NCBI RefSeq assembly: GCF_029962835.1
Contig: NC_080588.1
Span: 47,537,001 to 47,601,000 of the forward strand
Direction of reading: 5' to 3'
From: Magnolia sinica
Lineage: Eukaryota > Streptophyta > Magnoliopsida > Magnoliales > Magnoliaceae
Length of the DNA stretch: 64,000 bases
The notes below the pieces were generated by a model. It had not been told where the DNA came from and did no database searches. It saw only the letters and a list, made by a program, of their open reading frames with translations. Below are positions 1 through 64,000 of the stretch, piece by piece. The first letter of the stretch is position 1. Each line of letters starts with the position of its first letter. Made by a program: the position numbers and the translations under genes.

Positions 1-560
1 GAAATTTTCAAATATGAGACGGTCGATATACACCTATTATAATATATTTCAACGTATTCTTCCAGATATACACCTGTTATATAATATATTTCATCATATT
101 CACATTCACATCCATCTAAACCCAAGCTACGTAAATCCATCCAAACATAAACTACATTCATCCAAACATAAACTACATCCATCCAAACACAAACAATCTT
201 ATCCACATTACATTCATCCAGGCATAAATACATATCAGTTTAACATCATAAAAAAAAAAAAAAATCAGCAACAATTTTCTTTTTGTGTCTTTCATCTAAC
301 AAAAAAATATTCAACCAACAAAACATTATAATTCAGAATCATGAAGAATTGCAAAAACTTCTTCCAAAAAAGTGGGCACACTTTTTTAAAATAAAACTGA
401 TCATTAAAATAAAACTAATGCAAGCAAATAATGCAAAAAAGTATTTCAATTCAAGTTAATAGAAACAACAACAAAAATTAAAGCTCTGTAAAAAGGGGCA
501 TGTGTTAAAAGGGATACATTTTTGTTTGATGCTATGTGATTGGGCTACATTATTACAGCA
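1..560. repeat. AT-rich flank with short imperfect tandem repeats
   Basis: No gene is visible. Around 130-200 a unit close to 'catccaaacataaactacat' is repeated imperfectly about three to four times. The rest is A-rich single-copy-looking sequence running into the TTTAGG array. Its position matches 16870-17290, where 'cattcattcaattacaat' repeats sit between a CACTA terminus and a TTTAGG array. It may therefore be the inner part of a second element's terminal region whose end lies left of the window (inference). Confidence 0.4.
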
Positions 561-1745
561 ATCGGGTTTGGGTTCGGATTTAGGTTTGAGTTTTCAAGTT
601 TAGGTTTAGGTTTAGGTTAGGGAGTTGAGATTAGGATTAGGTGTAGGTTTAGGTTTAGGGATTTGAGAATACATTTAGGTTTTAGGTTTAGGTTTAGGTT
701 TTAGGTTATACGTTAAGGTTTAAGTTTTAGGTTTAGGTTAAGGTTAAGGTTAGGTTATAGGTTATAAGTTTAGGTTATAGGTTATAGGTTAGGTTTTAGG
801 TCATATGTTTTGGTTTAGGTTAAGGTTATAGGTTTAGGTTTAGGTTAAGGTTTAGGTTTAGGTTATAAGCTATAGGTTTAGGGAATTAAGAATAGGTTAA
901 GGTTTAGGTTTAGGAAATCGGGTTCGGGATCAGGTTTAGGTTTGGGTTTTCAAGTTTAGGTTTAGGATTAGGTTAGGGAGTTGAGATTAGGATTAGGTGT
1001 AGGTTTAGGTTTAGGGATTTGAGAATACATTTAGGTTTTAGGCTTAGGTTTAGGTTATAGGTTATAGGTTTAAGTTTAGGTTTAGGTGTAGGTTTAGGTT
1101 TAGGTTTAGGTTATAGGTTATAGGTTTAAGTTTAGGTTTAAGTGTAGGTTTTGGTTTAGGTTTAGGTTTAGGTTAAGGTTAAGGTTTAGGTTTAGGAAAT
1201 CGGGTTCGGGATCGGGTTTAGGTTTGGGTTTTCAAGTTTAGGTTTAGGTTTTGGTTAGGGAGTTGAGATTAGGATTAGGTGTAGGTTTAGGTTTAGGGAT
1301 TTGAGAATATATTTAGGTTTTAGGTTTAATTTTAGGTTTTAGGTTATAGGTTAAGGTTTAGGTTTTAGGTTTAGGTTAAGGTTAGTTTATAAGTTATGAG
1401 TTTAGGTTATAGGTTATAGGTTAAGGTTTTAGGTCATAGGTTTTGGTTTAGGTTAAGGTTATAGGTTTATGTTAAGGTTTAAGTTTAGGTTTAGGTTAAA
1501 GTTTAGGTTTAGGTTATAAGCTATAGGTTTAGGGAATTGAGAATAGGTTAAGGTTTAGGTTTAGGAAATCGGGTTCGGGATCGGGTTCAGGTTTGGGTTT
1601 TCAAGTTAGGTTTAGGTTTAGGTTAGGGAGTTGAGATTAGGATTAGGTGTAGGTTTAGGTTTAGGGACATTTAGGTTTTAGGTTTAGGTTTAGGTTATAG
1701 GTTTTAGGTTAAGGTTTAGGTTTTAGGTTTAGGTTAAGGTTAGGT
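561..1745 (+). repeat. Degenerate TTTAGG telomere-like array, segment A1
   Basis: The plus strand is built from 'ggttta', 'ggttata' and 'ggttaagg' words, with the hexamer TTTAGG dominant and TTTAGGG only occasional. It is almost free of C. A higher-order unit is marked by 'gggagttgagattagga', seen here at about 621, 977, 1259 and 1627 (spacing 280-370 bp), and by an 'aaatcgggttcgggatcgggt' block. Variants are too diverged for a functional chromosome end. The array is cut at 1745 by element E1 and resumes at 7916. Confidence 0.9.
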
Positions 1746-3028
1746 TGTCATGCCCCAAACTCGGAAATCGGATTCACAGGAATCCCGATCGTTGAATCTG
1801 GTGCCGACAGCCTCCGTAGTACCCCATTCTCGGTTCCTATCGTCCATATGCCAGATTTCGATCCTGGTGTCCTACAAAGAGGTTTTTTTTTGTATGTTTA
1901 ACTCGTAATAAGCATAACCACAAGATTACCCAATTCACAAAGGCAACATCATCATCACATATCCACAAATATAATCATTTGAGTACAATGCTGAAAGGGA
2001 AATACATAAATCTAAAATTAAGCACCAGAAGATCGCCGTACGCTCCAAGCTCAACACTGCTGCAACCTAACATCACCTGCTCGCATCTATCGTGCATAAG
2101 CTTATAGAAAGCTTAGAGGGTGGTGTAAGTGTGTGCACAAGGTAAGTGCCAAGTATTCAATATCAGAGTAATCAGATTAAGCGGAAGTACTAACGAGTCC
2201 ATGGATCATACAATATTAGGGTACACAATACAAATTAACTATGTAAATGAGGAGTCAAAGCGAACCAAATATTAGATGCCGAGGATACAATGCCATAAAT
2301 CACACAATATCGAAAGTACTGGTAATCCATAAATTATATAATGTCGAAATAAGCAGAAATACTGACAAGAGCATGAATTATCATAGTAAATGGAATATTG
2401 ACAAGATCATAAATCATACGATAACAGAGTAAGCGAAAATACGGACAAGTCCATGAGTCAATCAATGTTAAAATATACAATGTAGAATAACTATGCAAAT
2501 GATGAATCATAGATAGCCAAATATCAGATGCAATACAACATACATTCCTGATGAGTAACACAAATAGCTTCAGCCGTACCTATGCCATATAAATGCAGAG
2601 ACACAATAACCCAAAATGTCGTATGCCGCGGATGTTATGCAATATGCGGTGCGAATGGAATGACCACACTGGAGTGTGAAGTTGGGATGATAGTACGTAG
2701 TATCGTAGGCTATAGGGTCCATCACAAGGGACTTCTATCTAAACCAGTCCCATACCTAAATTTGGATAGTCAGACTCAATGAGGTAAACTCCTGATCTCA
2801 GGTTAGTCGCGCGCCCCAACCGAAATCCTGGCCATTGCGAAGGCACATGTAACAAATAGTTGCACACCACCAACCCGAGTGGATAGTGAATGAATGAATG
2901 CATTAATGAGTATGCAACTCCTGCTCACTAAATCCACATATCAGTATAGTCCATCTCTGGGATCATCACCGGGGTCTATTACACTCTACGCCAGCTTGCC
3001 GCCCCTATCCGAGTGCACAACTGGGTAA

Positions 3029-3259
3029 GTGGAAGAGACCTCAATATCCGCCTGCCAATATCAGGCCCGGCTCGTCGATAGCGAACCCATTCCTCAAGCT
3101 GGTCAAACTCAACCTAGACATTGCCCCCTCACTCAGGCGGGTAAGGTCACACCCCCTCCCAACCGACCACGACACAGTGGGAGACGCGGCCTACTGGTAT
3201 ACGGCCCTCATGCGCTCATATATATATCCACTCAGTCTCGACGTTGGGGCGTCTCTTAG
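3029..3259 (+). other. Conserved ORF-bearing block in E1
   Basis: An open frame of 76 codons includes 'YQARLVDSEPIPQAGQTQP'. The matching block in E2 (26564-26770, minus strand) keeps the frame open for 68 codons with 'YQYRARLVNSGFIPRAGQTQ'. In E3 (about 39725-39895) the same reading is present but has an in-frame stop after 'PPSNRS'. The block is one of the best conserved internal parts of the three elements. Whether it is translated or is simply conserved LTR regulatory DNA cannot be told; I know of no protein family that matches. Confidence 0.35.
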
Positions 3260-3679
3260 CCACGGTGGTTTAGGGATTTTCACCCATGGACATCTATGAT
3301 GCTCGTATGCTAGAACCAAATATTTTCGGTGTCCCATCTGGCTATCCACGATATGCCTGTGGAGGCCATGGCCCTGATGTCGCTAGAGTGTACAGTAATC
3401 ATAACACAATGTAAGATGCATGAGTCATACAATCCAGTCATGCATCAATCCTGAGCATATAGTGAGCTCATGTGAGATAACCTCCGCCTATCATGGAGTC
3501 TCATATCATCCTGCCCAATGACATATACAATGGTCAATCACATCTCATAACAAACATGCAGATGATGCGTATGGGCATGTACCATGATGCTATGCAGTCA
3601 CATACTCATAATTGGTATCAATAACGATTGACCTCGACAATATGGACATTGAACCAACATTGCCCTCAAGGAATGGCAC

Positions 3680-4905
3680 ACGTAGTGCCTAACATATAAT
3701 GTGCCTACGACCTCACACAAAGGCCTAATATACACCACAGTGGGCCTTACCCAAGGACCACATACACAACAGGTGGGCCCTACTCATGGGCCTTAAATAC
3801 ATGACATGTGGGCCCTACACGGGTCTCAAATACATCAAATGGGCCATGCATCATGGGCATATCACAATGGGCCTTGCCCATAGGCCACGAATACATCATA
3901 ATGGGCCCCAATTACGGGTCGCATATACATCATATAGGTCTTGACAATCGGCCTCGGCCTTGATAATCAAAATTGACACTCGGAATTGGCCTCGATACTC
4001 GGCCTCGACAGTCGGAATCGATCGATAATCGGCCTCGACAATCGGCTGATCAAGGCCTAAGGGAAGGTCACAATGTGGACATTAAACCATCATTGCCCAA
4101 CAATGTGGCCATTTAACCATCATTATTCCCAAGGAGTGGCCCACATAGAGCCAAACGTATCATAAGCCCATGGCCTCACAAAAGGGCTTAATACACAACA
4201 GGTGGGTCGCATCCACGGGCCTCATACAAGGGCTACATATACATCACTTGGGCCTCACCAAATGGGCCAAAAATACATCATGATGGGCCTCATCATATGG
4301 GCCTTATATAAATTAGATTAGGCTGTTCGGATCAAACATATATATCACGTGGATCTTGGCACATGGGTCATGATTACATCACATCAGGCCTCATCATATG
4401 GGCCTCACATACATCACAATGGGTCGTAATACTTGGATCTCATATACATCAAATGGGCCCGCACTATCATATACATCAAAGGGGCCGCACTATATATCAA
4501 TGTGGGCCTCAGGGATGGGCTATAAATATATCAATGTGGGCCATAAAAACATCATATTGGGCCTCGATAAAGGCCACAAATACGTAACAGGTGGGCCCTG
4601 CTCATTGGCCCTCAAATACACCACATGGGCCATACAAGCATCAAGTGGGCCGCATTACATGGGCCTCATATACAACACGTCAGGCCTAATATACATCATA
4701 GGTGGGCCCTGCACATTGGCCCTAATATACATCATAGGTGGGCCTTGCACATTGGCCTCATGGATGGGTCGTAAATACATCAAGGCAGGCCTTATGGACG
4801 TCCACAAATAAATCAAGATGGGCCTAATCACATGGGCCTCATGTGTCAAGGTGGGGCTCAACGGACGGGCCACAAATAAATTAATGTGGGCCTCATCACG
4901 TCCCA
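3680..4905 (+). repeat. Array of 'tgggcc' / 'atacatcacaatgggcc' repeats in E1
   Basis: A 20-40 bp unit of the type 'atatacatcacaatgggcct' recurs dozens of times with substitutions. A short stretch at about 3940-4050 is instead built from 'cctcgacaatcgg'. Matching arrays occur in E2 (about 25570-26030, reverse orientation) and E3 (40370-41830). Long open frames through this array (for example 4398-4811) are by-products of the repeat. The core TGGGCC equals the site II / TCP-type promoter motif known from plants; any such role is inference. Confidence 0.75.
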
Positions 4906-5469
4906 AAAAAAAAGATCATAATGAAGGATCATTTGGACCATACCACAAATAGCAATTGAGATAATAATTTCCACTGTTAAACAAATCACAGGGCCCACTA
5001 TACAGTTTATTTTCCAACCAACCTAATCATAAGGTCATAAAGGCCTGGATTGAGAGGGAAAATAAATATCATATTAGTCCAAACTTTGAAGTCCAAGGGT
5101 TTAATGGTGGACATTCAAACCCATTATTTCCTGTAAGGTGGTCCACCTGATCCTAGATCTGTCTCATTTTTAGTCTCAAGTCTTAAGATGAGCTTTCAAA
5201 ATGGTTGGACAGTTTGGATGCAACGCATACATCATGGTGGGCCCCATTGTCCAAACAACGGACGATGTGGATGAAGCACATACATCTGGGGCGGGTCCCA
5301 CCGTCAGAATGGCATGGATGTACACGTACATCGCGTGGGACCTGCAGAGCTCACTGGCGTTAAAGGAGCAGCTTCATAGTTGCCACACGTGCAGCTTTGC
5401 TGCCTATTTTAAAAGCAGAGGTGGGTCCCAACGTAGGGCCCACCACAACATTTTATAAATATATAAGTA

Positions 5470-5471
<2 letters not shown>

Positions 5472-5529
<58 letters not shown>
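5472..5529. repeat. (TA)n microsatellite
   Basis: An uninterrupted run of alternating T and A, about 29 dinucleotides, inside E1. A similar TA-rich run occupies the corresponding place in E3 (42167-42206) and a more irregular one in E2 (25483-25574), so it is ancestral to the element family. Confidence 0.95.
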
Positions 5530-5531
<2 letters not shown>

Positions 5532-7915
5532 ATGCAGCGTTCAGGCCCTGCACGGCCTGGACAAACACATACATTAGCGTGGCTCCACACGTGGGGTGGG
5601 TCCCACCGTCCAAGGACAGTGGACACCTCACGTGCATTATGGTGTGGCCCATGTGAATGGGTAGACGGTGTGAATGGGTCCCACGGACCCAGATTGAAGA
5701 GGAAAAACAAATATCATAATGATCCAAAACTTCAGGACCAAAAAAAAGGTTTCAATGGTAGACGTTCAACATCACTGCTTCCTGCCGTGTGGGCCACCCC
5801 AAGTGATAATCTAATTCGTTCACCATCCTGGCCACCTCGAATGAGGTCAAATAGACTCTGATTAGGACTGGTTTGGATGACAAGGGACTCCAAAGAGGGC
5901 CCTAGAGTGTTTCAACAGATGGGCATTAATACACTTAGTACGGCTCACTCGAGACTCATATTTGCCTCAAAATTTGGCACATGGCCTAAAATTATAAGGA
6001 GGAGATGGTGGACGGTGTGGATTAAACAAATTCATCATGGTGGGGTCCACGTGTGGTGGCAACCTAGTAAGTTTCCACCCTCACCATCACTGGACAATAA
6101 AGTCTAGGGACTTACTTTTCTTTTCTTCTTCTTCTCTTTCTTCCTTCATTTTTATTTTATTTTATTCTACTATATGGGCCCACTAGTGGATAATCCAAAC
6201 CGTCTATTATATCGACCAGCTCTCTATGGACCAAAGGAATCTAATGATGGATAGGTCCACCACTTATACACACAACAGTAGGCATTAGAAGGTTCCAATA
6301 GTAGGACTTTGTTTCCCTCGGTGCGGTCCACTAAGAACTATGATTTGTCTCATTTTTCGACTCATACCCTAAAACTACACGGGGAAGGTGGTGGATGGCA
6401 TGGATTAAACAAATACATCAAGATGGGGCCCATGGTTGGGACGCCCCCCACCCACGTCCGCATGGTTGATGTGAGGGGTGCTTCCACTACCACCATCGGT
6501 TATGGTGTGGTTTCCATGATGGTTGGATCGAGTAGATTTTTAGGCTCCATGGCTAAAATGTGCTAGAAAATGGACGTATGGTGTGGATCTAAGAATACAT
6601 CAATGTGGGTCCCATAAGTGAAAACTCACTCCAAACCTCCCATGCAAAAAGTGAGGAATGACGTGGGTAGCCCAACCCCTTAGCATTTGTGGTATGGCCC
6701 ACCAGTGATTCGGATTAGCTTCATTTTTCGGCTCAATGCCTAAAATGAGCTGAGAAATTGGATGGACGGCGTGGATTTGATCCTTCCATTAAGGTGGGAC
6801 CTGCATGAGCAGTCCACACATCAATGTTAGCCACACCATGCCGTTCACACTTCATTATGGGGCCACGTCCAGCGTCCTTAGACGCTGGACAGTTTGGATA
6901 CCACACAACATCATGGTGGGTCCCACATGTACGTGGCCCACCTGATGGTATAATATACATATAATATATTTATTATATTATATTTAAAAGAAAGAAAAAA
7001 AGAATGGCTGGGTGGTACACACTCCACCGTCAGTTCTCACTTCTCAGTTAGCTACACCCCACTGTCAGTTAACACAACACTATTAGCCACCACCACTGAC
7101 GGACAATGTGGCATATACCTCATCAAGGTGGGTCCCACATGGACGTGGCCCACCTGATTTGAATCAATCTGATACTTGTGTTTTTCGACCACCATAAGAT
7201 AGGGTCCACATGATTTGGACGGTTTGGATAAGACATACATCAAGGTGGGGTCCATCCGAGTGGGCCACACACCACACAAAAATGGTAAAAAGAGAGAAGC
7301 ACCCACCTCTAGATCGACTCATTCTTCAATCCTTCGGGTCCTCAAGCCTTCTAGGATCCTTTTCAACGGTGGAGATGGGCTTCTAATGGCAGGATTGAAG
7401 GGGATCTAAGGTGAAAGAGGGCTAGCCATGGAGATGGGTTGGGACGTCCATGGCTCTTGCAAAGGTTGGAGAATAAGAAAGAAAGAGGGAGGGAGAGAGA
7501 GAGGTTATTATGGCTTGTCATAATGGTGTAAGGCTATCATTAATACCTAAGTAAGGGTAGATGTCGACTTTTGGGAAAAGGTGAGGGAATGATTACCTAG
7601 CACATCACCCCATGATAGCTTAAAAAATTGTGTCATAGCAATAGGTGGGTCTCGCAATGTGCAGTCAACAGTCATTACAATGCGTGGGCCACAACTAGTG
7701 ATCCGAGCGTTGTATTGACGCACGAGACGCGGTGTTGGAACCGCGACGACAATGCGGTCATGATGGTACAAGTTTCGACTCGAACCGACTTAGATATACT
7801 GGACACAACTCAAGATCGTACGCATATGCCAATAACAGATCGCGGGTCGCCGGATTTCGACCGGAAGGACCGCGGAAGCCTACGGAACGATACAGTCTAG
7901 GACACGGGTCTTACA

Positions 7916-10900
7916 TAGGTTATAGGTTATAAGTTTAGGTTATAGGTTATAGGTTAAGGTTTTAGGTCATAGGTTTTGATTTAGGTTAAGGTTATAGGTT
8001 TAGGTTTAGGTTTAGGTTAAGGTTTAAGTTTAGGTTTAGGTTAAGGTTTAGGTTTAGGTTATAAGCTATAGGTTTAGGGAATTGAGAATAGGTTAAGGTT
8101 TAGGTTTAGGAAATTGGGTTTGGGTTCGGGATCAGGTTTAGGTTTGGGTTTTCAAGTTTAGGTTTAGGTTTAGGTTAGGGAGTTGAGATTAGGATTAGGT
8201 GTAGGCTTAGGTTTAGGGATTTGAGAATACATTTAGGTTATAGGTTTAGGTTATAGGTTTAGGTTAAGGTTTAGGTGAAGGTTTAGGTTTAGGTTTAGGT
8301 TAAGGTTTAGGTTTAGGTTATAAGCTATAAGTTTAGGGAATTGAGAATAGGTTAAGGTTTAGGTTTAGGAAATCGGGATTGGGTTTAGGTTTGGGTTTTT
8401 AAGTTTAGGATTAGGTTTAGGTTAGGGAGTTGAGATTAGGATTAGGTGTAGGTTTAGGTTTAGGGATTTGAGAATACATTTAGGTTTTAGGTTTAGGTTT
8501 AGGTTTTAGGTTATAGGTTAAGGTTTAGGTTTTAGGTTTAGGTTAAGGTTAGGTTATAGGATATAAGTTTAGGTTATAGGTTATAGGTTAAGGTTTTAGG
8601 TCATAGGTTTTGGTTTAGGTTAAGTTAAGGTTTAGGTTTAGGTTTAGGTTAAGGTTAAGTTTTAGGTTATAAGCTATAGGTTTAGGGAATTGAGAATAGG
8701 TTAAGGTTTAGGTTTAGGAAATCGGGTTCGGGATCGGGTTTAGGGTTGGGTTTTCAAGTTTAGGTTTAGGTTTAGGTTAGGGAGTTAAGATTAGGGTTAG
8801 GTGTAGGTTTAGGTTTAGAAATTTGAGAATACATTTAGGTTTTAGGTTATAGGTTAAGGTTTAGGTTTAAGGTTTAGGTTAGGGTTAGGTTATAGGTTAT
8901 AAGTTTAGGTTATAGGTTATAGGTTAAGGTTTTTGGTCATAGGTTTTGGTTTAGGTTAAGGTTATAGGTTTAGGTTTAGGTTTAGGTTAAGGTTAAGGTT
9001 AAGGTTTAGGTTTAGGTTTAGGTTTAGGTTTAGGTTATAAGCTATAGGTTTAGGGAATTGAGAATAGGTTAAGGTTTAGGTTTAGGAAATCGGGTTTGGG
9101 TTCGGGATCGAGTTTAGGTTTGGATTTTCAAGTTTAGGTTTAGGTTTAGGTTAGGGAGTTGAGATTAGGATTAGGTGTAGGTTTAGGTTTAGGGATTTGA
9201 GAATACATTTGGGTTTAGGTTTAGGTTTAGGTTATAGGTTATAGGTTTAGGTTTAGGTTTTAGGTTTAGGTTAAGGTTAGGTTATAGGTTATAAGTTTAG
9301 GTTATAGGTTATAGGTTAAGGTTTGGTTTTGGTTAAGGTTAATAGGTTTAGGTTAAGGTTTTAAGCTATAGGTTTAGGGAATTGAGAATAAGTTAAGGTT
9401 TAGGTTTAGGAAATCGGGTTCGGGTTCGGGATCGGGTTTAGGTTTGGGTTTTCAAGTTTAGGTTTATGTTTAGGTTAGGTAGTTGAGATTAAGATTAGGT
9501 GTAGGTTTATGTTTAGGGATTTGAGAATACATTTAGGTTTTAGGTTTAGGTTATAGGTTTAGGTTTTAAGTTTAGGTTAAGGTTAGGTTATAGGTTATAA
9601 GTTTAGGTTATAGGTTATAGGTTAAGGTTTTAGGTCATAAGTTTTGGTTTAGGTTAAGGTTATAGGTTTAGGTTTAGGTTTAGGTTAAGGTTTAGGTTTA
9701 GGTTTAGGTTTAAGTTATAAGCTATAGGTTTAGGAAATTGAGAATAGGTTAAGGTTTAGGTTTAGGAAATCGGGTTTGGGTTCGGGATCGGGTTTAGGTT
9801 TGGGTTTTCAAGTTTAGGTTTAGGTTTAGGTTAGGGATTTGAGATTAGGATTAGGTGTAGGTTTAGGTTTAGGTTTAGGGATTTAAGAATACATTTAGGT
9901 TTTAGGTTTAGGTTTAGGTTATAAGTTATAGGTTTAGGTTTAGGTTTAGGTTTAGGTTAAGGTTTAGGTTTAGGTTTAGGTTTAGGTTTAGGTTATAAGC
10001 TATAGGTTTAGGGAATTGAGAATAGGTTAAGGTTTAGGTTTAGAAAATCGGGTTCGGGTTCGGGATCGGGTTTAGGTTTGGGTTTTCAAGTTTAGGTTTA
10101 CATTTAGGTTAGGGAGTTGAGATTAGGATTAGGTGTAGGTTTAGGTTTAGGGATTTGAGAATACGTTTATGTTTTAGGTTATAGGTTAAGGTTTAGGTTT
10201 TAGGTTTAGGTTAAGGTTAGGTTATAGGTTATAAGTTTAGGTTATAGGTTATAAGTTAAGGTTTTAGGTCATAGGTTTTGGTTTAGGTTAAGGTTATAGG
10301 TTTAGGTTAAGGTTTAGGTTTAGGTTAGGTTAGGTTAAGGTTTAGGGAATTAAGTTTAGGTTATAGGTTTAGGTTATAGGTTAAGGTTTAAGTTTAAGTT
10401 TTGGTTTAGGTTATAGGTTTTGGGATTTGAGAATAGGTTTAGGTTAAGGTTATAAGTTTAGGTTTAAGAAATCGGGATCAGGTTCGGGTTCGGGTTTAGG
10501 TTTGGGTTTTCAAGTTTAGGTTTAGGTTTAGGTTAGGGAGTTGAGATTAGGATTAGGTGTAGGTTTAGGTTTAGGGATTTGAGAATACGTTAAGGTTTAG
10601 GTTTAGGAAATTGGGTTCGGGTTCGAGATCAGGTTTACGTTTGGGTTTTAGGTTTAGGTTTAGGTTATAGGTTATAAGTGTAGGTTTAGGTTTAGGTTTT
10701 AGGTTTAGGTTATAGGTTTAGGTTTAGGTTAAGGTTTAGGTTTAGGTTATAGGTTTTGGGATTTGAGAATAGGTTTAGGTTTAGGTTTTATGTTTAGGTT
10801 AAGGTTATAGGTTTAGGTTTAGGTTATAGGTTAAGGTTTAGGGAATTGAGTTTAGGTTATAGGTTATAGGTTAAGGTTTAGGTTTAGGTTTAGGTTTTAG

Positions 10901-11533
10901 GTTTAGGTTTTAGGTTATAGGTTATGGGTTTAGGTTATAGGTTTAGGTTAAGGTTTAGGTTTAGGTTTAGGTTTAGGTTATAGGTTAAATAGGTTTAGGT
11001 TATAGGTTATAGGTTTAGGTTATAGGTTTAGGGATTTGAGAATAGGTTTAGGTTATAGGTTATACGTTATAGGTTTGGGTTTAGGTTTTGGTTTAGGTTA
11101 TAGGTTTAGGGGTTTGAGAATAGGTTTAGGTTTTGGTTTTGGTTTAGGTTATAGGTTTAGGTTTAGGTTATAGGTTTAGGTTTAGGTTCGGTTATATGTT
11201 TTTGGTTAAGGTTTAGGTTATAGTTATATGTTTTGGGATTTGAGAATAGGTTTAGGTTATAAGTGTAGGATTAGGTTCGGTTATATGTTATGGTTTAGAG
11301 AATTGAGTTTAGGTTATAGGTTCAGGTTATAAGTTATAGGTTATAGGTTTAGGTTAAGGTTTAGGTTATAGGTTTTGGGTTTTGAGAATAGGTTTAGGTT
11401 ATAAGTATAGGTTTAAGTTTGGTTGTAGGTTAAAGTTTAAAGAATTGAGTTTAGGTTATAGGTTATAGGTTTAGGTTAAGGTTATAGGTTTTGGGATTTG
11501 AGAATAGGTTTAGGTTATAGGTTAAGGGTGTGG
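7916..11533 (+). repeat. Degenerate TTTAGG telomere-like array, segment A2
   Basis: Continuation of segment A1 after E1, with the same strand orientation. The marker 'gggagttgagattagga' recurs at about 8179, 8426, 8781, 9155, 9480, 9835, 10113 and 10537, giving units of roughly 250-420 bp. Toward the right end the higher-order structure fades into simple 'ggttataggttt' repeats. The array stops sharply at 'ggttaagggtgtggtccctgc' (about 11521), the same junction sequence that ends array B2 near 28392. Confidence 0.92.
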
Positions 11534-12060
11534 TCCCTGCAAATACAGATATAAACACGGCCTGCTTCAATTGGTTAGGCCCTTTCAATGATGTCTATAG
11601 GAAATTGACAACTTCATCATGGTCATAACAGTGGTTCCCACCTTCTAGGGACCCCCGCTCAACATCCGAATAGCTCCGACGCACATCCAGGTCTGCTCCA
11701 TTAATTTTGAGTAAATACATAAATATGGCATGTCCAAATAGTCAGGCCCCTCCAATGCTGTCCATAGGAAATGGACAGCTTCATCATGGTCATAACAGCG
11801 GTTCCCACCTTCTAGGGACCCCTGCTTAACATCCGGATAGCTCCGACGCACATTCGGGTCTGTTCCATTAATTTCGAGCAAATATATAAACACGGCCTGT
11901 CCAAATGGCCAGGCCCCTCCAATGTTGTCCATAGGAAATGGACAGCTTCATCATGGTCATAATAGTGGTTCCCACCTTCCACGGACCCCCGTTCATCCGA
12001 ATAGATCCGATGCACATTCGGGTCTGCTTCATCAATTTCGAGCTAATACATTTAAAAACA
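11534..12060 (-). repeat. Tandem 165-172 bp cassette with open minus-strand frame, copy A
   Basis: Two and a half to three tandem copies; the landmark 'catccgaatagctccgacgc' recurs at about 11659, 11831 and 11996. On the minus strand each copy encodes 'YYDHDEAVHFLWTTLEGP' preceded by a 'VRRSYPDE..GSLEGG' stretch. The minus frame stays open over most of two copies (11645-11932 and 11812-12015 in two frames). A second set lies at 28394-28790 next to array B2, again immediately beyond the 'ggttaaggg' junction. I do not recognise the protein. It may be a captured exon duplicated in tandem, or a part specific to this element family. Confidence 0.6.
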
Positions 12061-12534
12061 AAATAAATATATTTAAAAGTATCTAGATACCTGGGGATGG
12101 CCTCCCATATTTGTATTGTTGGTTACTCATCCCTTTGTCTACAAGCCACAATCGACTAACCAATTTCTATCGCTACCTGTACTCTGAAACTAACACAAAT
12201 ATAACTGGGAAACAATATAAAGAATAAGAAAAAATGAATTTACCAGTACACATCACTAAATGTTTCCCTTTAAGGAGGTGATATTATATCTTTAATAGCC
12301 ACAACCTGTATGACAGAGAAAAATGCAACCGATACAGTCTGTTACAATTCAAAGGAGAAAAAAGATTTGTGGCTGCACTAATATTCTAGTACATTACGAA
12401 CGGCTGCCTACGTACCTAAAAAGTCAGATTGGGATCAAGCCACTACATAGTTCTTTTTAATTAACCAAGTTACTAAAGGTCATAAATTTCATATTTAACA
12501 AAGTATCATTGAGCGTCGTCTCAAATCGTTTTTG
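12061..12534 (-). other. Intron-like stretch with one possible exon (12091-12176)
   Basis: AT-rich sequence without a long open frame. On the minus strand, 12091-12176 is bounded by an acceptor-like TACAG and a donor-like CAG|GTATCT, and one of its frames reads 'DKGMSNQQYKYGRPSP'. That is weak support for an exon of the same chimeric gene as the KIN-7 exons. The rest shows nothing recognisable. Confidence 0.25.
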
Positions 12535-12866
12535 GTTGAGATTTGAGAATAGGTTTAGGTAAAGGTTATAAGTTTAGGTTATAGGTTAAGGTTTAGGTTT
12601 AGGTTTAGGTTATAGGTTATAGGTTAAGGTTTAGGTTAGGTTTTAAGTTTAGGTTAAGGTTATAGGTTTAGGTTATAAGTGTAGGTTGTAGGTTTAGGTT
12701 TAGGTTTAGGTTAGGTTATAGGTTAAGGTTTAGGGAATTGAGAATAGGTGTAGGTTTAGGTTTAGGAAATCAGGTTCGGGTTTAGGTTTAGGTTTAGGTT
12801 ATAGGTTTTAGGATTTGAGAATAAGTTTAGGTTAGGGTGTAGGTTAAGGTTTAGGTTATACGTATA
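12535..12866 (+). repeat. Short TTTAGG-type array inside the chimeric gene
   Basis: A 330-bp patch of 'ggtttaggttataggtt' sequence, same orientation as arrays A1/A2 and including an 'aaatcaggttcggg' block. It lies between the tandem cassette and the KIN-7 exons, in what would be an intron of the minus-strand gene. Confidence 0.85.
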
Positions 12867-12969
12867 GATTTACCAAACACATGTAATCTAGTTTGCAACT
12901 GATTGTACTAAGGATCATAGACAAATAGATCGACAAAATGATAATAAAAGAGATAAGTAAGTTATTTAC

Positions 12970-13634
12970 CTTATCAAAGGACTCCCAGCGATTTGCAGGA
13001 AATGACTGTTCACCGCTGCACAACTAAGCAAAAAATAAAATAAAATGAAATAGTGACAATAAGAGAACGGTGAACTATTTGGAAAGTGCTCTAACAATTA
13101 TTATGTTAAGAACAATCATAATAAAAGACTTCAAGATTCTATTCCAATCTTTTGCTGATATCAAACCTGGGAAGAGTTCCTATCATGATCTGAATAAGTG
13201 ACAAGACTACTAAGATTGTCTATTTTCATTTGTTGCTCCTTAATACGCAGATCCCACTCCATATGTGATTTTCTCTCTTCCTCAAGCTCCATGGCAAGCT
13301 TTTCACATTCTAGTTCATACTAATAATCAAAACAAGGGAAAGTAAACACATGGAAACCATAAAATATATAAAAATAAATAAATAAACAATTCAAAGTGTA
13401 AATGGTAACAAGTTTTAGACGAGAACAAATATTACTTTTATCCTTCCGCAGTTTCAAGATCTCTTGCTCCAGCACCTCTGAATGAGAACCCTGCACTCAA
13501 AAATTCTCATGTACATTAAGGCTGGAGCTACTAGTAGGTTACATAAAAAGCAGATGCAGAATCACCTGAAGTTGACTACGCGGTTCTTCTATCTCTAGCT
13601 TTTGCCGCTTCAGTAGGGCTGCATTCGATAAAAT
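12970..13634 (-). pseudogene. KIN-7 kinesin fragment (coiled-coil exons), captured
   Basis: Four minus-strand exons with GT-AG borders can be placed at 13566-13634, 13436-13490, 13167-13319 and 12970-13015. They read 'ALLKRQKLEIEEPRSQLQ', 'GSHSEVLEQEILKLRKDK', then 'YELECEKLAMELEEERKSHM' continuing to 'IDNLSSLVTYSDHDRNSSQ', and finally 'GEQSFPANRWESFDK'. This is the neck and first coiled coil after the motor domain of plant KIN-7 (CENP-E-like, microtubule plus-end-directed) kinesins. The motor domain with its P-loop is absent. A normal KIN-7 protein is several hundred residues or more; here about 105 remain. The frame is open in all four exons, so decay is recent or slight. It lies between the start exon at 14491-14578 and the cassette at 11534-12060, on the same strand, as expected of a chimeric gene. 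Assignment to family is confident; the exact member is not. Confidence 0.8.
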
Positions 13635-14199
13635 CTATGGAAAAAACCATTCAGGGTTAGAAGAACATGAAAAAAAGAAGAAGATATAATTAAAAAGCAA
13701 AAGGGAACTAAATTCAACTAATCAATTAAGAGAAAACTTACAAAGGGTTTGTTTAATCGTAAGAAGACAATAGAAGTTTTAATGTGATGACAAATCAAAA
13801 CAGGTTCTTTTTAAATAAGGTATAAGGCTGATAATGAAGGGCTTTTCAGATATATCTCAAAATGTAGACATCATTTATGCTTCCATAAATGCATTTTTGG
13901 GGAAATGGGGCCACACAGTGCATCCATAAAAAATGTGGATGGAGTGATGCACTTAATGCACCCATCCACACACAAAAAAGTGTTTCAAAATGAGGACTAA
14001 ATGGAAATGGCTTGAACCCGTTATCATCTCATTGTCATTTGAGGGTGGACAGGCTGTCCAGTTCATGCTTTGCAATGTTCAGAACAAGCCCTAAACATAA
14101 TGTCGTGTAGAGATATGAGATGCCTAAAGCATTAACACTTGATGAAAGTATCAAGAAAGCTAATCATATTTCAAGAACAACATGATCAAGAAAGCTAAA

Positions 14200-14442
14200 A
14201 TCCCTAAATATGTAAGCCCTAAAATCCTTAAAATCCCCAAATCTATAAGCCCTAAAATCCCTAAAATCTGTAAGCCCTAAAATCCCCAAATCTGTAAGCC
14301 CTAAAATCCCTAAATCTGTAAGCCCTAAAATCCCTAAATCTGTAAGCCCTAAAATCCCTAAAATCTGTAAGCCCTAAAATCCCCAAATCTGTAAGCCCTA
14401 AATCCCCAAATCTGTAAGCCCTAAAATTCCCAAATCGAAAGG
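14200..14442 (-). repeat. Tandem 'ccctaaatctgtaagc' tract
   Basis: About ten copies of a 20-25 bp unit close to 'taagccctaaaatccctaaa'. It is a C-rich-strand relative of the TTTAGG arrays and sits just inside the putative first intron of the minus-strand gene. The counterpart in the CACTA element is the 'ctaaatcccc' tract at 37325-37405. Confidence 0.9.
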
Positions 14443-14490
14443 GGAAGTGAGATAGACAGAGATGAAGGAAGAGAGATCGAGAGAGAGTAC

Positions 14491-14578
14491 CTTCGATTTG
14501 ATGGTAGCTGTTGTTGACAATGAGGGACGAGCAGCCTCTTGTGATGGTAGCTATTGTTGATGGAGGTTGGGCGGCCAT
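14491..14578 (-). CDS. Putative first exon of the KIN-7 chimeric gene
   Basis: On the minus strand an ATG at 14578 opens a frame 'MAAQPPSTIATITRGCSSLI' running to 'NNSYHQIE', followed at 14490 by a donor-like CGAAG|GTACTC. The ATG context (GC ATG GCC) is good for plants, and a CT-rich stretch typical of a plant leader lies upstream (14640-14870). The ATG at 14606 is an alternative start in another frame. The peptide matches nothing I know. Joining to the KIN-7 exons is inferred from strand, order and splice-site-like borders; no transcript evidence exists here. Confidence 0.4.
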
Positions 14579-14599
14579 GCATTAGGATGAGATCCGCTG

Positions 14600-14871
14600 C
14601 TACCACTGATGGGGAAGACTATAGACATCATCGGTGGATGATGGGTTAGGGTTTGGAGTAGAAAGAGGAGAGCGAGAGAGAGAGGAGAGGAGGACGGGGA
14701 TTAGCTACTGATAGGTTGAGAGATGGGGACACGGATTAGCTGCTAACAGGTTGAGAGAGAGAGAGAGGGAGAAGAGGAGGGTGAGAGAGAGAGGGAGAAG
14801 AGGAGGGTGAGAGAGAGAGGAGAGCTACCGATGAGAGAGAGAGAGAGAGAGAGAGAGAGCGGATTGTGTAC
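14600..14871 (-). promoter_or_regulatory. CT-rich leader / promoter-proximal region of chimeric gene A
   Basis: Read on the minus strand this is (CT)n-rich sequence with 'aaaccctaaccc' (telo-box-like AAACCCTAA) at about 14643-14656 upstream of the ATG at 14578. Pyrimidine-rich leaders and telo-box motifs are common near plant transcription starts. A closely similar arrangement occurs at 37427-37850. No TATA box was identified with confidence. Confidence 0.4.
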
Positions 14872-15721
14872 TGAGTTACTCAGTACGCTTTCATCGTACT
14901 GAGTAAACTCAGTTGGGCCCACCATGAATTTATGTGGTTTATCCACATCGTCCATCCATTTTTAATGCTAATTTTAGGTGTTGATCCCAAAATTGAAGTA
15001 GATCCAAGGCTCAAGTGGACCATTACATAGGAAACGGTGTGGAATAGTGATTTCCACTGTTGAAACCTTCCTAGGGTCTAAAGTAATTTTTATTTTTCAT
15101 TCAACCTGTTAATATGATCACAAAGACATGGATGAAGAGAAAGCACAAACATCAGCTTGATCCAAAACTTCTTTGGCCTCCAAAAAATTTTCAATGGTAG
15201 ATGTTCAATCAAACCGTTTCCTGTGTTGTGGTCCACTTGAGATTTTAATTTTCTTCATTTTTGGGATCACGCCCTAAAATTATCCGTTAACATAGATTAA
15301 CGGAGTGGATAAAATAAATAAATAACAAGTTCTCATGAGGTCAATAAGTTGGGTCACAATTTTGACCAAAATATTTGGCCCATTTTACATGTCTGGTCCA
15401 TTCACTCTATTTTATTGATAATTACCCTCAAATTGACTAGTTACTCGCCCCGATCATGCTACATATGAGAGAGATATTGGGCAAACAAGATTGATCAACG
15501 ATTTGAGTGAATTTTGATTTAAACATCTAAAGTTATTTACTTTTCAATCTGGACCGATCAGATTGTCCAAAAATGGTTAAAGGTTGTTCATAATATCAAA
15601 AATATAGGAATGAATAGAAAACACAAACATCGGCTTGATCCAAAACTTCTATGGCCTCCAAGAAATTTTAAATGGTATGGACCCCACAGAGTTTACTTTG
15701 GTAAAAGTAACGAGTAACTCA
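14872..15721. mobile_element. MITE-like element with degenerate terminal inverted repeats
   Basis: The left end 'gagttactcagtacgc...aaactcagttgggccc' is matched in inverse orientation at the right end by 'ggaccccacagagttta...cgagtaactc'. The body contains the recurring 'gggcccaccatga...atcgtccatcca' and 'cttgatccaaaacttct.tggcctcca' phrases of a family found many times in the window. The latter phrase occurs twice (about 15158 and 15635), so part is duplicated. No coding capacity. The target duplication was not resolved. Confidence 0.6.
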
Positions 15722-16480
15722 CCTAAATGTAGTAGAGAAGGGTTTCCTTAAAACATTCATAATCATATACTGGGCCTGCCTGAATGTGATTCACATATCC
15801 AACCCACTCATTATGTGTGTCCCACTTGGATGAGGGATATCAGACCAAGTTTCAACCGCATCCATGTCTGTATTAACTTATAAACAGATCGGATCTCAAA
15901 TAAACATCGCGGCGGGTCCTAAGAAGGTTTCAATAGTGGGTGTAACTATCCCACTCTTTTCTATTGTGGGTCCACTTGAACTTTGGATCTACCCCGTCAA
16001 TCAGATGCACTATTCCATGGTGGGCCACGAGCTTAAAAATAAAGTCAATCCATGACTTGGGTGGGCCACACCACATACTATAGTTGAGAGGGTTACCCTC
16101 CCATTAAAACATTCATAATCATTTATTGGGCCCACCTAGATGTGGTTCATAGATCTAACCCATTCATTATGTGTGTCCCACTTGGATGAGGAGTCAGACC
16201 AAGCTTCATACACATCCAAAACTCATGTGGGACCCACCAAATTCTTTTATATGTTTTAGGGATGTCTTCACATAGTTTTAGATGCTATGGCCCACCTGAG
16301 TTTCGTATATGACTGATTTTTGGACTTAAAGGGGATACATCAAATGCATGGTGTTGATGTTCTACACACATCATGGTGGGGCGCACACATATTAACCTCA
16401 TGGGAAGTTCCCATGAGGTGACCTTATAGTACCATTTTACTATTTTAGGTAACTCCTTCATGGGTGTTACTCTAACCGTG
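15722..16480. repeat. MITE-derived sequence with a ~100-bp direct repeat
   Basis: A segment beginning 'aaaacattcataatcat' and ending 'cttggatgagg..atcagaccaag' occurs at about 15751-15848 and again at 16107-16202, about 355 bp apart. The surroundings carry 'gtgggcccacc' phrases of the same dispersed family. Short open frames here are unconvincing; no gene is seen. Confidence 0.6.
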
Positions 16481-16540
16481 TAGGGCCCACCTTGATATTT
16501 TTTATGTATATCGACACCGTCCATATATTTTTCCATTATA
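16480..16540 (+). repeat. Left part of a MITE split by the CACTA element
   Basis: The phrase 'gggcccaccttgat...accgtccatatatttttcc' is the usual start of the dispersed MITE family. It breaks off at the CACTA end at 16541 and resumes at 38316 with 'attttaggatgtgat...', which is how other copies continue (compare 14945-15000). This places the CACTA insertion inside a pre-existing repeat. Confidence 0.65.
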
Positions 16541-16865
16541 CACTACCAAAAAAAGGGGCAAAGGCTACAGATAAAATCCGTAGCCATAGACCTATGGCTA
16601 CGGTTTTAGTCCGTAGCTAGTCCGTAACACGACCGTCATCGTAGGTACCATAACAATAGGTCTGGAACCTATGGCTACGGATTTAATCCATAGCTATAGG
16701 TTCAGTAGCTATAGATATAATCCGTAGCAATTATATCTATAGCAAAAACTTCAAATAGCTACGGATATTATTTGTAGCTGAAAGTCCGTAGCAATATGCC
16801 AAAATTGATAAGGCTACACCTGTCTGATTAGTGGCTACGGTCAATATCCGTAGCTATTTTGTACA
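16541..16865. repeat. CACTA 5' subterminal repeats
   Basis: Roughly fifteen copies of 'gctacggat' and variants ('gctatagat', 'atccgtagc') in alternating orientation, able to form hairpins. In CACTA elements such repeats bind the element-encoded TnpA-like protein (family knowledge). Confidence 0.85.
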
Positions 16866-16869
16866 TTAA

Positions 16870-17296
16870 AAAATTAAATCATTTGTTCATTCAGTTACCA
16901 CCTGTATAATCATTCATTCATTCAATTACAATCATTCATTCATTCAATTACAATCCTTCATTCAATCAATTACATCATTCATTCATTTAATTACGATCCT
17001 TCATTCAATCAATTACAATTACAATCAATTATAGTTACAATTACAATAATGCTGAAAATACAAATCTTTAGCTTCATTAGAGAAATGTGCTCGACTTCAC
17101 CCTGAAATTTCAATAACTTCGTATATTCCATCATCCTTCAAACAGTTATGTCATTCATAAATTAGAATGCCCATTGGGGAAAAGAAAGACAATGAAAGAA
17201 GTGCATCACGTATAACCACTTTTTTTTTTTCTTAATGAATTAAAAAAAAACTCAAAGATGAATGAAATTGACATAAACGAAATGGTCTCACCATAT
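16870..17296. repeat. Short 'cattcattcaattacaat' repeats and unassigned sequence
   Basis: 16890-17050 is built from imperfect 'cattcattcaattacaat' units. 17050-17296 is AT-rich with no open frame or motif that I recognise, and runs directly into the TTTAGG array. Confidence 0.7.
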
Positions 17297-20200
17297 GATT
17301 CTAGGTTTTGGTTTAGGTTTAGGTTATAGGTTTAGGTTAAGGTTAGGCTATAGGTTATAATTAAGTTTAGGTTATAGGTTATAGGTTATAGGTTTTGGTT
17401 TAGGTTTAGGTTAAGGTTGAGGTTTAGGATATAGGTTATAGCTTTTGGGAACTTGATTATAGGTTAAAGTTTAGGTTTAGGAAATCGGGTTCGGGTTTAG
17501 GATTGGGTTTTCAAGTTTAGGTTTAGGTTAAGGAGTTGAGATTAGGATTAGGTGTAGGTTTGAGTTTAAGGATTTGAGAATACATTTAGGTTTTAAGTTT
17601 AGGTTTAAGTTAAAGGTTTAGGGAAAGGTTATAAGTTTAGGTTAGGTTTAGGTTTAGGTTATAGGTTATATCTTTAGAGAATTGAGAATGGGTTATAGTT
17701 TAGGTTTAGAAAATCGGGTTCAGGTTCGGGATTGGGTTTAAGTTTGGGTTTTCAAGTTTAGGTTTAGGTTTAGGTTAGGGAGTTGAGATTAGGATTAGGT
17801 GTAGGTTTAGGTTTAGGGAATTGAGTTTAGGTTATAGGTTTAGGGAGAGGTTAGGTTTAGGTTATAGGTTTTGGGATTTGGGAATAGTTTTAGGTTATAA
17901 GTATAGGTTTAGGTTAGGTTATAGGTTAAGGTTTAGGGATTTGAGTTTAGGTTATAGGATTAGGTTACGGTTTAGGTTTAGGTTATAGGTTTTGGGATTT
18001 GAGAATGAGTTCGTGTTTAGGTTATAGGTTTTAGTTTTGGTTTAGGTTATAGGTTTTTGGATTTGAGAATGGGTTCGGGTTTAGGTTATAGGTTTTGGTT
18101 TTGGTTTATGTTATAGGTTTTGATTTAGGTTATAGGTTATAGGTTTATGTTAAGGTTTAGGTTTAGGTTAAAGGTTTTGGGATTTGAGAATGAGTTCAAG
18201 TTTAGGTTATAGGTTTTGGTTTTGGTTTAGGTTATAGGTTTTGGTTTAGGTTATAGGTTTAGATTTAGGTTATAGGTTTTGGGATTTGAGAATGGGTTCG
18301 GGCTTAGGTTATAGGTTTTGGTTTTGGTTTAGGTTATAGGTTTTGGTTTAGGTTATAGGTTATAGGTTTAGGTTAAGGTTTAGGTTTACGTTATAGGTTT
18401 TGGGATTTGAGAATGGGTTCGGGTTTAGGTTATAGGTTTTGGTTTAGGTTATAGGTTTTGAGATTTGAGAATGGGTTCGGGTTTAGGTTATAAGTTTTGG
18501 TTTTGGTTTTGGTTTAGGCTATAGGTTTTTGGATTTGTGAATGGGTTATGGTTTAGGTTTAGAAAATCGGGTTCAGGTTCGGAATTGGGTTTAAGTTTGG
18601 GTTTTCAAGTTTAGGTTTAGGTTTAGGTTAGGAAGTTGAGATTAGGATTAGGTGTAGGTTTAGGTTTAGGGAATTGAGTTTAGGTTATAGGTTTAGGGAA
18701 AGGTTAGGTTTAGGTAATAGGTTTTGGAATTTGGAAATAGTTTTAGGTTATAAGTATAGGTTTAGGTTAGGTTATAGATTAAGGTTTAGGGATTTGAGTT
18801 TAGGTTTAGGTCTATGTTTAGGTTTAGGGAAAGGTTAGGTTTAGGTTATAGGTTTTGTGATTTGAGAATAGTTTTAGGTTATAAGTATAGGTTTAGGTTA
18901 GGTTATAAGTTAAGGTTTAGGGATTTCAGTTTAGGTTATAGGATTAGGTTTAGGTTTAGGTTTAGGGATTTGAGTTAAGGTTATAGGTTTAGGTTTAGGT
19001 TTTAGGTTTAGGTTTAGGTTTAGGTTTGGGTTTTGGGATTTGAAAATGGGTTCGGGTTTAGGTTATAGGTTTTGGTTTCGGTTTAAGTTATAGGTTTTGG
19101 GATTTGATAATGGGTTCGGGTTTAGGTTATAGGTTATAGGTTTTGGTTTTGGTTTAGGTTATAGGTTTTGATTTAGGTTATAGGTTAACGGTTTAGGTTA
19201 AGGTTTAGGTTTAGCTTATAGGTATATGGATTTGAGAATGAGTTCGGGTTTAGGCTATAGGTTTTGGCTTTGGTTTAGGTTATAGGTTTGGTTTAGGTTA
19301 TAGGTTATAGGTTTAGGTTTAGGTTTAGGTTATAGGATTTGAGAATGAGTTCGGGTTTAGGATATAGGTTTTGGTTTTGGTTTAGGTTATATGTTTTGAT
19401 TTAGGTTATAGGTTATAGGTTTAGGTTTTAGGTTTTGATTTTGGTTTTGATTTAGGTTATAGGTTATAGGTTTTGGTTAAGGTTTAGGGAAAGGTAATAG
19501 GTTTTGATTTAGGTTATAGGTTATAGGTTTAGGTTTTAGGTTTAGATTTTGGTTTTGATTTAGGTTATAGGTTATGGGTTTAGGTTAAGGTTTAGGTTTA
19601 GGTTTAGGTTTAGGTTATAGGTTTTGGGATTTGAGAATGGGTTCAGGTTTAGGTTATAGGTTTTGGTTATAGGTTAAGGTTTAGGTTTAGGTTTAGGTTT
19701 AGGTTATAGGTTTAGGGATTTGAGAATGGGTTCCGGTTTAGGTTATAGGTTTTGGTTATAGGTTATAGGTTTAGGTTAAGGTTTAGGTTTAGGTTAAAGG
19801 TTTTGGGATTTGAGAATGAGTTCAAGTTTAAGTTATAGGTTTTGGTTATAGGTTTTGGTTTTGGTTATAGCTTTAGGTTTAGGTTATAGGTTTTGGGATT
19901 TGAGAATGGGTTCGGGCTTAGGTTATAGGTTTTGGTTTTGGTTTAGGTTATAGGTTTTGGTTTAGGTTATAGGTTATAGGTTTAGGTTAAGGTTTAGGTT
20001 TACGTTATAGGTTTTGGGATTTGAGAATGGGTTCAGGTTTAGGTTATATGTTTTGGTTTAGGTTATAGGTTTTGGGATTTGAGAATGGGTTCGGATTTAG
20101 GTTATAAGTTTTGGTTTTGGTTTAGGTTTAGGCTATAGGTTTTTGGATTTGAGAATGGGTTATGGTTTAGGTTTAGGAAATTGGGTTCATGTTTGGGATT

Positions 20201-23200
20201 GGGTTTTAGTTTGGGTTTTCAAGTTTAGGTTTAGGTTTAGGTTAGGGAGTTAAGATTAGGATTAGGTGTAGGTTTAGGTTTGGGGAATTGAGTTTAGGTT
20301 ATAGGTTTAAGGAAAGGTTAGGTTTAGGTTATAGGTTTTGGGATTTGGGAATAGTTTTAGGTTATAAGTATAGGTTTAGGTTAGGTTATAGGTTAAGGTT
20401 TAGGGATTTGAGTTTAGGTTTAGGTCTAGGTTTAGGTTTAGGGAATTGAGTTTAGGTTGTAGGTTTAGGGAAAGGTTAGGTTTAGGTTATAGGTTTTGAG
20501 ATTTGAGAATAGTTTTAGGTTATAAGTATAGGTTTAGGTTAGGTTATAAGTTAAGGTTTAGGGATTTGAGTTTAGGTTATAGGATTAGGTTTAGGTTTAG
20601 GTTTAGGGATTTGAGTTTAGGTTATAGGTTTAGGTTTAGGTTTTAGGTTTAGGTTTAGGTTTAGGTTTGGGTTTTGGGATTTGAGAATGGGTTCGGGTTT
20701 AGGTTATAGGTTTTGGTTTCGGTTTAGGTTATAGGTTTTGGGATTTGATAATGGGTTCGGGTCTAGGTTATAGGTTATAGGTTTTAGTTTTGGTTTAAGG
20801 TTATAGGTTTTGATTTAGGTTATAGGTTAACGGTTTAGGTTAAGGTTTAGGTTTAGCTTATAGGTTTTTTAGATTTAAGAATGGGTTTAGGTTTAGGCTA
20901 TAGGTTTTGGTTTTGGTTTAGGTTATAGGTTTTGATTTAGGTTATAAGTTTTAGGTTTAGGTTATAGGTTATAGGATTTGAGAATGTGTTCGGGTTTAGG
21001 ATATAGGTTTTGATTTTAGTTTTAATTATATGTTTTGATTTGGGTTATAGGTTATAGGTTTAGGTTTTAGGTTTTGGTTTTGGTTTTGATTTAGGTTATA
21101 GGTTATAGGTTTAGGTTAAGGTTTAGAGAAAGGTAATAGGTTTTGATTTAGGTTATAGGTTATAGGTTTAGGTTTAGGTTTTGATTTATGTTATAGGTTA
21201 TAGGTTTAGGTTAAGGTTTAGGTTTAGGTTATAGGTTTTGGGATTTGAGAATGGGTTCGGGTTTAGGTTATAGGTTTTGGTTATGGGTTATAGGTTTAGA
21301 TTAAGGTTTAGGTTTAGGTTATAAGTTTTGGGATTTGAGAATGGGTTCGAGTTTAGGTTATAGGTTTTGGTTTTGGTTTAGGTTATAGGTTTTGGGATTT
21401 GAGAATGGGTTCGGGTTTAGGTTATAAGTTTTGGTTTTGGTTTAGGTTTAGGTTATAGGTTTTTGGATTTGAGAATGGGTTATGGTTTAGGTTTAGGAAA
21501 TCGGGTTCAGGTTCGGGATTGGGTTTAAGTTTGGATTTTCAAGTTTAGGTTTGGGTTTAGGTTAGGGAGTTGAGATTAGGATTAGGTGTAGGTTTAGCTT
21601 TAGGGAATTGAGTTTAGCTTATAGGTTTAGGTTATAGGTTTTGGGATTTGGGAATAGTTTTAGGTTATAAGTATAGGTTTAGGTTAGGTTATAGGTTAAG
21701 GTTTAGGGATTTGAGTTTAGGTTTAGGTCTAGGTTTAGGTTTAGGGAATTGAGTTTAGCTTATAGGTTTAGGGAAAGGTTAGGTTTAGGTTATAGGTTTT
21801 GGGATTTGGGAATAGTTTTAGGTTATAAGTATAGGTTTAGGTTAGGTTATAAGTTAAGGTTTAGGGATTTGAGTTTAGGTTATAGGATTAGGTTTAGGTA
21901 TTTGAGTTTATGTTATAGGTTTAGGTTTAGGTTTTAGGTTTAGGTTTAGGTTTAGGTTTGGGTTTTGGGATTTGAGAATGGGTTCGGGTTTAGATTATAG
22001 GTTTTGGTTTTGGTTTAGGTTATAGGTTTTGGGATTTGATAATGGGTTCAGGTTTAGGTTATAGGTTTGGTTTTGGTTTAGGTTATAGGTTTTGATTTAA
22101 GTTATAGGTTAATGGTTTAGGTTAAGGTTTAGGTTTAGGTTATATGTTTTTGGATTTGAGAATGAGTTCGGGTTTAGGTTATAAGTTTTGGTTTTGGTTT
22201 AGGTTTAGGTTTAGGTTATAGGTTTTTGGATTTGAGAATGGGTTATGGTTTAGGTTTAGGAAATTGGTTTCAGGTTCGGGATTGAGTTTAAGTTTGGGTT
22301 TTCAAGTTTAGGTTTAGGTTTAGGTTAAAGAGTTGAGATTAGGATTAGGTGTAGGTTTAGGTTTCGGGAATTGAGTTTAGGTTATAGGTTTAGGGAAAGG
22401 TTAGGTTTAGGTTATAGGTTTTGGGATTTGGGAATAGTTTTAGGTTACAAGTATAGGTTAAAGTTAGGTTATAGGTTAAGGTTTAGGGATTTGAGTTTAG
22501 GCTATAGGTTTAGGTTTAGGGAATTGAGTTTAGGTTATAGGTTTAGGGAAAGGTTAGGTTTACGTGATAGGTTTTGGGATTTGAGAATAGTTTTAGGTTA
22601 TGAGTATAGGTTAGGTTAGGTTAATAGGTTAAGGTTTAAGGATTTGAGTTTAGGTTATAGGATTAGGTTACGGTTTAGGTTTATGTTATAGGTTTTGGGA
22701 TTTGAGAATGTGTTTGGGTTTAGGTTATAGGTTTTGGTTTTGGTTTAGGTTTAGGTTATAGGTTTTGGTTTAGGTTATAGGTTTAGGTTATAGGTTTTTG
22801 GATTTGAGAATGGGTTCAGGTTTAGGTTATAGGTTTTGGTTTTGGTTTAGGTTATAGGTTTTGATTTAGGTTATAGGTTATAGGTTATAGGTTTATGTTA
22901 AGGTTTAGGTTTAGGTTAAAGGTTTTGGAATTTGAGAATGAGTTCAAGTTTAGGTTATAGGTTTTGGTTTTGGTTTAGGTTATAGGTTTTGGTTTAGGTT
23001 ATAGGTTTAGGTTTATGTTATAAGTTTTGGGATTTGAGAATGGGTTCGGGTTTAGGTTATAGGTTTTGGTTTAAGTTATAGGTTTTGGGATTTGAGAATG
23101 GGTTCGGGTTTAGGTTATATGTTTTGGTTTAGGTTTAGGTTTAGGTTATTGGTTTTTGGATTTGAGTATGGGTTATGGTTCAGGTTTAGGAAATTGAGTT

Positions 23201-23401
23201 CAGGTTCGGGATTGGGTTTAGGTTTAGGTTTTCAAGTTTAGGTTTAGGTTTAGGTTAGGGAGTTAAGATTAGGATTAGGTGTAGGTTTAGGTTTAGGGAA
23301 TTGAGTTTAGGTTATAGGTTTTGTGAAAGGTTAAGTTTGGGTTATAGGTTTTGGATTTGGGAATAGTTTTAGGTTATAAGTATAGGTTTAGGTTAGGTTT
23401 T
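17297..23401 (+). repeat. Degenerate TTTAGG telomere-like array, segment B1
   Basis: 6.1 kb of C-poor plus-strand sequence. It shares the 'gagttgagattaggattaggtg' block with array A but is dominated by a second higher-order type: 'gggatttgagaatgggttcg' followed by 'ggtttaggttataggttttg', repeated dozens of times. Large stretches recur at about 1.2-1.6 kb intervals (compare 18566-19060, 20190-20690, 21510-21960, 22270-22480), so the array grew by segmental duplication. Open frames such as 22371-22619 ('LGYRFRERLGLGYRFWDL') simply mirror the repeat. Confidence 0.92.
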
Positions 23402-26400
23402 TGTAAGCCCCGTATCCTAGACCGTATCGTTCCTTAGACTTCCGCGGTCTTTCCGGTCGAATTCCGGCAACCTTCGACCCTTAACCGGTATTTGTGCGCG
23501 ACCCTGATTCTCATGCCGTCAACCCGAGTCGACTCAACCCAGGACTTGTACCTTAGCGACCGCGTCGTCGCTACAGTTCTGATGCCACGACTCACGCACC
23601 GAGGCGATACCCTGGTCAGGAGATGTGGGCTAGCGTTCGGTGCAAGGAAAACGCCGGGCGTGCGAATTCTGAGAGAATCTCTACGAGATGTCACATCAAT
23701 CCCATCATGTCAAGTACACATCACCTTTCACCCTTTCCTAAGCAAGCCCTAAAAGTCAAAAAGTAAAAGTCAAAAAGCCTCTTACACCCATCACCACCAC
23801 ATCCATCACTCCATCACCCATCACTCCCTCTCTCTCTCTCTCTCTCCCTTTACAACTCTCTCTCTCCTTCTTTTTTTTCAAATCCAATCCAAGCAAGAGA
23901 GCCTCACGTCCAAGCCCTCCCATGGTGAGAAAAAATGCTTATGTGAGGCCCACCTTTCCATCCCTAGATCTCCCATCCTAGCCATCCATTTCTCATCTTC
24001 CTCCATCAAAGAGAAGCACAAGGAGCTAAGGAAGCCAAGGGAGCAAGAAGATCAAGCGGTGGGTGCTTTGATAGGGTAGTTTTTAATGTTTTTAAGATGG
24101 GCCAAGTGAGGCCAACCGATCAATGGTTTGGATCTCACTTTGGACCCTAAGATGTGGCCGATGGCCCACTTGGATCATCATGATCATGCCATGATGGGGC
24201 CATTCTCCATGGACCCCATCATGATGTTTATTTTCTTGCATATTTAGGGTCATCTAGACCGTCTAATTTAGTGGAGAAGGGATCTCCACCATTGGATTTT
24301 GATTTAATGGGCCTATGTGTCATGGGACCCACTTGATGTATGATTTAGTGCAAGGGAGGGCCCATAGTGCCGGGGTCCCTCCATCACGCGGGTCCCACTC
24401 TCTTTCTCTCTCCCTCTCTACTTCCTTTCTTTTTATGTGTGGTGATAATGAAGTTGTGTGGCCCATTAGGTTGGACCCCACCATGAAGTAGGTATCTTAT
24501 CCAAACCATTTATAAGTGGGGCCCACCTTATATGTGTAGTACCCATGCCATCCATCATTTGATGGCCCCCTAAGCAGGGCCCACCCCCAACGCATGTGGG
24601 CTGCAAAACCATCCAGCGTCCCTGGATGCTGGACAAAAAGGGAAAGCACAAATGTTAGCTTCTTAACAAGCATTTAGAGTGACCTACTCTTATAGGGCCC
24701 ACCTTGATGTAGGTATTTAATCCACGCCGTCCATTCCTTTTCCAAGCTTATTTTAGGCGTTGAGCCGAAAGATGGGACCGATCAGACTTTCAGGCGAGCC
24801 ATAACATGGCAAACAGTGGGCTTACTGTTGAAACATCCCCTATTGCTTCTATACACCGAAACAGGCCCAATATTGGGCTTGTTTTGCTTGTCTTGAACCA
24901 TAGAGGGCCATTGGACGGAGTGGATTATCGGACGTGGGCCCCACCTGTGAAAAACCACAGGAAAACATCTTTTTTTTTAAAAAAAAAACCAAAACCATCA
25001 CAGCAGCTGCTGCTGCTGTGTCAGAACGGCAGCAGACGCTGCCTACGCACCAGCACTCGGGCGGATGGGCGGACGTACAGCCACCCACGGCTGTAGCCGT
25101 GGGCCCCACCTTGATGTTCATTTGTCATCTAATCCATTCAAATGGTGGGCCCTAAGGTCAGTGGACCACCCTCCAAATTCCAGGTCCATCCAAGACTCAG
25201 GTGGCCCACACCGTATGAAACAGTGGGATTGAACCTCTACCTTTGAAACCCTTTTTGGGTCCACAGAAGTTTTAGATCAAGGTGAAATTTATTTTCACCC
25301 TTCATCTAGGTCTACTTGACCTTACCAACGGGTTGGATGGCATATCAGACATTATGGTGGGCCCCACATGGAGCCCACAGTGATGTATATGTTTTGCCTC
25401 CACTGTCTAGGCGGACGATGGAGCCCACTGTGATATTTGTGTTCCTGTGCGTGCGTGTGTGGGTGTGTTTGTGTGTGTGTGTATATATATATACATATAT
25501 ATATATAATATTATATTATATATAATATTGTATGTATTGTATATATATATATTATATACTATATTATATATATTTTTCTGGTGGTGGGAGGCCCATCTCA
25601 GTTTACTTATGGCCCGTGGTTGAGGCCCACCTTGATATATATGTAAGGCCCATCTCAGTTTACTTATGGCCCATGGTTGAGGCCCACTTTGATATATATG
25701 TAAGGCCCATTTAAGGTATTCGGGGAGCATGGTTTAAGGCCCATTAAGATGTATTGGGGCCTATGGGTTGAGGCCCATTTGATGTACATTTGGGACCCCA
25801 TTGGTGTGGCCCATTTGATACACATAAGGCCCATGAGATTAGGCCCATTTGATGCATTCTAAGGCCCACGGGTCATGGTCCATTGCAATGCACATAAGGC
25901 CCATTGGTGCGGCCCATTGATGTGGCCTACTTAATGAATATAAGGCCCATATGATATGGCCATTTGATGTATTTAAGGCCCAATGGGATGTACCTAAGGT
26001 CCATTGCAATGTACAATCCCAACATGGGTTATGTAATGATGTTTACGTCGGGCTATGCCTTGGGAGCGATGGTGGTTTGACGTCCACATTGCAAGTATAG
26101 TGTTGGTTAAATGTCCGCATTATGACTCACCCTAGGGCTCATTATAGGCCCGTACGTGTTATGTGTAGGCCGTCTAGGCCCATCTTCGTTATGAACATCA
26201 TCCATCCCATATAACATGTTTAGTTCCATGATTCATGATCATATGCATTATACGTATGCTTGATATGAGAAATGACTGATCATAGCATATGCCTTTGGGC
26301 AGATTGTTTATGCCCGTACAGGGGGTGTTGCCTACATGAGCGCACGATACGCGCAGGATTCCTGTGATAGGATAGTGTGATTCATGCATTCGCATTGTGT

Positions 26401-27430
26401 GATATGGTTCTGTACGCCCTAGCGACATCAGGGCCATAGCCTCCACAGACGTATCGTGGTTGGCAGGATTGGATACCGGAAATACTGTTCTACATGGGGT
26501 GCGATAGATATCCCTGAGTGAAAGTCCCTAAACCCTTATGGTACCAAGAAGTTGCTCCAACGTCTAGACCGAGTGGGTGCATGAGCGCTGAGTGCCGATT
26601 ATCAGACGGTTGCGCTTTCCACTGTGTTGTGGTCGGTTGGAAGGGGGTGCGGCCTTACCCGCCCGAGAGTAGGGGGCAATGCTAGGTTGAGTCTGACCAG
26701 CTCGAGGAATGAATCCGCTATTGACGAGCCGAGCCCGATATTGGTAGGCAGATAGTGAGGTCTTTTCCACTCACCTTATTGTGCGCGATGGGGCAGTAAT
26801 CTGGCTTGGAGTGTACTACACCCCGGTGATATTTCAGATTTTGAGCTGTATCAATATATGGACTTAGATGAGGATTTGTATGCTGAGTTACATTTCGCAT
26901 TACATGGCCTTGGAATGGCCGACATTATTCTTTGCACCGCATGGCCTTGGTACGGCTAATGGTATTCTTGGCATTTATCAGCATGTTCCGCATTACTCTG
27001 ATACTGCATAGCTGCATTACCACCTTGAGCATACACTTTCACCACCCTCTAAGCTTTCTATAAGCTTATGCATAACCATTGCGTGCAGGTGACGTTGGAT
27101 CGCAGCAGCACTGAGGCTTGAGCACGTAGCAGATCTTTTTGGAGCTTTTGGTCTATCATCATTGTATTTCCCTTTATGCTCATTGTACTTGTAAAGTTTT
27201 TGATCATAGTGGAAATGTGATGGAGTTTTTGGTTGTTATTTGTGGGTTATACCTTTGGTTATACTTATTATGAATCAAACTGATGTTGAAAATCCTCCTC
27301 GTAGCATCCCAAGATCGGAACCTGGCGAATGGGCGCTGGGAGCCGAGAATGGGGTTCTACGGAGGCTGTCGGCGCTGGATTCGGCGATTGAGAATTTTGT
27401 GAGCCCGGTTTCCGAGTTTGGGGCTTGACA
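23402..27430 (-). mobile_element. E2: giant LTR-like solo element, inverted, 4.0 kb
   Basis: It reads TGTAAGCCCCG at its plus-strand left end and GGGGCTTGACA at its right end. This is the reverse complement of the E1/E3 ends (E1 'TGTCATGCCCC...GTCTTACA'). It sits inside the TTTAGG array of the CACTA element with an imperfect 5-bp duplication (GTTTT at 23397-23401, GTTAT at 27431-27435). The conserved ORF block is at 26564-26770 on the minus strand, and 'tgggcc'-type repeats at about 25570-26030. It lacks the 'cctcgacaatcgg' array present in E3. As in the other copies there is no polyprotein, so a solo LTR is likely. Confidence 0.72.
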
Positions 27431-28393
27431 GTTATAATTTAAGGTTTAGGGATTTGAGTTTAGGCTATATGTCTAGGTTTAGGTTTAGGGAATTGAATTT
27501 AGGTTATAGGTTTAGGGAAAGGTTAGGTTTAGGTTATAGGTTTTGGGATTTGAGAATAGTTTTAGGTTATAAGTATAGGTTTAGGTTAGGTTATAAGTTA
27601 AGGTTTAGGGATTTGAGTTTAGGTTATAGGATTAGGTTTAGGTTTAGGTTTAGGGATTTGAGTTTAGGTTATAGGTTTAGGTTTAGGTTATAGGTTTAGG
27701 TTTAGGTTTAGGTTTAGGTTTGGTTTAGGTTATAGGTTTTGATTTAGGTTATAGGTTAACAGTTTAGGTTATAGGTTTTTGGATTTGAGAATGGGTTCGT
27801 GTTTAGGCTATAGGTTTTGGCTTTGGTTTAGGTTATAGGTTTTGGTTTTGGTTATAGGTTTTAGGTTTAGGTTTAGGTTTAGGTTTAGGTTTAGATTATA
27901 GATTATAGGATTTGAGAATGCGTTCGGGTTTAGGATATCGGTTTTGGTTTTGGTTTTGGTTTTGGTTATATGTTTTGATTTAAGTTTAGGTTATAGGTTA
28001 GGGTTTTAGGTTAAGGTTATAGGTTTAGGTTAAGGTTAGGGTTTAGGTTTAGGTTAAGGTTATAGGTATAGGTTAAGGTTTAGGTTTAGGTTTAGGTTAT
28101 GAGATATAGGTTTAGGGAATTGAGAATAGGTTAAGGTTTAGGTTTAGGAAATCGGGTTCGGGTTCGGGATCAGGTTTATGTTTGTGTTTTCAAGTTTAGG
28201 TATAGGTTTAGGTTAGGGAGTTAGGATTAGGATTAGGTGTAGGTTTAGGTTTAGGGATTTGAGAATACATTTAGGTTTTAGGTTTAGGTTTAGGTTTTAG
28301 GTTTTAGGTTTTAGGTTAAGGTTTAGGTTTAGGTTAAGGTTGAGGTTTAGGTTATAGGTTAAGGTTTTAGGTCATAGGTTTTGGTTTAGGTTA
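27431..28393 (+). repeat. Degenerate TTTAGG telomere-like array, segment B2
   Basis: Continuation of array B1 after E2. Its last part (about 28020-28390) returns to the higher-order type of array A, including 'gaaatcgggttcgggttcgg' and 'ttagggagttaggattagg'. It ends at 'ggttaagggtatggtccctgc', the same boundary as array A2. Confidence 0.9.
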
Positions 28394-28790
28394 AGGGTAT
28401 GGTCCCTGCAAATACAAATATAAATACAGCCATCCGGTGCAAATGGTCAAGCCCTTCCAATGCTGTCCATAAAAAATGGACAGCTTCATCATGGTCATAA
28501 TAGCGGTTCCCTCTTTCCAGGGAACCCCGCTCTTCCGAATAGCTCCGACGCACATCTAGGTCTGCTCTATTAATTTCGATTAAATACATAAACATGGCCT
28601 GTCTAAATGGCCAGGCCCCTCCAATGTTGTCCATAAGAAATGGACAGCTTCATCATGGTCATAACAGCGGTTCCCACCTTCTAGGGACCCCCACTCTTCC
28701 GGATAGCTCCGACGCACATCCAGGTCTGCTCCATCAATTTCGAGCAGCGGTTCATAAATACGGCCTGTCCAAATGGCCAGGTCACTCAAT
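28394..28790 (-). repeat. Tandem ~165-bp cassette with open minus-strand frame, copy B
   Basis: Two and a fraction copies; 'cttccgaatagctccgacgc' at about 28533 and its partner at about 28697 set the period near 165 bp. The minus strand encodes 'YYDHDEAVHFLWTALEGL' and 'CYDHDEAVHFLWTTLEGP', each preceded by 'DVRRSY' and a 'GSLE.GNR' stretch. Sequence and position relative to the TTTAGG array match 11534-12060 closely. The product is unrecognised. Confidence 0.6.
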
Positions 28791-28940
28791 CATGATTCAA
28801 AGAAGAGAACTTGAGGGTTTTTCTTACCTTCCATTGTATGCTTCCAAGGTGCAGATGACCCCTGAAAGACACATACATCCTAGGAATCGATCGCTTCTCA
28901 AAACCGCAGACTATTTTGTTTTAAAACTCGTTCATCTCAC

Positions 28941-29131
28941 CTGAAAAACCAGCTGAAGCAGATCACTCTAAAAAATAGAAACAGGTGCAAAGGCAACAAC
29001 TATGAAGACAAATTGTAATTAAAGTTTCAACGCTCAAAATAAAAAGAGATGGTATGAAATACCTCAGATATTTCATGGCCAACGTTTCGGACATGAATAA
29101 CCTTAGAAGGCTCTGTCATCTTAGCAGATCT
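28941..29131 (-). pseudogene. PTB3-type polypyrimidine tract-binding protein fragment, captured
   Basis: The minus-strand exon 29063-29131 carries a start codon and reads 'MTEPSKVIHVRNVGHEISE', the N-terminus and first beta strand (RNP2-like 'IHVRNV') of plant PTB homologue 3, an RNA-binding splicing regulator. It ends at a donor GAG|GTATTTC. A second exon, 28941-28967, reads 'SDLLQLVFQ' between AG and GT borders, close to the family's 'NDLLQLFQPFG'. The true protein is over 400 residues with several RRM domains; only about 28 codons remain here. A further small exon-like segment (about 28835-28871) follows but was not assigned. The fragment lies at the downstream end of the captured series, next to the cassette. 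Confidence 0.75.
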
Positions 29132-29994
29132 CTGCAGCAAGCAAAATGGCAGAGAATCCAGGAATTTCACTATTTACTATTGACATACAGGTAAAATATA
29201 GTTGAATTCAATGTAAAGAAAAACAATCACTACCAATTCATGTCATTTACTTCAACATATGAAGTTAGGGGGAAAAAACCAGTAATCTTTATAGATGAGG
29301 GCCATGTAAGCCCAACTTTCATTGATCCAGACCGTACATATGGTGATAACTAGACACTCTAGATCCAGACCGCTGCTAGAAACTAGACACTCTACCCACA
29401 GAAGATTCCAGCCAATCCATGTCCATGGAGAGACCTTTTGAATTAATGAACAATCAAAAGTTTCAATTAAGCAAATCACAAATTAGGTGGCATGGCATGC
29501 AACAAGGTTATTACATGCCATCTCACAAAGACTACACAAAAGGGTGGGCTAAATTAGATGATCCCAGCCCTTTGAGTGTGGGTTTATTTTCTCACCACCA
29601 TCTGTTTTTACATATCATAGATAATTAGCATCATCAAAACCAACAACATATAAGTATACATGTTATCAAATGTACAGTATGATCTAATCACTTTAAGACC
29701 CGGCTGAACATCGAATCTAAATTCTCGAGTTTTTGAACATGTCAGAGTTTCTCTGATGGCAACTCACTATTAGGATTTTATAATGAGGATGGCGTTAGTA
29801 GCTTCCATTGGCCTTCCATGTATACTGAACAGTCCCATAAAGTGGCACACATGAAGAAGATGAGATTTGTACACTATGCATCTAGTGGCCCTGTTATGGA
29901 TGGTATGATGGACCATACAAAAATCACATTGCACTGGACAATACAAACTCACTTGGCTTGTAGATGTTTATAGAACGACACACTTCCCCTTCCT
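29132..29994. other. No recognisable gene; MITE-like fragment at about 29690-29980
   Basis: AT-rich intron-like sequence. A block with repeated 'ctagacactcta' phrases lies near 29350-29395, and the part around 29760-29950 has the look of a decayed MITE. Open frames are short and resemble nothing known. Confidence 0.4.
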
Positions 29995-30059
29995 TCATGA
30001 GTCAAGATCAACATTGGCACCATCTTCCTCAGCTTCATCTTCTAGGTCATTTCCAAGAT
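29995..30059 (-). CDS. Possible acidic C-terminal exon fragment
   Basis: The minus strand reads 'LGNDLEDEAEEDGANVDLDS' and then a stop, after an acceptor-like TTTTTTAG. Such an acidic tail with a stop is plausible as the last exon of a captured gene. The family is not recognised. A partial duplication of 'cttcatcttctaggt' lies just to the right (about 30090). Confidence 0.35.
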
Positions 30060-32354
30060 CTAAAAAAGTCAATGAATAACCATTAAAATGCTTCATCTTC
30101 TAGGTTCATTTCCAAGAACTTATATAAGTTCATTTCTTGCTACATCCTTTTGATTCTAAAAATCATTAATTAGAAATGGAACCAATTCTCTGCAAAGAAC
30201 AAAGGTTAACATAGATACTCTTGAACCATGTAAGCAACACTTCAAATACATGAATACTCCAGCTCCAGCTTCTTGGCATTCATGATGCATTACATTCCCC
30301 AATAAAGGCTGCCTACACTAGTTAACAAATTAAATATTTAAAAATGATTGCTTCTGGATGAATAATTGCCTGTGGAATCATGAAAGATTTGAAAATATTC
30401 AAACATATAAGAGAACTATCCTTCTATTTTTGAGGTAGCATTTGGAGTTACTGACAAATCATGGATGACAGTTGGTAGGGCTTTCAGCTACCCACCCAAT
30501 CATAATCATAAACATTTAAAGAATAAATATCGAAATATATAAGAAAAAGAATGAAATAATGATGTAAATGTAAGTTAACTTAATGAAACATATTTTTCCA
30601 AACATGTCATCTTGGCCTTTGGATGAGATATTGATTTAAATGTAAGTTCCTAAGCACACTTCCTTCTTAGGAACTTGCAAACTCCACAAGGAGATCCAAA
30701 CCCTGTCATCTTGGCCTTTGGATGTTTGGTTTTGATATCTTTTCCAGACCAGTGCAAGCACTATCACCATGTTTATAAACACTAGAGAGATAGAAGGTAG
30801 GCCACCTTATATGGATATTTTAAGTACACCTGGTCTGCTAAGTGGCCTTTTTTTTCCTGGATCGACCTTGTTGACTTGCCAAAAACCAATCAGCGAGTGG
30901 ATTTTTTTAGCTCCCATTTCACCAAGTGGTGACCCAATAGAGTTGGCAGAAATGAATCCATGGAGGTTGGCTCAAAACAGCAATTAGCCATCAAAATGCC
31001 CCTTTTGAGGATGCATTGAAACAGGCCCTGAATGAGCAAATATGCATGTCCATGTGTTGATAGACAGGTTTCCATCAATGTTTCATGCATTCCAATCACT
31101 GAAAAACTACAAACTAGTGTTGATAGACAGATTTCTGAAAAGGATTTAATGGTTTTAAATCCATGGTTTTCTGGAAAAGGTCCATTTCCTGGACGTCAAA
31201 TTCAACGGGGAAAGTAAGATGGTTAATACTACTTTTCACAGTGTAAAGTTTCAGTTATGTCTCTTCTTTACCTTCCATTTTCTTCTTAACAAGAAAATCC
31301 ATATTTACTAATATTGCCATTTTTCTATTTTTCAAAAGCATGAGTTTGGATTCCACACTCATTGATGGGGTGTAAATAAAATAACACAGGAGAGAAATTA
31401 TGAGGCCCTGCACATCAGTCGATGTGAGTAGTATAGCACACTCCAAAAGTTGGCTGCCAAGAACTATTTGTCTGTATAAAGAAGAAAACAACACATGCCA
31501 TCACCACCCCCACATACAAGAAAAGGACCGGAGCAGCACTAACAGTAGAGATGCACACACTAATATGAAATGATCAGATTTTTCTCTATTTTTTCCCTTC
31601 TCCATCATAAAACAAGCAGTTATTTCTTTGCAATAGGAATTTGGAAGAAAACAAAAATAAGGGTAAGCACTAGCAAAAAGAAAAATCAGAAGAAGAAGAA
31701 CCATATACTCAGAAGCATGAAAAAGAACTACCAATCAGACCATGAAAAAGAACTAGACCGAAGACCCATTTGTCTTTCAAAATCAAATTCTGAGTTGCTG
31801 GATGAATTTATCTTATATGTAAAATTTATCTCCCAAATTCAAATTAGAGCTTGGTGAATTTTTCCCAACCTAGATCCTAAGTTGTTTAATTTTCTTGTGT
31901 GTAAATTGCTAAATCTGTCACCAAAAATCAGATTCTTCTTCTAGGTGATCAAATTTCTTCTGCCGAATGGTGTTGATTTTTGTGTCTTTCCCAACCTGAT
32001 TCTATATGTGGATTTGTACGTATTTTTTAAAACTTGATTTTTTTTTCTACTGATCTATAGATAAATACCATGTTGACTTTGAATCATCCAAGATCATATT
32101 TTTCCCATTGAATTGTTCTTTGCACACATGCTAAATTTTAATTGAATTGTGACCGTCATTCACAGTAAACTTGCTGGCTTTGCTGAACTTTCAGGGCTCA
32201 CCATATGTGTTGGATCACAAAGCTCCAACTAGTAGAAGTTTTTATCAATATCTGAACCATATATATAAATAACAAATGACATAATACAGATATTAAAGGC
32301 AAGAGAAAGGGAAAGAAAGTTCAGGCAAAGTCATCTTGCAACGAGGAAATTTAC
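30060..32354. other. Captured intron/unassigned sequence, no gene recognised
   Basis: AT-rich sequence with runs of T and A. A 20-bp phrase 'tgtcatcttggcctttggat' occurs twice (about 30605 and 30704), and a similar doublet 'gttgatagacag' at about 31058 and 31120. No exon could be placed with confidence in six frames. Confidence 0.4.
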
Positions 32355-32505
32355 CTGTGTAAAATATGTAATCAACTGTGCCATTGAAATCTCTAGTGCA
32401 GTTTGTGAACTACGGTTCATTAGTCGTGGGGTCCATTTTCCTTCTTTGTTGCTCCAAACCAATTCTAACTCCCACCATCCTTACAAAGGATGAGTATGCA
32501 CTGAC
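32355..32505 (-). pseudogene. CCR4-type deadenylase exon fragment, captured
   Basis: The minus-strand exon of 151 bp lies between TTACAG and GTAAAT borders. It reads 'AYSSFVRM..', then 'LEQQRRKMDPTTNEP', a stop (TAG) and 'FTNCTRDFNGTVDYIFYT'. This matches the C-terminal part of the exonuclease-endonuclease-phosphatase domain of plant carbon catabolite repressor 4 (CCR4) homologues, which shorten mRNA poly(A) tails. The family normally has 'NEPLFTN', so one codon (Leu) has become TAG. The catalytic 'SSDHIAL' part further on is missing. Same strand as the PTB3, WD40, GIP1 and CK2 beta pieces. Confidence 0.8.
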
Positions 32506-33480
32506 CTGTAACAAACACATTGTCACAACTTGTGCAAAATAAGTGGGTGGTTCAAGGGAAGTGGCAGCAGGCTGAAGTTTTACCATTGGAAGTTGATGAG
32601 TTCATTTGTTTGCAGGATGCAAGATTCCAAGAGTGTCTACTGTCAAGTAAGGATGCAACTCATCCACCTTCCCCATAGCCAGATGTTCATTCAACATTTG
32701 TGATGTAAAATTATACATTGGGAATTGCAAAGAATGCAAAGAAATCAATTGACACTGTGAATTGGAAAAATGAAAAATTGAAGATCATCTATTCTGAAAT
32801 TCCACATAGAAAGCACACACCTTCCCAGCAATCAATTTAATCCTCATAATGCTAATAGTTTTACATGTACTTCCATGAATGACTTCGGAACCTTTTGCAT
32901 TCTTTGTCAAATGATGGAAAGCTATTTCACCCTACGAACATTAAAATAATCTGAAAGAGATTGCTTGATCACAGCCAAATCCAACAATAAATAAAACATG
33001 CCACCAAATTTCATGGAATGGAATCATATACCTACTTTACACACAACAACACCCCTATATGAAGTGTAACTAGAGCACATTCTCCACTTCAATGGATTCA
33101 ACTTTTGCAACATAAGCAAGTAAAAATCAAGCCATAAGTCAAACTGAAAAGAGTGCTCAACTAAGTTACAATTTGGGTGTGGCGGTAAGGATTTTTTTTT
33201 CTTTTTCTTTTTTACTTTTTATGGCATTACTATGAGGGATTTACAAACTATTGCAGTAAATAAATGGAGATATGCTGTCTGTGACTCTGCATGTACATTA
33301 ACATTACAATAACATATGAACAACATTTGCAAGACAATTCATGAAGGTCTTGCAGGATACACTATGGTATTATTACCAACTCAATGATATCAACATGCAC
33401 AAAAAATAACATAAACTATCTTAACCAGAAATAAAGTCACAATGCGATAACATGCCAATCATTATACAAAGCATTGTTAC
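32506..33480. other. Unassigned captured sequence
   Basis: No convincing exon. A small segment at about 32615-32652 on the plus strand is flanked by GCAG and GTAAGG and could be a micro-exon, but its translation is uninformative. Confidence 0.3.
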
Positions 33481-33618
33481 ATGATTAATCCCGAGAACAA
33501 CAAGGAAGAAAATGTGAGGGACCAGCTAAACAAGGGCATTGTACCTGATGACATTGATGTTCATTGCCTAGCAGGTCTAATTAAGGCCTGGTTCAGAGAG
33601 CCTCCTGCAGGAGTACTC
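33481..33618 (+). pseudogene. RopGAP (CRIB/RhoGAP type) exon fragment, captured
   Basis: The plus strand reads 'INPENNKEENVRDQLNKGIV' and 'PDDIDVHCLAGLIKAWFREP', then 'PAGVL' and a GTACTC donor-like site. This is the central part of the RhoGAP domain of plant Rop GTPase-activating proteins, whose usual text is 'GIDVHCLAGLIKAWFRELP'. The second residue of the conserved LP is kept but Leu is Pro here. The arginine finger lies in an upstream exon that is absent. This is the only captured fragment on the plus strand, opposite to its neighbours, so it could not be read as sense in a common minus-strand transcript. Confidence 0.82.
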
Positions 33619-33681
33619 CGAATGCCATTTCAAAGTCTTCTAGAAAGAAAAGTGGAAAAAAAAGGAAAAGAAAAGAAAAAC

Positions 33682-33810
33682 CCACTTGAGTTCTTTGAAA
33701 CCCGTACCATAAAGCTTGAGTTGTGTTTCAAGATCATGGCTCCCACTCGAATCACCTCCACTACTGCCAACAGGCTGTTTATCAATCAACCGCCTCCTTT
33801 TCTTGGTCAT
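33682..33810 (-). CDS. Possible exon beginning MTKKRRR, unassigned
   Basis: The minus strand from an ATG at 33810 reads 'MTKKRRRLIDKQPVGSSGG' and on to 'HDLETQLKLYGTGFKELKW', then a donor-like G|GTTTTTC. The frame is open, with a basic start and a hydrophilic Ser/Gly linker. It looks like a real N-terminal exon of a nuclear protein, but I do not recognise the family. It could belong with the WD40 piece just upstream or be a separate capture. Confidence 0.35.
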
Positions 33811-34148
33811 CGCTTCTTCAAGAATTCAACTTATCAAATATCAAAATACTATCAAACAGATCTCAAACCAATTTCCAAAGAAAAGCAACTTTAATTCAAT
33901 GAAATCATCAATGAAAATAGAGAATTCTGCATGAAAAAACACTAAAAAAAAAAATGAACTTTTTCTGTGGCACTCTTTCTTTGCACCAAGGCCACATCTC
34001 TTCTGGTAAGCTTTCACGTCAAATTAATGTCTATGATAACCATCAGTAATTTTTCAGCAACGATCCAGAATAAGAAAGAAAGAACCAACATACAAAGGTG
34101 AAAGAGAAGGAATAAACATACACAAGTGTAAGACATGCAAAGTTGTAG

Positions 34149-34346
34149 GGTCTCTCCAATTACAGCTAGCAAATGTCTTCTTTGCACACACAACACAATT
34201 CGATAATGATATTCAGACAATCACTGTAAGAGTCTCTCCAATTACAGCTACAAGAACATTTGTGTCTAGGTCCCATAAAGTGACAATATCCTCTGCAGCA
34301 ATATAGTTAGAACAGAGCCATCGCCAGAAAATACAGCAGTTGTCAT
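34149..34346 (-). pseudogene. WD40-repeat protein fragment (WDR75-like), frameshifted, captured
   Basis: The minus strand reads 'MTTAVFSGDGSVL' in one frame and then, after a short frameshift near 34300, 'AAEDIVTLWDLDTNVLVAVI' plus 'GETL' in another. 'FSxDGSxLAVAAExxVTLWD' is a WD40 blade, closest by memory to plant WDR75/UTP17-like nucleolar proteins of small-subunit rRNA processing. The end of the exon, 'tctctccaattacagcta', is repeated 82 bp further on (34149-34168 versus 34231-34250). It is a broken copy; family WD40 is fairly sure, the precise member is not. Confidence 0.6.
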
Positions 34347-34459
34347 TGACCTTTTCTTGCATGGAAATCAAGTTCTCAATCAGAACGTGGACTAGAGCAG
34401 TCCAATCTCTGTCATTTTTGGCTCATTGCTCACCAATGTAGTGACAACTGGTGCATAGT

Positions 34460-35145
34460 CCCAATCACTATAAATAAATAGAAAACAAGATGTGAAAATC
34501 TTATTTAAGGCATGCATTTGTAAAACTAAAGATTTTACATATATTCCAACCATCCACATTCAAAAGAAAAGAAAAAAAAATTGCTAATTTTATGAAGTGA
34601 CACATTTCATTACAGAGATTATCTGAAAATAAACAATTATAAATAAATAGAACATGAGATGTGAATATCTGAGCTAAGGCATGCATGTGTAGATCTAATG
34701 ATTCTATGTGTACTCCAACCATCCACACTCAAAAGAAAAGAAAAGAAAAGAAAAATCTTCTTTTTTTTTTTTGGCTGAATTTTATGAACTAACACCATTC
34801 ATTTGAAAAATTAGCTGAAAATAAAATATAAAAACAATAGAAAATGAGATGCAAAAATCTGATCGAAGGCATGCATTTGTACATTTAATGATTCTACATG
34901 TATTCCAACCATCCACACTCAAAAGAAGAAGAAAAAAAAACTAATTTTGCTGAATTTTATGAATTGACACCATTCATTCCAAAAATTACTTGAAAATAGA
35001 AAGTTAACAAAAAATGAAAATGAGATGCAAAAAATTGAACTAAGGCATGCATGTGTAGATTTAAAGATTCTACATGTATTCCAACCATCCACGCTCAAAA
35101 GAAAATAGAAGAAAAAGTTGACACTATTCATTACAGCTGACACTA
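34460..35145. repeat. Four tandem ~170-190 bp units
   Basis: The phrase 'ccaaccatccaca.tcaaaagaa' recurs at 34546, 34715, 34905 and 35081, each preceded by 'aaggcatgcat.tgta' and followed by A-rich sequence and 'ttatgaa.tgacac'. Units are diverged. The minus-strand open frames at 34501-34728 and 34919-35143 are repeat by-products. The array separates the WD40 and GIP1-like pieces. Confidence 0.8.
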
Positions 35146-35276
35146 TCCATGTATTTTGTGAATTTCAGTCCATGTAAGATGAACAAACATCCCTTGTAAT
35201 GCGATGAGCCACAAGAGCTCAAAACTACTCTACACATGATAAGAAAAGTGATAACAGGCGGGAAAAAGTTTCAGAC

Positions 35277-35535
35277 CTTGAAGAAGGCTCCTTAGCTGAC
35301 TCTTCGATCACCTAAGATGACTCAGACAAAGGTGTAGAGCTCTTGTCAGTATTTGGGCCATTTGTGAAGATTGCATTAAGCCCAAAACTAGCATCAAAGC
35401 TTCCGAAACTCAATCCACTTCTCTCAGCTTTAGGGACATGAAGATGGTTTGGAATGATGACGTGTTTGTCTGAGAAATGCAAATCCTCTAGCTTCTTTTC
35501 CAGCTTCACTATTACCTCTTGAGTCTGCAGCACTA
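35277..35535 (-). pseudogene. GBF-interacting protein 1-like (GIP1L) fragment, captured
   Basis: The minus strand reads 'VIVKLEKKLEDLHFSDKH', 'VIIPNHLHVPKAERSGLSFG', 'SFDASFGLNAIFTNGPNTD' and 'KSSTPLSESS', then a TAG stop, then in the same frame 'VIEESAKEPSSR' before a donor-like AAG|GTCTGA. The 'HVIIPNHLQVPEAERTGLSFGSFDASFG' region is characteristic of plant GIP1-like (DUF1296) proteins, which interact with G-box binding factors. There the equivalent text is 'SSQVVEE', so the stop is a CAG to TAG change. The N-terminal UBA-like domain and the Pro/Gln-rich tail are absent. Confidence 0.82.
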
Positions 35536-35878
35536 GATGCAGATAGTGACTGAGAACTGACTTCTTAGTAGCCTTGATGCATAAATCAATCAAGCAAAAC
35601 TCAATGACCCAAACTTGAATCAGCCGTATTTTCAAAGCACAATTTGACATGCCCGTGCAGCAAATGTTTATAAAAAGATCAACCATTAAACCTTTGAAAT
35701 GAGTTGTATATTCACATTTTGAACTTTATCTTGGCACATACAACTGAACAAGCAAAATAAATTCAGATCAGCGCAACCGCTTTTAGTGTACTATGAAGTC
35801 AGATTCTAAGGTTTTTTTTTTTTTTTTGAATGGTAGCTAGTAGCTACTAAGAAGTCAAAGAGTGAAGTTTTGTATGAA

Positions 35879-35880
<2 letters not shown>

Positions 35881-35955
<75 letters not shown>
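35881..35955. repeat. (TA)n microsatellite
   Basis: Uninterrupted alternating TA of about 37 units, between the GIP1-like and CK2 beta fragments. It is likely to vary in length and to be hard to assemble. Confidence 0.95.
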
Positions 35956-35962
<7 letters not shown>

Positions 35963-36162
35963 AAAACGAACGGATAGAAATTATAAACAGATTCGATACC
36001 TGAAAGTTGCAAAATGCAAATATAGTCTATTAGTTCTAATTCCAAAGCTTATCTGCAAGTTGCGTGCAAGTGATAATGGAGAGATCTATGAGCCTAGATG
36101 CAATATCCTAATACCTGCAGCCATCAATGGCAATTGTACACACATTAGTACTAAGATTTGGT

Positions 36163-36394
36163 GACTAAAATCATCCACTCAAAGAGTCATCATCCAAGAT
36201 CATATCCAAGGCATAATCATAATAGGGAACCTATCCTTGCAGTCCACATAAATTGAAGTCGTCTTGTATATAATCCTCATCAACTTCACAAAGGAGCTCA
36301 TTTCCTCTCAAGCCACAGAACCAAGAGATCCATGATGAATCATCTCCCTCAGAACAGCTAACTTCTGTCTCTTCGCTGCCTGTCTCTGAGAGGT
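36163..36394 (-). pseudogene. Casein kinase 2 regulatory subunit beta fragment, captured
   Basis: After an acceptor-like TTTAAAG, the minus strand reads '[19 protein letters not shown]', '[20 protein letters not shown]', '[15 protein letters not shown]', a TAG stop, then in frame 'VPYYDYALDMILDDDSL'. This is the acidic loop and the start of the conserved core of CK2 beta, the regulatory subunit of protein kinase CK2, whose plant form reads '[48 protein letters not shown]'. The stop replaces the Gln of 'SSQVPYY' (CAG to TAG). The zinc-finger half is missing. It is the most leader-proximal fragment recognised. Confidence 0.88.
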
Positions 36395-37324
36395 CTTTAA
36401 AATAAAAATAACCCAGTTCAGAAATTAGGATTCAGAGAAATAAAATAATGCAAAGATATAAGAAAAGATATACCCAGAACAAGTTGTTAGGAGAAAAGGC
36501 CTTTTATTTGAGACAAGCAAATGCATTGCAATGAATTTAAGACCATCCAAGTGCTAAAGCAGGCTTCAACAGTAACCAAGTGTTTCAAATAAATGCAGTT
36601 TTTTCATATTAAGATTGGGAACAAGTTGTGACTAGAGAATTGTGGGAAAAGAATAGCTCCTTCAAACGCCACGACCCCGCGTTACAGGTGAATCTATTTT
36701 TGGGAAATATATTGCATGCAAAGGAGATTGACCTTATCATATTTCATAATCTATCATCCAAAAAACAAAAAGCATGTCATTCTAGTTCAAAAACAGAAAT
36801 TTCAGCCTATCTACATGTCATGTTCGTTGCCAAGATATATATATTCATCTGTTGTGTTGTAGCTCACCCTATAGTTGCAAAAAAATCATCTACCATTTTT
36901 TCCTGCTTCATAATCTCACAATTCCTACAAACTTTGGGCTTCAAAATGGTTATTTACTACTAGTTTCTGCATCCACTCCCACAACCACTTCCTACTATTT
37001 TTAGCAGCTAAGGTTCAGCTTGAGTGATTAAGATATCCATCAGTTATATGTATTCAAGAGGAACTATCCACATTCGCTGAAAAAGGCTACAGATTGGTGG
37101 CTAGGATCTCTCAATCTTGGGAGATTTTTTTTTAGTTTGGTGCATCCATGGTGCACCATCCACAACACAACAGACCGATGATCTGGATCAGTGAACCATG
37201 GCCCCACTTATACAAACCGAAAACCTGATTACACTGCATTAACTTTGGGTCGGGGATCAAATATTTCCTCAACATTCTATCAGCTATTTTGGACTGCTTA
37301 GGTTCAGCTGTGTATTAGACCCAA
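36395..37324. other. Unassigned captured sequence
   Basis: A plus-strand frame at 36628-36963 is open for 111 codons but has no family signature and lies in AT-rich sequence. 37090-37300 contains short 'tggtgcatccatggtgcacc' self-complementary sequence. Nothing else is recognised. Confidence 0.35.
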
Positions 37325-37405
37325 CTCCCTAAATCCCTAAATCCCCACATCCCTAAATCCCCAAATCCCTAAATCCCTAAATCTCCAAATCCCTAAATCC
37401 CCAAA
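37325..37405 (-). repeat. 'ctaaatccccaaatcc' tract
   Basis: Short tandem run of 'ccctaaatcc' / 'ccccaaatcc', the complement type of the TTTAGG arrays. It is placed between the leader and the captured exons exactly as 14200-14442 is in the other locus. Confidence 0.85.
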
Positions 37406-37425
37406 TCGTTTCAATTGGTATTGAG

Positions 37426-37426
<1 letters not shown>

Positions 37427-37481
<55 letters not shown>

Positions 37482-37705
37482 CACCGCATATTCAAGTTCG
37501 CGGTTTGTCTTTTGACCTCAATCCCATCCAGACGGATCGGTTGACGTCGTATCTCCACCTTCTCCTTCTTCTTCTCCTTCTTGCAGCGAAAGGGGGTTTT
37601 GAAAACCCTAGCGAGAGAGACAGAGAGGTTGGGAAACAGAGAGGGAAATGGGGCTGAGAGATAGAGAGAGGGTGAGGGAGCGCGAGAAATCGACAGAGGG
37701 CTGAG

Positions 37706-37745
<40 letters not shown>

Positions 37746-37860
37746 CGGAGAGGGCGAGGGAGGGTGAGTCACGTGTGGGCGAGAGAGAGAGAGGGGAGGC
37801 ATTTGCTTTTGTGAAATTGGGTGCACAGGAGAGGTGTGCGGGAGGTGCACGGACGGGATT
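37427..37860 (-). promoter_or_regulatory. CT-rich leader / candidate promoter of the captured series
   Basis: On the minus strand it contains (CT)n runs (complement of GA at 37427-37478 and 37708-37743), 'ctctctctgtttcccaacc' and 'gctagggttttcaaaacc' (near 37595-37612), followed by a 'gaaggagaagaagaagg' tract. Such sequence is typical of plant 5' leaders with a 'ctagggttt' motif. It lies upstream of CK2 beta, GIP1-like, WD40, CCR4 and PTB3 pieces in their orientation and could start a chimeric transcript. No clear TATA box. Confidence 0.45.
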
Positions 37861-37869
37861 TGAGCGGTG

Positions 37870-38200
37870 ATTTATTTTAGGACTTGTGGGACCCACCGTT
37901 GTGTATGTTAATTATCCACTCTGTTCATTCATTTTAATGAATCATTTTTAGGGTTTATTCAAACAATGAGTCGCATCTAAGATTTAGGTGGACCACACCA
38001 CATATTAACGATGTAAATTTATTTTTCATTCTTTCTCATGGTGTGGTCCACTTAGACTTTTGATCTTTATAATTATTGGGCTCATGCACTGAAATGATAT
38101 TTCAAAATTTATGGACCTATTAGATAAAATAAATATACTGCAATGGGCCCCATGGAGCCCCTTAAGCATAGTCAAGTTCCTATGGGGAGCTGTGTTTTAG
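37870..38200. repeat. MITE-like sequence inside the CACTA 3' region
   Basis: 'gtgggacccaccgttgtgtatgttaattatccac' to 'aatgggccccatgg' follows the layout of the dispersed 'gggcccacc...gtccat' family, including 'gtggaccacaccaca' and 'tggtgtggtccacttaga'. It lies just inside the 3' subterminal repeats. Confidence 0.6.
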
Positions 38201-38204
38201 CTAC

Positions 38205-38315
38205 AGAGTAAGTATGTTTTAGCTACGGATTAAATCCGCAGCTAATTAGCTACGGATTAAAGCCGTAGCCATAGAGCTACATAGTCCGTAGCGTTTGCTC
38301 ATTTTTTTGGTAGTG
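38205..38315. repeat. CACTA 3' subterminal repeats and terminus
   Basis: About seven copies of 'gctacggatta' / 'ccgtagc' in both orientations lead to the terminal TTTTTTTGGTAGTG, matching the 5' end motif. Confidence 0.88.
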
Positions 38316-38680
38316 ATATTTTAGGATGTGATTTCAAATCATAAGAACTAAATAATCTTAGGTGGGCCATACCAATCAAAACAATATGATGAATAACCAT
38401 TAAAAACCTTTTGAAGGCCACAAAAGTTTTGGATCAATTTGATCTTTATAGTTTACCTTCATCTAGATCTTCTTTACATTATCAACAAGTTGGATTGCAA
38501 ATAAACATTACTAAAACCTTACGATGGGCTCTTTATAATTTTTAATGGCAAGATACTATATTATCATTCTTTCCAGTGGTGTGGTCCGCTTATGATTTAA
38601 ATCTACACAATTTTTTATACCCGGCCCAAAAATGGGTTGGAGAAACGTATGGGCGGCAAGGATATACAACACATCATCAA
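38316..38680 (+). repeat. Right part of the MITE split by the CACTA element
   Basis: It resumes with 'attttaggatgtgat' and continues with 'aggccacaaaagttttggatc', 'ttcatctagatcttctttac' and 'ggtgtggtccgcttatg', the order seen in full copies such as 49071-49529. Its end is itself interrupted by E3 at 38681. Confidence 0.65.
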
Positions 38681-41600
38681 TGTCACGCCCTAAACTCAAA
38701 AACTGGGCTCACAAAATTTCCAATCGCCGAATCCGGTGCCGACAGCCTCCGTAGTACCCCATTCTCAGCTCCCAGCGTCCATACGCCAGATTCCGATCCT
38801 GGGATCCTACAAGGAGGATTTTCCAATGCATATTTAACCTGTAATAAGCATAACCACAAGTTTACCCAAATCACAAAGGCAACACCATCATCACATATCC
38901 ACTAATATAAACATTTAAATACAGTGCTGAAAGGGAAATACATATATCAAAATCAAAGCTCCAGAAGTCCACTGCATGTTCCAAGCTCAACATTGTTGCC
39001 ACCTAACGCCACCTACACACATCTATAGTACATAGCTTATAGAAAGTTTAGAGGGTGGTGAAAGTGTGTGCGCAAGGTAAGTGCCAAGAATGCAATATAA
39101 TGCCATAAATCATATAACATCGGTAATACAGGCAAGATCATGAATCATACGATATCAGAGAAAGCGAAAATACTGGCAATCTATAAATCCATGAATGCTA
39201 TCAGCCGTACCAAGGCTATGCGATGCAAAAATGTAATAAGCCAATATCCTATGCTGAGAATGCAAGGCAATATGCAAATCATGCTAAGTTCGTCTTAAGC
39301 TATATAAGTGCTGAAACATAATAACCCCAAAATGTCACATGCCGTGGATGTAATGCAATATGCGGTGCGAATGAAATGACCAAGTTGGAGTGAAGTCAGG
39401 ATGATAGTACGTAGTATCACAAGCTATGGGCTCTATCATAAAAGACTTTTATCCAAACCAATCCCATACCTAAATTTGGATAGTCAGACTCAATGTGGTA
39501 GACTCCTGATCTCTAGTTAGTTGCGCACCCAACTGAAATCCTGGCTATGTGAAAGTACACAGTAATTAGTTGCGCACCACTAGCCCGAGTGGATAGTGAA
39601 TGAATGAGTATGTAATTCCTACTCAATAAGTCCACATATCAGTACAGTTCCTCTCTGGGGAATCACCGGGGTCTATTACACTCCAAACCAAATTGTCGCC
39701 CCATCGCATGCAATAAGGTGGGTCGAAGAGACCTCACTATCCACCTACCAATATCGGGCCCGACTCGTAGATAGCGGACCCATTCCTCGAGCTGGTCAGA
39801 CTCAGCCTAGCATTACCCCCTCCTCTCGGGCAGGTAAGGCCGTACCCCCTTCCAACCGATCATGACACAGTGGGAGACGCGGCCTAACGGTATACGGCCC
39901 TCATGTGCTTATGCATCCACTCGGTCTAGACGTTAGAGTAACCTTTGGAACCAAGAGGGTTCTGGGACTTTCACCCAAGGATATCTATAGTACTCCATGT
40001 AGAACAGATTTTCGGTGTCCCATCTAGCCATCCCGATATGCATGTGAAGGCTACAGTCCTGATGTTGCTAGGGCGTATGGTAATCAAAATCACAAAATGC
40101 GAGATGCATGAGTCATACAGTCCAATCACACATCAATCCTTTGCATACCATGCGCTCTTGTGGGGCAACTCCGCCCATCAGGGAGTCCCATGAACCACCT
40201 GCCCTATGGCATATGCAACAGTCAACCATATCTCATATCAAACATGCAGATGATGCGTATGGGTATGTATCATGATGCTATGTTGTCACATACTCATAAT
40301 CGGTATCAACAATCGGCCTCGATAATCAGCCTCGACAATGTGGACATTTAACCAACATTACCCTTAAGGGGTGGCCCACATAGAGCTTAACATATAGTGG
40401 ACCCATGGCCTTATAAAGGGCATGATATATAACACCATGGGCCTTACTCAAGAGCTTAATACACATCACGATAGGCCTTTTACATGGGCCTAACGTACAT
40501 CACAATGGGCTCCATCGCCTAGCCCTCAATTGCATCACAATGGGCCTTATCACATAGGCCACATATACATCACATTGGAACTTAAACACGGGCTAAATAT
40601 ACATTACAATGGGACTCAAATACGAGCCACATATACATCATATAGGTCTCGACAATCGGCTTCGGCAATTGAAATCGGCCTCGACAATCGAAATCGGCCT
40701 CAACAATCGGAATCGATACTCAGAATCGGCCTTAACACTCGGCCTCGTCAATCGAAATCGACCTATACAATCGGCCTTGACAAATCAGAATCAGCCTCGA
40801 TATCGGAATCGATCGACAATCAGAATTGACAAATCAGTTAGTCAATCAGAATCAACAATCGGTCATGACAATCGGAATCAATCGATAATCAGAATCGACA
40901 AATCGATCACGTCAATCAAAATCGGCAATCAGTCATGACAATCAGAATCGATTGATAATCAGAATCGATAAATCGATCACGTCAATCGGAATCAGCAATC
41001 GGTTGTGATAATCTGAATCGATCAATAATAAGAATCGGCAAATCGTTCACGTCAACTGGAATCGGTAATCGGTCATGATAATCAGAATCAATCGATAATC
41101 AGAATCAGCAAATCAGTCATGTCAATCGAAATCGACAATTGTTTGTGACAATCGAAATCAATCAATCAGAATCGGCAAATCGGTCATGTCAACCGAAATC
41201 GGCATTCGGTCATGACAATCGGAATCGATCGATAATCAGAATCGGCAATCGATCACGATAATCAGAATCAGCAAGAATAGGTTTAATAAGGCCTAAGGAA
41301 AGGTCACAATGAGGACATCTAACTATCATTGCCCATCAATGTGGACATCTAACTAACATTGCTTATAAGGAGTGGCCCACATAAGGGATTCATACGCAAC
41401 ATAATGGCTACACACACATCACATCGGGCCTAACCCATGGGCCTCAAATACATCACAATGGGCCACATATCTGGGTCTTGAATACATCAAATAGGCCACG
41501 ACATATGGGCTGAAAACACATCTCAATGGGCCACGAGCCATGGGCCTCAGTACATATAATGGGCCGTAACCCATGGGCCTCAAATACAACAAGTGGGCCG

Positions 41601-42166
41601 CATCAATGGGCCTACTACACAACACAATGGGCCTCATACTTAAGTCACAAAACACACGGGTGGGCCCTTCATATGGGCCTAATATACATAACAGGTGGGC
41701 CTTACACCTGGGCCTCAAGTACATAATAGGTGGGCCCTGCACATGGGCCGCATTATATGGGCCGCACCAACAGGCTTCATGTACATCAAATAGGTCACAC
41801 CGATGGGCCTCCTGTGTATCCAATCGGGCCCACCCTTATGGCCCTTAGAAGTTTGAATGGTGGATGTCACGGTCCACTATTTAAATGGTGGGGTCCACTT
41901 GAACTTTAGATCTGTCCCATTCTTTTGCTCATGCCATAAAATGATATCTCAAATGGTTGGACGGTTTGTATACAACACATGCCTCATGGTGGGTCCCATA
42001 GATAGACGGCGTGGATGGAACAAATTGGACCCACGAAACTTGATGCTGTGTTCAGCAGCTGGCGATGGGGTCCACTTGCTGCCGTACACAACAGCAATAG
42101 GGCAACTGCTGCTACCTAAAAGAGGTAGAGGTGGGTCCCATGTAGGGCCCACCGTTATATACACAT

Positions 42167-42212
<46 letters not shown>

Positions 42213-43474
42213 TATAATAGCCGCTGCTGTGCAGCTTTTAGGCATTAAAGGGAGAGGTGGGTCCCACGTAGGGCCCACCACCTCATATATATATAATATA
42301 AAATATATAATATATAAAATATATACTATATATGGTGCTGACATCCAAGCCCTTGGACGGCCTGGACAGTCACATACATCAAGGAGGGCCCACACGTGGG
42401 GTGGGTCCCACCGTCCAGGGACGGTGGACACCACACATACATGATGGTGTGGCCCACCCCAAAGGATGAACTGCATGGATGGGTCCCATGGCCCAATCTA
42501 ATATTTGTGTTTCTCCTACATCTAGGCCTACCCAAAGACGGTCAGCAAGGTGGGCCCTACGGATGGGATGACGTGGACCATTCATCATATATAATGGGGT
42601 ACATAATACATGAGAAGGAGAGAGAGAGAGAGAGGAAAGAGAGATCAGAGATAACGGAGGGGCCCCGCCACTATGGGCCCCCCTTGGATACAAGCATACA
42701 TCAAAGTGGGTCCCACCATATGTGGGCCCTTAGATCTCAAAAAGACAATTTACAAAAGGATAAAAATATGGGTCCAAGATCACCCACCGTCCACTCTTCT
42801 TGCTCCCTTAGCTTCCTTTGCTCCTTAGCTTTGATCCTAACGGAAGAGATGGAGTTTTGATGATTGATATGAGAGATGAGGGGTAGGAAGTGGGCCACAC
42901 ACAAAGCTCTCTCTCATGGAGGTTTGGGAGAGCTTTGGACGTGTGATTTTTCTTGCTTGGGAAAGGTGAGTTTGAGAAATGAGAGAGAGAGAGAGGGTTG
43001 TAAAGAGAGAGATGGGTGATGGAGTGATGGATGTGGTGAGTGATGGGTGTAAGAACTTTTTGACTTTAAGGTAGATGGTGTAAGAACTTTTTGACTTTTG
43101 GGGTTACTTGGGAATGGGTGAGAGGTGATGGTGTACTTGACATGTATTTGACCCTTGATGAGATTGATTGATAGATTAAGGTGACATGTTGTAGAGATTC
43201 TCTTGGGTTTTGCAACGCGCGGCATTTTTCTCGAACCAAACGCGGGTCCACATCTCCTGGCCTGGGTATCGCCTCGGCGCGTGAGACGCGGCATCGAAAC
43301 CGCGGCGACGACGCGGTCGCTAGGGTACAAGTCTCGGGTTGAGCCGACTCTGATTGAGGACGTGTAACTCAGGGTCGTGCGCAAATGTCGGATAAAGGTT
43401 GAAGGTTGCCGGACTTTGAACGGAAAGAACGCGGAAGCCTACGAAACGGTACGGTATAGGACATGGGTCTTACA
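38681..43474 (+). mobile_element. E3: giant LTR-like solo element, 4.8 kb
   Basis: It begins TGTCACGCCC, ends GGGTCTTACA and has a perfect 5-bp duplication ATCAA (38676-38680 and 43475-43479). It is collinear with E1: a conserved 5' part to about 39100; a region with 'aggccgtaccccc' and the ORF-like block (about 39725-39895, one stop); a long 'aatcggcctcgacaatcgg' array (40660-41280); a 'tgggcc' array; a TA run (42167-42206); blocks of 'gtgggtcccac'; GA-rich sequence; and a GC-rich terminus with 'gagacgcggcatcgaaaccg'. No polyprotein or internal LTR pair. Confidence 0.78.
40370..41830 (+). repeat. 'aatcgg' and 'tgggcc' arrays in E3
   Basis: 40660-41280 is a degenerate array built from 'aatcggaatcgatcgataat' and 'cctcgacaatcgg' phrases, far longer than its counterpart in E1 (about 130 bp). 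It is flanked by arrays of 'acatcacaatgggcct' units (40370-40660 and 41390-41830). The overlapping long frames here are by-products. Confidence 0.8.
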
Positions 43475-43479
43475 ATCAA

Positions 43480-43965
43480 AGTCTCACTTTTGTTATCTAA
43501 CTTTTCAAATTTTCTTGTCAAAATACAAAATCTAGTTTTCTTTTTTAAAAATTATATTTTTTTACAATTTGTCAATTTTTTCACAATTTTGTTTAATTTT
43601 TAAAATTTTTTTCTCAAAATATCATTTTTTTATCGAAATCTCACTTTTGTTATCTAACTTTTCAATTTTTCTTGTCAAAATATAAAATCTAGTTTTCTTT
43701 TTTAAAATATATATGTTTTTACAATTTGTCAATTTTTTCACAAATTTGTTTAATTTTTAAAATTTTCTTTTTCAAAATATCATTTTTTTAATCTCACTTT
43801 TGTTATATAACTTTTCAATTTTTCTTGTCAAAATACAAAATCTAGTTTTCTTTTTTAAAAAATATATTTTTTTACAATTTGTCAATTTTTTCACAATTTT
43901 GTTTAATTTTTTAAATTTTCTTTTTCAAAATATCATTTATTTATCGAAATCTTTTTTTTTTCAAA
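43480..43965. repeat. Three tandem ~155-bp T-rich units
   Basis: 'ctcacttttgttatctaactttt' starts units at about 43483, 43640 and 43794. Each continues 'cttgtcaaaatacaaaatctag' and ends 'tcaaaatatca'. Units are nearly identical, so the duplication is recent. It abuts E3. No coding meaning; the 43800-44018 frame is a by-product. Confidence 0.85.
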
Positions 43966-44094
43966 ATTATCTACTGTTTTTTTTTCTCAAAATTAAAATT
44001 TTTCTTAAACATTGTTAATTATTTTTCTAAGCTTCTCAACTATTTTTTTTCGAAATTCATAATTTTTTTGAGCTTCTTAATTTTTGACCTGAGC

Positions 44095-44490
44095 ATTAGA
44101 GACGGTTTAGGACCGTCTCTAATAGAGACGGTCTTTGACAGTCTCTAATAGAGACGGTCTTTGACAGGGCTATAAGACGGCTAAAGACCGTCTCTAATAG
44201 AGACGGTCTTTGACAGTCTCATATTACAAGTAAAAGATAGCTATTGACCGTCTCTAATGTAAACCGCCAATGACCGCCTTAGATGACCGCATATAAGACG
44301 GTCAAAGACTGTCTCTAATGCAGATGGTGTTTGACCGTCTTAAATGATTTGTGGATGTTCAACATTTTAAGACAGTATTAGGGACGGTCAAGAGCCGTCT
44401 AAAATTTTAGAGACGGTTTATGGCCGTCTCTAAACCTCTTTAAACCAAAGAATTTTAGAGACGGTCCACAACTGTCTCAAAATCTGTCCT
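44095..44490. repeat. Array of 'gagacggt' / 'accgtctc' motifs, CACTA-subterminal-like
   Basis: Some fifteen to twenty copies of 'agagacggtctttgac' and its inverse 'accgtctctaa' alternate in orientation. Arrays of this look form the subterminal ends of several plant CACTA families. No CACTA terminus or target duplication was found at either edge, so it is probably a remnant of a different family from 16541-38315. Confidence 0.55.
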
Positions 44491-44532
44491 TTTTTTCCAT
44501 TTTTCACACTGTGAACATTTCATCCTCCTGTG

Positions 44533-44608
44533 GTGCCTTGACCTTAAACATGAACTGCAAGTCATTGCATGTGCCTTGACCTTAAACATGAACCGCAAGT
44601 CATTGCAC
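44533..44608. repeat. Two tandem copies of a 38-bp unit
   Basis: 'gtgccttgaccttaaacatg' starts at 44533 and 44571, with one mismatch ('gaactgcaag' versus 'gaaccgcaag'). No function seen. Confidence 0.85.
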
Positions 44609-46792
44609 GGTTGCCCATTGTCGATACATCAGGTGTCAAATGATGTGGAACACAATGTCTCGCACACAAATAAGTCACTGCCACGGTCAGGTGAAATGCC
44701 AGTGACAACATAGGCCCAGTTGCCCTAAGATTAGAACCACCACAATCTAGCATTGGTACAAGATGCAATTGACAGCTCATGGTGCTACGGATCTACTAAG
44801 TGGGCTTTAACGACTTCGATGGTTTGCATGCACATATACACTAGCTATCATGCGGACATCATGCACCATATTCCAGGGAAAAAAAAAAAGGCAATAAACT
44901 GCTCTAACACTAAGAACCACCTCAAAGTGTTCACTCCCATTGCTAACAAGCAGTAAATATCCATGGGACCAAAGTCCATGGCATTGGGGTATAGATGATG
45001 GGCGTGCACCAGGTCTTGTGAGTGCCAATACAACACCCACCATGAGAGAATCACATTCACACTAATTATTGCATTTAATATAGCATGTACCATATCCTTG
45101 TGTACGAACTGCATGGCATCTGTTCGAACTGTTTTATCCTCCCTTGTGCATTGAGTCGTGCATCTATGCATGAAACTAGGGCACCCTTGACATGCAACTT
45201 AAATCACGTGCATGGGGTTAAACATGCAAGGTTGTAGGGATCACGTTAACATCGCCATATGCACGATTAAGGGCTGACATGACAAAAACCCATGATCGGG
45301 CCTCTCATTGCTCAATTGAACCATTAGATGTGTTTGTTAGATCACCATTGGGCTATTTGTCAAGTTTCAGCCAAATCCGATCTCAAACGAGTGAGATACA
45401 TCCAAAACGGATCTGACGGTCCAGATTCAGTCAAGGAAAGATCTGATCATCCTACGTCAGTTGAAAACATCCAAATGATGGATCATGTAGAGCAAAACTT
45501 CCATGCCAAATTTGAGGTCAATTCGACCTAGAACGAGTGAGATCTAGCTCGACCAAGTTCAAGTCATCTCAACCACCAAATCATGCAATTAATGTCTGCG
45601 GAGAAACAATGATTAGGTGTCCATCCAATGCAGTATACAACATTGAATCATCATCCTATTAACTTGTGTAGTGTGGCTAAACCTGCAACGACATGATTAA
45701 AGGGAAATCCAACTTGGACGGTCAAGATTGCATGATTGTGTGGTAGGCTCATCGAGATTAGGGCCCCACATGACCGCATGGGCTGGGCATGTGGCGCCAC
45801 CACCCACCATGCGTCGGTGGGCTCCACATGTCTCACATGTATGAGGACGTCCAATCCAATGAGCTACTCTAAGTGGGCCCCACATATGTACAAACATGCA
45901 AATCAATGTTGTAGATTAAGTGTATAAAAAAAGGACTACATGACTTAGATAATTTCTAATTTTTGAGAATTTTCTTAAATCCCATATTAATTACTTAATG
46001 TAATTTAATTTGAGCTTTTAAGGAAGTCTCCAGAATTGGGAAACTAAGATAACTCGAGTAAAGGAGAGAAATTTTGATTTGAAAAAAGAAAACAAGGGTG
46101 AGAGGGAACATGTGTAAGCATGCCCCTCCCCCATATCCGTACGAATAGGCTGTTAGAAGGGGGGGCTCCCATGGACCCCACATGCACCTACAGTTCGGAG
46201 CATGGACTGTCCAACTTTCTCCCTTTTGCGAGCTCTCTCCATGAACACCAATATCTCCATGCGATGCTTGACTAGTGTCCAAGATGATGCCTTTGGTAGT
46301 CTCTAATGCACGTCTTGGATCTTAATCTTCGACGATGATCTTAGGTAATCCGTTTCACTCATGTTCATAACAAGATCAAAGACAACAATATTGTAAAAAA
46401 AAAAAAAAACCAAAATACAACTTGAGAACGACCCATAAATGCTGCCTCTATAATAACTTATAAACATGGAAGTCTTAAAACACAATATTAGTCAAACCAT
46501 CATCATTATCCATCTACACCAATCATCATATGAGACATGTGCAAACAATTTAAATGATTTAGAATCGTTTAAAACAACCCTTGTGTCCATAAATTAATCA
46601 CAACCCATTTTTAACGGTTGGCGATACGGTGAATTGGAATCAATATATCTCATCAACCACACTGTTTTCAACCAAAATTTTACCTTATGAATCTTAGCAA
46701 TAATGAGTTTCATATTGGCCATTTTGTCCAAGAAGGGGCTAGTAGAAACTGGTTATTTGGACTGAAACATGCAATGATCAAGGAACAGATTA
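44609..46792. other. Gene-poor stretch, possible copia internal remnant at right end
   Basis: No supportable gene. 45270-45545 resembles the dispersed degenerate sequence common in plant intergenic DNA. The right end (about 46600-46792) should be the start of the internal region of the copia-like element, read on the minus strand, but no gag frame is open. Confidence 0.4.
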
Positions 46793-47114
46793 CTCTGATA
46801 CCACGTGTTGGACTTCTACGATCCATAGGCACAGTGGAAAAACAATTCAGAAACCTTTTCTCGGTGAGATCTGATCTTGCTTCCTAAGATTTTCATCCAC
46901 GCATCATGTTGTCTGTCAAAACCCAATGATAAACATATATACATAGTCACACTCAGTGTTTGAAGTATCGGTATCACTACAAGTTTGGCTAGCCAGGGAT
47001 ACAAAAACAATATCGATATCGCTAATAACCAGAAATGCGGGAAAACATCGGAGAAACGATGGAATTTTCAGGAAACTTAAGGAGATATTAAAATGTACAT
47101 ATTTGCATATTTAG

Positions 47115-47159
<45 letters not shown>

Positions 47160-47728
47160 AAAACCAAAAAGAATGCATACACAACAAGTTTTCATTTAAT
47201 GGAGCCTTAAAAGCATGTGATGTTATAAGAAATCAGTCTAACTATCCCATCCAACTTATTTAATCATCTAACCTTTCATCCAAACATCCATCGATATCGC
47301 AAAATATCAACAACACATCATATTTCACCAAGAAATCATCAACAATTAGAAAGGAAACGAAAGATTGTGGTCTCAATATCGCTCATGTTGCAATATTAAT
47401 AATATTGAGATGTTATTAATATTATCAATGATAAATTGAACACTATATACAACCATGTGTCTATGAAATAAAATTGAAATAAAAACTGAGGTGGAGATGA
47501 AGATAATATCGAAGATAATTCGAACATTGGTCACACCTAAGTGCAGGATGGTCTGCCTGTTTATGCCAATATCTCTGAACTTAGAGTCTTTACCTGATCT
47601 TTTGTAGGTTTAGGATAGTGAGAAGCCAATCAGTACCTCTGGTAGGGACCAAGGGCTGATTAGAGACATATTAGAAGTGGGCCACACACCCCAAGCGTGC
47701 AGACAATGGAGGACTGGAGGAGGGTTGC

Positions 47729-47774
<46 letters not shown>

Positions 47775-48856
47775 CTCCCACTCTCATGCTCTCTTAGTGG
47801 ATGTCCCTTGGGGTGGGGACGACCGGGGCTTCTCTCTGACTAGTATAAACATTCCTCCTATAATAAGATCTTATATAGGTAGGCTTTAGGGTTTCAGAGC
47901 ACCATAGTATGGTTGTCCCCACCCTCATAGGCCTTCTGTGTACCCTACTGTAAAGGAAGCATGTGTATCTTCCTAATCCATGCACCCCAACTGTCTATTT
48001 CCTTTCACTATATGTGGTGTCTATCCTAAGGTGAATCCCATGCCAACCTCAAGAGTGGACCATCAAATCTTAGCCATTGAATGTTCATATGGCTTGTTAT
48101 AAAACAAATCATCGATCAAAATTCATCGATTAAGCAATTGAAAAACATAGGGTTACGAGGTGGCCTTTAAAACATCTGAAGGACCATTCAAACTTCAAGA
48201 TCAATCCACATGTGCTCCTGAGTGAACCAAGTGGATCCTATGTTGGATCATCTGATCCTTGATGGAATTGATGTAGATAGCCAATGTCACCTACTTTCAT
48301 TGGCAAACCTTGTAAAGCAAACCAAAGTACCTACTATGAAGTTATCTCAGCCTACATACCTCGGGTCTAAGGATATGGACGAAGCTTGTGCAAATTTGCA
48401 AGTATCATATATTCTAGTCTAGACATGATGGGTCTTCTAGTATAGAAAGTTGCAAATGGTACTACCAATGTGAGTGACTAGTGGTCCATCCTAACGGATC
48501 ATCTACGCCTCACTCGGGCCTGGTGGTGGAGACGATCCATTTTGACAACAAGTCAATCCCCTGTACAGAAAATGACCATATATCATGAAAAGTCTTGGTC
48601 CCTTTATAGTCATGGCTAAGGCATTGAGATCCATGAACCACCTCTCTCCCTTGGCACTTTGGCTGACATGTCCAATCTCAAGAATGCCCGAGTACACAAA
48701 GGCTAAACCTGAAAAACCCTAATAATAATAAACATGTCCACAAACATGTCAACACATAATAACCATGCCATGCAATGATGAATGCATATACGATGTCAAG
48801 GAAACAACGTCCAAAAGAGCAACCAAACATTGGTTTTTTAGGGCACAACCCCAACA
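46793..48856 (-). mobile_element. Copia-like LTR with primer-binding site
   Basis: On the minus strand the LTR starts TGTTGGGGTTGTGCCC (48856) and ends GTCCAACA (46806), a TG...CA unit with 6-bp inverted ends TGTTGG/CCAACA. Two bases beyond it is TGGTATCAGAG (46803-46793), the complement of initiator tRNA-Met used to prime many copia elements. The LTR is about 2.05 kb. It holds an (AC)n run and a (TC)n tract; a possible TATA-like 'ttatata' lies near 47870. The internal region would lie to the left but has no recognisable polyprotein, so only this LTR and its PBS survive. Confidence 0.7.
47116..47158. repeat. (AC)n-(AT)n microsatellite
   Basis: About 17 AC units followed by 'atatatata', inside the copia-like LTR. 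Confidence 0.95.
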
Positions 48857-49070
48857 AGCATGGCAACATTATGTCAGGTCCAGGCCGTTAACAAGTGGGC
48901 TCATGTGAAATGCCCTATTGCAGAATCCAATCTGTTCCACCCATCCAGTGCACGGCACATGTACGTCGAGTGTAGGTTTGGTCATTTCCTTTCTAATTGT
49001 TCATTTTACTAGTGTGAGTGCTGCCCACCTGACAACCTGATTTATGGTCTATTGGACACAGATTGTGTAT

Positions 49071-49529
49071 TGAGGATCTCCCCACGCTATAGTGTGGTGT
49101 TGATACTCTATGGGGCCCACCACGGTGTATATGTTTTATCTATGCCGTTCATCTGTTTTTCCAGCTTTTCTTAGGGTTTGAGCCCAAAATCCCAAGTGGA
49201 CCACAATGCTGAAAACAGTGGGGATAATGACGTTCACCCTTGAAACCTTCCAAGGGCCCACAGTCATATTTATTTGTCATCCAACCTGTTCATAAGGTCA
49301 CACAGACCCAGACGGAGGGAAAACACAAATATCTGCTTGATCCAAAATTTCTGTGGCCCCCAAGAAGTTTCAAATGGTAGGAGTTCAATTCTCACTCTTT
49401 CCTGTGATGTGGTCCACTTGAGCTTTGGATATGCTTCAATTTTGGGCTCATGCCCTAAAATGAGATGGAAAAACAGATGGTGAGCCCCACAGAGTATCCA
49501 CACCATGCTATAGAGTGGTGAGCTCCTCA
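49071..49529. mobile_element. MITE with long imperfect terminal inverted repeats, 459 bp
   Basis: The left end 'tgaggatctccccacgctat' and the reverse complement of the right end 'tgaggagctcaccactctat' match well and stay similar for about 50 bp (through 'gatactct.tgggg'). The interior has the full set of family phrases: 'ggggcccaccacggtgtat', 'aagtggaccacaatgctg', 'cttgatccaaaatttctgtgg' and 'gatgtggtccacttgagc'. It is the cleanest full-length copy in the window and serves as a model for the many fragments. The target duplication is not clear. Confidence 0.72.
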
Positions 49530-50879
49530 CTGCACCATCCACTTCCTGGTCTAGGGTACATTCGTGGTTAGCCCCATCTAATGATTGGCTGGATCATGCT
49601 CTCAAGTTTCACGTTGGCAGGTATGCCATGATTCGCATCTTCAATGTCTCCTTGAGCAAATTGCTATTGCATTCCACATGAGAGATTTTAGGTTCTTGAT
49701 GCATCACAGCATGCATACTGTCCTGGTGCACCAAATGCATAAATGTCTCGCCTTTTTCTCGACAATCGTCGTATTTTCTTAACGAACCATTTTAATTGTT
49801 TGATCAAAGGGTGCTCGATCTTTTGATGTGGAAGATTTTTGAGGCATCTCCCATCCACGGTGGCTCCTCAGATAACTATACACCCGCTGTGGGAGCATCA
49901 TGGTCCATCATATTAAAATTACATCATGTCTTATAATTTTTCCTTTGTATATTGTTTTTGACAACTTTACATGCATTTTTCTGTTGCACATTACGGTCTC
50001 ACAGTACAAGAAGTTCATTTTTACAAATAGGGAAAATTTGATAGGGTTCATGCCTAACATAGCCTGGGTTTTATATCATGCTTTTTTCACAAATTTTAAA
50101 ATTTCTTGACTAATTATTTGCTAGTGATCATAAACAAGGTTTCTAAGACTTCAGAAATATTGTTCTTGCAAAAATATACAAAAAAAAAGAAAAAAAAAAG
50201 AAAAAGAAAAAGTCGTCTAGAAATATGATTATCTGATTGAATTTCAAACAATTAATGTAAGTCTTAGTGGGATTTGTTTATAAATAGGCTTCTGAATTGT
50301 GTCAAAAGACTTGTTAAACTTGTGTTCCATTTGTATTGAAAACATTTTGCTATTTCCTGTTTGTGTTTCTTTCATGATCATAAACTAATTGGCAACCAAA
50401 TTGGGACTCTTCCTTTTTGAAGGGTTATATAGTTTATCCTATGCCTTAGCTCTACATTCTTTCATCTTTATATACTCTTTTTCGCTGGAAGGTTGGATGA
50501 CATATATTTCTTTTTATTTTTCTTTCTTTTAATCGGGGTACAGGAGTTCTCTTCTCAACAAAAAAAACATCCAAGGACTAAGGATTTGATGGTAGATCTT
50601 CTGACTATTATTCTCATTCTGAAACCATATGGTTTAATTGTAGACTGTGATTTGATTTTTTAAAGTAGCGTTATAGTATTATAACATATTTTAATGGTCA
50701 AGCACAATGAAAGATATCTTCTTTTTCATGCAATGGTTCAACTAATATCTTTTTTGAATTTCGGATTTTTCGAATTACCAATCGAAGCCTTGCTTTAATA
50801 ACCCTTCTCTGCAGCCATTGTTTTCTACATTGTTGAGTGGATCTTTTGTGGTGTTATTGTTCATCTCTATTTAAGTGAT

Positions 50880-51440
50880 GTGATGCACGAAAACTAACCA
50901 CTTGCTCTAAACCTTGAACTAATAGAGCGTAGCGAATCAATCCCTTTATCTCATAGCCCATGCCCCACTTCCCATGGGTTAGGTCTTTGGCCAAACCCCC
51001 ATGGTAGGCCCTGCATCACATGTGTCTCGCCTCCCACGAGGCGCCTGCCTTACACGGGCCGCCCACCCTGAGTGTTCTACTGCATCCCACAGGCCACCCC
51101 ACTCGAGCCCGATGTGAAAATGCCCATGCATTAGTCACCTCCGGTGAAGAGTCTCAAATAGGAGACCTCCCGCTCTAATACCACTTTGATGCATGACAAC
51201 TAACAACTTGCTCTAAAAGCTCGAATTGGTGAAGCGTGATGAATCAATCCCTTTATCTTATAGCCCAGGCCCACTTCCCATTGGTTAGGTCCTTTGCTGA
51301 CCCTCGTGGGCCCCACATCACATGAGTCTCACCTCCCACGAGCCATCCACCTCACACGGGCTGCCCCCCCCCCCCCCCCCCGACTGTACCCTTGCATCCC
51401 ATAGGCCACCCTACTTGAGCCTGGTGTGAAAATGCTCCTG
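50880..51440 (-). mobile_element. TRIM-like miniature LTR element
   Basis: Two direct repeats of about 250 bp, 50880-51131 ('tgatgcacgaaaactaacca' to 'gtgaaaatgcccatgca') and about 51188-51440 ('tgatgcatgacaactaacaa' to 'gtgaaaatgctcctg'), flank about 57 bp that end in 'gctctaataccactt'. The latter is a mutated primer-binding site for initiator tRNA-Met read on the minus strand (TGGTATTAGAGC). Short LTRs with almost no internal sequence are the hallmark of TRIM elements. A run of 18 C at 51364-51381 lies in the second LTR. Confidence 0.65.
51364..51381. repeat. Homopolymer of 18 C
   Basis: Uninterrupted C run within the second TRIM LTR. Such a run is prone to sequencing length error. Confidence 0.9.
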
Positions 51441-51932
51441 TGATAGGATGGATCTCATGATTTGTCCTTGCTTGTATCTTGCCGCCCACTGTGAACTTTT
51501 GAAGTTTCATCCCAACTGATACATATTGGTTTCAGTGCCCAATGACACAAGTTAGTCACGCCAAGATCCTCTCAATTCACCTATTTAAGCCCTTATTTGA
51601 GGAAAACGAGTTTTAGAAATGTTTATTAACGTATTTTAATCCATTTTGTGGGCTTTCGGGACTGTTTTCTAGGCATATTGTTAGATACATATCGGGTATT
51701 GATCATCAATAATGTGATACCCACCACCCCCTCTGAGTGAATGGCAAAAGAGATGACAAACCAAAGATCTCAAAATTTTCTTCCTCATAGCTTGTTCTAT
51801 TTGAGAGTCCACACTTATCTTTAGAACATTAGATGTTATGCGATTTCTTTCTTATTTCCTGTATGTCTGCTGGGAAGATTTGCATGATTGTTTTTTCCCC
51901 CTTTTCTACATTTATCACATTTGCTTTTGCAG

Positions 51933-53463
51933 CCTCAAGATTTTTGGTTTAGTGCACCAAGGAAAGGTATCATGGTCTTTGCTTTACCTGGGGAGCCAGG
52001 TCTGACAGAGTTGGCTGGTGACTTCAAAGTCCATTTTCATGACCGTCAAGGCGATTTCTACTGGTCCGTAACTTTTCTCTTTGATAGTTGTATGTTTGGT
52101 TTAATGATAATATGAGAAGGTACCTACATTCGTCTGAACTAGCTGTGACCGAAATAGTTCTTCTAAAGGTAAAAGGCACAAAGTTCACTCATAATACCAT
52201 GCATATTTTGTGCCTTTAACCTTAGAAGTACTGTCTCAATTTTTCCCCTTTCCGTACTTGTGACTGACACACGTCTTGTTCCTCATCTCCCTTGCAGTTG
52301 GTTGAATACAACAATGGTGGAAAACAGGAAGATTTTGAACACATCAGATCTTGATAGTTTTGACAAGGTATGTAAACGCATCATATCCAATGGAGGGAAG
52401 AATTGAACATGGTAGTTTGGTTTTGTGATAGTGACACATGGGGGATAATGGTATCAAGTAGTCTCACCCTCCCTCGCTCCCTCCCTTGCGGCACAATGAG
52501 CTATGAGCCAAAGTGACACATTCATCAGGTTACTCTGGTAATGAACATTCCCGCCCCAGAAATAATTCCATCTGCTTGCCAGGGGGAAAAGGAGCTACAG
52601 GCCTAAGCGACACATGTGAGACCAGGGGTCATTCATCAGGTTACGCTGGCGATGAACATTCCCTGGCCCAGAAATAATGTCATCTGCTTGCCAGAGGGAA
52701 AAAAATTGACAGTTGGAAAAGAAGACCAATGACCTATATTCAACAGACAATTTGATCTACTTGATGAATGGACCAGCCTGATTTTATCGTCACCAGGACC
52801 ACATAATTGCCTTTACATTTGTCATCAGCTTCTGTTTCTTCTTTCCTTGCTGACTTATGCAGCTCCTCGTCTCCAGCAACTATTTCTGAACCACTCACTT
52901 TTCATTGTGTGCTTGCTTTGCAGAGGAAACTGCCTTCCCCTGGGTTCCAGGTCGAGGTTGTGTTGATAGATTATGATGGTACGGTCCCGACGAAGGTCAA
53001 TACGGAAACCGTCAGCAAGGAATCAGATAGAAGCTCAGGCACTGCTGCCGTGGCTGATGGTCCTACTACTAGGCCTTCGGACCCAAGTAAAGGCTCTGCT
53101 AGCAATGACAAGGAAGATGTTTTCTCGGACAACGAAGCAGAGGAGGGCGGGTCTGTCAAGAGCCGACAAGCTCGAGAGGCAGCTGCTGGGAGAGGGACCA
53201 CTGATGCTGGTGGGAGACCTAAAACAGAGAAACCAAAGGAGGAAATGGCGAGTGTAACTCATGGCGTTGAACAAGTTTCTCTAAGAAGTGAAGGAGAGAA
53301 AGAGAACCCCAACACCAGTGAAATGAAAAATGAAGGCACTAGTGGGGCTGCCTCGTTTGAGGTCCCGAAATCGGATTTGTCGGGAGTGAGTGAATTCAAG
53401 GCAATCGCTGCAGATGCTTCTGTTTTTACTTTCGGCGATGAAGAAGATTACGAAAGCGAATGA
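51933..53463 (+). CDS. PTEN2: PTEN2-type lipid/protein phosphatase, last three exons
   Basis: Three plus-strand exons with GT-AG borders: 51933-52063, 52298-52367 and 52924-53463 (TGA). They join in frame to 'PQDFWFSAPRKGIMVFALPG', 'EPGLTELAGDFKVHFHDRQG', 'DFYCWLNTTMVENRKILNTS' and 'DLDSFDKRKLPSPGFQVEVV', then a Ser/Glu/Lys-rich tail with 'DKEDVFSDNEAEEGG' ending 'FKAIAADASVFTFGDEEDYE' plus 'SE'. This is the C2-like membrane-binding domain and acidic C-terminus of plant PTEN2, which removes 3-phosphates from phosphoinositides. All three exons are open and the splices agree with the family's 'GDFYCWLNTT' and 'FDKRKLPSPGF' text, so the segment looks functional. The exons with the catalytic HCxxGxxRT loop and the N-terminus were not found upstream. 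The gene therefore either has a very long intron reaching beyond the window start or is 5'-truncated. The second donor is CTG|GTCCGT. Confidence 0.9.
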
Positions 53464-55424
53464 GTGGGGGTGGCATTGGCATTTTATGGTTGTCACAATA
53501 TGTACAGAAGATTTGTAAGAAATTCAGATTGAAAGATCGTCAAAAGAAGTGATGTGGGAGATGTTTCTTCTTCATGATTGAGAAGAGATTGAAAATTCTA
53601 TTACATTCTATTTATGACAGTTTTGCATGTGGGCCAGGGCCACAGCTTCAACATCGTTATTTGATGAGCTTTCCAGCTTCTTGTGCAGTAATCTGCTTGC
53701 TGTTCGTTGCAGCCTTTGGATAGGGAAGCTAGACCGTTCAAATGGTGGGCCCCATATGGTACAAAGTTCTCTGGTTGAATAATCATAGCTTTCTTCACAT
53801 TTGAAGGCCTGGATTTAGTGTTGAGGATTGTTTTCTACCACAGGTAATTCGGAGTAAGACCCACCAGATTAATGGTCCGATTCAGGGTGTCGAACTGCAA
53901 TGGTTCCCACTTCCCACCCAGTCTGAGTCAACTCAGACAAGTCTCATGGGACTCGTACGAGTCTTAGAAGCTTGCATATTGGGGTCATGCTACCAGGGGA
54001 AGATAAGCAATGGCCCCTCCTGTTTTAATTCCAGCATCACACATCAGTGGGTCCTCGTCAGCGATTTGGATCCAGCAGATTGTTTTCCTTTTCTCCAAAA
54101 TGTTGATATGATCCTTCAGGGTGGGGATATGAACAGTACCTTGATGTTTGAGGTGGACGATCCTGGCTGTTGATCTTCATCTGTTGGGTCTTGCTGCGGA
54201 TGTAGGATTCCTGAGGAAAAAGAAGAAAGAAAAAACCACAGATTGAACAATCCTAACCCTTCAGATACTGACCTCCAAATATACGAAGATATAACTTTTT
54301 AAATAAAGAAAGAAAAACAAAGATATGGATAGGAGATTCCAGTCTTTGAGATTTTTTGGTCATTGTTTATCAAAATGGATTTCAAATTGGCGATCTGGAT
54401 CGCCAAGATGTAGGATCCACTTGTCGAAACTCAAGCCCTATTGTGTAAATGAACATTATAATTTTCTCCTCCTGTGCGTTTGATTTGAGGTCCTGGGCCC
54501 TCTCATACGTGCGTTCAACGTGAATGTGCGAATGAGATCCAAGCATATAATCAGGTGGACCACCCATACAATTGAAATGTACAGTTGGGAAAACTTGGAG
54601 TAACGACCCACATTCAGCATTCATTCATGACCCCAGCTGATGATCCCAATCGGCAAGATTTCACATTTTACTCGCCTGATAAAATCGTATTCATTTCAAC
54701 GTACACGAGTTCCACCTGATGTTCAACCGGCCCGATTTAGGCGTACATGTGGGCTCCATGATCAACCGCGAACTGATTGTAAGAATCTTAAACGTCCATC
54801 TCTTTAGTACATGTGGCTCATTTGATGAGTGGACGTTGATTATTTGGTAAGGGTGTATTCACGGTGCTCACCGACTGATGAATGACTAGGATTCTAGATA
54901 CGTTTCACGAATGGCCTCTTCTGGCAAGTGCAGTGTACTTTGTCAGAAAGAGGGATCAAGGAAGACATCATTACTCGACTTGCTTGGGAAGAAGGGTCGT
55001 ACACATGCAGACATCTATCATACACATACATGCAATGAATTTCGAACATCTAAGAACTCCATTTTTGGTGGGGGTGTGCCTGAAAAACATATAAGATAAT
55101 CTAAACTGTTCGAGATTTGCTTGTTAAATTTAGACCATTGACTCAGTTTTCTTTAAAACCGTCCTTTCACGTGTTCAGCGCATGCTGACAGCCTGATGCA
55201 TGCATTATATTTTATTGTTATTATTTTTTGTGGACTAAGCGGCACGATTATACAATTAAGTTGGGGAGCCATGTTACCCTGTGGCATGTTCAAATTAACA
55301 CATCCAGGAAGACAAGCCAATTTACATAGTTGATCCAACGGCGAAGATGATATGCGGATGACACAAAATGCGAGAAGATGTGCACCTTTTAGTAAAATGG
55401 AGATGGTGAGTGTCTAATCCATTA
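53464..55424. other. PTEN2 3' region and intergenic DNA
   Basis: The 3' untranslated region is expected in the first few hundred bases; no canonical AATAAA signal could be fixed with confidence. The rest contains scattered short phrases of the dispersed repeat family ('aatggtgggccccatatgg' near 53740, 'aggtggaccacccat' near 54553) and no supportable gene. Confidence 0.45.
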
Positions 55425-55546
55425 GGGTGCGAGTGTGCAATCCACTAGTTGGAAGCATAAGTGCACAATCCACTGGAAGGAGACATGGGTTCACGATCAA
55501 CAGTCTACTAGTTGGAGAAGCAAGCGTATAGTCTACTAGATGGAGA
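55425..55546. repeat. Tandem ~30-36 bp units, target of the hAT MITE
   Basis: 'gcaatccactagttggaag', 'cacaatccactggaaggag', 'acagtctactagttggaga' and 'atagtctactagatggaga' are successive versions of one unit. A further unit ('atagcccactagttagaag') follows the inserted element at 56234. So the MITE landed inside the array. Confidence 0.75.
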
Positions 55547-56217
55547 TAGGGCTGAAAGTGGGCCGGGTTCAACCCGACCAACCTGTGACCGACCCGACAT
55601 TGGGTTGGGCTCGGGCAGGATGTATTCAGGTTCAGTCTCAAGCTTGGGCTATACAAACACCAACCCGATAAAACTTGGTCGGGCTTGGGTTGAGCTCTCG
55701 GGTTGAGCGACCCGAACCCATTCAATATATAAGTTACTTATAAATTATAATTGAGTACGGATCATCTGTGTTGAAGGCACCGGAAATTTAAGTGTCGTCG
55801 GGTTTTATTGGCCCATGTCATTCCCAATGACCCAAGCTAACAATATACGTTGGATTTCTCTCTCCCAAATAGATTGTGTGCTACACAACAAGACTTTTAC
55901 AGAGTTGGTGTCTTATATTTTAGTTTGTTTGTTTAGAAAAAAAAAATGAAGTTCTTTTTTATAAATAACTACATATATAATTAATAAAATCATAGATATA
56001 AAAAATAAGACATGTATTGAAAATATAATAAACTAATGTAATAACGAAAATATTAGCATGTATCCACCCAACCAAGCCAACCAAACATGCCCGAGTCGGG
56101 CTTGGGTTGAGAATTCCCAACCCAAGGTTGGGTTAGGGTTGAGGTATAAGAACCTTGGGTTGTGTTATGCTTGAGCACCAACCCGACCCAACCCAACCTG
56201 CCTGACTTTCAGCCCTA
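55547..56217. mobile_element. hAT-type MITE, 671 bp
   Basis: Perfect 13-bp inverted ends TAGGGCTGAAAGT (55547-55559) and ACTTTCAGCCCTA (56205-56217), flanked by an 8-bp duplication with one mismatch (GATGGAGA at 55539-55546, AATGGAGA at 56218-56225). Eight-base duplications and 'agggctg' ends are hAT-like. Subterminal parts carry many 'caacccgacc' / 'gggttgggtt' motifs in both orientations. No transposase, so it is non-autonomous. Confidence 0.88.
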
Positions 56218-56858
56218 AATGGAGATGCAAGTACATAGCCCACTAGTTAGAAGCGTGAGACCCAAGGTCGTTTGGGACGAGTCGCCCGAAGACGCAGGGA
56301 TGAATGTGATGAGGTCAAGCACCATCTTCCTCAGGGGGATAACTACTTCGAATCCACGAAGCTTCTTTGAATTCCTCATGGAGACTTCTCAAATCCACGA
56401 GGAAAAATAAGAAATTTGAAATAAATTTGAAATTTCATTGATTGTCTGACATTTATATCCCTATTATACCGTTAATATAGAAAAAAATTGTAATTACCAA
56501 AAATAGCAAAATCCTAATTCTAATAAAACTCTTTTAAAGCGTAATTTCTAAAAATAAGATTTTTAAATAAACTTTTGCTAGAAGAGTCTTAGGATGATTA
56601 CAAGTTCCTTAAAAAGAAGAAAATATAAAACTTTAAAAATAAGAAAATATTTAAAAAATCAGAATTACTAAAAATAGTAATTTTTTTAAATTTCTTTTTT
56701 GAGCTAAAAGCGCGCATTTTCTGACGAAACGGTCAGATGTGACCCACTATCTGGGTTGGTCCACCTCGGATGGCCCGTTTCAATAAAGATTGATAGGTTG
56801 TGCGCCCCATAATGATGCCAAGATCAAAAGTTACCGTCAATTTACAGTCCACCTTCTT

Positions 56859-57218
56859 TTAGCCCAACCATGCTAAGAACATATCTGTGACATGTTCTAC
56901 ATCGGACCCTTCCACTTGAAAAAGCCTCATCCTCGAGTTACTCAAAGAACTTGGTTTATGATTTTGAGAAAACTTCTGATGCCAATGTTTATTAGCCCTT
57001 TTCTTGTACTTGGTATTATGCTCTTGAGCTGACATAATGCATGTACTTATGCTTTCCTTTCCTTGACTAGTATCAATCAGTTCCTTCACTTCCGCTTTCA
57101 AGATATCACATTTTTTCTGATAATGTGGGCAATTATGAGGACTTGCCCTTGAGACAGGATCAATATAAATTTGTATATCTGGTATGGGAGGTAATTTATT
57201 AGGAAGTTCATTGAGCAC
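56859..57218 (-). pseudogene. Gypsy RT N-terminus fused by deletion to integrase C-terminal part
   Basis: The open frame of 119 codons starts 'MLNELPNKLPPIPDIQIYID' (start of the RT region) and then passes into 'EHNTKYKKRANKHWHQKF', which belongs after the integrase core, and finally into LTR sequence ('DVEHVTDMFLAWLG'). The RT catalytic YxDD and the integrase DDE residues are absent. The internal deletion keeps the frame open. Confidence 0.7.
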
Positions 57219-57239
57219 AATCGCCTTGAACTCCTACAA

Positions 57240-57900
57240 TATTAGTTTCAAATCCTCTGAGATGTTCTCCATATATTTTTTCTTTTCAACTAATGCATCT
57301 ACATCTCATGTTTTCTCAAATTGTTTAACGAAATCATATTTGGGTATGAGAGACTGTTCCTCAACTTTAGAAGTCTTGAATTGGTTCTCTGTTCCCATAG
57401 GGACAAGGATAATCTTTCTATCATCTTTAATAAATATAAATACGTTATCCTGACCTATATACGTAGCATTAATAATATTTTTTCATGGTTGACCAAGTAA
57501 CATATGACAAGCTTCCATGTCGACTGCGTCACAAAGTACTTGATCCTTATAATTTTTACCAATTGAAAATGAGATAGTGTATTGTTCGGTTACCTTTATT
57601 TTGTTGACCTCCTTAATCCATCCAACCATGTATGGAGATAGATATCTTTCTGTTTTCAGTTACAGTTTTTTCACCATTATTTTCAACATGAGATTTTCAC
57701 CGCTCCTAACATTGATGATCACATTACAGACTTTTCAGTTTATAGTGCACCTTGTTCGAAAGATGTTTTGCCATTGTAAATCTATCTCTACCTTTGGCAT
57801 GTATAACGGCTTCCTCATGATCAAACTAGTGGCATGCGATTTAGTTTTTGACAGGTCATTCCGTGTTGCAAACCTCTGGAATTCTTCGGTGTAATTTGTG
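57240..57900 (-). pseudogene. Gypsy protease-region remnant
   Basis: The minus-strand translation near 57480-57660 reads 'PYMVGWIKEVNKIKVTEQYT' and 'DQVLCDAVDMEACHMLLGQP' before a stop. It matches the retropepsin-RT linker of gypsy polyproteins ('DVVDMDACHLLLGRPW'). Stops interrupt the rest. Confidence 0.7.
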
Positions 57901-58099
57901 ACAGTTTAATTTTCCTGTCGACAATTTTGGTATTGCTGAAACAATACCTGCTCATAATCACTAAGGAGGAACCATGATCGAAGAAGGCGTCTCATCTGTG
58001 GCCATGATGAGATGGACGCCTTGTTCTATCGGGCACGTGAGAGTTGTAATTGTTCCTACCACGTAAAAACACCAAATTTCAATTTAAACATTACTAATT

Positions 58100-58336
58100 T
58101 CACCTTTTTATCTCTGGCACGTCCATGTAATCAAAGCATCGTTCTACTTTAGATAACCAGTCGAGAAAATCTTCTATGCGTAATAATCTGCTAAAACTAG
58201 AAAGTTCGGCCTTACCTCGATAGTATCTTTCAGCATGATCTAGACGATCAGCTCCATGGATTGACTGTTGGGCAAAGCCTTCATCAGGGACATCATCACT
58301 AAAGCTCGAATCATCTCGTATAGCCCTACGATTCAC
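58100..58336 (-). pseudogene. Gypsy gag remnant
   Basis: The minus-strand frame of 78 codons includes 'RIEDFLDWLSKVERCFDYMD' and 'VPEIKR', a typical retrotransposon gag motif ('FLDWLxxVExxFExxxVPE'). The upstream N-terminus is acidic and Ser-rich. The zinc knuckle is not seen. Part of the element 56290-59222. Confidence 0.75.
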
Positions 58337-59222
58337 TAGTGGTAGTGCTCTACAAAAATCATGATTATACTGTACAACAACTACGGGCGGTTGAGCATCA
58401 CCTTAGGGTCAGGGCATAATCAGCGCATCCGCAAGATGGTTGAGTGTTGCCTGTAGCTCTTACATAGTCAACTGAATCTCCCGGTGGAAATTTTTCATTC
58501 TTCTCGAAAGAGAATGAATCCCTTGATCACCATCCACGGGAATTTGGTGCATACCTTTGTTGTTTGCTATCAGCCCGAGAAGAGTCCTCGCTCTGATACC
58601 AATTGATGCAAGGATGAATGTGATGAGGTTGAGCACTGTCTTTCTCATGGGAAGAACTACTTCGAATCCACAAGGAAAAATAAGAAATTAGAAAAAAATT
58701 CAAATAAATTCAAATTTTCATTAATTGTCTGACATGTATGTCTCCATTATAACGTTAATATATTAAGAAAAAACAAAATTGTAATTACCAAAAATAGCAA
58801 AATCCTAACTCTAATAAAAATCCTAATTCTAATAAAACTCTTCTAGAGCCTAATTTCTAAAAATAAAAAATTTAAATAAAATTTTGCTAAAAAAGTCTTA
58901 GCATGATTACAAGTTGCTTCTAAAAAAGAAGAAAATCTAAAACTCTAAAAATAAGAAAATATTAAAAAATTTGGAATTACTAAAAATAGTAATTTTTTTC
59001 TTCTAAAAATTCATTTTTGAGCTAAAAGCACACATTTTCTGACGAAATGGATAGATGCTACCCACTATGTGGGTTAGTTTACCTCGGATGGCCCATTTTA
59101 GTAAAGATTGATATGTTGTGCCGCCTGTAACGATACCCAGATCAAAAGTTACCGTCAATTTATGGTCCACCTTCTTTTGGTCCAACCATGCTAAGAACAT
59201 ATCTGTGACACGTTCTACATCA

Positions 59223-61966
59223 CCCAAGGTTGAGGTGCATTTGTACAATCCAAAGGGGGAGGGCGCAAGGTTGAAGGCAAAGGTGCGCTTGCACAATCCA
59301 CATTGCTTATAGAGAGAGAGAGAGAGGCAACATTTATGGGGGAGAGGCCATCGCCTTTCTCCCTCTACCCCCTCCCGCATAGTCCATTGTTTCTCATAAG
59401 TAGCAAAAAATCCTATTAGCTACGTGCCAACATGCATAGCCTGAATTAGTTTGATATTGACTTACAAGACTTACAACATAATATCTATCTGGTCTAGTAC
59501 ATAACATAGTATACATAAGGTTGTTAATCGCATTGCCATAAAGCATGAACGACATAATTTATTTTTTGATATTAGATTAGGGGCATATATTTTTATTTAA
59601 TTTATAGTATTTACACATTGGAGTCTTGATTGGTTTGAAATTATGCATTTTGAATCGCTTTAGGAACTTCTTAATATTAAATGCCTATGATATGTATAAA
59701 AACTTCGTCAAGCAATCTCTTATAATTTTCACTCTTAATATAAAATTTGCCTCGCCAAAGTTCTTCATTTCAAAATTCAAAAATAGTCATTCTTTAGTTG
59801 AAAGTAGTATTTGCATATCTCTACTTTCTAATAAACTATCAACGACATATAGAGATAATATCAGAAAGTATCTCTTGATTTATTTTACATTTTTATAATC
59901 GTCTTCTTCACACAAAAAATTTAAAGAAAGTAATTGTATCATGAAATTTCACATACCACTGTCTTGATGATTATTTCAACTTATAAATAGATTTTAAAAT
60001 CTTACAAATCTTGCTTGTCTGAACTTTCTTATCCATGGGTTGTTTTATATAAACGTTTTCCTATAAATCTCCATTCAACATGTGTAATACATTTTCTTCA
60101 ACTAATAAGATTTGACAGATCTATGCCAGTAATAATAATAAAAAATATATATATTCAAAATTTTCTCATTTCAAGAATTCAGTGTTATTGCTAATTCGGA
60201 CATAACTTCTTGGCACTACATCAACTGAGAGAGGATCTTGTATTAGTCAATCAACAGACACATCCAAGACACTTAATTTTAATAATATTAATATGCAATA
60301 ATCATTAGTGGCCCAAAAAGGTTTAAATTGACATTACATAAATTAATTGACACAAGGCAATATAGTTATTGTCAGTTAAGCCAATTAGGCATAGTAGAAA
60401 CAATCAAAGTTGAAAGAACAATAAAAGAATCCCTCTATGACAATAGTTAGATGTCATTCACAATATGTCATATATAACAAATTATGATAACTTCACAATA
60501 TACTCATGTAATATTGCTATAAGTTTGTGCATTATAACAACACTTGTATGCCACGAAAATTACAAATACAACATTCACTGAGTATTATCATATGTTGCAA
60601 ACTTTTTGTTGGTTCTAGAAATGGAAAATATTCGACAGAAATAAATTATAAAAAAAAAAAAACCAACACCTATTAAGTTGATCCCTAATGTCCGCACCAA
60701 CAAATTACTGATATATAAACAGTTGTTGGGTCAAGGCATAAAACTACAAAACCTAGCAAGACTAAAACAAGCAAGATGCAGGCATTTGTCCTAAACTATC
60801 ACTGATCTACCCTAGAGACCGTGCCCATCCTTCAGATACCAAATAGTAAAAAAAACTATATTTTAGAAATAGTATCCATCCATAGTACCGGTAACTAGAT
60901 GAATGGATCCAATTGATTCATTACTCTACTACTCGTATTGTGCAAAGTTGGCTCTACCCTATTCTCATTCTTGATACCACGTCATATCATGTCCCTAAAT
61001 GGTATTTCTCCTCTGCCAAAAGATAAGGTGGTAGCCACATGTACAGTAGCATGTAGCAATGAACGCCACAGCTCTACACAAACAACTCAGATTAATTGAA
61101 AGTGAATTAAAAGATTGGGTGCTACAAAATTTCAATATGAGAGATTTTGGGTAATCCCACACTGGAGCATGTTCGACATTGTTTTTTAAACTGGTGTGTG
61201 GGTGTGCGAGAATTGGATTTGCTGCTCCAATTCGAACCGAACAACAATGACCCCAAGCACCAAGATAGTCAGACACGTAGTGTATGACTGAGATCTGAAG
61301 AGATCGGCCGGCCGCCTATTCAACCACTCTCACTCTATGTGTAAATTGGAATAGGCGATTTTCAGAGGGTGAGGTTCGTCCCCTCATGATGTGTTACTCC
61401 TTTGCCTTTCATACGAAAAGATATTTTAATGCAGATGAAATAAAATGAGGAAAGAAATCTTACAGTGTCATAGTACAAATGCGGAACACCTTTTTGATTG
61501 ATGAACTGTGTCCGGCGTGCGATCATATACTGAATTACCACTAAATTTATGAGCTACAGGATTATCGCTACTGATTATGTTAAGGAACGAAAATTAAAAG
61601 ACTTGGAAAGTAAAGACTATGCTATAAATGTAAATTTGCTTGATAAGGAAAGTAACAGATTACACTAGGAAAAGTAAATTGACAGGATAATTTGAAAAGG
61701 TAATTAAAAGATAGATTCAGTTTGTTTAGGTTGGTATGAGACAATTTTTCTTATTATAATCTATTTCTATTTATAGCTTTGATGCAGCCTTTATGGATCA
61801 TTCCCACATTCTGACGGTTGCTATAATCGTTCTCCACTACTTGATTTATGAATGCTTCCTACATTCTACTTCCTTTAATTCTCCTCGATCTCTGTCACTT
61901 CTACTTATGACACTTGTCATGCAGCCATTCGAGCTTGATCGCTTCTCCTCTTGACCACTCTAGTGT
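59223..61966. other. AT-rich intergenic DNA, no gene seen
   Basis: A short GA run lies near 59309-59323. Open frames (59626-59898, 60995-61276) are AT-rich and show no family signature. 59630-59800 is reminiscent of a heavily decayed copia polyprotein end but cannot be supported. Confidence 0.4.
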
Positions 61967-63244
61967 TGAGTGTGAAATATTGCATATTCCCCCTATTTAT
62001 ACGTTAGTTTTATAAACATGATAGTGCTTAATCGATTTAATTATGCATGTTTTCATGTGCGAGGTGATTTCGAAAGCTTAAGGTGAAATTGATGCTAAAA
62101 TGAAGATTTATGCTCAAAAAATTACTAAATGAAAATTTGAAGATTTAGAAATCAATAATGAAGAATTCACATGCCAAAGATCTAAGAAAATCAAGTGAGG
62201 AATGAAGAGAATCAAAGATTTGAAGTGAAGAAAAAGAATCCTGAAATTCCCCTGAAAATAAACATATTCTTGAAATTGTCTTGAAAAAACATATTATGAA
62301 ACTCTGAATCTATTTTAGGAAACTGCGTAGAGTGCGTAAATTTGAGGCAGTTTAAACTCTGAGTATATTTTGGAAATTCGCGCAGTGCATAAATTTGAGG
62401 TGGTTTCTAGATTTTTTCAACTCAGTGCGAAAATTAGAGTTCCACAATTATAAATAGGATTCCCTAGTATGCTCCAAAGCATCTTCTAGGGTTTGGAAAG
62501 GTCTCAAGGAGCATACACAAGGTGCAGCAGCCGCCAAAGAGTTTTTCTTCTTTCTTAGTTTATTTTTCATGCTTTCTTTAAGAGATTTGGTTTCAATCAT
62601 GTCTATGGTTGGCTAAACCTCTTGGCTAGGGCTAAGAGGTGAAGCTTGTAGCATGTTTGGATGTTTATTTTGCTTTGATTCTTGTTCTTATTAAACTTCA
62701 TTGATTTTTAGTTTGATATTAAGGGAATATTTTCAGTTTTCTATGATTTATTGTGACTCAAATTGTAATAGATGTTGTGATAGCTTTGGATATCTTCTTT
62801 TCCTGTTTGGAGATAATGAGATTGGTAAATCCCGTTGTTTGCCATCACCTCCTGGTATGGTAGGGTGATGGAATCCCTTCCAATCATCACAATTCTCCTC
62901 TATTGAGAATTAAGTCAATGAAAAGTTTAGATTTGATTTAAATTGCTTTATCTTCCAATTAGAAGGATAGGACTCCAATTCCAGTTGTGTTCCTTGAATC
63001 AAGTAAGGTAGCATCCTGATAGATACAAGTGGATCCTTGGCACCCTAGTTCCCACCTTTAAATTCATAAGTTTTAATCAACATTATTCACCATTACTTTT
63101 AATTATTCAGATTTTAATTTAGATATTTTTTTAGTTCTAGTTCTAGTTATTTTCAGAATATGTACAAGTTTAGTCCCTGTGGATTCGACCTCGGTCTTAC
63201 CAAGTTATTACTACATCGCGACCCCATACTTGGGGTTTTGAACA
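61967..63244 (+). mobile_element. Probable gypsy-type solo LTR
   Basis: It starts about 'tgagtgtgaaatattgcata', continues through a stretch encoding no protein (with 'tataaataggattccctag' near 62449, a possible TATA/start area), and ends with 'agtccctgtggattcgacct' and 'tacttggggttttgaaca'. That closing phrase is common at the 3' ends of a widespread plant gypsy LTR type (from memory). No primer site or second LTR is seen, and no target duplication could be confirmed. Confidence 0.55.
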
Positions 63245-63304
63245 GTACCGATCTCCTCAAGGGTCCTTCTCACACTATTTCTTTTTACACGACCCTTATC
63301 CCTT

Positions 63305-63880
63305 CATCAGGGATGCCGTTGAGCTTCTTGAAGATCGCAGGCCACCACAAGATGTTCTGAACATTCTTTAAGAACTCTAGCGACTTGGAGAAGAATACTC
63401 CAAGGCTGATCGAGAGTTTGAACGCTGCACTGCTTCACTATCATGTCTGTCAACACTTGGTGTTGAATCCAGAGCTCTGTTGGCTCATCATGAAGCAACT
63501 TGGAAGAACCAACTGCATTGGACTCGCAAACATCAATTTAATGAGGAGATGTTGCGATCAGTGAAGATCACGTGAAATAATCTGTCTGCCGACATGTTCA
63601 AGACTCATCGGCTTTACCTAGATTGTGGTCGGCCCGAAAATGAGGAATTGGTCGCATTCATCAAGTCCCAGAAAACACTCTATTGAGACCATGTAGAATC
63701 CAGTAAAGCCGAAAAGAAGTTGGCTGATTTGGAGTACGCGGTGCTCAACCACTCCTCTATAGAGCTTGTGAGTCAACATGCCTTGTGGACCAAGAGGTGA
63801 AAGATGGCAGTGAAGGTGAAAGCATCGGCTGCCAAAAGGTTTGAAGAGCTCAAATTAGCTTATTTCTATCTCGACCGTCC
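63305..63880 (+). pseudogene. Decayed coding stretch, charged and helical, unassigned
   Basis: One plus-strand frame reads 'DAVELLEDRRPPQDVLNIL', stop, then 'EEYSKADREFERCTASLSCL', 'ESRALLAHHEATWKNQLHW', 'MFKTHRLYLDCGRPENEELV' and 'SSKAEKKLADLEYAVLNHSS', with at least five in-frame stops overall. The Glu/Lys/Arg-rich text suggests a coiled coil, as in the C-terminal parts of some retrotransposon-linked plant proteins. No family can be named. A run of 11 C lies at about 63883-63893. Confidence 0.4.
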
Positions 63881-64000
63881 ACCCCCCCCCCCCTTTTGTT
63901 ATTCTATAATCAATTAGCCCTCATTTCAGGGCTTTTATTCGAATGAACTATTTATTTTTCTAACTCTCCTCGATTTGATTTTTACGACTTCCCACAATGA

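Follow-up and report, generated by a model that had tools for sequence, protein, structure and literature searches.

Structure of the locus

The window, by which the whole analysed stretch of 64,000 nucleotides is meant, contains a CACTA element whose interior carries pieces of host genes, and the positions of all features are collected in Table 1. The perfect 14-bp ends and the ATA duplication proposed in a preliminary description of this DNA were both confirmed, as the left end, CACTACCAAAAAAA, and its reverse complement have their sole two sites in the window at the ends of the element, where the flanks read ATA/CACTA...TAGTG/ATA. Subterminal 'gctacggat' arrays had also been described, and the repeats of GCTACGG type (GCTACGG or CCGTAGC) within the element are indeed confined to its two ends, with each of the 13 lying no more than 700 bp from one of them; one further occurrence in the window, at 44784, falls outside the element. 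The count of GCTACGGAT in the window is 8, against 0.11 expected. Terminal inverted repeats starting with CACTA, a 3-bp duplication and subterminal repeats at both ends, the features of the CACTA superfamily, are thus all present. No transposase was recognised among the three open reading frames of at least 120 aa in the element, the longest of which has 137 aa.

Table 1. Features of the CACTA element and its interior, in order of position in the window
Feature	Position	Strand	Basis or remark
Whole CACTA element	16541..38315 (21,775 bp)	.	Perfect ends and ATA duplication; non-autonomous
Target-site duplication ATA, left	16538..16540	.	Read from flank
Left terminal inverted repeat CACTACCAAAAAAA	16541..16554	+	14 bp
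Left subterminal array	16576..16854	.	GCTACGG/CCGTAGC motifs, n=9
Degenerate TTTAGG array, first part	17302..23401	.	Repeat analysis
Nested LTR-like insertion (TG...CA)	23402..27430 (~4.0 kb)	.	Splits the TTTAGG array
Degenerate TTTAGG array, second part	27431..28396	.	Repeat analysis
Tandem repeat, 164 bp	28440..28781	.	Same repeat in sisters A, B and C
PTB piece: exon 1 (MTEPSKVIHVRNVGHEISE), intron sequence with splice sites, start of exon 2	28948..29350	-	Genome match
CCR4 piece: two partial exons and the intron between	32214..32690	-	Genome match, no gaps
RopGAP piece	33483..33617	+	Orientation opposite to the others; intron position crossed without intron
MTKKRRR exon-like piece, possible splice donor	33698..33811	-	Open in 8/8 copies; source gene unnamed
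WD40 repeat piece, frame broken	34256..34360	-	PDB matches with joined piece
GIP1-like exon piece	35315..35571	-	Conserved coding exon
CK2 beta piece: exon preceded by ~60 bp of intron; window copy with one stop	36175..36460	-	PDB, Pfam and genome match
Right module of window copy	36582..37580	.	Replaced by a 1,360-bp module in A, L028-L033 and L037
Right subterminal array	38222..38292	.	GCTACGG/CCGTAGC motifs, n=4
Right terminal inverted repeat	38302..38315	-	Perfect 14-bp complement of left end
Target-site duplication ATA, right	38316..38318	.	Read from flank

Identity of the gene pieces

The claim that exon fragments of at least six unrelated host genes are present was borne out, since the six named sources (PTB, CCR4, RopGAP, WD40, GIP1-like and CK2 beta) stand, the names of the GIP1-like and WD40 pieces being the weaker ones. 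The CK2 beta piece is strongly matched in both PDB (E 1.9e-17) and Pfam (E 2.7e-10). For the RopGAP piece, the Pfam RhoGAP match (0.0025) lies below the Pfam cut-off and PDB yielded a chance match only (E 0.37); a RopGAP domain used as query in the host's own genome retrieved the window piece at E 3.9e-16. Similarly, a plant CCR4 query matches the window piece at E 3.5e-13, and the best PDB match of that piece is weak (E 0.39), with no PDB match from the sequence of other copies, no Pfam match and zero candidates from a large protein search. The PTB piece weakly matches an RRM in PDB (E 0.45) and has no Pfam match. When joined over its frame break, with X at that point, the WD40 piece matches many WD40 proteins in PDB; unjoined, it drew nothing from Pfam. 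With 15 relatives (best E 4e-20), the GIP1-like piece is a conserved coding exon; Pfam alone gave it no name, and its designation as GIP1-like is provisional. Beyond these, at least two unassigned exon-like pieces had been reported, and one was found, the MTKKRRR piece, which is perhaps among them; it has 98 genome matches, 69 of which begin 401-791 bp from a WD40 match.

Source sites in the host genome

Source sites were located at the DNA level for the CK2, PTB and CCR4 pieces, and for RopGAP through a single 104-bp exon match. The CK2 beta piece agrees without gaps at 279 of 286 positions (97.6%) with a CK2 beta gene at C5:102514035-102514320, and the PTB piece at 386 of 405 (95.3%) with C19:137008-137411, the match covering 403 bp of the piece and DNA that immediately precedes the exons of a PTB gene. 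The CCR4 piece, also without gaps, agrees at 450 of 477 (94.3%) with C5:30662886-30663362, a site that may itself be a fragment because the query, 352 residues long, matched it over residues 208-352 alone and it contains one TGA. Positions 33483-33586 of the RopGAP piece match an exon of a C14 gene at 100 of 104 positions. GIP1-like genes were placed by genome location only, and no WD40 source was singled out among the matches. Source genes therefore persist elsewhere in the genome, as in Pack-CACTA elements. Because the best source sites are spread over three contigs, the two on C5 being widely separated (CK2 at 102.5 Mb and CCR4 at 30.7 Mb; PTB at 0.137 Mb on C19; the RopGAP exon on C14), a single contiguous host locus for the cargo, which the preliminary description had named as an observation that would speak against it, is rejected. 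Differences from the source that are fixed in all copies amount to 5 of 276 columns for CK2 (18 copies), 8 of 394 for PTB (7 copies) and 18 of 409 for CCR4 (8 copies).

Sister copies and spread of the patchwork

The host genome contains 1,660 copies of the terminal 14-mer, compared with 115 of its reversed control, and six elements were read at both ends. All five further end pairs that were retrieved are flanked by matching 3-bp duplications (TGT, AAC, TAA, CCA and CGA), although in sister E another right end, lying beyond the first, has a mismatched flank; this co-occurrence rejects the possibility, likewise raised beforehand, that the two ends belong to different elements. A search for sister copies with different cargo, as had been suggested, revealed that sister A carries the same cargo between the same ends at another site with its own TGT duplication, that B, C and E have the ends in common and none of the cargo, and that the cargo overlap of D is only an 87-bp stretch corresponding to 31426-31509.

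A stretch of at least 1,432 bp spanning GIP1 and CK2, close to its full length, is found at no fewer than 28 places, one of which is the window; identity in the remainder is 93-97%, in a count for which 40 of 100 candidates were scored. Within 5 kb of this stretch, WD40 is present at all 28 places, MTKKRRR at 26 and RopGAP at 22, and CCR4 lies within 6 kb at 27, the exception being C13:47719916. Apart from the window, 10-15 kb was read at seven of these places (A and L028-L033), and in all seven the cargo from PTB to CK2 is collinear, in some with inner gaps; 20 of the 28 places were read in part or through their search matches only. The 1,360-bp right module of A contains a fructokinase-like piece, and L037, which is not one of the 28, combines the right end with part of the cargo, while its stretch gave no match to PTB or CCR4. 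Host coding DNA between the ends and a repeated family sharing those ends are likewise characteristic of Pack-CACTA elements.

Cargo beside the ends of other families

Segments of the cargo, the GIP1/CK2 junction included, also adjoin CACTA-like ends of other families, one end of each of which was read (a second family at C16:30.80 Mb and C2:8.99 Mb, a third at C2:2.46 Mb and C7:8.97 Mb), and the same genome holds partial combinations of the cargo (CCR4 with RopGAP; GIP1 alone; WD40 with GIP1 and CK2). It is an even call, in our judgement, whether distinct CACTA families draw on a common and growing stock of captured gene pieces, with modules (WD40 with MTKKRRR, GIP1, GIP1/CK2, CCR4 with RopGAP) passing between families and recombining, and combinatorial patchworks arising as transposons capture each other's cargo, including one piece passed through RNA. 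In the literature on gene pieces in CACTA elements, judged mostly from listings and hence no proof of absence, no description of cargo shared between CACTA families was recognised, and nothing of use emerged on CACTA elements in Magnolia or on telomere-like arrays.

A chimera formed in a duplicated locus outside any transposon, from which different CACTA families each captured parts, is unlikely; it would be compatible with the single end read for each of the other families, but no such locus was recognised among the matches listed, for which 40 of 100 candidates were scored. That the same host genes were instead captured independently, without transfer of cargo, appears quite improbable: WD40 and MTKKRRR each have about 100 genome matches in several identity groups, so some genes may be captured repeatedly, yet at L038, L039 and L041 the junction between the GIP1 side and CK2 at 36171/36175 is in register with that of the window, and two captures are unlikely to join at the same base.

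Coding capacity

That the element yields a selected chimeric transcript or protein is very doubtful. Five of the six named pieces share one strand, the PTB exons, the CCR4 intron and CK2 on its upstream side have preserved splice sites (GIP1 and WD40 fall outside this assessment), the upstream stretch 37400-37800 is GA-rich and resembles a leader, and the frames are open in most copies read (PTB exon 1 and MTKKRRR in 8/8; RopGAP, CK2 and GIP1 in 7/8). However, the RopGAP piece is antisense, the downstream splice donor of CK2 is lost at the border of the piece, the window CK2 has a stop of its own, and the data give no support to a functional fusion gene because the CCR4 stop and the WD40 frame break are common to all eight copies read, the search row listing no stop at 2 of the 26 places with a matched CCR4 exon. 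The earlier characterisation of the element as an unusually active exon-shuffling vehicle is sustained in that the genome holds the patchwork repeatedly, but weakened by the CCR4 and WD40 pieces being broken alike in all eight copies read.

Proposed origin

Building on the ends, the duplications, the sister copies, the best source sites of three pieces, the copy-fixed differences and the junction shared with another family, all of which are direct observations, we regard 16541-38315 as very probably a non-autonomous transposon of the Pack-CACTA kind, with an interior built stepwise and a patchwork spread by transposition. Its ends would be mobilised in trans by a CACTA transposase, and its interior would have been put together step by step out of separate genomic fragments and, in part, segments also carried by other transposons. 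Neighbouring insertions may have fused and been mobilised anew, or gap repair may have accomplished the capture, after which the assembled patchwork would have spread by transposition to at least 28 places. Intron sequence is kept in the PTB, CCR4 and CK2 pieces, and the RopGAP piece is without an intron. A misassembly, or a chance pairing of unrelated ends, conceivable for a long and repeat-rich element, can practically be dismissed, given sister A elsewhere with its own duplication and the repetition of the cargo in L028-L033.

Helitrons are not known to have terminal inverted repeats or target-site duplications, and with both present here a Helitron identity is rejected. In the stepwise capture proposed here, the element would resemble maize Helitrons, which reportedly, to go by the title of a paper, capture gene pieces stepwise (PMC3288121).

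Comparison with known systems

Multi-gene capture by CACTA elements is already known, and what is new here is the cargo segments beside CACTA-like ends of other families and the intron-less RopGAP piece. Tgm-Express1 of the soybean wp allele, a 5.7-kb CACTA element described as inserted in one gene, similarly contains exon and intron pieces of unrelated host genes, five in number (PMC1947982), whereas the present element has pieces of six genes within 21.8 kb, its cargo at 28 or more places and parts of it beside other CACTA-like ends. The Tpn1 family of Japanese morning glory is comparable as a CACTA family in which the ends are conserved and the interiors hold captured genic DNA; it has 339 copies, the longest of 40,619 bp, and 3-bp duplications flank nearly all of them. 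The portion of its report consulted makes no mention of cargo shared between families (PMC5105172). Pack-CACTA or Pack-TYPE elements, for which Catoni 2019 is named, also have coding pieces between CACTA ends, and fusion of neighbouring insertions has been proposed for them (PMC8903248); in the present genome, pieces of several genes recur together as one cargo unit, parts of which lie beside the ends of other families.

The assembly of multi-gene cargo by transposons has so far been deduced mostly from end products. Since the end product, partial combinations and several source sites occur here in one genome, alignment can test in what order the pieces were put together, how capture took place at each junction and whether cargo passes from family to family, and the element illustrates how transposons can assemble and spread patchworks of gene pieces.

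Arrays and nested insertion

In Chenopodium CACTA-like elements, captured gene pieces and satellite arrays occupy opposite parts of the element (PMC8978399), and array and cargo are likewise apart here, with the array on the left and the cargo on the right; the Chenopodium elements differ in having few captured genes each and a different array. The degenerate TTTAGG array totals ~7.1 kb in the window element, and such arrays are present in sisters A, B and C and absent from D and E. The five bases flanking the nested LTR-like insertion match inexactly (GTTTT and GTTAT), and in sister A the array is unsplit.

Ends and Layout of the Element

The non-autonomous CACTA element opens with CACTACCAAAAAAA at 16541 and closes with its perfect complement ending at 38315, the sole two such sites within the window, and is flanked by ATA on both the left and the right. 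The element holds 13 copies of GCTACGG or its complement, nine in the first 700 bp, four in the last 700 bp and none in the interior; the rest of the window holds one. The window is C16:47537001-47601000 of a genome of 1.84 Gb in 127 contigs, which its cargo marks as that of a plant. Matches past 60 Mb on every one of C1-C19 suggest 19 chromosomes, a number that, together with the flanking repeats, may point to a magnoliid. In this genome the 14-mer end has 806 + 854 sites, against 62 + 53 for the control pattern read backwards. The longest frame in the element starting with ATG, GTG or TTG is 137 aa. Its cargo of captured host-gene pieces comprises, from left to right, PTB, CCR4, RopGAP, MTKKRRR (an exon-like piece), WD40, GIP1-like and CK2 beta.

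Features of the element and of the block to its left
Feature	Position	Remark
Left end of element		subterminal array, first block
Degenerate TTTAGG arrays	17302-28396	interrupted by LTR-like insert
LTR-like insert	23402-27430	interrupts TTTAGG arrays
164-bp tandem repeats	28440-28781	
Gene pieces	28948-36460	
GA-rich stretch		between gene pieces and right subterminal array
Right end of element		subterminal array, last block
GAGACGGTC motif	near position 17	left block
TTTAGG arrays of left block	579-1746, 7916-11527	
AAATCCC repeats and GA-rich stretch		left block

Source Genes of the Cargo

The scoring of all 68 CK2 beta candidates yielded 65 matches, 18 in four multi-exon genes or later exons and 47 confined to exon 1. 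The CK2 beta piece (36175-36460) agrees with the C5 gene at 279 of 286 positions, gaplessly and with ~60 bp of the intron included, versus 87% for the C3 gene and 75% for the C18 gene over slightly different stretches; the fetched C6 stretch held no match. The PTB piece (28948-29350) agrees at 386 of 405 positions with C19:137008-137411, immediately upstream of that PTB gene's exon for residues 43-73, versus 76% at most for the other C19 gene, among compared genes that exclude the first exon of the C10 gene. The CCR4 piece (32214-32690) matches C5:30662886-30663362 gaplessly (450/477), versus 77% over a shorter stretch for the C13 gene, with the C2 gene outside the comparison; this C5 site may itself be a fragment, since query residues 208-352 alone matched there.

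A second group of exon-1-only CK2 beta matches, at C19:68868947, C19:68315301, C20:18681, C12:64756483, C6:60737287 and C14:26673923, is perhaps a second capture; the one member read (L046) shares 91% identity with the C5 gene across 492 columns.

For RopGAP, the best real exon lies on C14 (100/104). In all three genes examined (C14, C6, C19) the exon runs into an intron after LIK, and because the window piece reads LIKAWFRE continuously there, it is either spliced or derived from a relative that has no intron. Longer RopGAP matches, continuous over about 360-450 bp, also occur at C5:14294015, C8:75214456, C11:60018875, C4:60394068 and C3:58285694; a CCR4 match lies no more than 1 kb away at the first four and ~14 kb away at the C3 one. 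At the C5 site, the one read, window 32215-33617 is contiguous (1339/1403). These are possibly a precursor of the CCR4 + RopGAP module.

GIP1-like matches comprise open genes on C10 and C9, a pair of distant relatives, and another 36 matches spread over 35 places; a TAG is listed for all but one of these 36. WD40 gave 102 matches (150 of 151 candidates scored), among which no single source stood out, and MTKKRRR gave 98 (109 of 109 scored), 69 of them beginning 401-791 bp from a WD40 match, so that both probably move together as a single module. Each has ~100 matches falling into several identity groups (e.g., C10:55989319, C4:30231620), more than the other cargo pieces searched, and this module may therefore be the oldest.

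Sister Elements

Among the first 100 end sites listed, all on C1, five facing pairs have their ends no more than 25 kb apart; each was fetched, and they are designated sisters A-E. Matching 3-bp target-site duplications flank each of them (TGT, AAC, TAA, CCA, CGA); E has a second right end farther out, where the flank has no match. All subterminal motifs of A-E and of the window element lie within 700 bp of an end, the nearer end being used in A-E. Sister A contains the window cargo 28401-36581, gapped, with pieces 96.6-97.8% identical, beside a right module unlike the window's, where a fructokinase-like piece is readable (Pfam PfkB, 0.0035, below cut-off); this module recurs at seven other fetched cargo-matching loci (L028-L033, L037; 95.5-98.8%). 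B and C resemble the window element in the left end (about 91%) and in the repeats but have none of its gene pieces. B carries a GH31 piece (Pfam, 6.9e-19), while E, with more distant ends, carries pieces of EF2 (4.9e-27), DUF3223 (2.7e-25) and zinc dehydrogenase (1.9e-10). In D a Pumilio-like piece is weak (0.039) and 87 bp match 31426-31509; C has a weak coiled coil of no specific family. Thus, with ORFs chosen by eye for Pfam, host domains pass the Pfam cut-offs in two of the five sisters, the window cargo is present in A, and the other two are suggestive only.

Amplification and Coding State of the Cargo

At least 1,432 bp of the 1,551-bp GIP1-CK2 stretch is present at no fewer than 28 places, the window counted, a lower bound obtained with 40 of 100 candidates scored; the other places are 93-97% identical. 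CCR4 lies within 6 kb at 27 of the 28, and within 5 kb lie WD40 (28), MTKKRRR (26) and RopGAP (22, from 23 of 62 RopGAP matches judged element-like by eye); this count does not extend to PTB exon 1, which is too short. Thirteen places stop at 36581 as A does, and the seven of these read over 10-15 kb (A, L028-L033) run from PTB to CK2 in order, with inner cargo parts missing in L029 and L031 and the stretch near 30.6-31.2 kb of the window absent or shorter in these copies. The remaining 15 continue as the window does, the window being the one read whole and nine (L019-L027) being read for 1.5 kb on each side.

Fixed differences from the source number 5 in 276 columns for CK2 (18 copies), 8 in 394 for PTB (7 copies) and 18 in 409 for CCR4 (8 copies), after copies covering <85% of a piece, mostly those fetched in part, were dropped from 18 (0, 11 and 10, respectively). 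Mean copy-source distances are 3.7, 3.7 and 5.7%, and mean distances among copies 2.4, 1.8 and 1.2%. In these alignments, the three pieces fit one capture each, followed by amplification.

Across the eight copies read, PTB exon 1 and MTKKRRR are open in all, RopGAP and GIP1 in seven, CK2 in seven (the exception being the window) and the first part of CCR4 in five. A stop at the same position of the second CCR4 exon and a broken WD40 frame are common to all eight, and thus the cargo as a whole was probably non-coding before amplification. At the 26 places where the CCR4 exon matched, one TAG is listed at 24 and none at two.

Cargo beside Other CACTA-like Ends

Four loci (L034, L035, L036, L040) have the GIP1 part alone (35168-35880, 35983-36171) in common with the window. 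In three, the mutual similarity begins at a CACTA-like end (L034, CACTACGCCAAAATCGCGG; L036, CACTACGCCAAAATTGCGG; L040, CACTACGCCAAAATCGTCG), and that of L035 to this group begins 131 bp inside. Three further loci (L038, L039, L041) carry parts of 33.6-34.7, 35.5-35.9 and 36.0-36.3 kb, with the GIP1-side/CK2 junction in register with the window; the L038-L039 similarity stops at CACTACAAGAAATCTCACTTTTAGCGACGA in L039, which is degraded in L038 and lies beyond the sequence of L041, and TAGCGACGA adjoins this similarity end 10 times. Of these seven loci, L035 has a single GCTACGG/CCGTAGC motif and the other six have none. Because each family was read at one end, these are known here as CACTA-like ends rather than complete elements. 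The simplest reading is that capture draws on genes and other transposons alike, repeated sources being captured more often.

Proposed Mechanism and Novelty

A helper transposase would move the element, and cargo may be captured when neighbouring insertions fuse and are re-mobilised, a route proposed in PMC8903248, or alternatively through gap repair, cited in PMC8978399. The observed basis comprises the ends, duplications, best sources, fixed differences, cargo repetition and common junction. As noted in PMC8978399, Chenopodium CACTA-like elements resemble the present one in having the array at one end and the cargo at the other. The capture of several genes by a CACTA element is already known (PMC1947982, PMC5105172, PMC8903248); new to our knowledge are the six-gene cargo repeated with partial combinations and sources inside one genome, the intronless piece among it, and cargo in common with families of different ends.

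Block Left of the Element

Positions 1-14860 have a layout similar to that of the element. The 164/167-bp repeat at 11541-11919 is 85% identical to 28410-28787, and coiled-coil exons at 12960-13640 look kinesin-like by eye, one such piece giving no kinesin match in Pfam. This block is possibly a related CACTA element that carries different cargo. GAGACGGTC-type motifs are arrayed in both orientations at 44097-44460, where no CACTA end was seen; this array could be the block's other end, with the present element nested within. The LTR-like sequences at 23402-27430, 1747-7899 and 38682-43475 are related, with partial similarities within the window, one interrupting the element's TTTAGG array and one that of the left block.
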